Shown here one piece after another: positions 1 through 64,000 of a stretch of DNA of 64,000 nt; the stretch's first letter is position 1, and every line of letters starts with the position of its first letter. The position numbers and the translations under genes were made by a program. Where the stretch lies: contig NC_069128.1 in the NCBI RefSeq assembly GCF_026914265.1, forward strand, positions 28,649,960-28,713,959, read 5' to 3'. The notes under the pieces were generated by a model. The model was not told where the DNA came from. It did no database searches and worked only from the letters and a program-made list of their open reading frames with translations. Source of the DNA: Mya arenaria (taxonomy: Eukaryota > Mollusca > Bivalvia > Myida > Myidae).

Positions 1-59
1 GCCAAAATCCTTGTCCAAATCAGAGAAACAGTCAATGTGCTGGGACACGCGGAATGAGT

Positions 60-600
60 TGCGCAATATAACATAATTATGTACCTGAGCAGACGACAAG
101 GGATGATGGGAAGACAAACAACAGACAAACAACGGAGGCAGGATATGGTCAATGATGATGGAAGGATGAATAACATAGACAGGTGTGTAAACAACAGCGA
201 TTGGACGTGTATCAAAAACAACGGTAAAAACAAAGGCAAGGGGAGGGGCAAAAACAGTGACAAAAGAGTAGGAATGTAAACAATGGCGATGGGAAGGGTA
301 GCAGCGCAAACAGGTGTGTTCACAACAGTGACCAAAGATAAACACCAGTGAAAGGAAGGGTAACTACAGCAAATATGTGCATAACTTGAAGGGTACTACC
401 AGATGAAGGGTCAGTCTGAGTACAGTAGGGGTTTTAACAGCAGTGGCAGAGAGGAAAATGATGAAAAGCGCCCACAACGGCGTCAATAGTGTATAGTATA
501 CAGTGATGATAGAAAAGGAAACAAGTTGACAGATTTGTAAACAAAGAAAATGGAGAGATAGCAATGGCATCAGAGGGTTTTAGGACTCAATAATGAGCTA
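60..600. repeat. degenerate purine-rich short repeats
   Basis: Variants of GTAAACAACAGYGA recur near 184, 272, 305 and 535 in a purine-rich stretch. The open frames over it are low complexity and look non-coding. This is probably the decayed remnant of a tandem array. Confidence 0.35.
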
Positions 601-964
601 AAAGGTATCAACAAAATACAAATAATACTGCATTTGACATGCACCTTTTAACGCAATTCCTAAAAAAATGATAATCAGGAATGAAATTTGCAATATTATT
701 CATTGTGAATCTCATATGTAAACCCCTGTTTGATATTATTTTGGAATGTAAATTATGGAACAACTTTGTAGTCTTAGTGAAGTTAGTTTTATGACTTTGT
801 GTTGGAATAAGTCCTAGTCTTAAATAATAGACGTGTTATACCTGGTACGGGATTCTTTCAACGTCTAAACGGGTTTGTGCAAAAACTGGGTGGCTTTGAA
901 AAATATAGAAATTGTATTTAGTGAAGTATTTTATGTTTGAAATGGATAATAAAGGTTTATATTC

Positions 965-1801
965 CATACATATGATAACGTCCCAGACGTCCGGGATTGT
1001 CCCGGAAATCGTATCTCTGCCACGGAGTCACGGAGGGTGCATGTTTGTCCCGGAAAGTCATAAAAAAAAAACGAAAAAAAAATCTCGGAATCGGAATCGA
1101 TCATCTTAATTTTACCAATGTAAGTCAGCTATTTTGCCTGTCCGGAACACTGGTCGTAAAACACAGGACATGTTGACACTAATCCGTTAATTGGTACGTG
1201 TGTCGTCGAGGTCATCGTCAATCACCCGATAATTGATCTATCGGCCTATTGTTGTGCTTAACGAGTGGGGGAGGGTTCTTGTATACAAATTCATTGTTTT
1301 CATATGGATTTGTTTGGTCTTATGAATGATAGCTTTTAATTGATGAATTGATATTTTTCACACATTTTACCGACAAACGAGCATGAAGGTAAGTTCAAAG
1401 AAAGTGACAAAATGAGTAAAAAAACAAAATTAAAACACGGAAAACATCCCATATTCCTTTCAAATTTCAAAGTCGATACGTCGTTATACTTTAAACAACT
1501 TTAAACAACTTACGCGTCCATAAGGAATTTTAGTGTTATGAACTTTTTTTTCGAACTACCGTGTGTATTTTTACGCCGAAATAAAACTGACGATATGGGG
1601 TTTACAGGTGGTTATATAGAGTGCTTTAATCACGTGACCATGGTAAGTCACGTGATCGCTTTATACAGCCGATTGATGCACCACCGACGTTCCCCATTTA
1701 AAAAAAATTCCGGGGTGGGGGCATGCCCCCGGACCCCCCTAGTGTGCGTTGACATTACGACGAGTGTCCCGGAATCGACCCAAGAAATTATCACATGTAT
1801 G
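965..1801. mobile_element. non-autonomous DNA transposon, copy 1 (14-bp TIR, 6-bp TSD)
   Basis: The element starts CATACATATGATAA and ends with the near-perfect reverse complement (TTATCACATGTATG). It is flanked on both sides by ATATTC (959-964 and 1802-1807), a 6-bp target duplication. It is 837 bp long with no transposase-like frame. A second copy at 19432-21189 has the same ends and a different 6-bp duplication, so both boundaries are independently confirmed. Just inside the left end, GTCCGGGATTGTCCCGG forms a short inverted motif. I cannot place it in a superfamily; 6-bp duplications are uncommon (Dada elements make 6-7 bp). Confidence 0.85.
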
Positions 1802-1807
1802 ATATTC

Positions 1808-2850
1808 ATATTTTACCATGTAAGTACAAAGCTATTTTGCACAAAACAAGCATTAAACACATGATCTACCTTTCCAATAAAACAAAACTTGACTGACACA
1901 GACAACAATTATGCCAAGCCGAACAACTCGACCCAATCGTAATAACTCGGCCACCTCCGACAAGCTTCATGATAGACCTCGTAACTACAATCGAAACAAC
2001 TCGGCCATGACCGAAGTGCTCCGATTGTTGTAAAACTGTGAACTGCAGCCTTGCACGTTATGTTTTGACAGAATGAAATGAAGAAAACCCCATCAAACTC
2101 ATAATTATTCGTTGTATATTTATTTTTTGTGTACGGTTCTTGTTTTTATGATATTTTATGGATGCAATATGCTTTAACCCGGAATCCCGATCGGAACAAC
2201 TACCCACTTTTGGTACAAAATAATTTGTACGAGAAGGATTTCCTATATCAAAAATCGTTAAAAAATCCGTCAACGTACAATTATTTGGACTAGAACAAGT
2301 CCTAGAGTATTAAAATAATGTACCCACAAATATTACATGTATGCAGTGTTTTGACATGCACACCAAGATGGCAGATAACAACCACCATCAGGAAACCTTC
2401 GAGAGCTTTTGATGATTGAAAGGCTTTAAAATGTCACTTCTTATTGACCCGATAAGTAAGAAAAACAAAATACAATTTCAATAAAAATTTGCTAAACCAA
2501 CTCATATTTCTTGGTCAAAACAGGATGTGACATAATGCTGCATATGACTTCTTTGAAGTTTATCTGATTGAAATTGATAAGTATACCTATATAAGACAAA
2601 ACAGCTGTCAAACGTGGCAAAATACTAATTTCTAGCAGCTGTTGTGGGTTTCGGCCATATTTGTTTTGAAAATCAATAGGATGTGCTTGAACTAATCGAT
2701 TACTAGCAGCTGTTGTTAGTCAAAACGTTTTTTGTTAACAATTATACACAGCAGTTTCTTCCCTTTCACGATCTATGTCGACACACCTCAGATGAATATA
2801 ATTTGCCCTATGTACATGTATGCTACCGGTAAGATTTATAATCATGATGA
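1808..2850. other. intergenic, no gene seen
   Basis: Short dispersed motifs only, such as CAACTCGRCC three times between 1920 and 2010 and CTAGCAGCTGTTGT twice near 2633 and 2702. No supported coding region. Confidence 0.4.
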
Positions 2851-2852
2851 AG

Positions 2853-3134
2853 TCATATCAAAATTAACAGCCAGTTTATAATATTGCTTTTACATATTAT
2901 AACTGATAATAATGCGGTGTCATCCCCGACACAAGCACACTTTATACACGCAAACTTGAGATGACGTTGGTCCCAAGACTTAAGCTCAAGCTTGCCCATT
3001 TGACAACATGTACGATGGCACCACAATTTACAATTATCACAATAAATTGAGTCAAGTGCACATGCCTCAAGGCATACACTACACGGAAAAGTTCCCATTT
3101 TATGAACAAATACAGCAGAAATATACAGAAACAA
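2853..3134 (-). pseudogene. PHD-finger-like coding fragment
   Basis: The minus-strand frame contains a PHD-type zinc-binding pattern: PCSVC, then YCDNCKLWCHRTC, then FACIKC. This matches the Cys4-His-Cys3 order of PHD fingers, including the aromatic residue before the CH pair. The flanking sequence in frame is hydrophobic and unlike a protein continuation. No clean splice sites or partner exons were found. PHD fingers occur in chromatin proteins and also at the start of some invertebrate LINE and DNA-transposon proteins; with so many repeats around, a transposon remnant is the likelier source. Confidence 0.45.
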
Positions 3135-3751
3135 TTAATTATCCTTTTAAATATCCAAATATAATAAAACAAAATACACAGAAACAATTAATTATCCGTT
3201 TAAATATCAAATAATACGTATATCCAACACTACATGTTCATAGCATAAAAAATAAAAACATAGCAATGACAATTGCCATTTCTGATACATTTTATACTTA
3301 CCATATCTTCTCAAATTCTTTTTCGGCATAAAATAATTACTGCCATTGTACTAAACTTCTTTAATTTTACCGCCGAGTATGTCAACTTTCTCGGATATGT
3401 GATGTATCACCTTAACCGCTAAATGCGAAAGTAACGGCACGTGAGAGTCGTGATCCTCGTCTTTGATAGATATAGATCAAAGACAAGAGTAATTATTAAA
3501 CGATATTATAGAACTAATATATTGGATAGTGGTTACTTACAGTAAAAAACACACCAATATATTGCATCTCAACTGATTCAGATATTAGATCTAATGTTAT
3601 ATAAGCGATCTCGACTAAAACGGATTAAATGATACTAATGTAAGTAAATAAAACATAAAAACATTAAAATATAATCATCGGACACAAGCAACTACTGTAT
3701 TAATATTAAGATACTTGATTGAATTTATTTCTTTACACTTTTCTTTCCCAA

Positions 3752-5137
3752 ATACTGGATTTCACTTGTCAAAATGTGGATTTCACTTCGCTTTCAGATC
3801 TATTTTCAATATATTTATCTAACTTCTTCATTTTTTGACCAATTCCATTTAAATTTTAAATATAAACCGATGATAATGCCTTTTCAATTATTTGTTCAAA
3901 AAAAAAATGTTAAAAATAAATGAGTTATGAGTGGATTTCACGTCTCAAAAAGTGGATTTCACTTGTCAAAATGTTGATTTCACTTCGATTTCCGATCTTT
4001 TTTTCAAAATAGGTCTATAACTTTTTTATTTTTGGACCAATTCCATTTAAATTTTAAATATAAACCGATGATAATGCCTTTTCAATTATTTGTTCAACAA
4101 AAAAAAAAATGTTAAAAATAAATGAGTTATGAGTGGATTTCACGTCTGAAAAAGTGGATTTCACTTGTCAAAATGTTGATTTCACTTCGATTTCCGATCT
4201 TTTTTTCAAAATAGGTCTACAACTTTCTTATTTTTGGATCAATTTGGATAAAATTTGAAATATAAACCCATTATGAAGCCCTTTCAATTATTTGTTCTAC
4301 AGAAAAATTAATTTGCTAAAAATAAATGAGTTGTGAGTGGATTTCACGTCTGAAAAAGTGGATTTCACTTGTCAAAATGTGGATTTCACTTCGATTTCCG
4401 AAAAATTGCTCTAACTTCTTCATTTCTTGATATATTTCAATAAAATTTGAATTATAAACCCTTCGTTAGGCACTTTCCAAAATGTATACAAAAAATAAAA
4501 ATTACTAATTAATAAAACTGAGTTAAGAGTGGATTTCACTTCTCGAAAACTGGATTTCACCTCGATTTCCGATCTATTTTCGAAAAATTGCTCTAACTTC
4601 TTCATTTTTTGACCAATTTCAATAAAATTTAAAATATAAACCCTTTATGAGGCACTTTCTAATAAATATACAAAAACAGAAAATTATTTATTAAAATTAA
4701 TGAGTTATGAGTGGATTTCACTTCTCGAAAACTGGATTTCACCTCGATTTCCGATCTATTTTTGGAAAAAAAAATGAAAAATTGTTCTAACTTCTTTATT
4801 TTTTAACCAATTTCAATAAAATTTGAAATATAAACCCTTGATGAGGCACTTTCTAATAAATATACAAAAACAGAAAATTATTTATTAAAATTAATGAGTT
4901 ATGAGTGGATTTCACTTATCGGAATCTGGATTTCACCTCGATTTCCGATCTATTTTTGGAAAAAAATGAAAAATTGCTCTAACTTCTTTATTTTTTGACC
5001 AATTTCAATAAAATTTGAAATATAAACCCTTCATGAGGCACTTTCTAATATGTTTATAAAAAAAATAAATTATTAATTAAAATAACTGAGTTCTGAGTGA
5101 ATTTCACGTTTTGAGTGGATTTCACGTGAAATCCACT
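3752..5137. repeat. tandem array, about 180-204-bp units, with GTGGATTTCAC motifs
   Basis: About seven units begin near 3929, 4131, 4335, 4527, 4709, 4903 and 5094. Each carries two or three copies of GTGGATTTCAC (or GTTGATTTCAC), followed by CGATTTCCGATC and an AT-rich stretch (AATATAAACC). The array ends in a perfect 24-bp palindrome at 5114-5137, made by AGTGGATTTCAC meeting its own reverse complement. Nothing coding is supported. It could be a satellite or the internal array of a transposon. Confidence 0.85.
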
Positions 5138-5499
5138 GGATTCCTGTATCACCCCGCACCCATAATAATGTATCTTATCTTATAATGTCAAATTTATTTT
5201 TCAAATAAAGCTAGGTATTTGTTGAAAACCCCCTTGAAAGTTATTGTTGGAAGTTCTCAATTGCAAATCCAGCATTGATATGCAAAATATATATAAATTT
5301 TCAACGAAAACGTTTCGGTACAATATTTGGTTGTTTTGTTATTTTTTTTAAAAACACACACATAAAAACAATACATTTTGTATTCCAATGGAAAATTACT
5401 TAAAAGAATTATAAAGGATTCAAATTACATATATGCCTTCCAAATTTCACGTCAATTTTTTTAATTATAATTAAGAACTTTCGAGAATTATATATATAT

Positions 5500-6712
5500 A
5501 TATATATATAAAACACAGTGATCGTACATTGGGCGATTTTCGACAAGCTCGGGGATTTCCTCACACAAGATTATTTGTACAAAATAAACAACATATTATA
5601 TACAGGTCTAGTAATTAATACGAATACAGCTTTAACCGCTCAAATACTAATAAGATTGAAAAGATACAAGAGAGAGCATTACGGTTTATTTACAATGACC
5701 ATACATCAAATTATTCTTTTTTATTAATTAAGTCACATCTTCCATCATTAAAAATTAGAAGACTAAGAACTATTGCATAGGAAACCTCTAAGATCATAAA
5801 CAAACAAACACCAGTTTATCTTCACTATTTAGTTAAAAAAAACTTATTCTTTTAGGTATTGTAACACTGCAGAGGTACCCCAGGTAAGGACCACAAAGTA
5901 TGGCCTCAACTCTTTCCGGTCAGCGGCGCCCAAACTCTGGAACTCACTCCCTCAGCACTTTCGTGACGAAACAAACCTGAGTCAGTTTCGGACTTTGGTC
6001 AACGCATGGAACGGACAGAGTTGTAGGTGTTCTTGTTGCGCTTTTCATAGTTAAACCTTCCCTTCTTTTTGTTTCATCCCTGACTGTTTGTTGTCATTCT
6101 ACCATGCTTTGCCTTTGTCATGCTTTGCTTTTGCCATGCTTTGCTTTTGCCATGCTTTTTAGTTTAGTTATGTTTAGTGCTTACCTAGCCTGTATTGCAT
6201 CAATCATATCTATTTATAATCAGTGCTTTTGTCATAGATATCCTTTGCCTTTACATTTGCTTTAAATGATATTTATGTGCTTGCATGTTCACTGCATAAA
6301 TGTTTGCTGCAACTTCTGAGAGGCTGGTGCTAATCAGGTCATCTTGAATCTGATTCAAGCTGATATGTGTTTTAGTATCCTTTTAAGAAATGCACACTTG
6401 TGCTATTTTTTTCTTTTCAGTTTTTTTTATTAATTTTATCTTAAGATCTTTTTAGTCTACGGTCAAGATTAGCGCCAGCATCCCAGTTTTTAAATGTGTA
6501 TACTGTATATGACATCTGTATTTTTGTCTTAATAATGTGCTAATTCACTTTTTTAGTTAGGTACAATTTTTTTAATACTTAAATATGTTATATAGATATA
6601 TGCTTGTTATAATATATATGTAGTCAGTCAATAGCTATTCATAGCTAATGTTTTCTTTGTTAGTCATACCGACTGAAAATAAAATTTGATTTGATTTGAT
6701 TTGATTTGCCGA
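5500..6712 (+). mobile_element. 3' end of a decayed LINE retrotransposon
   Basis: From about 5653 one frame reads KIEKIQERALRFIYND, then SHLPSLKIRRLRTIA, a stop, then TPVYLHYLVKK and another stop. Another frame continues with RTTKYGLNSFRSAAPKLWNS and a final CRCSCC. This is the typical C-terminal end of CR1/L2-like reverse-transcriptase polyproteins after the RT domain. Stops and frame changes show that it is dead. The element ends in a short microsatellite tail of ATTTG units (6682-6708), usual for this LINE group. Confidence 0.75.
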
Positions 6713-7741
6713 TGCACTTGTATAGTCTGCTGACGGCGCAAAATCAAAGTACACCATCGCCACATGATCAAGTAGTTCGTAAAATAATCAATGATAATAG
6801 TAATAATATTAATTTAATAAAGCGCTTTAACGTGTAATGTGTATTACTATGTTCAAATTGAATCCAGTGACGTGCATTATTGCATAAATAATTAAGATTA
6901 CTATGACTAAAGTCCTTAGGCTTAACAACTAAATTAAACAAAATTAGGCAATCTACTTGCTGCGTAGTTAAATATAAAGGAATATGACATTGTAAAACGT
7001 ACATCATATTAAATGGAAAATGGCCGAGGTGTTCCAATTTCCGCTAGCAACGGCTCAAACGGTATTAATTTTTCAAAAATTAATTATTCATATGTAGTTA
7101 CCCTGAAATATTAAAACATCAATCATTTCATTCTGGATATAAAGCAGTTAAAGACGCAATATTAAAGATTTTCTTAATTTGAGGAATGTGATTTGTTATA
7201 CATACACACTGAAATATATTAATGCCAATACATTCCCAGCACAGATAACGATAACATGTTATTTGTTGTTATTATCATCCTGTCATTACATGTTGATTTC
7301 TGTGAGTCTTAACAATATTTTTCAGCAGGTATATCTAATTCTGCAATAGAAGAACGTGAGAAAGTACATGAACACTGATAACAATGTAATTTACTATGTT
7401 TCTTGACCTTCATGCAGTCTTATCAATGTAAAAGCCATACTAAAATAATTATTCATACTTATTCCAGATGTTATAGTCACTGTAATTCAAAAATGTGCTT
7501 GTTCCAAAGTAATTTTAGTTAAACTACGACAACTATTGAACAGAATGTTGACTAAATGTGGTAAGTAAAACAGTATAAAAAGTGATACTAGTAAGAATGA
7601 ATTTTCGTGTTTTTTTTTTTATAAATGCATGCGTGCCATTGAACTACATGTATTAAGTTAATTATTTTTTGTTGAGACCACCCAAACAGTAACATTTTTT
7701 ACTCCATTATGTTTTATCGAATTTCTTATTTATACTTCAGC
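6713..7741. other. intergenic / 5' flank of the C1q gene
   Basis: AT-rich and without supported coding sequence. It should contain the promoter and 5' UTR of the gene starting at 7742, but no clear core promoter motif could be assigned. Confidence 0.4.
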
Positions 7742-7814
7742 ATGTTTTGTATTTGCATTCTTGTTTTAGTTGGCGCGTTCCTTCTGTCTGTCTTCTTGAA
7801 AAGTAAAATATCGT
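7742..7814 (+). CDS. exon 1: signal peptide
   Basis: ATG at 7742 opens [19 protein letters not shown], a strong hydrophobic signal sequence. The exon ends TCG T|GTAAGT in phase 1, matching the next exon, which starts with two bases completing a Tyr codon. Chosen because it is the nearest upstream signal peptide with a fitting donor phase. Confidence 0.6.
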
Positions 7815-10800
7815 GTAAGTATATACAATTAAACCACAGAATAGTCACTGTCATTGTTATACCCTGAGTGATAGCTCCATTTACATTCAAGATATATTTC
7901 GAATGCAAAATAACAGTAAAATGAATATTTTTATTTGTTAATAATACCAAAAGTTGAAAGGTGGTTGCCTTTTTATGAAATTGTTTTAAGTTAGTCTACT
8001 TGACTTACACATTATAATTTATTATAATTGGCTTTACAGATTTCATATAGTCAATGACCTTGTCATTTACTTGGAAACAGATGTTTTCTGATCTCATGAA
8101 GAGAAAGAACTATTTCATATGGGGTACATCATGCTAAATTTACCAGTTTGAAACTTTGCTCAGTGTATATATCCACACTGGAAACGAGAAAGTACATGCT
8201 AATTGGAATTTACTGTTTACACACAGATGGACTGGAATGTTACATCTGCACCAATATCAGCCACCCGTCTAATTGTTCTGCTTACGCCAGCTGTGGGGAA
8301 AATCAGGTCCAGTAGCAAAATTGTAGCTTGAATTTGTTATATTCGAAAAGAAAAACATGAATGCTGAAGGGTTTTGTTAATTGCTTTATAACTAACAATC
8401 AGCCTCTTTTCCATTACGATAGCTGATCAAACATCATCGTGTTTTGTTTTTAAAAAGATAGCATTCTGGTTATATAATGATATATTGTAGACATTCGATT
8501 ATGGCTACATCTGCTGTTATTTTTAATTATTAAATCTAATATTAAACCTAAGTGCTGTATGTGAATCAGTACTATACTTTTGAAGGCGTGTTTCTTGGAG
8601 CTAAGTGGTCCGCAGAACCTCAGAAAATACAGCCTTGGATGCAGAAACAATCAGGTTTTACAATATTATTTATGCATATATTAAATCATATCTATTGACC
8701 TTTAAAAATTCATATAAATCCAACTTTTGAATTTATTAAATTGCAACATATTTGAGCAAATCTGATATATGTGAATCTCCTAGCAATTGCACTGATTTAA
8801 CAAATGGTCGATGCATACGTTTTATTTCCTCCTTCCCTTAACCTAGTTGTATTAGTATTTATGCAAAAAAGCTCAGTAGCAAAGTTAAAACATAAACCCG
8901 GTTTAATGGCACTGGGTAAACGCCAAAGACGTAGAACATAAAATCACAAACAAGTAACATGGAAGAACAGCACAAAACTCCACAAGCAGCACAGTGCATA
9001 CATAATATATATATATAACTAGGTATGTTTATCAAGGATTGTTAGGTACCGCCTAATAACGGTCAGTAAAATGTAAATTTACTGGGGGTTTAAACCAGTT
9101 TAAGTGCACAAACCTCACTCTTATCCCAACAATCCGAAATAAAGATAAAACGATTAGCTCGTCTGTTTTTGTCTTAGGCGTCTCCATTGACGTCGTCGTT
9201 TTCATGAACACATTTAATCTTAACCATAACTAAAAACCTATTAGAGATATTCACCGAAACTTGGTACACATGTTCACTAAAACAAAAACGAAAACTCAAT
9301 GGCAAGTCCCTAACAAGTTAAGATTTTGAATTTTACTTTTACCCCAAGATCAACTGTGTTGGGGGTTGTGCTATTCTTTACAATGATACACTAAGTTTTG
9401 TACAATTCAAAACATATATATGGAAACAAGAAATGAAAGCGTACATATGCATGTCTTTATTCTTTGTAGAAATATCTGTAACTCCGATTTATTTATTTAG
9501 ATATGCACCGTCAAAACAAACGTTTTCCCGGGTGCGCTCGTTGGTAGGGACCTCCAATATCGCCAACAATCGGACTGTGCTGAATGCTGCTCACAGGACA
9601 GGTGCAACAATCGGCTATGTGCCCATCTACTACGTATGTGTTTATTAGTTTATTTCGAGCATGGGTATATCTATATGACATGTTCATCTCTGAATACCAG
9701 AATAATGAGCTTTACTGCTATCACGTAAGGTCTACAGTTGAAAACTAAACTGTTTTCAAGTTCTGAAAACACATTCGGAACTCCTCGACATTTTACATCC
9801 AAAACAACATCAGATGTATATTATGGACGGTTTACAATGTCAGAAATCTTTATATTTAACTATGCTGTAAGTAAATCGCTTATTAATTTCAATTAAGCAG
9901 TAACATTGAAATTTACTCCTGGGGATCTTAATTATTTATGCAATAATACACTTTACTGACAATCAATTTAAACTTAGATGTATAAAATACACGTTAAACA
10001 CTACAACTCATTAAGACCATTGTTTAAAATTTTACGAACTACTACTACTGATGTACCGGCAACTTTCGAGGTTGTTTTCGATCGAAAATGACATAGGTGT
10101 TCCGAATGATGAAAACATGGTTGTTGTATTTGTTTCGCTGTTAATAAGTATTGAATGAGAATGTACATGAATCTCTTGACGTACACTGTATTTTGTTCCA
10201 AGTCAATTATGTTTTAGCTTAACTCCATTTTCACATAGTTTATGAAATACCAGCATACAAGTTAATTGTTTTAATCATAAATTACTTTGAGTAAAAACAT
10301 CCAAGAAAGGATGAGATTGATAATTACTTTACGTAGCAATGACATCATGGTTGTTCGTCGTTATTTTCGATCTAAGCTCTGAGCGATTTATATGCAACTC
10401 TATTTCATTGCTTCCTTTCTTGTGTGTTGCAGCGTCCGATTGCGTTGACGACGGAACGCTTGACTGTGCTAAATTGAATACAATATTTAATGTGTGTGCC
10501 GACGTGCATCATGCAAAACATGTCTGTCCAAAATTCTGCAACCTTTGCTCCCTAGGTAAGGAGTAATTTCAACAATGATAAAATCTTAAATTTTATTTGT
10601 CAGATAATAACATTTTTTATTTAAAAAAAGGAGAAAGCTTTGGGATAGCACATCTGTTTATTTCATCATTATTCTGGCCGGAAGAAAATAAAGAAGTATT
10701 CTTTCATGCTTTTCGATGAAATATGGATTTTTATCAGTGAAATAACAACAATGAAAATATAAATTTGATATTTTCACTGCAAAATAAGGAGTGAAAATAT

Positions 10801-12524
10801 CAACTTTCAGAACTACTTTTAAAATCCATTGTCGTGACTTCCTCTTCATCAAAACAGAACACTTCACTTTTGAAACAGAAAATGTTTGCAAATAAAATAT
10901 TTGAAATTTAAAGAAATGTTACAGTTTAAATAAGTTTAAAAAAGATATATTTGGAAATTAACAACTTACCGTTTATTTGAAAAATGGTTATCCCTTTTTT
11001 TTAAAACGTTTTCTTGATCTTGAAGCTAAACGTTCGAACGTTTGCTTTCAAACAAAACAAATTACAGACGAAATCAACTGTTCGAACATAAATAGAATGT
11101 TATATCATCGTTCAAATGTATTTTGAAATGTTTGTTATTTTAATACGTAATACGAATTTCCCGGAAAATTCACACAACAATTTAAAGATTTACTGATTTT
11201 TTTTACCCCACCCACGCCTCAAAATTTGTCAACAAACTAGCGTGGTCCTCAACATTACCTGGAAATCGACCACTCTTCAAGCAAAACAGACTGGTCTCTG
11301 ACAGTAAGATGGCTGAATATCCATCTATCATGAAACACACTCTTAAACTAAGAAAAATGTTTTATATCCAATGATTTTCCGCAATTGTTTTGCCAACACA
11401 TTCGACCTTTCAAATTTCAAAAACTTCATTGATAACTGTTCATAAAATCTTTGCACTAAAACACGAGCGAATAATAAACTATAAAACAGAATATCAGAGA
11501 ACAACAAACCGAAAATAGAAAATTTTGCATGAGGGGCGCCCCACGGGTAGCGGCGTAAATAACACCCTTTTCAAAAATGGGAGTAATTAAGAAAATAAAT
11601 TAAAATTCTATAAAACTCGGAAAATAAGCATAAAAAACAACAGAAAATTTGTTTATTTCAGTATAAGATCGTATTTTATTCCACTCGTGATCATAGAAAA
11701 ACTATATTTTCAGTAATATTTTCAGAAAGTATGTTTTTCTATGACACTCGTGAAATAAAATACGATATTACACTGAAATAAACAAATATCCTCTATCTAT
11801 TACATTCGATATTCATACGAAAAACTACTGAAACAAGCTCAGTAGCCAAAAGTTAAAACATGAATCCCGTTTAATGGCACATGGTAAACACCAAAGACAT
11901 AGAACACAAAAACCAAAAAATCGCAACAAAAGAAACATGGAACAACAGCACAAAACTCCACAAAGAAAACAGTGCATATATACTATATAAAAAACTAGGT
12001 GTTTTTATTGGAACAGCCAGTGAAATGTAAATTTACTGGGTGTTTAAACCAGTTTGCGTGCACAACCTAAATCTTATTATCTCAACAATCCAGAATAAAG
12101 TAAAAACATAAAAGATATATCTTATCAAAGTATGCATTAACTTGAGGAAACTTAATAATAAAACAAATAATAATAAACAAAGCATGGTACTTTTGAAAGA
12201 CGCGGGGTTCGATATTGTGACAATCAAAGCTGATTCTGTGGAATTAAATAACGCTCTTTTGATAATTTAGCTGAAAGATCGTTATTGTAAAATTTATAAA
12301 AAGGGAATATTGAATATTTTGGGTGGGTTATGCAACATTTATCTAAATGTTAAATGTTTGTTTCCCGTCTGTCCTATATAAATATTCTTTACACGCGTTG
12401 CACACTAAAATATATCAAACATATTTAACAGTACAGTCCATACTCTCTTTAATGTGAAAAGTTTTATCCTTTATTTTAAATGTGGAACTAAATAAGTGCA
12501 TAGTCTCCAACGAGTGCACTTTTT

Positions 12525-12575
<51 letters not shown>

Positions 12576-14474
12576 CCTTCTTACTTGGTGAATTATTAAT
12601 ATAAACGTGAAGTGTTTAAAATAAAGTATTGTCGGCTCTGTTCTGTTCTGATCCTTGCCTCTCAAAACAATATCAGAGTTACGTTTTGGATAATGGGCTT
12701 GTCTTGCATTTGTAAGCATTATATCCCGATCTTTTCAAGTGGATGGGGTATGGTCAGATTGGGCCGATTGGTCAAACTGTGACGTCACATGTGGCAATGG
12801 GACTCGTTCACGAACACGATCATGTTCTAACCCCGCCCCTGAAAACGGAGGCCTTGAATGTGAAGGAGAAAGAAGTGGTCATTTGCTTTGCAAACTTGAT
12901 CAATGCCCAGGTATTTTCGTTAAGTCACCTTTGTCTTGCATTTGTTAAAGATGAAACATTATGATCGTTAAGCTGTCCAAATACCCCATGACATGAGATT
13001 ATCAACACTAACATTTAAAGCCAATAACAAACAAATTTCCTCTACAGTGATGTTCACTGCCAGTAGACAAGACACAGAACATCATTTCTACATTCGTGTA
13101 AACATGTATCCATTAAGGGTCCGTCCTGGCAATTATGTCTCCCCCATTAATGGGGAGACATATTGTTTTTTTTACATGTTGTTTTTACTTTTCGTTGCAA
13201 AATGATTTAGTCCATGGCGAATGGTCACAATGGAGCTCGTGGGGCACCTGCTCAGTTTCCTGTGGTATTGGAATGGAGCGGAGAGATCGATCTTGTACAA
13301 ATCCTATCCCGGAAGGATTTGGAAACCACTGCTTTGGAGATGCTCATGAAAACAGGATGTGCGTGCCAAGAGCGTGTTGAGGTAATATTCAGTTTTAAAT
13401 AAAGATAATTCCGTTACCAGTTTTCATCTCAAATAAAGAGCTTTCGAACAATTGCAATTAGTAACATTGTCATCACCTATACATACATGTCAAATTGTAC
13501 AAAAATACGCTTTTTGACGAGAAAATTGTGTAACACCTGCACTTTTGCTTATTTATTATTGCTTATTTATTATTGTGTGTTAAAACAGAAAAATCGTTCG
13601 AAACGCAATGTAATTAATACACATGTATGATTATTAAATTTTAAGTTGTTGCTTTTTTATTTTGAAACATAACTAATAATTAATAGCTAAATATTTATAA
13701 AGATGGAGCATGGTCTCCTTGGCAGCCATGGGGCGATTGCTCCGTCACCTGTGGAACAGGACTTAGACGTCGTCATAGGACCTGCGACAATCCGCGACCT
13801 ACTATGCTTGGAAGAGACTGTGCTGGAACATATATAGATACTGATGTTTGCATTACTAGCCAATGTGAGTTTGCACATCTTATACGTCTAAAGTATATGG
13901 TAACGTGTGTGATTACAGCCATTGTGGAACGCCTAACGCATGAATTACAACAACTCTTATTTTATCATTTATCTATCAATATATTGCCATGATGAGTTAT
14001 CTGCATGTATACCTTTTACTGGACTATTTTATGCTTGATAAATCATAGTTATGAAATTCTTCTTTTTGCTTTCCTACAGGTAACGGTATTGCATTCCATG
14101 CTTACGGCCACTTAAGCCGTAGCTCAACAGAATTGGTTTTCCCGCATTTGATATTAAACGAAGGCAATGCCTACAACAATCAAACGGGCAAGTTTGTCTC
14201 TCCAAAGGCTGGGCTTTATTTATTCACAACACAAATGTGTACTACTGAGGGTCATGAAGTTTTTTTTCGAATAATGAAACTTAACACCACACTGACTGCA
14301 TCAAACCACTTCGACAATGTCCATTGGTCCTGTTCCTCGTCTAGTGTGGTTGCCTCGTTACACACCGGAGATGTTGTATGGGTGTTTTTATACGGCGGCG
14401 TCACACAGTATCTTATTGATAACGAACCTTCATGGAGGTGCCACTTTTCTGGAGCACTTTTAAACAGTTCCTAA
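7742..14474 (+). CDS. secreted multidomain protein: Ly6/uPAR-like, ShKT, 3x TSP type-1, C1q
   Basis: Eight exons join in one frame: 7742-7814, 8227-8306, 9501-9633, 10433-10555, 12740-12910, 13211-13381, 13703-13864, 14080-14474. The 435-codon product (counting one TGA as a codon) has a signal peptide (1-24), a ten-cysteine Ly6/uPAR-like domain (25-95), ShKT (96-136), three thrombospondin repeats (about 137-304) and a C-terminal C1q domain ending at the stop. Nearly all introns are phase 1, which fits domain shuffling. C1q proteins in molluscs are secreted, often immune-related lectin-like molecules; the ligand here is unknown. Codon 250 is TGA, at the very end of the TSP2 exon, so this copy may be broken, alternatively spliced or misassembled. 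Joined exon phases, not similarity searches, support the model. Confidence 0.72.
8227..8306 (+). CDS. exon 2: first half of Ly6/uPAR-like domain
   Basis: After an ACACAG acceptor the frame reads [16 protein letters not shown] and then SCGENQ. The LECYxC start is typical of three-finger domains. The donor CAG|GTCCAG is weak. Confidence 0.6.
8862..9150. repeat. dispersed repeat family A, copy 1
   Basis: Shares long stretches with 11834-12106, including AAGCTCAGTAG at the left, ACAGCACAAAACTCCACA in the middle, and AAATGTAAATTTACTGGG then GTTTAAACCAGTTT near the right. No coding frame. Both copies lie in introns of the C1q gene, same orientation. Confidence 0.8.
9501..9633 (+). CDS. exon 3: second half of Ly6/uPAR-like domain
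   Basis: A TTATTTAG acceptor opens the frame and it ends with [15 protein letters not shown]. The CCS-D-CN-LC ending is diagnostic of the Ly6/uPAR fold. The donor C|GTATGT is phase 1. Confidence 0.65.
10433..10555 (+). CDS. exon 4: ShKT domain
   Basis: TTGCAG acceptor; the frame reads [10 protein letters not shown], then FNVC, then [10 protein letters not shown]. Six cysteines in ShK-toxin-like (ShKT) spacing with the closing CPxxCxxC. ShKT domains are common in animal secreted proteins and this one is not evidence of a toxin. Phase 1 on both sides. Confidence 0.75.
11651..11783. repeat. inverted repeat, about 62-bp arms
   Basis: GTTTATTTCAGT at the left arm start is matched by ACTGAAATAAAC at the right end. 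The arms (11651-11712 and about 11722-11783) pair through ATCGTATTTTATT and TCATAGAAAAAC with few mismatches. MITE-like and transcribed as part of intron 4, so it would fold as a hairpin. Confidence 0.75.
11834..12106. repeat. dispersed repeat family A, copy 2
   Basis: Second copy of the repeat at 8862-9150, about 80 percent alike by eye, beginning AAGCTCAGTAGCC and ending with CTCAACAATCC. Family unknown. Confidence 0.8.
12528..12572. repeat. (GA)n microsatellite
   Basis: Uninterrupted GA dinucleotides over about 45 bp, 170 bp before the first thrombospondin exon. Confidence 0.95.
12740..12910 (+). CDS. exon 5: thrombospondin type-1 repeat 1
   Basis: [19 protein letters not shown], then RSRTRSC and six cysteines in all; the W-x2-W-x2-W ladder and CSVTCG-like core are typical. 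The exon is exactly 171 nt and ends with codon CCA plus one base before GTATTT. Confidence 0.85.
13136..13162. repeat. short palindrome in intron 5
   Basis: ATGTCTCCCCC followed by ATTAAT and GGGGAGACAT, a near-perfect palindrome 49 bp upstream of the TSP2 exon. It resembles the end of a dispersed element. Confidence 0.5.
13211..13381 (+). CDS. exon 6: thrombospondin type-1 repeat 2, ending with an in-frame TGA
   Basis: [17 protein letters not shown], then RRDRSC and CVPRAC. Exactly 171 nt like exon 5 and in the same phase, but the codon corresponding to the last CCA of exon 5 is TGA (13378-13380), directly before the donor G|GTAATA. Read literally, the product would stop after 249 residues, losing TSP3 and C1q. 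Confidence 0.8.
13703..13864 (+). CDS. exon 7: thrombospondin type-1 repeat 3
   Basis: [17 protein letters not shown], then RRRHRTC and DVCITSQ. The last cysteine codon is split by the intron (T|GTGAGT) and completed by GT of the C1q exon. Confidence 0.85.
14080..14474 (+). CDS. exon 8: C1q domain and stop
   Basis: CCTACAG acceptor, then a single C1q domain of about 130 residues: [42 protein letters not shown] and a final FSGALL. These are the hallmark strands of the C1q jelly roll. Two possible AATAAA polyadenylation signals follow at 14526 and 14581. Confidence 0.88.
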
Positions 14475-17229
14475 ACAAACATTTTATGTATAGTGGTGCT
14501 CATTTCGTTCTTTTTAATTTGCTAAAATAAACAAGATCAGATCGCCTGACTATGTAGTTTGAAAGTATGCATGTCTCGTAAATAAACATTTTCTAAAATT
14601 AAGCGTTTTTAGCGTTATAAGTGGCAAATCTAAGTTTGTTTAAATGTATGCCAACGTTAAATTACTGTGACGTTGTTTGGTAGATTTGATCCTTATGTCT
14701 CCAAACAAGCTCATTAACATTGGTATTTGTATATACCTGTAGGGTACATTGTATGATAGGAACAACTTAAATTATGTGAAATATTGTGTTTCATCTGTAG
14801 ACAACATACCATAATATATGATATAATATCATAATAAGAACAGGAAGCTACGTCTAGTACGAACGCTGTGTAAATTTTCCACAGGCATTGGGGTGCGGGT
14901 ACTAAATACCTTTTTAGACACAAAAATACTTAAATTGACAAACTGGATAAAAAAAGTATGTTTTGTCATTTATGAAAAAAAATGTTATATGGAGTGCTAT
15001 TACTAGAACCCGGGCCCGTCGTACACCGTAAAGTACACTTTTAGAAAAGCCCATTCCAACTGCGTTAAACTGTAAGTTTTCGTTCCAAACATATATGGTT
15101 ATGTGTATTCATTGTACAACAGAGAAGCTGAATCATTGTAATTTATGTAGTTTTATCCATTCTATACACGTTTTTTTTCGTGTACGGCAGATGAACGACA
15201 GACAGAAATCAGTTGGAAAGCATTTCTTAAAAAAACTAAACTAAGAGTTATTGTAAAAAAAATATCACATTTATTTCATACCAATACGTGAAACATCTAA
15301 AAATATTACTTAAAGCAGTTATAAACGTCAACAGAACAAGTTAACGGCACGGTGAATGGTGCTCCAGATTATATAACTAGTAATAATGAAGAGGCAGTGC
15401 ACGGATTATACTTTTTAATTAAGGTACTGCATGGGGCATTTGGCAAGATGATTCTGTACTTGCTCATGTGGTTTTCATAGTTTATATAACAAAGGACTGA
15501 ATTTTCTAGGATATGTCATATTAAACTAAATGCTGAGTCTGAGCCAGTTCGGTTTTGTAATGGGCATTGTCCAAGGGCCAGAGCTGACATTCAATTAAAC
15601 TTGACACAAATACTGTTTAGTTTAGTTTATTATGTTTTTCCAAATGTGAAGAGAAGTATAGCTGATACACATGTACAAATATATACAATACAAATAATAG
15701 ACATAAAAGAGTAACAACAAAAATAAATAAACAAACGGTATGGACACACATATAGCAGAAAGTTATTTACAATATACACAAACAATACATTGGCTCTGAC
15801 ATTTGACAGGAACAGACGTTTATCGTCTGTTTAAATGTAAATCTGTTTACCATTGTTTTGTGGTAACAATGGCATATATTGTCAAATTATATTTCTTGCA
15901 AAATTCGACACAACAATAAAGCACTGGATTCGACATTCATCAGTTATGTCGAGATCGGTAAATCCTCTTAACATCTCTGATGGTTCAGATTAAATAAAAT
16001 CAAGCGTCTAAATTGTTCTTCACCTACATGTAAGAAGTTAAGACCATAGCCGGCATCGTTCATTTACAAAATATGGACAAAAGAACGCCTTATACGGAAC
16101 AATTTCATTTGCTACTGCATCACAGTTATGCATGCAATGTTATGTCAAGTTTCAATAAAAGACAGATACGTATCTCCGAAAGTGCTTCACCTTGACTATG
16201 AATGCAAACGGTTTTTGTTCAACATTTGAGGTTAGTAATAAGAGTGTATGGTTAACATGTCGTGGAACAAGGTCAGGCGTATAGCCCATGGCTTGGCTAT
16301 ATTTGTTGGAACCAAATGATAAAAAATGCGCTTATACGAAAGTAATTGACTTACACATATTGTTAAGTATAGTGATGATTGCAGTCAAATGATATGCCTC
16401 CTCCAACGCTCCTATTTGGAAACCGGCAACACCGTCGGACTATGCTCTCAAAAAGCAATCATGTCAAATGCATTAAATCATGATTTGTAAATTTGATGGA
16501 AAATGGCGAACTGATTTCTTATAAGTATGTGTTCCCCTTCATAATGGATCCAGGTGTGGTTTTCGAACCATTAAAGCCTGGATTTTTTGTTTGGATTATT
16601 AATACTGAACGATTAGGAAATTTAAAGTTTTTTTGGGTGATTGGGCTCGTCCAAACCAATTCAAAGTTGACTGATACATGTACTTTATTTTAGGCAAAAG
16701 TTAGGATTTTTCTTTCGTACGTTACATGGGAAAGGTCTTTTAAAGTTTAGTTTGTCTTTGACATATTTTTTTTTGAGATTCTACCTCATGTTATGATAGT
16801 TGATCACTGTAAATCTTTTAGCATTCACCAGTCATTTAATATTTTTGCGTACTCAGCTATTAACACGGTTACAATCTTGTTATCAGTAATTTATATTTTG
16901 CATAAATGCATTATTTAGTAAAAAATTAAGGGTGTATTACTAGAAATTTATGTTTGTTATAAATGTGTTTGTATCGATTACAAATACGAGTGTCACTTCA
17001 ACAAAAAATGTTAGAATTTCTGAAGTACTGAGTTAACTTGCAAAATTGATTTACATGTATTCATGTATTGTTTCTATTTGTATTACTATTATCATTAGTA
17101 TACGTATAACTGAATTTAATATCGAAAAATCATAACCAAAAAAAAACAAACAATGTGTTTGTTATTCGTGACATTAATTTTTAGTACATGCGTATATTTT
17201 ATGTGTTTTTTTTTTATCTTTGCCTTTAT
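14475..17229. other. intergenic between the C1q gene and CWC22
   Basis: AT-rich; after the polyadenylation signals I see no convincing coding region, RNA gene or complete transposon. Confidence 0.4.
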
Positions 17230-17474
17230 CCCCGCGGTCATTCACACCTTCACGATTACGCCCGATACCTACTATAAAATTTTGAAAACAGAGACCGGAT
17301 GAGACCGGGACCGGATGAGACCGGGACCGGGAAATAGTATCGCCCAGATGTTAGTACGACCGTATTGACTGATTCCTGGTTTAACAGTTAATCAATCACA
17401 CCGTTCGTCGCCATTTTATAAAACGAATATCGGAGAAGTGTAAATTTTCACGCGAATATTCGATTGAACAAGCC
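17230..17474 (+). promoter_or_regulatory. probable promoter and 5' UTR of the CWC22 gene
   Basis: The stretch before the ATG at 17475 is locally richer in CpG than its surroundings. It has a tandem GAGACCGGATGAGACCGGGA motif at 17290-17335 and CGCCATTTTAT near 17410, which fits a YY1/Pho-type GCCAT initiator-region site. No TATA box was identified, and the transcription start is not fixed. Confidence 0.4.
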
Positions 17475-17482
17475 ATGCCGAG
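17475..17482 (+). CDS. CWC22: exon 1: start codon exon (8 coding nt)
   Basis: ATGCCGAG|GTATGT; phase 2 fits exon 2 exactly, giving Met-Pro-Arg-Arg-Arg-His. G at -3 of the ATG. Chosen over in-frame ATGs at 23717 because those lie inside the pyrimidine-rich stretch before the exon 2 acceptor. Intron 1 is then 6.27 kb. Confidence 0.65.
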
Positions 17483-20400
17483 GTATGTATGTCAGAAAAA
17501 AACCTTTGCTGTATAACGTACTTTTAAGGTCACACTAATTATCTTGATAATTGGTGATTTCGTGGTTAAATCTGACATGCGCTGTACATTCGTATGGCTT
17601 TGGTTTATAGCATGGTTGAACCATAGTCCACCTAAATGGTCGTCAACGAGTCTTTTGACGATTTTTATTTTACTAAGGCAGACTCGTGACGTCCACCTAG
17701 CTACAATAATGAGCGATCAGGGATACTTTTTTATTATTTTAACATTTCATGTGTATCCCTGTAACGCTACAACTCTCTACTATTTAACACTGGACGAAAC
17801 AATATATAGTAATATTATGCATCGATGTTGATTAATAATGATATAATTGTTACAAATGTACCTAACAGTGATTTTAACTGGGTTGGATTTGTCGTTAGAG
17901 TCGTTATTTTCACATAAATATACTCTGGGTCACGAAATGAGCGTAGCAGTCCACCATTTTTATACATGTTGATTTTTATCGAATAAATTTGTACCCATCC
18001 GTCAATGATGGTTAACCCTGTGCGCAGTCACAGTTATCCTCCCTTTTCTATGTATTGTGCAGAGCAACGCAACAGTGTTCAAAAATGGTGATACCTAATC
18101 ATCATCATCATCATCATCATCACGAACATCATCATCATCAACTTCTCCCAACTTGACCCATCAAACACTTTAGCGTTCAGCGCATTGAAATGGTTACATT
18201 TTAATAGTGTTATTTAACCGAGCCTATTAACGACCAAAATATTCGAAATCCTCTACCCCGTTTCATACATGTACACAACCTGTCAGATTTGTCCTAGATT
18301 TACAGATTAATGGATACAATCGATGCATGTAAGTGCATTATGGTATCTGAACATGTTTTTTTTTGGCATTATGACATAAATAAATGTGTGTTTGATAGTA
18401 GGCAATTATATTTTCGTAGAAATTTGAATTTATGACAAAGATAATTTAAAAATTGTGGCCGCGAGGATCCTCTGCGCAAGGCCCGTTTGCTACTTTTTGC
18501 TGGGATGGTGGACGTCACCAGTCTGCCATAGTCTAAAAATTGTCAAAAGACTGGTTGACGGCCATTTAGGTGGACTAGACGTCCACCATCCCAGCAAAAA
18601 GTAGCGAACGGTCTTTGCGCAGGGAATCCTCTCGTCCACAATTTTGAAATTATCTGTTATAAATTCAGATTTCTATGAAAATAGTATTGCCGACTATTAA
18701 ACACATATTTATTTATGTTATCATGCCAAAAAACATTTTCAAATATCATAAAACACTTACATGTGTTGATTGTTTATCAAGTATCCCATTATCAAAAATG
18801 TATTTTTGTACAATTGGAATTTTTCTTAATATTAGTTTTCGGCGATAGCTGTTTAACCTCGGTGTTGATCTAGATGTTCGACACATGACTTAGATTGCAG
18901 ACCAATAACATATTGTATGAATAATGTTGAAGAAATAAAGGAAATGGAAAGTTACAAACTGTCCAAAGTTTAGATTGCAAGCCCATCGGAGTCACTTATA
19001 GGATGAAATTTTGAATCAAATTTTCTAGATACTTACATGTACTTCCCACTGCTTTCCTTTTAAAATAACTGTTTTCTGTTAAAACACATCAAATGTAATG
19101 TTTAAGTGCAAAATATTAAATTATTTTTAAAACATATATATGTTTTCAGTTATTTATTGTTCTAAGAAACTTATAAACCCCTTGTTTAAAACTCAATCAT
19201 TATCTCCAGTTATGTGACATAGTCATCGATCTGGGAGTATTGGTCAATTGTTATAGAAAACAAGCGATGGAGCCTTTTTTCCCCTGAAATTCCCCAATAA
19301 AAAACTTTTTAAAAGCAATATATTATTTTAAAATCTTAAACAAAATCGCATAATTTTAATTTCACTGTGTTCTTATTTGTAAACATAGTGAAGATGTATG
19401 ACGATTCTCAATACAACCAGAGAGGGGTATCCATACATGTGATAACGTCCCGGACGTCCGGGATTGTCCCGGAAATCGTATCTCTGGCACGGAGTCACGG
19501 AGAGTGCATGTTTGTCCCGGAAAGTCATAAAAAAAAAACGAAAAAAAATAATCTCGGAATCGGAATCGATTATCTTAATTTTACCAATGTAAGTCAGCTA
19601 TTTTGCCTGTCCAGGACACTGGTCGTAAAACACAGGACATGTTGACACTAATCCGTTAATTGGTACGTGTGTCGTCGAGGTCATCATCAATCACCCGATA
19701 ATTGATCTATCGGCCTATTGTTGTGCTTAACGAGTGGTGGAGGGTTCTTGTTTACAAATTCATTGTTTTCATATGGAATTGTTTGGTCTTATGAATGATA
19801 GCTTTTAATTGATGAATTGATATTTTGCACACATTTTACCGACAAACGAGCATGAAGGTAAGTTCAAAGAAAGTGACAAAATGAGTAAAAAAAAAATTAA
19901 AACACGGAAAACATCCCATTCCCAGTCTGCGAAATAACTTTTCATATGAACTTGCCCTTTCGGGCATCTCCCTGGCAATTTTAACTTGCCCGGACCAATT
20001 TTCACTTGCCCGAATAAATTTTTATGTCGACATCTGTGTTGGCATTATCTTTGGGTACAGGATGTTTCTTTCCTGGTTTAGCACCAGGAACATATCTCAA
20101 AAATGACATTTTCTGATTTATGACCTTCGTCTTTGAAACGCTTGCATCAGACTGGTTTAAATCAAGCGTCCAATCGGCTTTCAATTTTATACGCATAATT
20201 ATAAGCGTCTATTGATTCGGACTGCGGAGTAAGTGTACCAGTTGATACAGACCGCGTAAAACGTCATCAAATTTAGCGACTTTTACAAAGTCGAGTAATA
20301 CGTCATCAAATTTAGCGTATTTACTTTGTTTGTTGATTTTCGGATAAACGATTTCGTTCTCTTTTTTCACTTGCCCGATCGGGCAAGCAAATACGATTTT

Positions 20401-23400
20401 TTACTTGCCCGGGGGGATTTTTACTTGCCCCGGGCATCGGGCACATGGGTTATTTCGCAGACTGCATTCCTTTCAAATTTCAAAGTCGATACGTCGTTAT
20501 ACTTTAAACAACTTACGCGTCGATAAGGATTTTAGTGTTTTTAACTTTTTTTCGAACTATCGTGTGTATTTTTAGGCCGAAATAAAACTGACGATATGGG
20601 GTTTACAGGTGGTTATATAGAGTGCTTTAATCACGTGACCATGGTAAGTCACGGGATCGCTTTATACAGCCGACTGTTGACATGTCTCTATCAAAATTAT
20701 ATGCATCTCCAAACGGAAAAAAGCTCATCGACTGGAAAATCTTCTTTATCGTCTGGAAAATATTGTGTCATAAATTGCAATCGTTTTAAATGTGATAAAA
20801 AAATAAATATGTTCTCAAAAGCGCGGGAAAACAGGTGCCCGTATAGTTGTTTATTTCCTGTTTTGATGAAACCGAAAGTAGACTGCATAATTTATCCTCC
20901 TGGTTAGCACTTCATTTAAAACCTGGGAAAATATCTGGTGGTTTTATTTTTTCAAGAAAATGCAGAAAAAAACAACCATGTCAAGTAAAAAATATGTCTT
21001 GGCAGTCAAAATAGGTACATTTTCCCGACGTTAAAAACGACTAAAATAGCCCCAGATATGCTCTAGAATGCACCACAGACGTTCCCCATTTAAAAAAAAT
21101 TCCAGGGGGGCATACCCCGGACCCCCCTGGTGTGCTTTGACATTACGACGAGTGTCCCGGAATCGACCCAAGAAATTATCACATGTATGGGTATCTGATT
21201 TTCATTACTCTGCATAACTTGTTGACTCGCTCTGGGATTTACCTTACCTACATAAAACTTTAGGAAAACCCTTATCGACCAGTTCGGTACAGAAATGGTT
21301 GCCTGTTCAATTATGAAACATTAGTATCTACATTTAAACAGAAGAAGAGAAAAAAGAAACATCACTTCTGCTGAACCCAAAACTCCTCAAAATTAACTAT
21401 TAAGTTTATAAATTAGCTATTGTTGATCCTAAAAATATAATTTTTGACACTCTAGAGACAACAACAACAAGACATGTAAACTCTACCGGCTGTAGGTAAA
21501 ATCTACCACGTTTGAGACCCCCCACCCCTCTATCGCTCACCCTATGAAAACTACTGCTCTTGAAAACATTAATCTAAACAAGTTTGGGCAAAAAATTTCA
21601 TTTGAAAATTCTCAAAATTCTATCAAACCCCATAATCTGTCACTTGAAGGAAATGGTGCTGTAAACAACCTGTCAAATAACTGGACACCGCGACTGAGAT
21701 CGTTGCTAATTTACGGCACTCAAGACCATGGGCATACTACTCTTCAGCATTATTTGTTAATTGGCATCCAACTTATAAATATTCTTTGTTAATCTTAAAA
21801 ACATATATTTTAATACTTTGATCAAAACATTATCAGGGTTTCCGCCAGGAATTTCATAAGGCATGTCGGAAGGGGAGCGTTTGGGATGGGTGTCCCCTCC
21901 CGACGTCGATTTTTTTTTAATTTTCGTATCCAAAATGGTGCAATTTCCTGCATTTTAAACAAGTTTACAGTTATGTTCCTATGATTTAGAATTACCAACT
22001 CAAGTCCGATTAACATTAAAAATATTTGTGAAAAAGTTTAATGGTTTCTCTTCATTAATTATTGATATTTCTCAAGTTTTCCGACAATACAATATCGACG
22101 ATATCGATCGACTCATGTTTCGTTTAGTGCGGGTATTATTTATATTGACACCGTTGACATCACAGCAAAACGTGTAAAGCACGCTGCATGCTGGAACACA
22201 AAAGAGCCCGGAGCAAAGCGACTGCTCGTGGGTGTATTCGTATTTAAAGCTGCTACAGCTAATATTTTTAAAGCCGGGTCGGCTAAATAATAACTTAAAG
22301 GGAATGTAATATGCATTTTCAGATTTATTTATCTTTTTTCTAAATAAATTAAAAGAACAATAAAATAATCAAAGTTTAATAATAAGCAACACAAAATATA
22401 ACGTTACACTTTTAAACTAAAGACGGGAACGCGACTCAATTACATACGACGACATAGCATAACCCTTGTTTATAATAACACAGATATCTTCACACGGTTC
22501 TCAATAATAATGTAATAATTGGTTAACACGGACTCGGGATTAAGAAACAAAAAACGACACATGATTTATGTTACCGAACTCAAATAAGACATATTGTTTA
22601 CTTTGCGTTCATAGATGAGTATAGTGATGAAGGTCGCAATTACGGCAGTGGTGTTTTTCACACATTCCCATTTTGATAAAGAATAAGAGGAGTTTGGTTA
22701 ATTGCACTGTTGAACCTCACCGACACGCCTTCATGCTGTCGTCGATCCTGAATGGCTGATACAAATGCCGTATTAGTCCCGACACGCCTTCTGGCTGTCA
22801 GTCAACCGTTGCAACCGTTGCAATCGCAACAAAATTGTGTATTGTCAGAACTGATGATTGTTTTGATAAGGGTTGTCGCTAAGCGGATTAAAGCATGTCG
22901 GCATAATTAACGCATGTCGGTAATTAGCATTGCCAGCGGAAGGCACGTCGCGCCCGACAAGCCATAAAGGGCTGGCGGAAACCCTGATTATTGCATAGAA
23001 ATAACATTTCCAAAGTTTTATTTATCTTCAATCAATGTATACAATTTTACGACATTTTGGCGCGAAAATTTACATACACAATTTTGCAGTCGTTTGCTCT
23101 ATACCTGTATGGCAGTCTGATTGAATTATCAGCAGCTCTACATAATATTCCTTCTGTTTCACAATCAAAAACACCAACATTTGACAAGACCCTGAACCAT
23201 GACATATTTTATGTGTATTTTCCAAAATCTAGAAATAGTCACAACCATCAAGTTTTTATTTACATTGTATCCATCATTGTTTTTGACTGAAAATGGAAGG
23301 GATTTAAAAATTCTACCGCTTTTGAACCCAATGGTAATGGAGACCCAAATCGGCCTCTCTGACATTGCCAGAGGTTCACTTGTCTGCAACAACATAACCT

Positions 23401-26400
23401 CATCAATGTGATGAGTCAGATTATTGCCATTTCCTTGGTGTCTACATAGTTGTGCAAATATTTTGGTTTAACTGTGAAACGTTCTTTAAATTGTATTGAA
23501 ACTTGGCACATCCCTGTCAGAGTAATTATGTTTAGCATGTTAAACATGTTAAGCAAATAATGTATCTCTGCCATATTATTGAGTGAGAAATTAGTGCAAA
23601 AACAAAACCTTTTTTCGACCCCAGCAATACTTTAAATGAAATGATATGCACATGTTTTATTTATTGTACACACTTCATGACCTTGTTTACAAATAATTCT
23701 CCATTAAAATTATGAAATGATGATGGTAACAATTTTTGTCTTACTTTGTAGAAGAAGGCATGACTCATCTTCAGATGATTCTGATAGTAGCGATGATGAC
23801 CATCGTAGAAGAAAGCCTGAAAGAACTGGCAGAAAAAGGCATGACTCTCAGTCAGACTCCAGTGCTAGTGACGATGTCCCTGCAAAGTCTGTTGTGTCGA
23901 AGGTGGAACGAGGTAGAGAAAGAGAGGATGAGAACACAGGCATTAGATATATAGATCAGCGGGATAAAGGTGGAGATAGGAATGGAAGAAATCGAGGCGC
24001 AAGTACAGGGAGGCGAGACAGGCAGGGAGATGATAGACAGAGGAGAAATTCCCCGCCTCCTCCAAGAGATCCGCCTCCTCCAAGAGATGAAGGTGGTCTT
24101 GTCGTTCGAGATGAGAGGACATATCCTGTAAGAGGTAGAAATAGCAGGCAGGGTCGGCAGAATGCTCTGTCTCCAAGAAAACGAGGCAATGGGAATTCCA
24201 ACAGGCAGGGGTACAGGAGTGATAATCAGGACAGATCGAGTGATGATAGAGGAGGGAATAGGGATAGGGATGGGAGGGGCCAGAGACAGTTAGGATCAAG
24301 GTCGCCTGAAAGGGCAGCCAAAAGAAGTGACCTTGACAGATCTGAAGGTCGAAGGCGAAGAGCTTCAATGTCCCCTAAACGGAGTGAATCATATCAGGAT
24401 AGGGATCTTAGTAGGTCTAGAAACTCGGGTGACGACAGGCGGGGTGATTTAGTTGACAGAAGCGGAAGTAGGAAAAAGCGAGATGCTGACCTTTCAAGGT
24501 CAAGATCACCAGAGTCCACTGGTAAGAGGTCACATACTCGAAGTGAAAAGCGTGGCTCACACTCAAATTCTCCTGAGAATAATGTCTCAAGAAAATCTCG
24601 ATCGAAGCATTCAAAAGAGTCAGATCGACGAAGTCAGTTGTCATTGGAAAAGGAACTTCGTGATGAAGACCCGATGGCTAATGAAGTAAGACCTCCATCG
24701 AAGAAGAAGGGTAAAAAGAAGAGTAAAAAGACTGAGGAAGAGGATTTGGAGAGTAGTTTTGAAAGAAGTAAGAAATTTCTTTGTGAACATTCCAGTGAGT
24801 TTGATATTCCTGAGCCAGAGACGATGGACATTCTTAGTCCAACAACAGAGTTGCCAAAGAAATCAAAGAAAGATAAACGACAGCATGAGACATCAGAATC
24901 AGAGGATGAAACCCCCAAGAAAAAGTCAAAAGAGGGTAAAAAGAAGGGGAAGAAGAAATCAAAGAAGGAAGTTCGGGATTCCTCCGCGTCTCCCAGCCCT
25001 GAGCGAGTCAGTTCTAAGAAATCAAAGAAGTCAAAGCAAAAGTCATATTCCAGATCTCCTAGTCCACTTGACAGGTTAGTTGGTAGTAAGGTTTAAAAAA
25101 ACAACTTATGCTTTGGGTTACCTGACCCCGCCTTCAAAGAAATGTATGTGTTAACTGTTTTAATATTATGTGTGTGTTTTTTTAATGCTTTATACTAAAG
25201 ATAAATAAGTTTAATGATAATATATGTGGGTTTTTTTAATTACTTACACATAATAAATATTATAGAAGGGTTTTTCAAAAACTTGAACCTCCAGTATGGA
25301 AGCAACAAACAGAATTTTCGCCACTGAGATCTAGCCTTGTCTCGGTAACTTTGTGGGATACATATTTTGATTTGTCAAATACTTAAAATCATTCCATTTT
25401 CCCCTTTTCCAGATCTGGTAGATCAGATCCCAACAGATCTCGTTCCTCTGATGTCTCAGTGGGTCGTAAACACGACCTGGCTCAGTTTGAGAGCGAGCCA
25501 GAAAGCGGGGAACTAACAGACAGTGATGAAGAGGCAAGACAAGGAGAGGGATGGGAAGCTACTCTAAGGAGCACAGTCAAAGTAAGTAAATGCATAATTT
25601 ATGAGGGTAATTTATCAGGCTCTTGGTAAAGAAAACAAGTTTAACTTGACAAATATTTGTCCATGTTTCATCTTTAATGTATATGTTTACTTGTCCATCC
25701 ATCGCTGGTGTTTAAGTGTCCCTTATCTTCTTCTTATAATTTTCCTTCTTCTCACAGAAGCCAGAGGGCCAGAATCCGCTAGCTGGAATGGAGGACGAGA
25801 AATATCTGATGGCCAAACAAAAGGCAGAAAAGTTGTTGAGAGAAAAGCAGGATGCTGCAAAGAAAAATGACGACCGTCCAAGCAAGAGGTATGGGGTTGT
25901 TTTGCCTGTCCAAGCAAGAGGTATGGGGTTGTTTTGCCTGTCCAAGCAAGAGGAAATGGAGGGTGGGTTTTGCCTGTCCAAGCAAGAGGTATGGGGGTTG
26001 TTTTGCCTGTCCAAGCAAGAGGTATGGGGGTGGTTTTGCCTGTCCAAGCAAGAGGTATGGGGGTGGTTTTGCCTGTCCAAGCAAGAGGTATGGGGGTGGT
26101 TTTGCCTGTCCAAGCAAGAGGTATGGGGGTTGTTTTGCCTGTCCAAGCAAGAGGTATGGGGGTGGTTTTGCCTGTCCAAGCAAGAGGTATGGGGGTTGTT
26201 TTGCCTGTCCAAGCAAGAGGTATGGGGGTGGTTTTGCCTGTCCAAGCAAGAGGTATGGGGGTGGTTTTGCCTGTCCAAGCAAGAGGTATGGCGGTTGTTT
26301 TGCCTGTCCAAGCAAGAGGTATGGGGGTGGGTTTTGCCTGTCCAAGCAAGAGGTATGGGGGTGGTTTTGCCTGTCCAAGCAAGAGGTATGGGGGTTGTTT

Positions 26401-29400
26401 TGCCTGTCCAAGCAAGAGGTATGGGGGTGGGTTTTGCCTGTCCAAGCAAGAGGTATGGGGGTTGTTTTGCCTGTCCAAGCAAGAGGTATGGGGGTGGGTT
26501 TTGCCTGTCCAAGCAAGAGGTATGGCGGTTGTTTTGCCTGTCCAAGCAAGAGGTATGGGGGTGGGTTTTGCCTGTCCAAGCAAGAGGTATGGGGGTTGTT
26601 TTGCCTGTCCAAGCAAGAGGTATGGGGGTGGTTTTGCCTGTCCAAGCAAGAGGTATGGGGGTGGGTTTTGCCTGTCCAAGCAAGAGGTATGGGGGTGGTT
26701 TTGCCTGTCCAAGCAAGAGGTATGGGGTTGTTTTGCCTGTCCAAGCAAGAGGAAATGGGGGGTGGGTTTTGCCTGTCCAAGCAAGAGGTATGGGGGTGGT
26801 TTACCAAACTTTTAAAGTAGTTAGATATCCATGAGAGACTCCTGCCTCTGATCAGCAGGATTTGCCCATTCATGACTGGTTTGAAATTTCTAGAATTGCC
26901 ATACTTCAATGACTTACATATGTCTTATGATCTTGGTACAGAAAGTGACAAAATTAGGCACTCATGGGCCTCTTGTTTTTGTACATGTTCTTTTAAAAAC
27001 TAAATTTACCCTTTGAGGATGACATAAGAAAATGCATAAGATACTTTGTACTTGAAATTTTTGTAAGTTGGATAGAACACAATGGATGTCAAAGAAAAAT
27101 CTTTGTTAGTAATTATGTTGTACAGTTGTATCATTCTGTACTTACATGAAATTAATGCAGTTTTCATGAATTTTAGCATAAACTTATTGTCTCCTTCAGG
27201 AAAGCCACACCCACAAAGGACACAACATCAGAAGCAGCCCAGTCCCCAGCTCCCAAGAAGGCAAAGCCAGCTGATGGGGGAGCAGAAGCCTTTACAGGGA
27301 GAACGGGAGGAGCCTACATCCCCCCCGCCAGGCTACGTGCAATGCAGGCTAAAATTACCGACAAGTCTAGGTATGCAGTGATCCAAATTAGCACAAACCT
27401 GCAAGCCTGAATCAGCTAGGCTTCTAAAACATTTTTGGATTTGTAATATTTTTATACATTTGGGCTTGTTCAACAAATCATACATTTATATGAATATATA
27501 CAGTTTTTGGGCTTATTCATAAAACTCTCAATTTCGTGACTGGGTTATGTTGATGGAAAATTCTGTTATCATCATTAAATGGATTTTTTTTTAAATCAAA
27601 ATCCTAAGAGTTATGACCTAAATAGAGAGAAGGGCAGGGATTATATACCTTACCATCAGGTAGCGCACCATGCAGGCTAAGTTTACTGATCTATGCATGA
27701 GTTCAATAATCTGGCTTATGGTGGAGTAAAGAGGCCTTAACAAGGCAAATGGATGGGGCCTATTTACCCCAGGCTATGGACCTTGCAAGCTAAGAGAGTT
27801 GGTACACCTGTTCATTTTGGCATCTATACAGCAAGTCTCATTGCTCTGGAAAAAATTCTTTGAAATATCTGCATTAGTAAACTTATTAATTTGGACAAGC
27901 TGCGGAATGCCCTTGAAGTGCTCTTACTGTCACTGTGTCACCTGCAAAGCATGGAAGACACAATTTGGGCGACTGTGGCATCTGAGTCACACTTCAATAA
28001 CTTTAGAATGATTAGTTGAATGTTGAAACTTGGTATGCATATTAGTCATGGTCAGTGAATGACCCCTGTTGATTTTTGGGGTCACAGGTCAAGGTCAAGT
28101 GACCTTTTCACTTCTAACTGGCATCAATGTCTAATTCGCTGTATATTAATTTTATTTTAGGAAGTTTCACTTCATTTAATACCCTTCCATTTTTACAGTG
28201 TGGAGTTCCAGCGAATCTCGTGGGAGGCTCTGAAGAAATCTATCAACGGTCTGGTGAACAAAGTCAACGTGGGAAATATCGAGAATATCGTACGGGAGCT
28301 GTTCCAGGAAAACATCGTCAGGGGAAGGTAGAGTTATACCTTAACCTAGCAATAATTGATGAAAGACATAAGACAGCAGTGTTTCTTATTTACTTACAAT
28401 AGGCCTCAAATTCGACCCAATTCACTATCCCAATAAGTATATTTCTTTCAAATCCCACCAGTAACGATACTTTTTTCATGAAAGACTTGTTAAGAGATGA
28501 GAGATTTCTTTTATTTTTTGTCTCAACTCTTACCAAGTCAACTAGTACTGTTATGTTTAAATGCATCCCTAATAACTTAGAATTTTTCAAGTTCTGTATC
28601 ATATAAAGTGCCTTTGCTTTGTTTCCTTGTTTGAAATATTCTATCGTAAATCCACAATTTACTAAGGGACCTGGCCCCACTCACAATAAGGTGGGGAAAA
28701 CACTGGGAAAGAAAAGGTTTTAGCAGCTTTTAAAGTGATATACACTTTCAATATAGTTAGGTTATAGAACAGTGTGTCAATTTTAAATTAAAATATATTG
28801 TAGCATGTAAATCGTTTCTTTACACCAAAAGAGAGAAAAATGAAACATACACAATAACACATTTTGAAACCATATCATTATTTTTTTCCAGAGGTCTAAT
28901 GGCGCGATCTATTATCCAAGCCCAGGCTGCATCTGTGACATTTACACATGTGTATGCTGCTCTTGTGGCCATTGTAAACACCAAGGTAATGTACTGTGCA
29001 ATTTCTTAGAGGTAAGAGCACCTTAAAATCATTACAACAACTGTTAGTGCCTGGGTCTTGGTTAAAGATTTTGTGATAGTTCGAGTGCAAAAGAATTAGT
29101 CACTTCTTAAGTGTCAGAGAAATTCAATTGATGCTTATCAAAAATGATTAAAAAATTCTTACTGTTCATCTTATAATTATTTACAATTCTTGTACATAAT
29201 AATTGTATACTCTTGTTTGTCCTGTTTCATAGCATAAAAAACAGAGAGCTGGCCCCAATATCACGAAAAAACTTAAGTCAACTCTCAATTTCAGTCTCAA
29301 TTCATTTTACCACATTGCATCAAAAATTATTAAAAATATCATATAATTTTACACCTTTGAAAAGGTATTCTATCATATAATATGTTGATTTACACCTTCG

Positions 29401-32400
29401 GTCTAGATTCCAAAGGAGTAATATTCTTCAGCCAAAATTGTATTCGAGTACAATTTCATGTTTTTTAACAATTCCTCAAGCATATCTTTTGCTCTGGAAT
29501 TAAGTTTCTTCTTTCTATCAACAAATTGTATGAGAAAACTGTTTTCATAAAGTATAAAACAATGCAAGATTTTGAATAATACTATACTAAATTGTGGAAA
29601 AATGAGTTGAGATTGAGATTCGACTTGAGTATTTTTGTGATTTTGGGACCTAGTGTTTAAACATCTGGTCTTCCAAATCTTGCAAAGATACAATTGAAAG
29701 TCATCAATCTCTGCTGTCTGCCTAGTTGTATTGCCACGTTGAATAAACATTTTTTCCACAGTTTTCCCAGAATGGAGAGCTGGTATTGAAACTTCTGATC
29801 TTCCAACAACTTATCTTCCAAATCTTGCAACGATACAGATGAAAATAATCAATCTCTGCTGTCTGCGTCATTGTACTAACGTGTTTAATAAACATTTTTT
29901 TTATCACAGTTTCCCCAGAATGGAGAGCTTGTGTTGAAACGTCTGATCGTCCAGTTCCGACGAGGCTACAAGAGGAATGACAAGAGCATCTGCCTCTCTG
30001 CTACACGCTTTATAGCTCACCTAGTCAACCAGCAAGTGGTAAGAATTATAGACTTACTTTTATTCGCAGCAAAATATAATGGTGTAAATTATCATTTTTG
30101 TAAATAAAGATTTTTAGTGTTATTGAAAGAATTACCATTTTCAAATGTACCTTGCATGTATTTTAAACATGAAATTAAATTTATTATTAATATCACTGAA
30201 ATATATGATTTGCAACTGTGTGTTTTGATTTAAATCTTGCTTTGTCTTTTCTTCAAAAGGTAAGTCAACTTCTGCATTGATATCATCTTAAAATGCAATT
30301 TAAACCAATTTAATACCTTTCTATTTGCATTTATATCTATATGTGTACATGTATGTCACATTGGTTTATTCTTGATTCTTTGAGAATAAATAAAAAAAGA
30401 TTACTTTGAACAATTTATAAGCACAACCGCTGTGAATATTCCAAAGGGGACAAGGCCATATGGGGGATTGTACAGTAGATAACTCTTTTTAAGTTAACAA
30501 TGTTTTTAACATCATCGTTGTAGTTAACTTTCAAGTCCATACTGCTCTTAAAATAACATCAGCGTCAAATTTATGCCTTGAAACAATGCTCAAATATTTT
30601 GTGCTTATTGGCCTGCTATATTCCTCTAGGCCCATGAAGTTCTCGCCCTGGAAGTTCTAACGTTGCTACTGGATACGCCCACAGACGATTCGGTCGAGGT
30701 CGCCGTCGGATTTCTCAAGGAATGCGGACAGAAGCTTACCGAAGTCTCACCAAGGGGAATCAATGGTATTTTAAGAGTAAATCGGCCTAACTCAATGATT
30801 TGCCCACTTGTGGGTAGATGTGCTTGAGTTTTGTTGATTTTATTTCAGTGTCTTGTGAAAGTTGTAAGTCGTGAGGTCTCTAAAAAGATTTCTTGTCGGC
30901 TGGCTGGCTGGCCCTGGATCCATTCGCTAGCTGGCTGGCTGGCTGAAATTGAGGATAGCCAGAGTGATCTACCACTGGTTTGGACTACAAGAAAATCAAC
31001 ACAATTTCTGGCATGGACCCGAATGCCAGGATTTAACCATTCTTGCAAGAGTGGTTTCAACACATCAGGAAAGGATTACCTGTGTTGGCCTCTCCTGCCA
31101 AGGAAAGGTTTTCCAAATGTGAAGTGAAACCCTTTTAGAGTTGGCTTGTATTAGTATGGGCTAGCTGGAGTCTGCTGGAAGATGGAGGGCACGGCCCGCC
31201 CAGAAGATTTAGGGCACGGCCCGCCCCGGAATGCTGCGCATTACGCTTGGGTGTTCCCCATCTGAAAAGGCAACAACGGGAAAATGAGGGCTAACCTGCA
31301 TTATATGCAGGCTTTCCTCTCGTTTTCTGGGAAGGTGAAAACCATTCAGTAGAAGTAAGTTGCATCTTCGAGGGCACGGCCCGCCCAAATGGTGGTTTAC
31401 AAGGTGTTCGGGTGCTTCTAAGACTCCTTAAACCTGTTAACCTACAGGCTTTGGGGGTGAAATTTACCACCAGAACCTGGTGCCTTTCCTTATGGGAGAT
31501 CCAGATATCTTCCAGGAACATCTTGGATATCTCCAGTGCAGTATTTGGACCCTATGTGTTTTCTACTAGTGAAGCACTCAAAAATAGTGTTGTTGGACTC
31601 ATAGAGGACATTTCCCGAGTCTAGCTTAGGCAAGCTGATATTCTCCACTTTTGGGAAAGGTTGAAAGACTGGTTGGTTGGCTGGACGGGTCAACCAGTCA
31701 AGTTTCGTCCCCCTATTTAACCCAAGGACACTGGTCATACCCTTGACCAGTATTCAGCCTACCATGGTCCCTTGAGCGGACCGAACTCTCGATAAGTAAA
31801 ATGCAGACATATTTGATTATGACCTTGGTAAGTATTGTTTCAAAGGAGTGTTACTTTTTTCAACAGAATTTTGCATTTCTGTGTTTTTTTATCTCCTTGT
31901 TTTATAAAGCATGTTTCATTATATGACAGGTACTGGGTTTGTTTATATACATGTTGTGTCAGTCTTTTTATGCCAACACGATTGTTTTGATTATGGTTGG
32001 CTTGTTTAGAAACATATTAAAAACTCAATACGCAGAAGTTCAGTTTTATTCAGTAATAACAGCAAATGCAAAATAGTTTTACTACAAGATCAGCATTCTA
32101 AATTCACAGAACTATTTACAATTTTGACCCATCAGTTTTACCAATCTTTACAACACTGCATAAATATTATATATATGAGAGTTTTCTGCCTGACTTTTTT
32201 TTATCAAAAGTTAAAAAACAGAAGTGGAAGCAAACAGTTTCAATTATTAACGTTATATGTACTTCTTATGCATTTATAAAAGTTGTGCTAACTTGTTGAC
32301 TGATAGAATTAATGATTTGGAGGTGTTCCGATCATTAACAATGTGTTATTTGTCCTCTTGCAGCAATCTTCGAACGACTGAGAAACGTTTTACACGAGGG

Positions 32401-35400
32401 CCAAATAGATCTCCGCGTACAGTACATGGTGGAAGTCATGTTTGCTGTTCGGAAGGACAACTTTAAGGTACGTTTGGACGGCCACTTTATCAACTAACGT
32501 ATGATGGTATTGTGCAATCATTTTTACGAATCAATAATTCTGAATAATTATAATATCAATTATTATGTTTCATAAGTGAAGGCCTTATTGATCAGTTTAG
32601 GCAAAATTTATTTGCAAATAAAACTCATAATTTAGTTAATGGCACTCACTTTGATGAACGCTCATTGAAAGGCTGGCCCAATTCTTTATAGTGATGATAA
32701 ATGTTTTTCAAACAGCAAATAATAGAAAGACTACCTTGTTTTAATTATCAAAACAGGTTTTGTACATATTACTTTAACAAAGATTATGTTACAAAGATCT
32801 ATTTCAATAAAGTGTGACATGTGTTCGTTACTTTGCTACAGAATTCTATGAATGGCCAGTACTTATAGAAAATGAACCCGATGAAAGTTAAGGAATTTAA
32901 AAAAATCTTATTGCCAATTGAGATGTTTTTACAGATTTAAGATTATTTATGTTACCACTTAGATACCTTTGTCTACTGTGAGTAAAATACAGTGAGGCCA
33001 AGTATAATGAATTGTTGAATCCCCTAAAAATAGATTTGGTAGGTCGAATGGGATACTTTTCATATTTTAGGGAAGTTTTGTCAGTCTTAAAACCAGTGCC
33101 ATATGGTCTAGATTAATTTTCACTATAGCACTCTATTAATACAATAGGATTTATACTACCTAACAAGGCCCGAAATTACTGTTAAGGTTAACCCAAAAGG
33201 GGGGAAAGTTAACACTTAGAAAAAATTGTCTGGTGACTGATAATAAGAAGAATTTTAGGGCTGGGCAGAAAAATGTAGGTAGTTCAGTAAACCAGAAACA
33301 TACAGTCATAACCAGCTATGTCAAGTCTTTGGGACTTTGGGAAATACTTCAAGGTAACGAATATTCAACATAACCGAAATACAAATTATGCCTCATTTAA
33401 CACAAAACTTTGCGATTTTCGTTTTTACATATTTTGTTTACGCCTGATAGATTTCATGAGAAGTAGTAGTTAACATTGCCAGAGTGGTTCGCTTACTGAC
33501 ATGTATTGCTATTTGTAGGACTTTCCAGCCATCTTAGACGACCTTGACCTTGTGGAAGAAGAGGACCAGTTTACCCATCTCCTTACCCTGGAGGACGCCC
33601 AGAACCCCGAGGATATACTCAGTATGTGTACTACTCATCAGTCATAGCTGGTGGGATTATGGCTGGGGCTTTCTACAGTCTTGGCTGATAAGCCTGGGTG
33701 TTTAGCTGATAAGCCCAAGGGCTTAGCTGATACTCCTGGCACTTGGCTAATAAGCTTGGGGGACATGTATTTGTGCCCCTGGTTCCTTGCTGATAAGCCT
33801 GTGCACTTATAAGAAAGTGATTGTAATCTGATAGGTGAGGCTTCTTTATAAATGCCTTATCGTAAGGTCTTGTAAGGTGTTCTATAGGAATATGTTTCAG
33901 ATATCCAAGTGTGTGCTTTTTTGTCGCAAGTGTTAATGTTTGTGATTGTCAGCTTTTAATGCTTTAAGATAAATATCTGTGATGCCTCTGAATGGCTTAG
34001 CCCTTTGCAGCATAGAATCAGTTAAGGTTAAGGCTTTCCAAATTTGAGGATTTTTTATAATTTTGTTTATGAAGGATGTTAAGCTTGTCATTATAAACCA
34101 ACCTATTTAACAGTGTACTTTTGCTGCTAGTCGTAATTTCTTCTTATTAATGTTTTGAATTGTTCCATATTGAGTTTCATCAAAGTTAAATAAATTTTTG
34201 GTTTCCAATTTAAATTTTACAGAAAACCCTTAACCTAATAGGAATTCTTTTTCAAATCTTAAATGCAATTTTTGATAAGCTTTTGTTAACTGGTGCTTTT
34301 ACTTTTGTTTTATGATTAGAAATATAAATTAAGATGTGTTTTGAACATGCACAATGTTTATATTATCTGTATGTTTTGTGGAAGACCAAGTGTAAATATT
34401 TTTGTGTATAAGCAAAAAATAGTTTTGTGTATTTACCTCGAAGATAATTGTGTGATTTGTGATCTGTGTCGGGAGAGTGTTGAGTTTAAAAGAAGAGAGG
34501 CATTCAAAGGAGGTCTCCGAAAAGAGAAAAATCCATACATCAGAATCAGATTTGTGACTAGAAAGAATCAATCATTGATCATCCGATTCTTGGCATTCAT
34601 CAGTGTAAAAGGAAATTTTAATTTTGTGCATCTGTTTTTAAATATGGAGATTTCGGATACCAGCAAGCAATGTGAAGATTGCTGATTTGAGTCAACAGAC
34701 ACAATCAAGAAGTTAAGCAATGGGACTCACAACATCTTTGTGGAGGATTTTCCGCAGTAAGTATAACGAGGAGGCAAAAATACCTTATATAAGTAAGTAT
34801 TTCTAACTTGTAGTGTATTGTCATAAACGTTATAAGTAATGAATCTCAGTTTAAAGTTTTTTTACTTCTATTAATGATGTATTTTAAATTCTGTTTTATT
34901 TAGTGTTTTATTTATTCGCGTTTATGTAAATGATGTGTTTTCTTTAATTAAGAAGATTTTATTTTTTCAGTAATAAAACTAAAATGGCAAAATCCGCCTT
35001 TACCTGAACAGCTTGCAGTTGCCAGATTCTTTATCCATTTTTGAAAAAAAATGTATAATTTCATTTTGCAGAATGATATGAGGGAAAGTTCACAGACCAC
35101 CCTTATGGGGAAAAATGCAACCCAGGGAAGTCAACCATTCCACATAGAGTAAGCGTAGTAACAGCAATAATAGCGGCAACAACTGCATCATCTTTTACAG
35201 TGACAACAACAGGAACGATAGCAGCAACAACTGTATCATCGTTTACAGCAACAACAACAGTGTTTGATAAATATTTCTGAAATTCTTCGAGTGCAGAGAT
35301 ATCACTGTAATGATTCACATAGATCAGAGAGAATATAAGAAATCAGAGCGATAATGTGGTTTGCGTGTATATGCATTTTTGATACAGTGTTAGAATAGTG

Positions 35401-38400
35401 AAAATCTGAATTTATGTGTACTTATTCTTCATTTGTGCTTAAGTATGTTTCCTGTCATTTGAAAAATCGTTGTTTCCATAAAGTCACCAAGTTTTGAATA
35501 ATTGTCGCCACTTTTGCAATTTATTTGGATTTGGATATAACTAAGTTTGTACCTGAAGAAAGTGTGATTCTTTTTGTGTGTGAATTTGGAGATAAAGTTT
35601 TAGAATTGACATTCGAAGGATTAGGAAGATGTGAATAAAAGAAGAAATGGTGTTGTGAATTACATCTTGTTGCAGATGTTGTGTTTGGATTACATAATCT
35701 TCATGGCAACAATTATTGAAAGAAGACTAGGATGAACAAGCGGGAATTCATACACTAGTGTTTGGGTCAGTCCGTTTAACAAGCCCTGCTATAAAAAAAT
35801 CAGAATTGGTGTGTGCGCAGAAAGCATTTTACCAGAGCAGGGCTTGCAGGCTTGTGCTAATTTCCACTGCTGTAGTAATATAAGTTTGTGATGATTGTGT
35901 TTAAGTGTGTGTACCTACTGGAAATCTATTAAAACAGTGTTAAGTTATTGGGATGTTGAAGATATGTGTGTCAAATAGCACCATTGTGCTGTTGTTCAAA
36001 GTTAATCTACAAATGTATCATCAACCATTGAATGTTTTGTTAATTAATTGATATATTTATTTTACAATGATTGTGAAACAAGTTATTGCAACATAATATT
36101 AATCACTCTCGTTGGCACGATTTTACGCGAGAGTGTGGTCTTGTGTTGTTGGGGAAACCGGAGTACCCGAAGGAAACCCTCTTACAAGTCTGTCATGCAA
36201 ACTCACATGTATCTAGAGGATACATGTATCTATATGAGTGTTCAATCAATATAGAATGTATTAAATGAGTTTTCTGATATTGACAAAAACAAGCCAACAA
36301 AAACAACTGTGTTTTGAAATTGCTGATGTGTTGTTTGATTTAATTCTAAATTCCATGTTTTTAAGATTGCCCATGTTTCCTTTGATCCTTTCTGACTCTC
36401 TGTCTTCCTTGGCAATGTACCTGTCTTTTCCTCACAAGCTTGCCTTGCTGGCTTTCTGTCAGTGCACTAATTGACTCCCAGTATGGTTTAGCACTTTCTG
36501 ACCTTCTGTCTGCATTTTGCAATCTACTCGTCTTTTCCCTCACCGGCTCGCTCCCCTTGCTGGCTTTCCGTCAGTGCACTAATTGACTTCCTGTCTGTCT
36601 GAGACTTATTTGGCTTATTTTAGTCTTGCCATTACTGGCTTTTTATGGTCTTGCCATTACTGGCATTTCCTTCTGTCTTTGCCCATAATGTTTGTCAATC
36701 TGTCTTTGCCCTTTCTTGCTTTCCATCTGTCATTACACTGACTACTGGATTCCTTTCTGTCATGGCTCTAACTAATATTCCATTTGACTTTGCCTTTACT
36801 TGTTTTCTTTCTGTCTTTACCCTGATTTTTCTTCCATCTCTGCACTTTGCCCTGACTTTCTGTCTTCCTTTGCCCTTACTGGTTTTGTATATGCCTGTTA
36901 AGAAAATGGGACATATTATACCTGTGGCATACAGGCTGGTGGGCAGTGTCCAGTGTCTAGTATGTTGTCCCCTCAATAACTTGAGAAGCCTTTGTCCATT
37001 CATCACTAAACTTGGTCAGAAAATGTATATATAAGCATAATATTTTGGACAAGTTTGATAATCGGCCATAGCGCTCAATTTACTTGATAGTTCTCTTTAG
37101 AAAAATTACTAGTTATTGGTCTTATTGGCTTAATAACTTTACAAAGCCTTTGTCCATTCTTCACCAAATTTGGTCAGAATGTGTATGGGCAGAATAGCTT
37201 GGTCAGGTTCAATTACCAACCAAGTAGCCTCAGTCACTCTAGAGGAATGACCTATAAATTGGCAAAAACTGTTTACAGTGTCGCTCTATAAAGTTTGCTC
37301 AATGTACAACAGTTTTTCATCAAACTTTGGGTCCTCAAAATAAGGATGAGCATAAATTGTTACAAATGGCGCTCTTGCTGTCTGTTTTTTTTGCTAACTA
37401 ACTTTTCTGTCTTTGCCCTTGCTGAATTTCTGTCTGTCATTGCTCTAACTGGCCTTCCATCTGTCTTTGCCTTAACAGGTGTTCTTTCTGTCATTGCTCT
37501 AACTGGCCTCCAGTCTGTCTTTGCCCTTTCTGGTGTTCTGTCTGTCTTTGCTCTAACTGGTGTTCTGTCTGTCTTTGCTCTAACTGGTGTTCTGTCTGTC
37601 ATTGCTCTAACTGGCCTTCAGTCTGTTTTTACCCTTTCTGGTGTTCTGTCTGTCTGTCTTTGCTCTAACTGGTGTTCTGTCTGTCATTGCTCTAACTGGC
37701 CTTCAGTCTGTCTTTGCCGTAACTGGTGTTCTTTCTGTCATTGCTCTAACTGGCCTTCAATTTGTCTTTGCCGTAACTGGTGTTCTGTCTGTCTTTGCTC
37801 TAACTGGTGTTCTGTCTGTCATTGCTCTTACTGGCCTCTAGCCTGTCTTTTCCCTTCCTGGTGTTCTGTCTGTCTTTGCACTAACTGGTGTTCTGTCTGT
37901 CTTTGCTCTTACTGGCCATCCATCTTTCTTTGCTCTAACTGGCCTTCAATCTGTCTTTGCCGTAACTGATGTTCTGTCTGTCATTGCTTTAACTGGCCTT
38001 TCATCTGTTTTACCTACTGGCATTCCGTCTGTCAATGCCCTTACTGACTTTCTTTCTGTAAGTGCCCAAACTGGCCTTCCGTCTGTCTTTGCCTTTACAG
38101 ATCTGTCTGTATGTGCCCTTACCTACCTTCAGTCTGTCTTTGCCCTAACTAACTATCTGTCTGTATGTGCCCTTACTGGCCTTCCATCTTTCTTTGCCCT
38201 AACAGACTATCTGTCTGTATGTGCCCTTACTGACCTTCAGTCTGTCTTTGCCCTAACTAACTATCTGTCTGTATGTGCCGTTACTGGCCTTCCGTGTGTC
38301 TTTGCCTTTACAGACTATCTGTCTGTATGTGCCCTTACTGGCCTTCCATCTTTCTTTGGCCTAACTGACTATCTGTCTGTATGTGCCCTTACTGGCCTCA

Positions 38401-41400
38401 GTCTGTCTTTGCCCTTACTGACTATCTGTCTGTGTGTGCCCTTACTGGCCTTCTGTCTGTCTTTGCCCTAACTAACTATCTGTCTGTATGTGCCCTTACT
38501 GGCCTTCAGTCTGTCTTTGCCCTTACTGACTATCTGTCTGCATGTGCCCTTACTGGCCTTCCATCTTTCTTTGGCCTAACTGACTATCTGTCTGTATGTG
38601 CCCTTACTGGCCTTCCATCTTTCTTTGGCCTAACTGACTATCTGTCTGTGTGTGCCCTTACTGACCTTCAGTCTGTCTTTGCCCTAACTGACTATCTGTC
38701 TGTATGTGCCCTTACTGACCTTCAGTCTGTCTTTGCCCTAACTGACTATCTGTCTGTATGTGCCGTTACTGGCCTTCTGTCTGTCTTTGCCCTTACTGAC
38801 TATCTGTCTGTATGTGCCCTTACTGACCTTCAGTCTGTCTTTGCCCTTACTGACTATCTGTCTGTATGTGCCCTTACTGACCTTCAGTCTGTCTTTGCCC
38901 TAACTGACTATCTGTCTGTATGTGCCCTTACTGACCTTCAGTCTGTCTTTGCCCTTACTGACTATCTGTCTGCATGTGCCCTTACTGGCCTTCAGTCTGT
39001 CTTTGCCCTAACTGACTATCTGTCTGTATGTGCCCTTACTGACCTTCAGTCTGTCTTTGCCCTTACTGACTATCTGTCTGCATGTGCCCTTACTGGCCTT
39101 CAGTCTGTCTTTGCCCTAACTGACTATCTGTCTGTATGTGCCCTTACTGACCTTCAGTCTGTCTTTGCCCTAACTGACTATCTGTCTGCATGTGCCCTTA
39201 CTGGCCTTCAGTCTGTCTTTGCCCTTACTGACTATCTGTCTGTATGTGCCCTTACTGACCTTCAGTCTGTCTTTGCCCTAACTGACTATCTGTCTGTATG
39301 TGCCCTTACTGACCTTCAGTCTGTCTTTGCCCTAACTGACTATCTGTCTGTATGTGCCCTTACTGGCCTTCAGTCTGTCTTTGCCCTTACTGACTATCTG
39401 TCTGCATGTGCCCTCACTGGCCTTCCATCTTTCTTTGGCCTAACTGACTATCTGTCTGTATGTGCCCTTACTGGCCTTCCATCTTTCTTTGGCCTAACTG
39501 ACTATCTGTCTGTGTGTGCCCTTACTGACCTTCAGTCTGTCTTTGCCCTAACTGACTATCTGTCTGTATGTGCCCTTACTGACCTTCAGTCTGTCTTTGC
39601 CCTAACTGACTATCTGTCTGTATGTGCCCTTACTGGCCTTCAGTCTGTCTTTGCCCTTACTGACTATCTGTCTGTGTGTGCCCTTACTGACCTTCAGTCT
39701 GTCTTTGCCCTTACTGACTATCTGTCTGTGTGTGCCCTTACTGGCCTTCTGTCTGTCTTTGCCCTAACTGACTATCTGTCTGTATGTGCCCTTACTGGCC
39801 TTCAGTCTGTCTTTGCCCTTACTGACTATCTGTCTGTATGTGCCCTTACTGGCCTTCTGTCTGTCTTAACCCTAACTGACTATCTGTCTGTATGTGCCGT
39901 TACTGGCCTTCTGTCTGTCTTTGCCCTTACTGACTATCTGTCTGTATGTGCCCTTACTGGCCTTCCATCTTTCTTTGGCCTAACTGACTATCTGTCTGTA
40001 TGTGCCCTTACTGGCCTTCCATCTTTCTTTGGCCTAACTGACTATCTGTCTGTATGTGCCCTTACTGGCCTTCCATCTTTCTTTGGCCTAACTGACTATC
40101 TGTCTGTATGTGCCCTTACTGGCCTTCCATCTTTCTTTGGCCTAACTGACTATTTGTCTGTATGTGCCCTTACTGGCCTTCTGTCTGTCTTTGCCTTTAC
40201 TGACTATCTGTCTGTGTGTGCCCTTTCTGGCCTTCCATCTTTCTTTGGCCTAACTGACTATCTGTCTGTATGTGCCCTTACTGGCCTTCCATCTTTCTTT
40301 GGCCTAACTGACTATCTGTCTGTATGTGCCCTTACTGGCCTTCCATCTTTCTTTGGCCTAACTGACTATCTGTCTGTATGTGCCCTTACTGGCCTTCCAT
40401 CTTTCTTTGGCCTAACTGACTATTTGTCTGTATGTGCCCTTACTGGCCTTCTGTCTGTCTTTGCCTTTACTGACTATCTGTCTGTATGTGCCCTTACTGA
40501 CCTTCAGTCTGTCTTTGCTTTTACCGACTATCTGTCTGTATGTGCCCTTACTGGCCTTCCATCTTTCTTTGCCCTAACTGACTGTCTGTCTGTATGTGCC
40601 CTTACTGGCCTTCCATCTTTCTTTGCCCTAACAGACTATCTGTCTGTATGTGCCCTTACTGGCCTTCCATCTTTCTTTGCCCTAACAGACTATCTGTCTG
40701 TATGTGCCCTTACTGGCCTTCCATCTTTCTTTGCCCTAACAGACTATCTGTCTGTATGTGCCCTTACTGGCCTTCCATCTTTCTTTGCCCTAACAGACTA
40801 TCTGTCTGTATGTGCCCTTACTGGCCTTCAGTCTGTCTTTGCCCTAACAGACTATCTGTCTGTATGTGCCCTTACTGACCTTCAGTCTGTCTTTGCCCTA
40901 ACTGACTGTCTGTGTGTGCCCTTACTGGCCTTCAGTCTGTCTTTGCCCTAACTGACTGTCTGTATGTGCCCTTACTGACCTTCAGTCTGTCTTTGCCCTA
41001 ACTGACTGTCTGTATGTGCCCTTACTGGCCTTCAGTCTTTCTTTGCCCTAACAGACTATCTGTCTGTATGTGCCCTTACTGGCCTTCAGTCTGTCTTTGC
41101 CCTAACAGACTATCTGTCTGTATGTGCCCTTACTGACTATCTGTCTGTATGTGCCCTTACTGGCCTTCCATCTTTCTTTGCCCTAACTGACTGTCTGTGT
41201 GTGCCCTTACTGGCCTTCAGTCTTTCTTTGCCCTAACAGACTATCTGTCTGTATGTGCCCTTACTGGCCTTCAGTCTGTCTTTGCCCTAACAGACTATCT
41301 GTCTGTATGTGCCCTTACTGACTATCTGTCTGTATGTGCCCTTACTGGCCTTCCATCTTTCTTTGCCCTAACTGACTGTCTGTGTGTGCCCTTACTGGTT

Positions 41401-44400
41401 TTATGTCTGTATGTGCCCTTACTGGTTTTATGTCTGTATGTGCCCTTACTGGTTTTATGTCTGTATGTGCCCTTGTGGACATTCCATCTGTCTTTGCCTT
41501 TACTGTCATTCTGAAAGTCTTTGCTCTTACTGTCTTCCTTTCTGTTTGTGCTCTTAATAGCTTCCTTTCTGTCTGTGCTCTTACTGGCTTTCTGTCTGTG
41601 CTCTTACTTACTCTCCATGTCTGTGCTCATGCTGGCCTTTTTTGTCTGTGCTCTTACTGGCTTTCTGTCTGTGCTCTTACTGGCTTTCTGTCTGTGCTCT
41701 TACTGGCTTTCTGTCTGTGCTCTTACTGGCTTTCTGTCTGTGCTCTTACTGGCTTTCTGTCTGTTCTCTTACTGGCTTTCTGTCTGTGCTCTTACTGGCT
41801 TTCTGTCTGTGCTCTTACTGGCTTTCTGTCTGTGCTCTTACTGGCTTTCTGTCTGTGCTCTTACTGGCTTTCTGTCTGTGCTCTTACTGGCTTTCTGTCT
41901 GTGCTCTTACTGGCTTTCTGTCTGTGCTCTTACTGGCTTTCTGTCTGTGCTCTTACTTACTCTCCATGTCTGTGCTCATGCTGGCCTTTTTTGTCTGTGC
42001 TCTTACTGGCTTTCTGTCTGTGCTCTTACTGGCTTTCTGTCTGTGCTCTTACTGGCTTTCTGTCTATGCTCTTACTGGCTTTCTGTCTGTGCTCTTACTG
42101 GCTTTCTGTCTGTGCTCTTACTGGCTTTCTGTCTGTGCTTTTAATGGCTTTCTGTTTGTTTTTCCTTTTCTGACTTTCTGTGTCTGTGCTCTTACTGGCT
42201 TTCTGTCTGTGCTTTTAATGGCTTTCTGTTTGTTTTTCCTTTTCTGACTTTCTGTGTCTGTGCTCTTACTGGTTTTCTGTCTGTTTTTCCCTTTCTGATT
42301 TTCTTACTGTATAATCATAGTCCAACTGGTTTTCAATCTGTTCTTTAAACTTTCAGGTTTATCGTATATCTTTGTCATTGCTGACTTTGTGTCTGTCTTT
42401 TCTTTTTCGAAATGATTTTCTGCCTTTGCCCTTACTATTTGTGTGCCTTTGCCCTTCCTGCCTGTCTTGTCTGTCTGTATTTGCCCTTGCAAGCTTTCCA
42501 TCTGACTTCTTCTGTCCATCTGCAATGGACTAGGTTGAGTTTAATTTCAGTTTATGTAAAGTCAAAAACTGGTCACTTGTTGAAATAAAAAACGAGCATG
42601 TTAATGCTTGAAACTATATCTTTATGAAATTTGGTCATATCGTTTTCTATTTGAAATCCACAGGAATTTTAGTAATGTGTTATTTTCTTTAATTTAAGTG
42701 TATCTATTGAGTGTGAATTGTTTAAAAAAATTGTTAGCCTGCAACATGCTGTCCTTACATTTAAATATGGCTTGTTCTTCATAATAAAAACTATTGTAAG
42801 TGAGCGCTGTAAGGCCTTCACGGCCCTTTTGTTGCATTTTTGCCATGTGTTTGTAGCTTCTGTTTTTGAAAGAAGAAAAGTATTGTCATAGTCTTGGTAA
42901 TGTAAGAACTTGACCTCGGCCATAACTCACAAACTGTTCAAGATATCCAATGAAACTTGGTACATATTTTATAAATCTGACTTAAATTATTTGTGAGTTA
43001 TGCCCCTTTATGTACTTAAAAACAACAACAGACTTGCGGTGATTCGCTCTTGTTTCATACTATAGTTATGTTTGTTTTCTTAGTACTATTGTTAATCCTT
43101 ATCAAGGAGACACCATATATTTATATGTGTTTTCCGCTTTATTGTTTTGTTTAACACCAGTTGTACAACTGTTATTTTTGACATTATAAGGCACCAGTTT
43201 CAAAAGCTTAAATGTTTCTTCTGCATGTTTGCTTATTTTGTTGTTGAATATAATTTTTTGATTGACTGATTCCCAGTAGGCAGACCTTCTATCATGAAAT
43301 AAGTACCGTGCAGGAAAGAAGCAATGATATTTCAATATACTAACAGGGCCTAAAAAGAATAAATTTGGTTTGAGTTACCCAACCCTACCTCTGAAATAGG
43401 CGCCAACCCTCCCCTTTTTTAGTCAGTTGATAAAAAAACAAAACTTAACACCATTTTCCAATAATGACATTAACATTCTTACTTAAAGCCTACCTGTTTA
43501 TGAAAAGGATGTTACCCTAACCAAACCATTTTTGTTTTGCAAAATCACCCTAATCATTGCACAGTAAGCTTTTAAATATATTTTACAAACAATAACTTCA
43601 GTCTGTCTTTGGGTTTGAAATTATATATAACTCGTGCTTCCGGCTAGTTGTGTATATTTTCACTAACATGAGCAATTGTTGCAGTTAGTATTACATAATC
43701 AATGTGGTTTATCTATACATTCAACAGTGAATGAAATTGATATTTGAAAGTAAACACCATTTGTACAAAGAATTGTAAATTGTATTGACATATATATATA
43801 CATATATACAAACATACATAGTTTCATGGTCCATATTCAATGGCCAGCTTTATTCTTACTTAAGTTTGAGAGTAGAATATTGAGTGTATTGATTGGACTG
43901 CAAAAATAACTGACCACTAGACTGGAGTCACTGAAGCATATTTAGGATAAGGGTAAAACTTCTTATAAGTTATATTATAATTATTGAATACTGCCCTGAC
44001 TACTTTTTGGAATTAATTGCAGAATTATAGTTTGAACTTGAATTCCATATGATCAGTTTTGTTGAGAACTTGGATTACCTGAGCATCTTTTCATTCAGGG
44101 CTGGTATTCAATCAATTGGATCTAAGAACGATATAGCTAATCAGATTACTTTTTATTAATAACTGACCAATAGAGTGAATGAAGTCAATAATGCATGTCC
44201 ATAAGATTAACTTAAATGGAATATTAAATAGAAGCCCTGAACTCTTCATGTGATTCCCAACCTGGGTATGATAAACAAATATGATGGTACTGCATGAGTC
44301 AATGTATTCCTTTTATAACGTGCACTGTAACTAAAGGTTTTCCTTATATTGTTTTACAGATGTGTTCAAGCCTGATCCCAACTTTCAGGAGAGTGAAGAA

Positions 44401-47400
44401 AAGTATGCCATCCTCAAGAAAGGTATGTGGTCTGGTTTAAAGGTCCTCATGTTTTGGGATAAAGATTTTTTCACGGTAATGCATCTGAAAACACTAATAC
44501 TATAATAATTTTACTCCTTTCGAAATTGCAGAAAAAAAAATTGAATTAAAAAAAAAATGGAACGGTTTTAGTGGAGTGGTAAATTCAAGAAAAAATGAGA
44601 AAACCAGAAGGACTGGTACAATAGTTGATGGATATTTTGACCTTTTAAGAATTCATTGAAAACATCATGTGATAATGTCAATCAACCAAGCGCGCTACAA
44701 TTACTGAATCCCGCTAGTAACAGTATTCAAAATTGTGGTTTTCAAAGATGACATTTGAACAAATATCAAAATTTGCTGAAGGGTTCCAGCTGTCAGTACC
44801 TGTATCTTAGTTTGCCACCCTTTATTTCATCATAAAAAAGAGTGCATTTTACAAAACATTAGTGAGTCCCTTTAAATGTGAATTGAATAGTTCTTTAATT
44901 TGAAGGATCATCTTTTCATTTAGATTTCAAGAGAAAACCTGTGCAGTGTAGTAAAAAAAAATGTTCCGACTCTAAATGTATGTGTTGATAAGATATATTT
45001 TAATTTGTGAAAAATTATAACAGTGGATATAAAATTAACTGTTTTAACCAGAGCTTGGCTTAAATTAGAACTCTTTCCATGTGATGTTACAGAGATCCTT
45101 GGAGAGGCAGGTTCAGACGATGAGGATGAAGAGGGTTCTGGAAGTGGGGATTCGGACAGTGAAGCAGGGAGCAGTGAACAGGAAGGTGAGCTATTTATAG
45201 TAACTGGAGGTTTCTGGAAGTGTGGATTCCGACAGTGAAGCAGGGTACGGTGAACAGGAAGGTGAGCTATTTATAGTAACAGGAGGGTTCTGGAAGTGTG
45301 GATTCCGACAGTGAAGCAGGGAACAGTACACAGGAAGGTGAGCTATTTATAGTAACAGGAGGGTTCTGGAAGTGGGGATTCTGACAGTGAAGCAGGAAGC
45401 AGTAAACAGGAAGGTGAGCTATATATACATGTAGTAACAACTCTGACAGATGATTAGGGAGGAATAATTGGAATAACAATTAGGGCTAAACAAAACTTTC
45501 CTGTTAGGGCAACATGGCCTGACCTGGCAAATCGCCTCGACCCTAGAGATTTTTTCGACCCTGAATTTAGTTGTTGTTGACCATTTGTATTTATTGCATT
45601 TAAGAACATGAAGTATTAATTCAATACACAATTAATCCCGTCTTGCTTTACTGTTTTGACTGGACTAAATTAAGGCCCCATATTTATACATGCCATATTT
45701 CTGGAAAACTTCCCAGGGGATTTTGCTCATAAAATTAAGAAATTTTTGTCCCCAAGTGGGGGGATTTTCATGGATTGGCGTTAATTGCTCTGGCAGTGTT
45801 TACTCTATGTTCTAGTTTAAGAATGATTTTATCTGAAGTAGAATTTATTTTAAGTGAAAATGCACAGTATTGAGTATATATGTTGTTTGAAGATTTAATG
45901 TTGTATTTAATTTTGAATATCTGTCAAATACTTTCAATTAGAAGTCTTACAGCTCTTTTATAGGAAAAAAATACTGAAACAAAATAGTGAGTTTAGCTTG
46001 ATCCTGTATGAATGTATTTCAGATGAGGAGGCCAAGCAGACCATCATTGACCAGACAGAGACCAACCTGGTTGCTTTGAAGAGGACCATCTACCTGACCA
46101 TACAGTCGAGTCTGGACTTTGAAGAGTGTGCTCATAAACTCCTGAAGATGGAACTCAGGCCAGGACAAGAGGTGAGTTAGACCATACAGTCTGGACTTGG
46201 AGGAGTGTGTGAACTAAACTCCTGAAGATGGAACTCAGGCCGGGACAAGAGGTGAGTTAGACCATACAGTCTGGACTTGGAGGAGTGTGTGAACTAAACT
46301 CCTGAAGATGGAACTCAGGCCGGGACAAGAGGTGAGTTAGACCATACAGTCTGGACTTGGAGGAGTGTGTGAACTAAGGCTGGGAGAAGAGTTGAGCCAT
46401 TTCAAGGGAGCTGCGTTTAAGAGTAATGTTAGGTTGTCCGGTAAACGCAGTGGTTAGCGCTCTGGCTTTTCACCAAGACCACCCGGATTCGATTCCTGGC
46501 CTGGGTGAATGTGAGTTTGGATAGTGGGCACCAAGTCAGACAAGTGGGTTTTCTCTGGGTACTCTGGTTTTCCCCATAACACAAGACCACACTCTCGCGC
46601 AACATCGTGCCAACGAGAGTGACTTAGACTAATAGTATAAGTTAGCATAGCTTTCTTCACAATCCTTGTAAAATATATAATGTTTAAACTAAGAGTAATG
46701 TACTGTCACATTGAATTTTTGCTTTCACCCTGTAAGGCATTTATTTTATATCCATGCTTTCTGTAAATGGCATCTGCAGTCTGGAACAAAGATAAGAATG
46801 CTACAAGAATGAGCATCATGACCTATGTATGTAAGGAAATACTAGGGAAATACAGCTATGGAAATTCTGCCAAAAAACTATCTGAAAGTATTTTTTCTTT
46901 GGCCTTGGAATGAATTATTAATTAGCTATAAAGCTACAATTATTCCTAGTGTCTCTTAGTCTCTCTTCTTGGTCATTTGTGCTGTGTCCTTTTTTCACCA
47001 GGTGGAGCTTTGTTACATGATCCTGGATTGCTGTGCCCAGATGAGGACCTATGAGAAGTTCTACGGCCTGCTGGCGGGGGTAAGTGGGCGTTCATGTATC
47101 ACTTACATGATTTTTAATATATTATTATCAGTGTGGTCATTTAGATTTCATTTGAACAGTTTTTTAAATGAAGGTCACCAGGAAATTGACATTGGGCCCA
47201 AAATTGTGTAGTCATTACCAATATTCTTACCAAGTTTGATGACCATTTTGTGATGGCCAGGGTTTTTAAGCATTTTAATTTCTGCTAAATATATCAGTCT
47301 GCTCAAGGATTATGTGCTGCGTATGAATATTGGTTTTGACCAGTAGATGTTCTCTTAGCATGTTCGAATGGAAGGTCATGGTTAAATATTTTCCTCTCAT

Positions 47401-50400
47401 TATACCCCCGACAAACAAAGTTTGAAGGGGGTATATTGGAGTCACCCTGTGGTCGGTCGGTCGGTCGGTTTGTCGGACGGTTTGTTGCAATTTACCATGT
47501 ACGGAGCATAACTTAAAAACTACTGGATGGAATTGGATTAAACTTCATACAATGGTAGAGCATAATGAGAGGAAGTGCAGTGTACAATAAGCATAACTTT
47601 ATTCTTGCTTATTACTGAGTTAATGCCCTTTGTTAATTTTTTTTTTTTGTCCGGAGTATAACTTGAAAATTACTGGATATAATTCATTGGAACTTCATAC
47701 AATGGTAAAGCACAATGAGAGGAAGTGCAGCGCACAAGAACCATAACTCTATTTTAGCTAATTACAGAGTTATGGCCTTAAATTAATTTTTACTTGTCCC
47801 GAGCATAACTTGAAAACTATTAGATAAATAAATCTTCATACAGTGATAGATCATAATGAGAGGAAGTGCAGTGTACAGGAACCACAATTTTATTTCAGCT
47901 AATTACAGAGGTACTGCCCTTTGTTACTTTTTCTTGTCCGGAGCATAACTTGAAAACTATTGGATGGAATTTAATAAAACTTTATACAGTGATATATCAT
48001 AATGAGAGGAAGTGCAGTGTACATGAACCACAATTCTATTTCAGCTAATTACAAAGTTATTGCCCTTTGTTACTTTGTTACAATCGGAAATTGTACAAAA
48101 CAAAAATAACCCTTATCCGTAACATTTTATGTGTTTTCCTTTCTAAATATGTTTATATAAACCATTAATTTTAACCTACTGGTATAAAAAAAGTAACTTA
48201 ACTCATTTATAGATGGCTGTGGTATATTCTGTTCTTTAGAACATCAAATATATCAGTATTAACATCTCAGTATTAGCATCACTGATATTGTTTAAAGCCT
48301 TTTTTCTAACTTTTAAAAACATGATAAAAAAATGAATAACTGAGGATAGTCCATAAAATAAAGTTGTCATTTATAGGTTGGCTTTCCAAATAGTTGACTG
48401 CAATTTCATATCAGGGCGGCGTAAACAGATGCCTATTATGTATCTTAACCACCACCTCACCCTACATTCAGTTTTATTAAAGAAAGTTGAATACCTAATA
48501 ATAAGAAAGGTAGAAAAAACATTATTGCAAATTTACAAATAGAATGCAATAGATAAAAATGAATACATAGCATAAACAAAAAACACCTAAAATGAGTCCA
48601 CACAACTACATGTACATGTTTAAGTTCAATGTTTAAAGTATTCCGTCATTTTCGTTTGCGCCACTTCTGTCTCTAATATAAAGTGCATTTACATTGATCC
48701 GACATAATCATGCCAAGCATGTAACTCTGTGAGTCAAAACCCATGAATACACAAGTTCAATGAGTTTCTCAATTTTCCTCTGTCTTTTAGTGTTTGGATT
48801 TGAATTGCAAGAAATTAATTTGAGTCCGTCCACAGTTCTTCTTGCAGTACGACTGTTTTCTAATAATTTAATACACGATAGGTTATTTTAGCGTCAAACA
48901 CTTCCGATTTGATTTATTGCCAGCCATAATCAAGATTCAAAAGAATATCACAATCAATGCAATGTAAATATCTGTTCGTAGAAGTATAAAGCCGTGCACT
49001 TTGAAAAATTAATACGGAAGTGAATACATATCGTAACCCGTTTCACACCATCAGATAACAGTGCAAACTGTAAATTCATAATTATTATAACCGGCCTTCT
49101 TTGTCGGTATTTAACAATAAACTTGGTAAACTTCGTAATTATTTACGCCAATTATTCAACTATCTTTACTAAGTGTGTCAATTCTGATCGAAGCATTCGC
49201 CGACGTGTTATAAACATGATTTCTCGATAAGCAAACACACATGGTAATCGTGTTATGTTATATGCATTTCCATTGGACGACGGAAATATCCGAGGCTGTC
49301 GTTCTTTTCTGTCAATTTCAGTATCAAATAAAGCTGTGTATTGGCAAAATCACTTGCGGAAGTGTCAGTGACAAAGGATTAGTGACCGCTAATTAGTGCT
49401 TTTATGGCTTCACGGGGACAAATATTAGTGGCCGTGGCCGCGTTAGACAGTTGGCCGCTTAATGCACGTACTTTATATAGTAAAAACGTACAGGGGGGAA
49501 TTCGGAGTGGCCTGATAAGGCAGGTGGCCATTTAAAGCAGGTGACCGTTCAACCAGGTTTGACTGTATGACTATATGTCACCAAGTTTTTTCACTTAGTT
49601 GCAAAATTATTTGATATTTATATTGACTTTTGCAGCGTTTTTGCTTGAAAGACAAGAAGTATGTTACACTATCCCAAGCCAAGTTCTGGGAGCAATTTAA
49701 GTTTTTAAGTTATTTGCAACATATTTCAATATTTCTATATATTTATTTTTTTTAGCATTTCTGCCTGATGGACATGAAATAGGTAACATTCAAAGCCTTG
49801 TTCCGGGAGCATGAATTCTTTACCTAAAAGCTTATTAAACTGGTAAACCGTCACCAAGTTTTTAGTTATTTGCAACATAGTTTAATTTTCTTTATATTTT
49901 TTAGCGCTTCTGCATGATAGACAAGAAGTATGTAACGCCATTCCAAGCCATGTTCCGGGAACAGTATGAAACCATTCATCGTCTTGAGACGAATAAGTTG
50001 AGAAATGTGGCCAAGTTTTTTGCTCATTTGCTTCATACCGACTCCATCTCTTGGGCTGTAAGTATTTGTTTTTATATAACAGTTTGTTTACATGTATTAA
50101 AAAACAATTAAATAAATGAAAGGCATATGTCTTGCGATTTTGAATAATAAAAAACGGTTTTAGCCATATTGATGTACTGGTGTCAAAAACCTTTGTCAAA
50201 TCGATTTTATGTTTTTTCTCTTAATTAATATATATATGAAGTATATAGTTTATGAAAAGTCCAATTTCACAAAAAAGATAGGAATAATATGTTTTTGGAT
50301 AGAAAATAGCCTCACGGTTGTAGAATTGCATAGTTAATCAGAGCTTCATAAAAGGTTTAGCAACAAAGGTTATTTAAATCCCATTTTTTCTCTAGGGAGT

Positions 50401-53400
50401 ATGTAATGCTAAGATTATGTTATACTCTGATTTTGTTTCCAAAATAGTATGGTATGCTTGATTTTGTTCCATAATAATATAGTACGCTCTTATTTTGTTC
50501 CCAAAAAGTATAGTATGCTCTTATTTTGTTCCCAAAAAGTATAGTACGCTCTTATTTTGTTCCCAAAAAGTATGGTATGCTCTTATTTTGTTCCCAAAAA
50601 GTATGGTATGCTCTTATTTTGTTCCCAAAAAGTATAGTACGCTCTTATTTTGTTCCCAAAAAGTATGGTATGCTCTTATTTTGTTCCCAAAAAGTATGGT
50701 ATGCTCTTATTTTGTTCCCAAAAAGTATAGTACGCTCTTATTTTGTTCCCAAAAAGTATGGTATGCTCTTATTTTGTTCCCAAAAAGTATGGTACCCTCT
50801 TATTTTGTTCCCAAAAAGTATGGTACGCTCTTAATTTGTTTCCAAAAAGTATGGTGTGCTCTTATTTTGTTCCCAAAAAGTATAGTACGCTCTTATTTTG
50901 AACCCAAATAGTAGGGTACGCTCTTATTTTGTTCCCAAATAGTATGGTACGCTCTTGTTTTGTTCTCAAATATTTGTTGATTTGCATTCCATACATTTAC
51001 AAGGACGTTTTGACTAAAGCCAATTCATTTTCAAAATTCATTTTGATTTTAATGCATATTCATAAATTGCTCATCTTATCTGGCGCTCTGGTTAATCATG
51101 CAACAAAATATGCACTTAGTTTCAAAAGCTATATCAAGGATGTGATATGTCCCTGGATTTCCCCCAATCTAATGGCTTCAGTGACCAATATTTTTTAACT
51201 ATTTGACTTTGGTTGTCTCTTTGTTTGTTGTAAGTACAACACCATTTTACTTCCAATGAAGTCATGAGAGCCCTCAAATGGATATTTTTTGTTTAAAGCA
51301 AGCTGCAGCATGGTGTATAATACCCGTTGACCTTCACCAGAGGGCCTAAAGCACCGCCCAAACACATCGCCATAATGATTCTAGCATTTCAGCTGCCTGG
51401 TCAATCATATCACTGTATACATTGTATCACGTCGGCATTTTATTTTTATTTCCCTACCCAGGTGTTGGAGTGTATGAAGCTGAATGAAGATGACACAACA
51501 TCGGCTAGTCGAATCTTCATCAAGATTCTGTTTCAAGAGCTCTCAGAATACTTGGGACTGCCAAAACTCAACGACAGACTTAAAGATCCGTAAGTTGAAA
51601 TATTTAATGTTGTATCTTTTATATGCAGCATAAGCCTGTTATATACCGGGGCATTCATTTTTCTTGATTATCAGACAGATAACTTCAATGAACAATAAAA
51701 AACCCATCCAAAATAGTAAATATTTCAAAAAATTTAGAAGATCAAAAATACTGAGCTTATTTTAATTGTGTTATAACAGACTCCAGTAGTTTCGAGAAAT
51801 TGGCCCTGTCAACAACTTATCAAGGGTTTATACAATTAAGTGCAATGAGTGGAGGAGTCTGCTTGCAGTGCCACTATTACAGCTCTGACATAATCTAGGT
51901 TAAGGCCAAAAAAACCAAAACATTTGGTTTAAGTTACCAGACCCTACCTTCATAATATGTGCTGACACTACCGCTTTTATAGTCAGTTGGTAAAAAAATA
52001 GAAAGAAAAAAACAGAAAAAAATAATTTATATATTTTTTAATGTGTGTGTGTTGATATGTAGTTTAAAACCTTCAAAGCTTTATATTGAAGATTACTTTA
52101 ACACGATGCTCCAATGATTGCAAAAACGTTCTTAAATAAACCCTAATAAAGAGATAAAATGAAAAGCTTACCTACCATGTCTGTTTTTGAATGGAATGTA
52201 ACCCTAACCAAACCATTTATTTTTTGGCTGAACAATTTATCACAGTGATCTTCCAATTTCTCTCTGTTGGAGCACAACACTGGTCTCATGCTGGGCGTCA
52301 ACCAATGAGACAAGTGGTTAGATTATAAAATATTGTATATATCCTCGACTGTTAAATTCACCAACAAATCAATGTGTTCAAATTCTTCAGGACCCTGTTG
52401 GAGTACTACGCTGGTCTCATGCCGAGAGACAACCCCCGGGACACGAGATTTGCCATCAATTTCTTCACTACAATTGGACTGGGTGGACTGACGTAAGTAA
52501 AACATTGTTCGTGTTTAGATATATGCATGCTCAGACAATGGCATCATCAGAGATCAAGATGGCCACCAAGGGACTGTTATATCAGAAACATTTCTTACTA
52601 GAGAGATTTTTAACAGTGAAGAAGTGTAAATATTGGACCATTCTAGCACTTAGAAACATCTAAAATGCCATTGTTTTATTCATTCAATTGAATTCAATTC
52701 GTTCAAGCTCTGAGTAGCATTTTGACCTGCCAATGTTTCAATTCATAAATTTCATTTTGGATTTTTGTGTATTTATCAGTGATGACTTGCGTGACCACCT
52801 AAAGAACGTCTCTATGAAGCTAATGGCACAGAAGCAGGAACAGCAGGCAGCGGCAGCTATAGCAGTTGACTCCTCAGACAGTTCTGACTCGGAATCAAAT
52901 GATTCTAGCTCCAGTGGATCTGATAGCAGCGACTCTGACAGCTCTTCGGGTAACTATTTAATAGGGATGCAAACGAATGGCAAAATTGATATTCGAATAT
53001 TCGGTAATTCTTTCGATCGAATATTCGATTACCAAAATACATATTTTAGAAGATGTAGTAAAATTCTATTACTATTCGCTAAAGTAATAACCGGGGCATT
53101 TATACCCTACTATGTCGTAGCAAGTACGCGCGGCGGACCCTTATTTCCCCAAATGAGTCTTTGAAATTCTCCATTTTCAGGAAGAAAAAAGCAATACATT
53201 ATGAACAAACAACAGAATCAAATAATTTCAATTCCGCTGCCTTTATATTTGTAAACAATGTGAACTTACATGGATTTCTAGTAAAAAAGCGTTTTGAGCC
53301 AATGGAGGGTCGTTCCGTAGGACGAGCAGCCTCGTTCTGAGATTGAGCTCTAAATTGACTACTTTTAACTACGGAAAACCCAAACCCACTATGGAACAAG

Positions 53401-55710
53401 TAATATAATAAAACGAAAACATGTGGATTTGACTCATCTATTGTACAACAATATAGGAAAAATATCCTAAAACGCTATACTATACAGTTATATTTCAAAG
53501 CATTAACACTTAATAAAAACATGGAAAACAGTTTAAAGCACATACATGTTACTATGTTATTGTAGCTTATGTTATTCATAACATCAAAGTGATTTGTGCC
53601 ATGTTGCACAGCTTAATTTGCAGCAAGACAACACATTTGTGTTAAAGCCGATTCCTACCTAGTTATTGTAAAATTAAGGGGACTTTTTATAGTACCCAAC
53701 TATATGTCCCTAAATGTCATATGACGCGTATTTAGTGTATTGTAATCACATTCACACCTCTGGCATTAGTGGCCAGTCGTAAAAACAAGACAAACAAACT
53801 TTATAAAGAACAAAAGTATTGTATGCAAAATGTTTTTTATTCTCTTTATTGCACTTTTTTCGAATATTCAAATACCGATTTTGACCAAACGTTTGATCGA
53901 ATTCGAATATTCATTTGCATCCCTACTATTTAATCATCTTTGAGAAACTTGCTTGATCATTTATACCTCACTTGACTTCATAACATAACCTATAGTCTTC
54001 ATTAGTTGTTAGGTAAAGTCTCACGTTACAATTTTTAATACTATAGTCTTCATTAGTTGTTAGGTAAAGTCTCATGTTACAATTTTTAATACTATAGTCT
54101 TCATTAGTTGTTAGGTAAGGTCTCACGTTACAATTTTTAATACTTCCCACGCATGCTGCCAAAAAATAGATTCTTGCTTTCTGAAGCACCTGGGCACAAT
54201 AGGTGCTTACAAAATATTGTTTAAAATTCTTGTGAATAGATACAAAAAAAGAAATTTTAAAATTTCAAACCGGAATCACTTTAGTTGGTATGATCTGATT
54301 GACTCCTGTCAAATCAAACACCACAATTGCAGACATAACTGATGCAAACAATATTTGTAAGAGTAAATAAAATAAATATCGGATGCCATGGAGGGTGATA
54401 GAATACATTGTGAACCCTAAAAATGATTATATCATCCAAGGTGTTAGGTTCATCCCCTTTGAACTCAAAAGGGGGTCTTAAGTGCCCCTAAACCAACGCT
54501 GAACTAGATTCAGCCCTTCAGCTGGGAGGTGAATCACATTCCTGTACGATTGTTGCAATGACTGTTATAACTCTTTTCAGATTCAGATTCATCTGAAGAC
54601 GACAGAAGAAAAAAGAAAAAGCAGAAAGAAAATGCAAGGAAGGATAAGGGGAGAAAAGGCGTAGAAATGAAAAGGGCCGACAATAAAGCAGATAGAAAAA
54701 ACAGGGACAAAGCAAATGGTAAACATGGTAATGTGATGATGGACGGGGGGCGAAAAGGGGGGAAAAGTAAGGGGAAACAGAGGGTTAACTCTGAGGAAGT
54801 AATTCAGAGAGAACGTGAAGACAAGTTTAGGAAACTTGCTAAGCTAGCTAACTATGGCGATATTGAGAGTATAAGGCCTCATGCGGATGATGGTGCAAAG
54901 TTGAAGAAAAGTGGGAAAGAGAAAAGGGATAAGAAAAAGTTAAGGAAAGATAAAAACGATGTTAGAGATGCGTTTGATGATGATGTTGGTCTTGATGTCG
55001 ATTTTGGGAGGGAGAAGGTTCGTGGTAAAAAAGACAAGATAAGAGGGGAAAGAAACTTGGACAATTCAAGAGGAAGTGAGAAGGAATTAGGTTTTGTGGA
55101 AAAGAGGGCCAAGAGGCAAAGTAGTGTAGATAGCAAGGATGATTTTGATGCACGCAACTATGCTAATGATGTACCGAGAGACGATAGAAGAAGAAACAGG
55201 CCTCCGAAGTACAGGGATGAGCGGGATGGTGGCGGTTTAAGCAGTGGGAGGGAAGGAAGGGGATTTAGCAGCGGGGGAAGCGGGAGAGAGGATCGTGGTG
55301 CTGGCAGGGAGAAACGCCGTGGGAAAAAACAGCGGGAGATCGACCCAGTGGAATTGGAACGGGAAGAGGCCATAAGAGTTGAAAGGACATTTGAGAGACT
55401 GGATATGTATGAGGATAAGTTTGAAAGAGAGAGACAGAGGAATCTGGATATACTCCGACATCGGGATGAATTTCAGGATTTTTTCAGTGGGAGAGAAGAG
55501 GATTTGCCTCCAAGTGGTCGTTATGGCGGTCGGGAGAGAGATGGACGGGATTATCGGGGTGGGAAGGGGGATATGGGCGACAGATATGATAGTAGGGCTC
55601 CGCCAACTATTCCTCCCCCTCTGTTGGATGATAGGGGAAGGGGCCCCAGAGGAGAAAGGGGCGAAGACAGGGGCCTTGTTGTGAAAGATGAGCGGAGAAG
55701 GAGGAGGTAG
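17475..55710 (+). CDS. CWC22: pre-mRNA-splicing factor CWC22 homologue (20 coding exons)
   Basis: CWC22 (nucampholin in flies) is a nuclear spliceosome component that binds eIF4A3 and is needed to load the exon junction complex. Joining 20 exons with canonical GT-AG borders and matching phases gives 1,520 residues; human CWC22 has about 908. Layout: RS/D-rich low-complexity N-terminus (1 to about 575), [13 protein letters not shown] linker, MIF4G (about 601-800) with the NK pair at 621-622 in INGLVNKVN that contacts eIF4A3 in the family, acidic linker (about 855-890), MA3 (about 893-1010), conserved LPRDNP-like [16 protein letters not shown] block, Ser/Asp tract, and a lysine/arginine-rich tail. 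The extra length is almost all N- and C-terminal charged sequence. Six junctions are tandemly duplicated into the adjacent introns. A polyadenylation signal AATAAA lies at 55859. Confidence 0.9.
17625..17695. repeat. third copy of the hairpin-loop sequence
   Basis: AGTCCACCTAAATGGTCGTC then GAGTCTTTTGACGATTTTTA and GGCAGACTCGTGACGTCCAC match the reverse complement of 18510-18580, the centre of the large inverted repeat. Confidence 0.75.
18098..18142. repeat. (ATC)n microsatellite
   Basis: ATC trinucleotides with one short interruption (GAA). Confidence 0.9.
18310..18790. repeat. large inverted repeat, about 200-bp arms, 61-bp loop
   Basis: Arms about 18310-18516 and 18578-18790 pair through GCTACTTTTTGCTGGGATGG, TGCGCAAGG / TTTGCGCAG, ACATAAATAAATGTG and CATGTAAGTG with scattered mismatches. 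The loop contains an inner ACCAGTCT / AGACTGGT stem. It is inside intron 1 and so would be transcribed. Confidence 0.9.
19432..21189. mobile_element. non-autonomous DNA transposon, copy 2 (14-bp TIR, 6-bp TSD) with nested insert
   Basis: Perfect TIR CATACATGTGATAA and TTATCACATGTATG, flanked by GGTATC on both sides (19426-19431, 21190-21195). Matches copy 1 at 965-1801. It contains a nested element (19923-20464) and about 370-390 bp near 20675-21065 that copy 1 lacks, so copy 1 is probably internally deleted. Confidence 0.9.
19923..20464. mobile_element. nested MITE, 16-bp perfect TIR, 6-bp TSD
   Basis: Left end CAGTCTGCGAAATAAC; right end is its exact reverse complement. Flanked by CATTCC (19917-19922 and 20465-20470). 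The pre-insertion site can be read in copy 1 near 1450. Inside, ACTTGCCCG recurs several times near both ends, in palindromic clusters such as CTTGCCCGATCGGGCAAG. Confidence 0.93.
21834..22986. mobile_element. non-autonomous DNA transposon, CAGGG end, 5-bp TSD
   Basis: TIR CAGGGTTTCCGCCAG perfect over 15 bp and imperfect to about 37 bp; flanks ATTAT (21829-21833 and 22987-22991). 1,153 bp, no transposase; subterminal GCATGTCGG and GACACGCCTT repeats. Inserted in intron 1 of CWC22. Confidence 0.88.
23752..25074 (+). CDS. CWC22: exon 2: long RS/RD-rich N-terminal exon
   Basis: Begins after CTTTGTAG and ends ACAG|GTTAGT in phase 2. It encodes about 441 residues dominated by Arg, Ser, Asp and Lys, with [15 protein letters not shown] RS blocks and [10 protein letters not shown] basic runs. 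No folded domain; typical of splicing-factor RS tails, but here at the N-terminus. Confidence 0.85.
25096..25150. mobile_element. fragment of MITE family B
   Basis: GGGTTACCTGACCCCGCCTT corresponds to the TTACCNGACCCTACCTTC segment of the three fuller copies. Terminal repeats are missing. Confidence 0.45.
25413..25581 (+). CDS. CWC22: exon 3
   Basis: TTTTCCAG acceptor; codes [13 protein letters not shown], then acidic [15 protein letters not shown]; donor AAA|GTAAGT, phase 0. Completes the split AGA codon from exon 2. Confidence 0.85.
25758..25888 (+). CDS. CWC22: exon 4 (its 3' end seeds the intron 4 minisatellite)
   Basis: CTCACAG acceptor; codes a charged helix-like stretch ([19 protein letters not shown]) ending RPSKR. 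Donor AAGAG|GTATGG, phase 2. The last 13 nt plus the donor recur in every unit of the following array. Confidence 0.85.
25889..26800 (+). repeat. minisatellite of about 27 units, 32-34 bp, each carrying the exon 4 end and 5' splice site
   Basis: The core GTCCAAGCAAGAG, identical to the last 13 nt of exon 4, occurs 28 times in a row (once in the exon, 27 times downstream). In 26 of the 28 it is followed by GTATGG as at the true donor; two variants (near 25953 and 26752) read GAAATGG instead. Units are mostly 33 bp and contain no stop in any of the six frames. Reading on from exon 4 in frame stays open to 26834. Confidence 0.97.
27200..27370 (+). CDS. CWC22: exon 5: [11 protein letters not shown] linker
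   Basis: TCCTTCAG acceptor, phase 2; codes [18 protein letters not shown], then [18 protein letters not shown], the conserved segment before MIF4G; donor TCTAG|GTATGC. Confidence 0.93.
28199..28327 (+). CDS. CWC22: exon 6: start of MIF4G
   Basis: [18 protein letters not shown] then [27 protein letters not shown] acceptor and AAG|GTAGAG donor, phase 2. Contains the NK pair used for eIF4A3 binding in the family. Confidence 0.95.
28892..28985 (+). CDS. CWC22: exon 7: MIF4G
   Basis: [20 protein letters not shown] then [20 protein letters not shown] acceptor, AAG|GTAATG donor, phase 0. Confidence 0.95.
29700..29909 (+). repeat. intronic duplicate of the exon 8 acceptor region
   Basis: A unit of about 146 bp is repeated: ATCAATCTCTGCTGTCTGC at 29704 and at 29850, each followed by AATAAACATTTTTT, a pyrimidine tract and an AG. 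The upstream copy (AG at 29761) leads into CCCAGAATGGAGAGCTGGTA, a near-copy of exon 8, then diverges and hits a stop after about 26 codons. A still more decayed copy precedes it near 29655. Confidence 0.9.
29910..30038 (+). CDS. CWC22: exon 8: MIF4G
   Basis: [20 protein letters not shown] then [28 protein letters not shown] acceptor, GTG|GTAAGA donor, phase 0 both ends. Confidence 0.95.
30630..30765 (+). CDS. CWC22: exon 9: MIF4G
   Basis: [20 protein letters not shown] then [27 protein letters not shown] acceptor, AATG|GTATTT donor, phase 1. Confidence 0.95.
30850..31800. other. intron 9 repeat-rich stretch
   Basis: Contains GGCTGGCTGGCTGGC tracts near 30900 and 30940, a 14-bp GC-rich motif GGGCACGGCCCGCC three times (31187, 31212, 31372) and a CCTGCATTATATGCAGG palindrome near 31296. 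Several short open frames on both strands look spurious. Possibly remains of an unrecognised element. Confidence 0.5.
32364..32467 (+). CDS. CWC22: exon 10: MIF4G
   Basis: [20 protein letters not shown] then [21 protein letters not shown] acceptor, AAG|GTACGT donor, phase 0. Confidence 0.95.
33519..33621 (+). CDS. CWC22: exon 11: end of MIF4G
   Basis: [20 protein letters not shown] then [21 protein letters not shown] acceptor, CTCA|GTATGT donor, phase 1. Followed by the 10.7-kb intron 11. Confidence 0.95.
36106..36200 (-). mobile_element. SINE fragment (reverse orientation)
   Basis: Reverse complement of part of the element at 46436-46640: CACTCTCGTTGGCACGAT, then GCGAGAGTGTGGTCTTGTG and GGGGAAACCGGAGTACCC. 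Truncated, lacks the tRNA-like head. Confidence 0.7.
36360..42530 (+). repeat. intron 11 mega-array: 27-bp units, 54-bp higher-order units, then 23-bp units
   Basis: Degenerate units from 36360, interrupted by unique sequence at about 36890-37390. From 37395 a 27-bp unit (CTGTCTTTGCTCTAACTGG core) is tandem; from about 38020 to 41400 two diverged 27-mers alternate as a 54-bp unit (CTGACTATCTGTCTGTATGT and CTGGCCTTCCATCTTTC types); from about 41570 to 42170 the unit becomes 23 bp (CTCTTACTGGCTTTCTGTCT). Because 54 is divisible by three, one frame stays open for 856 codons (38381-40951), repeating [10 protein letters not shown] read this as a by-product, not a gene. Confidence 0.95.
43346..43540. 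mobile_element. MITE family B copy (GGCC-A-tract TIR)
   Basis: Starts GGCCTAAAAAGAATAAATTT, then GGTTTGAGTTACCCAACCCT, and ends CCCTAACCAAACCATTTTT. Same family as 51904-52228 and 56366-56688. Confidence 0.65.
44360..44422 (+). CDS. CWC22: exon 12
   Basis: [20 protein letters not shown], matching the conserved segment after MIF4G; TTTACAG acceptor, AAAG|GTATGT donor, phase 1. Confidence 0.95.
45093..45185 (+). CDS. CWC22: exon 13: acidic linker
   Basis: [20 protein letters not shown] then [18 protein letters not shown] acceptor, GAAG|GTGAGC donor, phase 1. The Glu/Asp/Ser content matches the linker of other CWC22 proteins. Confidence 0.93.
45186..45420 (+). repeat. three intronic copies of the exon 13 end with its donor, 76-bp period
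   Basis: Donor AGGAAG|GTGAGCTAT recurs with exon-like sequence before it at 45261, 45337 and 45413, each exactly 76 bp apart. A unit is 52 nt of exon 13 plus 24 nt of intron. Reading through from exon 13 reaches a stop at 45236, so use of any downstream donor would truncate the protein. Confidence 0.95.
46023..46171 (+). CDS. CWC22: exon 14: start of MA3
   Basis: [20 protein letters not shown] then [27 protein letters not shown] acceptor, GAG|GTGAGT donor, phase 0. Confidence 0.95.
46172..46396 (+). repeat. intronic copies of the exon 14 end with its donor, 80-bp period
   Basis: GACAAGAG|GTGAGTTAG recurs at 46251 and 46331, exactly 80 bp apart, with CTCCTGAAGATGGAACTCAG before it as in the exon. 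A fourth, shortened copy (to 46396) has lost the GT (AAGAGTTGAG). In frame, GTG AGT TAG stops immediately, so downstream donors cannot give full-length protein. Confidence 0.95.
46436..46680 (+). mobile_element. tRNA-derived SINE
   Basis: The head looks tRNA-like: A-box-like AACGCAGTGGTTAGCGCT and B-box-like GGATTCGATTCC 36 bp apart. The body has GGGTACTCTGGTTTTCCCC and ACCACACTCTCGCGCAAC, shared with the fragment at 36106-36200. Confidence 0.75.
47002..47079 (+). CDS. CWC22: exon 15: MA3
   Basis: [20 protein letters not shown] then YGLLAG; TTTCACCAG acceptor, GGG|GTAAGT donor, phase 0. The CCAQ-RTYEKF block is strongly conserved. Confidence 0.95.
47403..48075. mobile_element. element with GGGGGTATA end and about 150-bp internal tandem repeats
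   Basis: Left part has ATACCCCCGACAAACAAAGT, then GAAGGGGGTATATTGGAG and a GGTC tetranucleotide run. Then four units of about 150 bp each contain GGAGCATAACTTGAAAAC and CATAATGAGAGGAAGTGCAG. Non-coding; non-autonomous element of unknown family, in intron 15. Confidence 0.7.
49380..49572. mobile_element. probable terminal part of a DNA element
   Basis: Repeated GTGGCC / GTGACCG motifs and a right end AACCAGGTTTGACTGTAT. The opposite end was not found, so extent is uncertain. Confidence 0.35.
49600..49904 (+). repeat. two decayed intronic copies of the exon 16 acceptor and exon start
   Basis: CAAGTTTTT, then TAGTTGCAAA or TTATTTGCAACATA, a pyrimidine tract, AG, and then exon-like sequence appear three times: AG at 49635, 49755 and the true one at 49904. 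The copies keep TGAAAGACAAGAAGTATG and CTGATGGACATGAAATAGG like the real CATGATAGACAAGAAGTATG. Both decoys have lost the reading frame. Confidence 0.93.
49905..50057 (+). CDS. CWC22: exon 16: MA3
   Basis: [20 protein letters not shown] then [20 protein letters not shown] acceptor, GCT|GTAAGT donor, phase 0. Confidence 0.96.
50437..50972. repeat. minisatellite, 31-bp unit, about 17 copies
   Basis: Unit GCTCTTATTTTGTTCCCAAA plus AAGTATGGTAT (or AAGTATAGTAC). Starts about 380 bp after exon 16. Open in several frames because it lacks stops; no sign of coding use. Confidence 0.95.
51462..51589 (+). CDS. CWC22: exon 17
   Basis: [20 protein letters not shown] then [28 protein letters not shown] acceptor, GATCC|GTAAGT donor, phase 2. 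Confidence 0.96.
51904..52228. mobile_element. MITE family B copy
   Basis: Left end GGCCAAAAAAACCAAAACAT then GGTTTAAGTTACCAGACCCT; right end TAACCCTAACCAAACCATTT then ATTTTTTGGCT. The ends are imperfect inverted repeats of about 30 bp. Confidence 0.75.
52255..52320 (+). repeat. decayed intronic copy of the exon 18 start
   Basis: CTGTTGGAGCACAACACTGG followed by TCTCATGC and GTCAACC parallels exon 18 (CTGTTGGAGTACTACGCTGG, TCTCATGCCGAGAGACAACC). It lacks an AG at the boundary. 128 bp upstream of the real exon. Confidence 0.85.
52391..52492 (+). CDS. CWC22: exon 18: [16 protein letters not shown] block
   Basis: [20 protein letters not shown] then [22 protein letters not shown] acceptor, GAC|GTAAGT donor, phase 2. 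Confidence 0.96.
52780..52949 (+). CDS. CWC22: exon 19
   Basis: [20 protein letters not shown] closes the conserved region, then a Ser/Asp tract ([17 protein letters not shown]). TTATCAG acceptor, TCGG|GTAACT donor, phase 1. Confidence 0.93.
52962..53925. mobile_element. non-autonomous hAT element with 8-bp TSD
   Basis: TIRs TAGGGATGCAAACGAATG and CATTTGCATCCCTA, flanked by a perfect 8-bp duplication CTATTTAA (52954-52961 and 53926-53933). 8-bp duplication and the TAGGGATGC end are hAT features. Subterminal CGAATATTCG motifs. No transposase. Lies only 12 bp after exon 19's donor. Confidence 0.9.
53990..54142. repeat. 51-bp tandem repeat, three copies
   Basis: TATAGTCTTCATTAGTTGTT then AGGTAAAGTCTCACGTTACA and TTTTTAATAC, three times in intron 19. 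Confidence 0.95.
54581..55710 (+). CDS. CWC22: exon 20: charged C-terminal tail and stop
   Basis: CTTTTCAG acceptor, phase 1; [18 protein letters not shown] onward is Lys/Arg/Asp/Gly-rich with one [20 protein letters not shown] helix-like stretch, ending KDERRRRR and TAG. About 375 residues, longer than the human tail. Confidence 0.92.
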
Positions 55711-55858
55711 AGAAATAAAAATGGAGGTGAACAAAATATGTTGACAGCAATTTGTCTAGCTATGTGTAAAAGATGGTGATTCAAGTTATTGAAATTGAAC
55801 GAGAAATCAATCTAGTTATACTTTGTAAAAGAGGTCCGATAACGGAGTTCAGAATGTA

Positions 55859-55864
55859 AATAAA
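55859..55864 (+). terminator. candidate polyadenylation signal of CWC22
   Basis: AATAAA, 149 nt after the stop codon. Confidence 0.5.
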
Positions 55865-56365
55865 TTTTAAAACAATGTTTATTGATGGCATGAAGTGTAG
55901 AATGATAGTGGTTTGGGAAAAGATGTTGATTTTTGATATCAGTCTTTTTCACACTTTAATCACCAATATACTTCTGCTGAATTATATATAGCTGAATATA
56001 TGATGTCAATCTTTAACCTAATTGAGTCAAGTAAATTTATCAGTTGTTTGAAGAAATTCCTTATTTGCTTATTATAGTTCTGCTTGATTCAAAATGTCAC
56101 ATATATATTCATGAGCATGTAATTAGTTTCATATGATGAACTTTTTTCAAGTAAATATTGTATTGTTTTGATTTTTTAAAAGTAAACAATTGTGGAATAA
56201 TTCTATAGATATGACCAATGCCCTCTGTGAGGTGATATATAATTTTAGTTGACTTCATTACTAAGGACATAAAGAACGTACTTGTACCAAAAAATGATAT
56301 ATGTTATGAAGAATGTTTTGTGTTCTTAAGGTTGTGTACAAGTGACATTTGTAGAAAGATAACTG

Positions 56366-56688
56366 TTAGGCCAAAAAAAGGTTTTGTTAGGGATACATCC
56401 TTTTTCAAAACAGGTAGGGTTGGTAGGCTTTTTAAAAAAATAATTATGTTTTCATATTTTTTTTATTATGCTGTATATATAAGAACGTCATACTCATCAT
56501 TGGAGAATTGTGTTAAGATATTTTCTGTATAAATCTTTAAAAGATTTAAAGTACATATTCAAACACACACTTTTAAAAAAAGTTTTTTTACCAACTTGCT
56601 ATAAAAACAGTAGGGTTGGCGCCTATTTCTATTCCTATTTCGTAGGTAGGGTCGGGTAACCCTAACCAAATGTATTTTTTTAGGCCTT
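56366..56688. mobile_element. MITE family B copy
   Basis: Ends TTAGGCCAAAAAAAGGTTTT and AACCAAATGTATTTTTTTAG then GCCTTA; contains GTAGGGTTGGCGCCTATTTC, the reverse of GAAATAGGCGCCAACCCT in the 43.3-kb copy. Confidence 0.75.
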
Positions 56689-57164
56689 ATGATTAATTTT
56701 ATATTAAGAAAGAACAATGCATAATGAAAAGTTAAGAGATGATTATGTATGATTTTACAGGACACATCAAATGGGGAAAAATGGTTCTAATTAAGTGTGC
56801 AGTTTTCCCACTAAGACACACCTGGCACGTTTAATAGGACATTACAGTATATTTATTTTACATGTTCAAGGACCAGGGTTGTACCAAGATGTATTTAAAA
56901 GTGTGAAGTACTTAGTTTTGTTTGTAGAAATGGTGTGTGACTGTGTGCAGTTAATGTCCAGTTATTTGTGTGTGCATATTAGTAGATAATTCGAAATGTA
57001 TAAGACATGAACAGTGGATCTGATAAAAATTATTTGTTGTAAAAGTTAAGTGATATATATATAATTTGGTTCATTGTTATCTTGAAAGATACAGCTTTAC
57101 TGAGATGGAAAGTTAATGTGAATAATCTGTGTCAAAAATTGACTAGTTGACCTAGTTGATGCCT

Positions 57165-57165
<1 letters not shown>

Positions 57166-57209
<44 letters not shown>
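57166..57209. repeat. (GAT)n microsatellite
   Basis: Uninterrupted GAT/ATG trinucleotides. Confidence 0.95.
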
Positions 57210-57210
<1 letters not shown>

Positions 57211-57409
57211 ATGTGAAATCGTATACATGTAGTTGAATGTGGAAACTCAAGTAAGGAAGTGTGTTTCTAATGATTTTTGAATTTATTCGTTATAAATAAA
57301 TTTAGTTCAAATTACCATGTGAAAGGTAGAATGTATTGATTGATTGTTTACGAAAATATTATTAAGCCATGTTATTAAAAGTAACTTTCTGTGTGTTGGA
57401 CGAAAATAG

Positions 57410-57768
57410 GTGCACTCTCACAGATTGACAGTTATGACCTTCTTTTTTTTCTTTTCTTTTTTTATCTCTGAATCAGCTGATTTTGGCATCAATGCCTCCA
57501 CTTAAGTCATTTAAGATAACTCAAAATAGAACAGATTTCAGTTCTTTTGAAATGTGCCTAAAATCTATTTTTTCCTTACATTTTCAGTAATTCTTATGCC
57601 TTTAGCCATAAAACATAAATTTTTAAATTTAAATATGAAAAACACAATCTGGTATTTTGTCAGAAATATCACTGTTCTCCGGAGTTTTATGCTAAAATTG
57701 GCTCATTTCAAGTCAAAAAATAAAAAAGTTGTTACAACAATCAATGTGCCAGGGCCCAGAGTGCAGCT
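57410..57768. mobile_element. MITE family C copy
   Basis: Left end GTGCACTCTCACAGATTGAC, right end CAGAGTGCAGCTTA. Shares its ends with 59757-60001. Internally AT-rich, non-coding. Confidence 0.55.
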
Positions 57769-57864
57769 TAGTGAGATTTTGATTAAAGCTGACATTCACA
57801 ACATTGACAATACTGTAACTCACAGATAGCAGTTTAGCATGTTTTTTTATGTCTAAACCATTTT

Positions 57865-59078
57865 TTAGCTCCACTGGCCGAAGGCCATGGAGCTTATGTC
57901 GTCACAGATTGTCCGTCGTGAGTGCGTGCGTGCGTGCGTAAACTTTTACTTTAAACGACATCTTCTCTGAAACTGATAAGCGGATTTTGACAAAACTTCA
58001 CAGGAATGTTCCTTTGGTGGTCCTTTACCAAAATTGCTCAAATGGTTCCGGTCCATTGCACAATATGGCCGCCAGAGCTAAAAATAGCAAAATCTTTAAA
58101 CGACATCTCCTCTGAAACGGTTCGGCAGATTTTGATGAAACTTGACAGTAATGTTCCTTGGGTGGTCCTTTATTAAAATTGCTCAAATGGTTCTGGTCCA
58201 TTGCACAATATGGCCGCCACAGCTAAAAATAGCAAAATCTTTAAACGACATCTCCTCTGAAACGGATAGGCAGATTTTGATGAAACTTGACAGAATTGTT
58301 CCTTGGGTGGTCCTTAACCAAAATTGCTCAAATGGTTCCGGTCCGCTGCACAACATGGCTGCCAGGGCAAAAAAATAGAAAAACCTTTAAAGAACATCTT
58401 CTCAGAAACCGATGATCAGATTTTGATGAATCTTAACAGAAATGTTCCTTGGATGGTCCTTTATCAAATTTGCTTCAATGGTTTCGGTCCACTGCACAAG
58501 ATGGCCCCCAGAGGTAAAAATAGAAAAACCTTTAAACGACTTCTCCTCAGAAACCGATGATCGTATTGCAATGAAACTTGACAGAAATGTTACTTGGGTA
58601 GTCCTTAACCAAAATAGCCCAAACAGTTCTGGTCTGCTGCACAACATGGCAGCCAGAGCTAAAAATAGGAAAAACCTTTACACCACTTCTCCTCAGAAAC
58701 CGATGATCAGATTTTGATGAAACTTGACAGAAATGTTCCTTGGGTGGTCATTAACCAAAATTTGTTAAATGGTTCCAGTCCACTGCACACCATGGCTGCC
58801 AGAGCTAAAAAATAAAAAAAAACTTTATACGACTTGTCGTCGAAACCGATGACCTTTTTTTCGATAAAACTTGACAGAAATGTTTGTTTGGTGCTCCTTT
58901 ACTCAAATTGCCCAAATCATTTCGGTCCACTGCACAACATGGCAGCCAGAGCTATTAAAGTAAAATTTTTTTTTAAATAACTTCTCCTCAAAAATTGATG
59001 ATTGTATTTCTATGAAACTTGACGAAAATGTTCGTTAGGTGGTCTTTGCTTGAACCTTTTGGCCAGTGGAGCACAGGC
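57865..59078. mobile_element. element with GCTCCACTGGCC inverted ends and about 120-bp internal tandem array
   Basis: Begins AGCTCCACTGGCCGAAGGCC and closes with GGCCAGTGGAGC. Between them GTGCGTGCGTGCG and then about eight units of 120 bp, each with CTCAGAAACCGATGATCAGA-like sequence, AAACTTGACAGAAATGTTCC and GCACAAYATGGC-GCCAG. Apparent reading frames differ between units and are not coding. Confidence 0.85.
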
Positions 59079-59756
59079 ACTGATGTGCCTCTTGTTTTGA
59101 TAATTATTTTACAATTCAGAAAAGAAAGTTTTGAAAATATATGTTATAAAGGAATCTTATTTTAAGCACAATTTATTTTCCTTTACATTAAGGCAATATT
59201 TAGCCATTTTGGCCATCAGATTGTGTACATGAAATGAATTTCAGAAAAAAACTGAATAGCATTCATTCATTTAGAAGATCAGATTGTGTTATCTTGCTCC
59301 TTAAGTTTATTGATCGAATGGGAAGTTTTGATAAGGTTGAAATAATAGTTCAGTTTGTATCGCCTGTCATTGGCACATGGCCTTGTTTTATTTGAATGCA
59401 CCCATTAAACGTTTTTCAAAGTATGGAAGATATTGCACAATAGCTAATATCATTAATGTATACGACAGTTATCTGTGCTAAATTTTAAACTTGTGCATTT
59501 ATAAATGCAATTTGACTCACTTCCGTATTTGACAGTGGTGTGACTTTTCAGTGTTATAATGTCATGGTTAAATCTTTATTCATTACATTCATGATTTAAC
59601 ATGAATGCCACTCTTTTCAGCTGATCCTCATTTTATGTATTAAATGTGATAAGGACACTCATATTTTGTCCTTATAAAATTGCATTTGCATCCCAGTCAT
59701 TACCAAGTATAAGACGATCATTTGTTGTTTAGACAAATATTGTTATATATTACAGC

Positions 59757-60001
59757 AGCACTCTCAAAGATTGACTGTTTTGAAAACTTTTTAATGTTTT
59801 TGTTTTGCCGTTATTAATATTTACATCCGAAATTTGATGTTTTATGGCTAATGCTTCAAGAAAAAATAGTTTTTCGGCAGTTTCCCAAACAATCGAGATA
59901 TGTTCTATTGTGAGTTATAGTATATCATATGACTGAATTGAAGGCATTAAGGCCAAAATCAGATGACTCTGAGATTGTAAATCTGTGAGAGTGCAGCTTT
60001 A
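59757..60001. mobile_element. MITE family C copy
   Basis: GCACTCTCAAAGATTGACTG at the left and GTAAATCTGTGAGAGTGCAG at the right are imperfect inverted repeats of about 22 bp. Confidence 0.65.
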
Positions 60002-61370
60002 AGAAAGATTTTTATAAGCTTGTCTGTTTTTGAAGAACAAGGTAGAGGCATGGTTATAGCTTGGCCTCATTAGCCGCGGATGCATCATTGTGGGTGTGCA
60101 TGAACGTTAACCTTGGCCAAGTGGTTAAAAAAGATATTCAAATGAAACTTGGTACACATGTTGCCAGAGGCAATACACACATTGACATCAAGGCCCATAA
60201 GTGATTTTAATATTTATTGAGTATGAAAACCAACAGACGACCATTGGCATTCACCCCATGATACTTTATTTTTTAAAGTAAATTAAAACATTTTAAATTT
60301 GAGACATGTTGACAGTATGATGAATCGGAAAGAAAGAATTTCGTAACAACGCAATTGATAACTGCGCTGATCTGCACTATATTCTTATTTCTTTTTCAAG
60401 TGATATTCATGCTTGTCCTTCAGATATGTTATGTACATAGAATAAATCGAGGGGTATTTCAAGTCTGTTATAATTCCTTCTATGAAATTAAAAAGTTAGT
60501 ACAGCCTTGTTTTCACTTTATTAAAATGTGCTGTTTGTACATGTTAACACAATTGAGCTGATTTGTACTTGAATAATTGTAAAAGTTTGTCTACAGAACG
60601 GTTGAATGTTGAATGTGTCAATATTTGTAATAAATGGGAAAACAATTCACAAGTTGCCTTTCAGATTAAATTAACCGTCATGTGTTGACACCAATTAATG
60701 TGGTTAGCACATTTTACTAGGAGGTCAGTGTGCTTTGAGATCAGTCCTCATGGTGTATTTGAGTAACCTATATATATTTAAAGAAAACTGTATTAGTAGA
60801 AGTGACATTGACACACGTATTTAAAACTTTGTCTGCTTAACAAACATCCACATTGGGTCAGTATAAAACGCAGCTATTAGCGAAGCCAATATAGACATAT
60901 AGGGAAAATGTGTTTATGAACTAATTGTGTAGGGTCATCTGTCATCAAATAATTAAAGAAACCAACTTTGGACTCATTTATTTAGTGTCATCAAAAACAA
61001 ATAAAAAACATAATGACAAAGTTTTAAAAGCAGAAAACAAACTCAATATTTGTAAACACATGAAGATGTTTTTGACTTCAGGTTTCGCAAAAATGAAGTA
61101 ACTTAAGTAGTTTGTGAAGGTATACTACACGCATGATTGTAGAATGCATACACCATCGACATCGGGCGGGATGTTTTTTCCATATAATGTCATAGAGGGT
61201 TCTCCGTCAGTTCATGCAAATACATGTACAATGGTACTACACACCGTCGTCATATCTAGAAATTAGGATGAATACTAAGTGAGTGTCGGTAGTAGAACTA
61301 AATTTTGAATTTGCTCTTTCAAATAACTCCCCCGTCTAAGCTATTTGTTCCATAAAGCTTAGCCAAATTC
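60002..61370. other. intergenic, no gene seen
   Basis: AT-rich. A fragment AAATGAAACTTGGTACACAT with CCAGAGGCAATACACA near 60145 looks like part of another dispersed repeat. No supported coding region. Confidence 0.4.
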
Positions 61371-61443
61371 CTTAATTACTAAGGCGCACGTACTCAGAAG
61401 AAGTTTGTTGAATCCAGACTTGAAAACCATAATTGTAACCGGC

Positions 61444-61449
61444 TTTATT
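61444..61449 (-). terminator. candidate polyadenylation signal of the nuclear receptor
   Basis: AATAAA on the minus strand, 128 nt after the stop codon. Confidence 0.45.
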
Positions 61450-61576
61450 ATATTTCGCCTTTTCAGTTCTTGGTACAGTATTCCCAATCATTCGTATGCA
61501 CTGTTCAAAAATAGAGGCCAGACTTGAAGGGTATATGAAATACTCTTTGGGCATCAACTTGCACAAAACCTCACAC

Positions 61577-63208
61577 CTAGTCTGTCTCTGGTTTAAGTTC
61601 CCCCCAAACTGGCATCTTCTCTCGCACAATCTCGTTGGTGAAATATTCTTGATAGTCGTCATTAAACATGTCAGAAATACCCCTTGTGTCGACAAGGCAG
61701 TCCATGATTTTAGAAAACTTTCCAGACGAGTCCGGGTGTTGTCTTTTCACTTCCAGCTGCAGACGATCGGCCGTCATGACTTGGCACTTCTCGACTAATT
61801 TTGGGTTCAAAAGTTTGCATCGACCGGTTGAGAACACAGCTAACGCACACATCAACGCAAGTTCTGTTGGGTTTGGATTGAGTTTCTGTAGCTTGACAAG
61901 GCAATGTAACAGTTGATCAAAGTTCCGCTTTGAAATGTATTTGTCTACTACGTCTTCTTCATGATAGACCCCTCCCGATTTTATGAAGATTTTGTGTTCA
62001 GCACTAAATTCTCGAAAGCTTAACAAGATATCTATTTCATCAATACTTGCTTTAATAAGATTGACCTGGTCACGCACTGGCAGAGACAAAAACAATGGTA
62101 TTTCTTTTAAAAAGCCGCACGCGTTATCAAGCCAACCGTCCAGTACCTGAGTCTGTAACTCCATGTCAGCTACCCGTCCATCTATATCAAGTCCGTGCTG
62201 CCGGTATATTTCAGTAAACTCAGTCCAACTAATTGCCTTCAAACTTCCGAACAGTTCTTTTCTCCGTTTATGATTTTCTGCCGCATATTCAAGAGCTTTT
62301 GGCATATCTTCATCCTTTATATTGCCCGCACTATAGAATCGCATGTTACCTAATAGTTCTGCCATTTTCGTAACTACGTCATTAGTAAACTCTTTCGGCT
62401 TTTCAGACCCTATGCTACAATGAGACAATTTTGAGCAGACAATATCTAGCACTGCGTCTAAATCCATGTCAATTTCTTGGGTTTTATCTTGCTCTTCTTT
62501 ATCACCATCTTCCGCCACTTGTTTGTCTGCATCTGTCAAAGTCTTTGCCTCAATTATGGTTTCTGTCCGCTTGGATAGTTTGTATCTACCTATACTCGAC
62601 TTTTCCTTTGACATCCCCACCTCTTTGCATTTTTTTATTCGGCAACTTTTACAGTGCACCTTTGACTTAAAACTTATCACACAATTACCCCCCTTTTTAC
62701 AAGTGTAGCTGTTCTTCCTTAACAAGTACCTTCTGAAAAACCCTTTGCATGCCGCACATGAAATGACGCCGTAATGACAACCACATGCCTTAGCACCGCA
62801 CACATAACAAGGTGGAAACTTAAGTTTAGCGGTTTCTCGATTTGGCCGTACATTATCATCGTGTATGTTATCATCGGCTGGTGAGTGTTCTTCGGTTTGC
62901 TTTTGGTACATATGTTCCGTTCTACACACGTCTTTTAAGTCAATGATATCACAACTTCTTTCGGCATCAGAACTGGAATTCCACGGCGATAGCATGAAGT
63001 CCGTGGGAGGACTGCTGCTTTCTGTTGTGTTGGATGAAATATCGTCACTGGGTGTTCTATGGACCATGTCGATCAACGACAGCATTGACCCATTTAGCTC
63101 GAGATGGTCGTTATCCAACGCAGGCAATAGTTCGATTGTAAAGGTCGAATTATGGTACTCCTTCACAAAACTGTCATTGTCACAGAAGAGTTGAGCTAAA
63201 TCAGCCAT
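61577..63208 (-). CDS. nuclear receptor, single coding exon
   Basis: Ligand-regulated transcription factor family, nuclear. 543 residues from the ATG at 63208 (CAAACATGGCT, A at -3 and G at +4); the frame runs 17 codons further up without an ATG. DNA-binding domain at about 134-200: CYVCGAKACGCHYGVISC with AACKGFFRRYLL, then CKKGGNC and CKSCRIKKCKEVGM, all eight zinc cysteines present. P-box CAACKG instead of the usual CEGCKG. Ligand-binding domain about 300-543 with the helix 3-5 signature FLKEIPLFLSLPVRDQ, NLIKASIDEIDILL. No clear helix-12 activation core (candidate EYFTNEIV). No introns inside either domain, unlike most nuclear receptor genes. Subfamily not assignable by eye; NR1-like is a guess. 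Confidence 0.92.
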   Translation of the reverse strand: MADLAQLFCDNDSFVKEYHNSTFTIELLPALDNDHLELNGSMLSLIDMVHRTPSDDISSNTTESSSPPTDFMLSPWNSSSDAERSCDIIDLKDVCRTEHMYQKQTEEHSPADDNIHDDNVRPNRETAKLKFPPCYVCGAKACGCHYGVISCAACKGFFRRYLLRKNSYTCKKGGNCVISFKSKVHCKSCRIKKCKEVGMSKEKSSIGRYKLSKRTETIIEAKTLTDADKQVAEDGDKEEQDKTQEIDMDLDAVLDIVCSKLSHCSIGSEKPKEFTNDVVTKMAELLGNMRFYSAGNIKDEDMPKALEYAAENHKRRKELFGSLKAISWTEFTEIYRQHGLDIDGRVADMELQTQVLDGWLDNACGFLKEIPLFLSLPVRDQVNLIKASIDEIDILLSFREFSAEHKIFIKSGGVYHEEDVVDKYISKRNFDQLLHCLVKLQKLNPNPTELALMCALAVFSTGRCKLLNPKLVEKCQVMTADRLQLEVKRQHPDSSGKFSKIMDCLVDTRGISDMFNDDYQEYFTNEIVREKMPVWGELKPETD

Positions 63209-63276
63209 GTTTGCGCTGAAGCACTGGGGTATAGCCCGATAGTTGATACTTCCTTTCAAAGCCCGTTTTTAACAAC
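63209..63276 (-). other. 5' UTR part of the receptor's coding exon
   Basis: Minus-strand acceptor CATTTTAG|GTTGTT at 63277-63278 is the nearest to the ATG. In-frame stop TAA shortly after it shows the upstream exon cannot extend the protein in phase 1. Confidence 0.5.
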
Positions 63277-63591
63277 CTAAAATGACGACGCAAAAGTACA
63301 TTAAAACAACAACGTAGACATTTAACTTTTCATATACATGTTTCAATAGTTAATTTGTTGCAATAAACCAGCATCCATGTAAACGTAACCACATATTTAG
63401 TTTTCACTATGCCAGTACTCGGAAACGCTCGATAATGTTTCACATACGTGCAGGCTAGAGATATATATCTGAAATCGATGACCTCGATTAAGCATGTATA
63501 CGTTCATAGATATTCACACTAGGAAACTTTCTAAATAAAGCTGTAGATAAATCAAGGTATCAATAGATTTTACTATAAGTAAGTGACTTAC

Positions 63592-63760
63592 CTACAAGAC
63601 GTATGATGGTTAGATACAGTTTAAATCCTTTTTCACTACTAGGGTACCCACAACTTATCATGTCAGCATGTACTTCATTCATAGCTAAATATAAATGTTT
63701 CATCAGTGGTTCAATTTCTGTGACATTGACTAGGACAGGAAACCAACCATCCAATCAATA
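63592..63760 (-). other. probable upstream (5' UTR) exon of the receptor gene
   Basis: Minus-strand donor CTTGTAG|GTAAGT at 63592/63591 is a near-consensus 5' splice site. The sequence before it is open in one frame (MNEVHADMISCGYPSSEKGF) but joined to the 63276 acceptor it stops after two codons, so it would be an upstream ORF. It could instead belong to an unrelated gene. Confidence 0.35.
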
Positions 63761-64000
63761 GTCGGTGGATACACTACATGATAGTTTTATATTTAAAGGC
63801 AATACTGTACATCAACTCAAAAAAGTAGCTGTTGAGTACAGAAAGTTGCTGTTGTTTCTCAATAAATTTAACATAGCCGCGGTTAAGCATAGTTTTGGAA
63901 AGCTATGTTGACTCAATTTAAGTGATTTTTTACGAGTGATACCGAACTCTAGTCGAGTAAAATGTTTATATTAAAGGCGCACAATATAGGCTGATGCAAA

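What the first reader, a model, noticed from the sequence alone, without database searches (positions are those of the whole stretch)
25400..55710. One splicing-factor gene with six exon-intron junctions tandemly duplicated into the neighbouring introns
In the CWC22 homologue, the ends of exons 4, 13 and 14 with their 5' splice sites, and the beginnings of exons 8, 16 and 18, are copied into the adjacent intron in direct tandem orientation, with different periods (33, 76, 80, about 146, 120-149 and 128 bp). Six of 19 introns is far more than I would expect from chance. Seen directly: the copies. Known: CWC22 acts in the spliceosome and loads the exon junction complex; in mouse, Cwc22 lies in a copy-number-variable meiotic-drive responder locus. 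Inferred: either the locus is unusually prone to short tandem duplication at splice junctions, or decoy sites are tolerated or used, for example to autoregulate CWC22 by unproductive splicing.
Basis: partly seen in the sequence, partly recalled or inferred. Interest (0 to 1): 0.88.

Follow-up and report, generated by a model that had tools for sequence, protein, structure and literature searches.

The report
Splice junctions duplicated within clam gene
In a clam gene for a splicing factor, pieces of exon edges with their splice sites have been repeated in tandem into the neighbouring introns; this is real and unusually dense here, but the same kind of repeat turns up in other genes of the same genome, so it looks more like a side effect of a repeat-prone genome than a regulatory device.

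Summary
[quoted passage not shown] inference). All six tandem copies of exon edges exist, and I found a seventh, decayed one (end of exon 5). All are direct and lie in the adjacent intron; six of ten tandem arrays in the gene straddle a junction (0.8 expected). Three arrays carry 30 extra donors identical to the authentic ones, 25 beside exon 4. A second, mostly 96-99.7% identical copy of the gene 593 kb away has the old duplications but other copy numbers in the young ones: 12 versus 28 units at exon 4, one versus three donors at exon 14. Most likely this is a neutral, genome-wide process of short tandem duplication, tolerated because the exon-attached splice site still works; CWC22 lies in its upper tail. 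Autoregulation has no positive evidence, but the exon-4 array is a good natural test of donor choice.

The parts
17475..17482 (+). putative exon 1 of CWC22 (ATGCCGAG), joined in frame to exon 2
   Evidence: the MPR start agrees with the Mercenaria, Mactra, Dreissena and two unionid proteins aligned; no transcript evidence
23752..55710 (+). CWC22 homologue, exons 2-20 with introns
   Evidence: phmmer E 2.8e-269 to human CWC22; MIF4G, MA3
25758..25888 (+). exon 4; its last 13 nt and donor are the first unit of the 33-bp array
25876..26802 (+). 33-bp array: 28 motif copies, 26 with the same donor 9-mer (1 authentic, 25 decoys), 2 with the GT lost
27200..27370 (+). exon 5, whose end has two decayed copies in intron 5 (seventh case)
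27617..27689 (+). decayed copy of the exon 5 end (66% identity)
   Evidence: E 0.004
27714..27793 (+). second decayed copy of the exon 5 end (67% identity)
   Evidence: E 2.6e-5
29910..30038 (+). exon 8, source of an acceptor duplication
29660..29805 (+). copy of the intron 7 end, acceptor and first 44 nt of exon 8, 145-148 bp upstream
45131..45427 (+). 76-bp array x3.9: last 55 nt of exon 13 plus donor; three decoy donors identical to the authentic one
46096..46377 (+). 80-bp array x3.4: end of exon 14 plus donor; two intact decoy donors, last copy truncated
49577..49694 (+). copy 1 of the intron 15 end, acceptor and start of exon 16 (77% identity)
49759..49879 (+). copy 2 of the exon 16 start (67% identity); the exon's own frame meets a stop after 8 codons
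   Evidence: frame read by eye
49905..50057 (+). exon 16
52264..52319 (+). decayed copy of the exon 18 start (75% identity, 131 bp upstream), no acceptor AG found at the aligned place
52391..52492 (+). exon 18
37406..42284 (+). intron-only 54-bp and 23-bp minisatellites of intron 11 (background arrays)
47498..48068 (+). intron-only 150-bp array, intron 15
50425..50970 (+). intron-only 31-bp array, intron 16
53990..54144 (+). intron-only 51-bp array, intron 19; the match to the second gene copy breaks off here

Best explanation
Short tandem duplications (tens to about 150 bp) arise often in this clam genome and some then expand and contract as minisatellites. When a unit happens to cross an exon-intron junction, the gene survives because the exon-attached splice site still joins the exons (for donor copies the first donor, for acceptor copies the last acceptor). 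The other copies are then intron, keep their splice signals for a while and decay without visible constraint. The seven cases in CWC22 are separate events of different ages, from the young exon-4 array to the old exon 5, 16 and 18 copies. CWC22 has more of them than the control genes, either by chance in a gene picked for it or because the region is repeat-prone. Shown: the copies, their differing divergence, the copy-number difference between two gene copies, similar events in other genes. Inferred: neutrality, and that the decoys are seldom used.
For: Direct, adjacent, same-strand copies only. The gene also holds intron-only arrays (7,644 of 31,960 bp of the gene lie in the seven array stretches summed). 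Copy numbers differ between the window and the second copy of the gene: exon 4 27.8 v 11.8 units, exon 13 3.9 v 4.9 units, exon 14 three donors v one, while the old copies at exons 8 and 16 are found in both and the stretches holding the exon 5 and 18 copies align throughout at 99%. Controls of the same genome: 5 of 74 exons have decayed edge copies, including a myosin exon with three further exon-end-plus-donor copies about 150 bp apart (L088) and PRPF8 (L047). In the old copies exon-derived and intron-derived halves differ alike, 26 of 159 v 29 of 179 sites (exon 8 copy, exon 16 copies 1 and 2); in the young exon 13 and 14 copies 12 of 126 v 0 of 27. So the exon-derived part is not held back. 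Use of the decoys would mostly truncate the protein.
Against: CWC22 is denser than the controls: 6 of 19 v 5 of 74 exons, P 0.008; 7 of 38 v 5 of 148 junctions, P 0.003; copies with score 26 or more 6 of 19 v 2 of 74, P 0.0008; against myosin alone 4 of 54, P 0.016, against the rest 1 of 20, P 0.039. Junction arrays exceed random placement inside the gene. A plain neutral process does not by itself predict an excess at junctions, beyond easier recognition and longer retention of exon copies. Thirty decoy donors keep the authentic 9-mer.
Confidence: 0.72

Rival explanations
1. The decoys are used: the exon-4, 13 and 14 donor arrays and the exon 8 and 16 acceptor copies draw splicing into unproductive forms, and CWC22, which links splicing to the exon junction complex that marks such mRNAs for decay, thereby limits its own amount.
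For: 21 of 25 GT decoys of exon 4, 3 of 3 of exon 13 and 2 of 2 of exon 14 would end the reading frame early; the decoy donors have the authentic 9-mer, and the acceptor copies of exons 8 and 16 keep an AG (scores 1.0, 12.1, 6.0). Many RNA-binding proteins regulate themselves by unproductive splicing (start of the abstract of PMC6547761, listing).
Against: No transcript data. Such copies occur in myosins and PRPF8. Copy number is not kept between the two copies of the gene, exon 14 having no intact decoy donor in the second. Early stops are what random decoys mostly give. None of the 15 papers listed (of 911) is, by title and start of abstract, about CWC22 regulating itself.
Confidence: 0.1
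2. Junctions, or this gene, are real hot spots of tandem duplication (for instance transcription- or R-loop-linked breaks at G-rich donors), so that the excess is mutational.
For: 6 of 10 arrays at junctions against 0.8 expected; P 0.003 to 0.01 against control junctions; units of the exon 4, 13 and 14 arrays each carry AGGT.
Against: Post hoc choice of gene; exon copies are recognised and kept more easily, and a tenfold bias alone would explain the excess. The acceptor-side cases do not share the donor context.
Confidence: 0.15
3. Assembly artefact.
For: Minisatellites are error-prone in assemblies, and this assembly holds what look like unmerged haplotypes.
Against: The second copy shows arrays at the ends of exons 4 and 13, a truncated copy at exon 14 and the copies at exons 8 and 16, with its own copy numbers; decayed copies cannot come from misassembly; the published M. 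arenaria assembly, if this is it, was built from PacBio reads (passages of PMC10663159).
Confidence: 0.03

Closest known systems
[quoted passage not shown] potato RdRp case, PMC4974935, passages read)
   Same: A short direct duplication carries AGGT or a whole intron-exon junction with its splicing signals; the paper also cites fission-yeast genes with multiple tandem copies of a 24-bp AGGT segment.
   Different: There a new intron arises. Here the duplications enlarge existing introns and no new intron is evident.
Minisatellites / VNTRs inside genes (recalled)
   Same: Head-to-tail units whose number differs between two copies of the gene.
   Different: The units include exon edge and splice site, so each intact repeat adds a donor.
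Tandem exon duplication with mutually exclusive exons (PMC9013439, PMC9741552, search listing only)
   Same: Exon sequence repeated in tandem inside a gene.
   Different: Whole functional exons there; here exon edges whose use would mostly end the frame. Two myosin controls (L074, L085) look like that known kind.
Unproductive-splicing autoregulation of splicing factors (start of abstract of PMC6547761, listing)
   Same: Decoy use would mostly give early stops.
   Different: No sign of use, conservation or regulation here.
Mouse R2d2 / Cwc22 copy-number drive locus (PMC4334553, passages read)
   Same: Same gene family; a second copy of most of the gene is present in this assembly.
   Different: There a 127-kb segment is amplified (about 33 copies in WSB/EiJ); the passages I saw say nothing of splice junctions.

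Membership tests
Junction-straddling minisatellite (VNTR) | head-to-tail direct copies of one unit | tested here: met
   for exons 4, 13 and 14; only one or two copies at exons 5, 8, 16 and 18
Junction-straddling minisatellite (VNTR) | copy number varies between alleles | tested here: inconclusive
   differs between the two assembled gene copies, which are alleles or recent duplicates; no population data
Intron gain by tandem duplication (Rogers model) | duplicated segment carries AGGT | tested here: met
   exon 4, 13 and 14 units
Intron gain by tandem duplication (Rogers model) | a new intron results | not tested
   would need intron positions in related species, which are not held
Mutually exclusive tandem exons | whole exon with both splice sites and an open frame is duplicated | tested here: not met
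   copies are exon edges; use of the exon 8 and 16 acceptor copies or of the exon 13 and 14 donors ends the frame (exon 16 copy 2 by eye)
Autoregulation by unproductive splicing | decoy use brings an early stop | tested here: met
   26 of 30 decoy donors; the other four (exon 4) stay in frame
Autoregulation by unproductive splicing | element conserved | tested here: not met
   exon 14 has two intact decoy donors in one gene copy, none in the other; other species not testable here
Autoregulation by unproductive splicing | regulated use of the decoys in mRNA | not testable with these tools
   no transcript data
CWC22 | MIF4G and MA3 domains and long similarity to CWC22 | tested here: met

The most novel reading that the evidence does not exclude
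The donor arrays act as a tunable brake: 25 extra full-strength donors next to exon 4, and several beside exons 13 and 14, compete for U1 and set how much CWC22 mRNA is productive, with array length (28 v 12 units between the two copies) as a heritable dosage dial on a core spliceosome and exon-junction-complex factor.
Probability: 0.08. Interest if true: 0.85.

Novelty: new variant of a known kind. Interest (0 to 1): 0.42.

Why it matters
If neutral, it shows a route by which introns fill with decoy splice sites, common enough here to be met in 5 of 74 control exons, and it offers a ready natural experiment: one exon followed by 25 identical donors, with a second copy of the gene carrying about 12 units. 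Which donor a spliceosome takes from such a ladder is a direct test of rules that I recall as studied mainly on artificial duplicated sites. If regulatory, it would be a repeat-length control of a core splicing factor.

Tried and rejected
Rejected: assembly artefact (see rivals). Unlikely: a dispersed element landing at junctions, because exon matches with E at or below 0.01 in the window occur only in the adjacent intron and on the same strand; the genome-wide look for the exon-4 unit did not complete. Dropped from the control hits: L037/L038 (the repeat lies in intron that the profile match overran), L087 (score 14, z 5.4, about 435 bp away, unclear), L076 upstream (19 nt, z 3.8); L074 and L085 are set apart as whole-exon duplicates. 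Counting L087 gives 6 of 74, P 0.014; counting L074 and L085 gives 7 of 74, P 0.023. TSP1 stretches of the window hit each other as domain repeats and are not counted. In one search the exon 16 copy 2 acceptor was set one base late; I rely on the sequence, where the exon's frame meets TAG after eight codons. In one search exon 13 of the second copy was set one base late and gave false stops; one search corrects it. One search placed the start of exon 2 wrongly; one search corrects it. The Rfam scan at gathering scores and the tRNA scan of the window found nothing. No protein named as Mya arenaria is among the 120 listed in each. One search found no paper for its terms; none of the 7 papers listed is, by title and start of abstract, about splice-donor minisatellites.

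Limits: 54 of 74 control exons are myosin; controls are defined by profile matches and not by exact exon ends, and some near copies under 93% identity may remain among them; the method cannot see a case like exon 4, where only 13 exon bases are shared. Hits were listed at z 4 or more and 3.5 or more.

Full report
What the gene is. The window is eukaryotic DNA. Joining GT-AG exons by reading gives a 20-exon gene with a 1520-residue open frame; exon 1 (8 nt at 17475) is the least certain. Its best solved relative is human CWC22 (E 2.8e-269 over residues 525-1184); Pfam finds MIF4G and MA3; over residues 540-1040 the nearest named bivalve proteins are those of Dreissena (88%, partial record), Mercenaria (85%) and Mactra (84%). 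The window lies at C7:28649960-28713959 of a genome of 1,216,080,610 bases in 18 contigs. A published Mya arenaria assembly is 1.22 Gb in 17 scaffolds (passages of PMC10663159), so I take the species to be the soft-shell clam; this is inference.

Are the six duplications there? Yes. Tandem Repeats Finder gives the 33-, 76- and 80-bp arrays at the ends of exons 4, 13 and 14; self-BLAST and local alignment give the copies upstream of exons 8, 16 and 18. Against 300 dinucleotide shuffles, exons 13, 14, 16, 8 and 18 stand 28.4, 27.5, 22.2, 19.5 and 17.6 SD above the mean; exon 4 stands at only 2.8 SD (5 of 300 shuffles reach it) because 13 exon bases are shared, and its case rests on the 28-fold array. 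A seventh case appeared in the same test: the end of exon 5 has two decayed copies in intron 5. BLAST of exons 2-20 against the noncoding DNA of the window, both strands, gives matches with E at or below 0.01 only on the same strand in the adjacent intron.

More than chance? Ten tandem arrays lie in the gene, nine printed by self-BLAST and the exon-4 array, and six straddle a junction. Placing units of these lengths at random, leaving out placements inside coding sequence or over two junctions, gives 0.81 expected; P(6 or more) is 2.5e-5. Exon copies are easier to see and are held on one side by selection; a bias of 2, 4 or 10 raises P to 7.7e-4, 0.014 and 0.20. Adding five short intron repeats that only TRF lists gives 6 of 15 and P 4.5e-5, 0.0014, 0.023 and 0.29. 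In a simpler count, 50 of 397 noncoding 60-mers outside the gene have a copy within the next 600 bp at a score of 15 or more, but these fall into only 10 clusters.

What the copies carry. The exon-4 array has 28 motif copies; 26 have the same donor 9-mer (one authentic, 25 decoys), two have lost the GT. Of the 25 decoys 21 would shift the frame and end the protein early and four would keep the frame; all three decoys of exon 13 and both of exon 14 end it early. The decoy 9-mers equal the authentic ones and so score the same on a matrix from this gene's 19 donors (10.9, 8.5, 10.9; the authentic sites left out of their own matrix score 10.0, 6.9, 9.9). The exon 8 copy and both exon 16 copies keep an acceptor AG (1.0, 12.1, 6.0); none was found for the exon 18 copy. 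Dreissena, Mercenaria and Mactra proteins run through the exon 4/5 junction (SKR-KA or NKR-KA) without insert, so the productive mRNA should use the first donor. In the old copies exon-derived and intron-derived parts have diverged alike (26 of 159 v 29 of 179 sites); in the young exon 13 and 14 copies the exon-derived part has diverged more (12 of 126 v 0 of 27). Neither shows the exon-derived part being preserved.

A second copy of the gene. A DNA search with part of exon 2 finds a 99% identical place 593 kb upstream. It matches the window from position 1 to 54040 in pieces with large indels, mostly at 94-99.7% identity with a few pieces at 83-92% outside the minisatellites, holds exons 1-19 with an open frame (four substitutions and a 3-residue insertion), lacks exon 20, for which a genome search gave only the window's own place, and breaks off in the 51-bp array of intron 19, where a 44-bp minisatellite of 437 copies begins. 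Similar pairs appear among the myosin genes, so I think it an unmerged haplotype; a recent duplication is not excluded. It confirms the arrays and shows them changing: exon 4 11.8 v 27.8 units, exon 13 4.9 v 3.9 units (three exact donors v four), exon 14 one donor v three, while the exon 8 and 16 copies are shared and the stretches with the exon 5 and 18 copies align throughout. It also has arrays of its own, for example 139 bp x8 in intron 12.

Controls in the same genome. I searched the genome with the profiles of the myosin head (99 matches), PROCN of PRPF8 (7) and chaperonins (84) and held DNA around 70 of 99, 7 of 7 and 8 of 84 matches. The 77 myosin and PRPF8 matches fall into 61 clusters at 93% identity; with 8 chaperonin exons and 5 hand-picked coding stretches of other genes in the window there are 74. 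Each was compared with up to 600 bp on either side. Decayed edge copies were found in 5 of 74: the muscle-type myosin group L021/L026/L030 (acceptor side, 108-117 bp), L025 (137 bp), PRPF8 L047 (129 bp), L076, and L088, where the end of a myosin exon with its donor is repeated three more times at about 150 bp (one of the three seen by eye). Chaperonin exons gave 0 of 8. L074 and L085 are whole-exon duplicates that look like alternative exons and are counted apart; other dropped rows are named under Tried and rejected. CWC22 by the same method gives 6 of 19 exons (exon 4 escapes it, exon 1 not tested). Fisher P: 0.008 by exon, 0.003 for 7 of 38 v 5 of 148 junctions (0.011 for 6 of 38, without the exon-4 array), 0.023 if the whole-exon duplicates are counted, 0.0008 for copies with score 26 or more; 0.016 against myosin alone and 0.039 against the other 20. 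So the phenomenon is not confined to CWC22, and CWC22 is several-fold denser than this small, myosin-heavy control.

Interpretation. The simplest account is recurrent short tandem duplication, tolerated at junctions because the exon-attached site still serves, followed by decay or by minisatellite growth. It explains direct orientation, adjacency, the range of ages, varying copy number and the presence in unrelated genes. It leaves open why CWC22 has so many; chance after selection by a reader who picks the most striking gene, or a repeat-prone region (7,644 of 31,960 bp of the gene in the arrays summed, against 2,448 of 32,040 outside), may suffice. Autoregulation remains possible but has no positive support here.

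Relation to what is known. Tandem duplication of AGGT segments or of junctions is an accepted route to new introns (PMC4974935, passages), and that paper cites fission-yeast genes with multiple tandem copies of a 24-bp AGGT segment. The present arrays use the same raw material without evident intron gain. Searches for splice-donor minisatellites and for CWC22 self-regulation (15 of 911 papers listed) showed no title or abstract start describing this; the library is partial.

Noticed in passing
G000:C7:28064452-28112102 (L004-L009): Second copy of the region including CWC22 exons 1-19, 593 kb upstream of the window's gene, without exon 20: unmerged haplotype or recent segmental duplication.
   Followed up: partly
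G000:C7:28112103-28131333 (L009-L011): 44-bp minisatellite of 437 copies (19 kb) directly after the break-off of the second CWC22 copy; possibly an assembly join.
   Followed up: no
L088, positions about 398-955: Myosin exon whose end with donor is repeated three more times at about 150 bp in the intron, the same pattern as CWC22 exons 13 and 14; the profile's listed match was one of the decoys.
   Followed up: partly
window:37406-42284: Nearly 5 kb of 54-bp and 23-bp minisatellite inside the 10.7-kb intron 11; the corresponding array of the second copy is about 3.2 kb.
   Followed up: no
window:12694-14471: Coding stretches with three thrombospondin type-1 repeats and a C1q-like domain (named from motifs by eye, recalled).
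   Followed up: no
window:57949-59044: 145-bp array x7 just downstream of CWC22; from recollection it resembles repeats common in bivalve genomes.
   Followed up: no
window:61577-63268, minus strand: 563-codon open frame on the minus strand downstream of CWC22, not examined.
   Followed up: no
proteins P0001 and P0122: Two plant records (Reevesia, Acacia) score among the highest in bits although only 59% identical; perhaps fused or repeated gene models.
   Followed up: no
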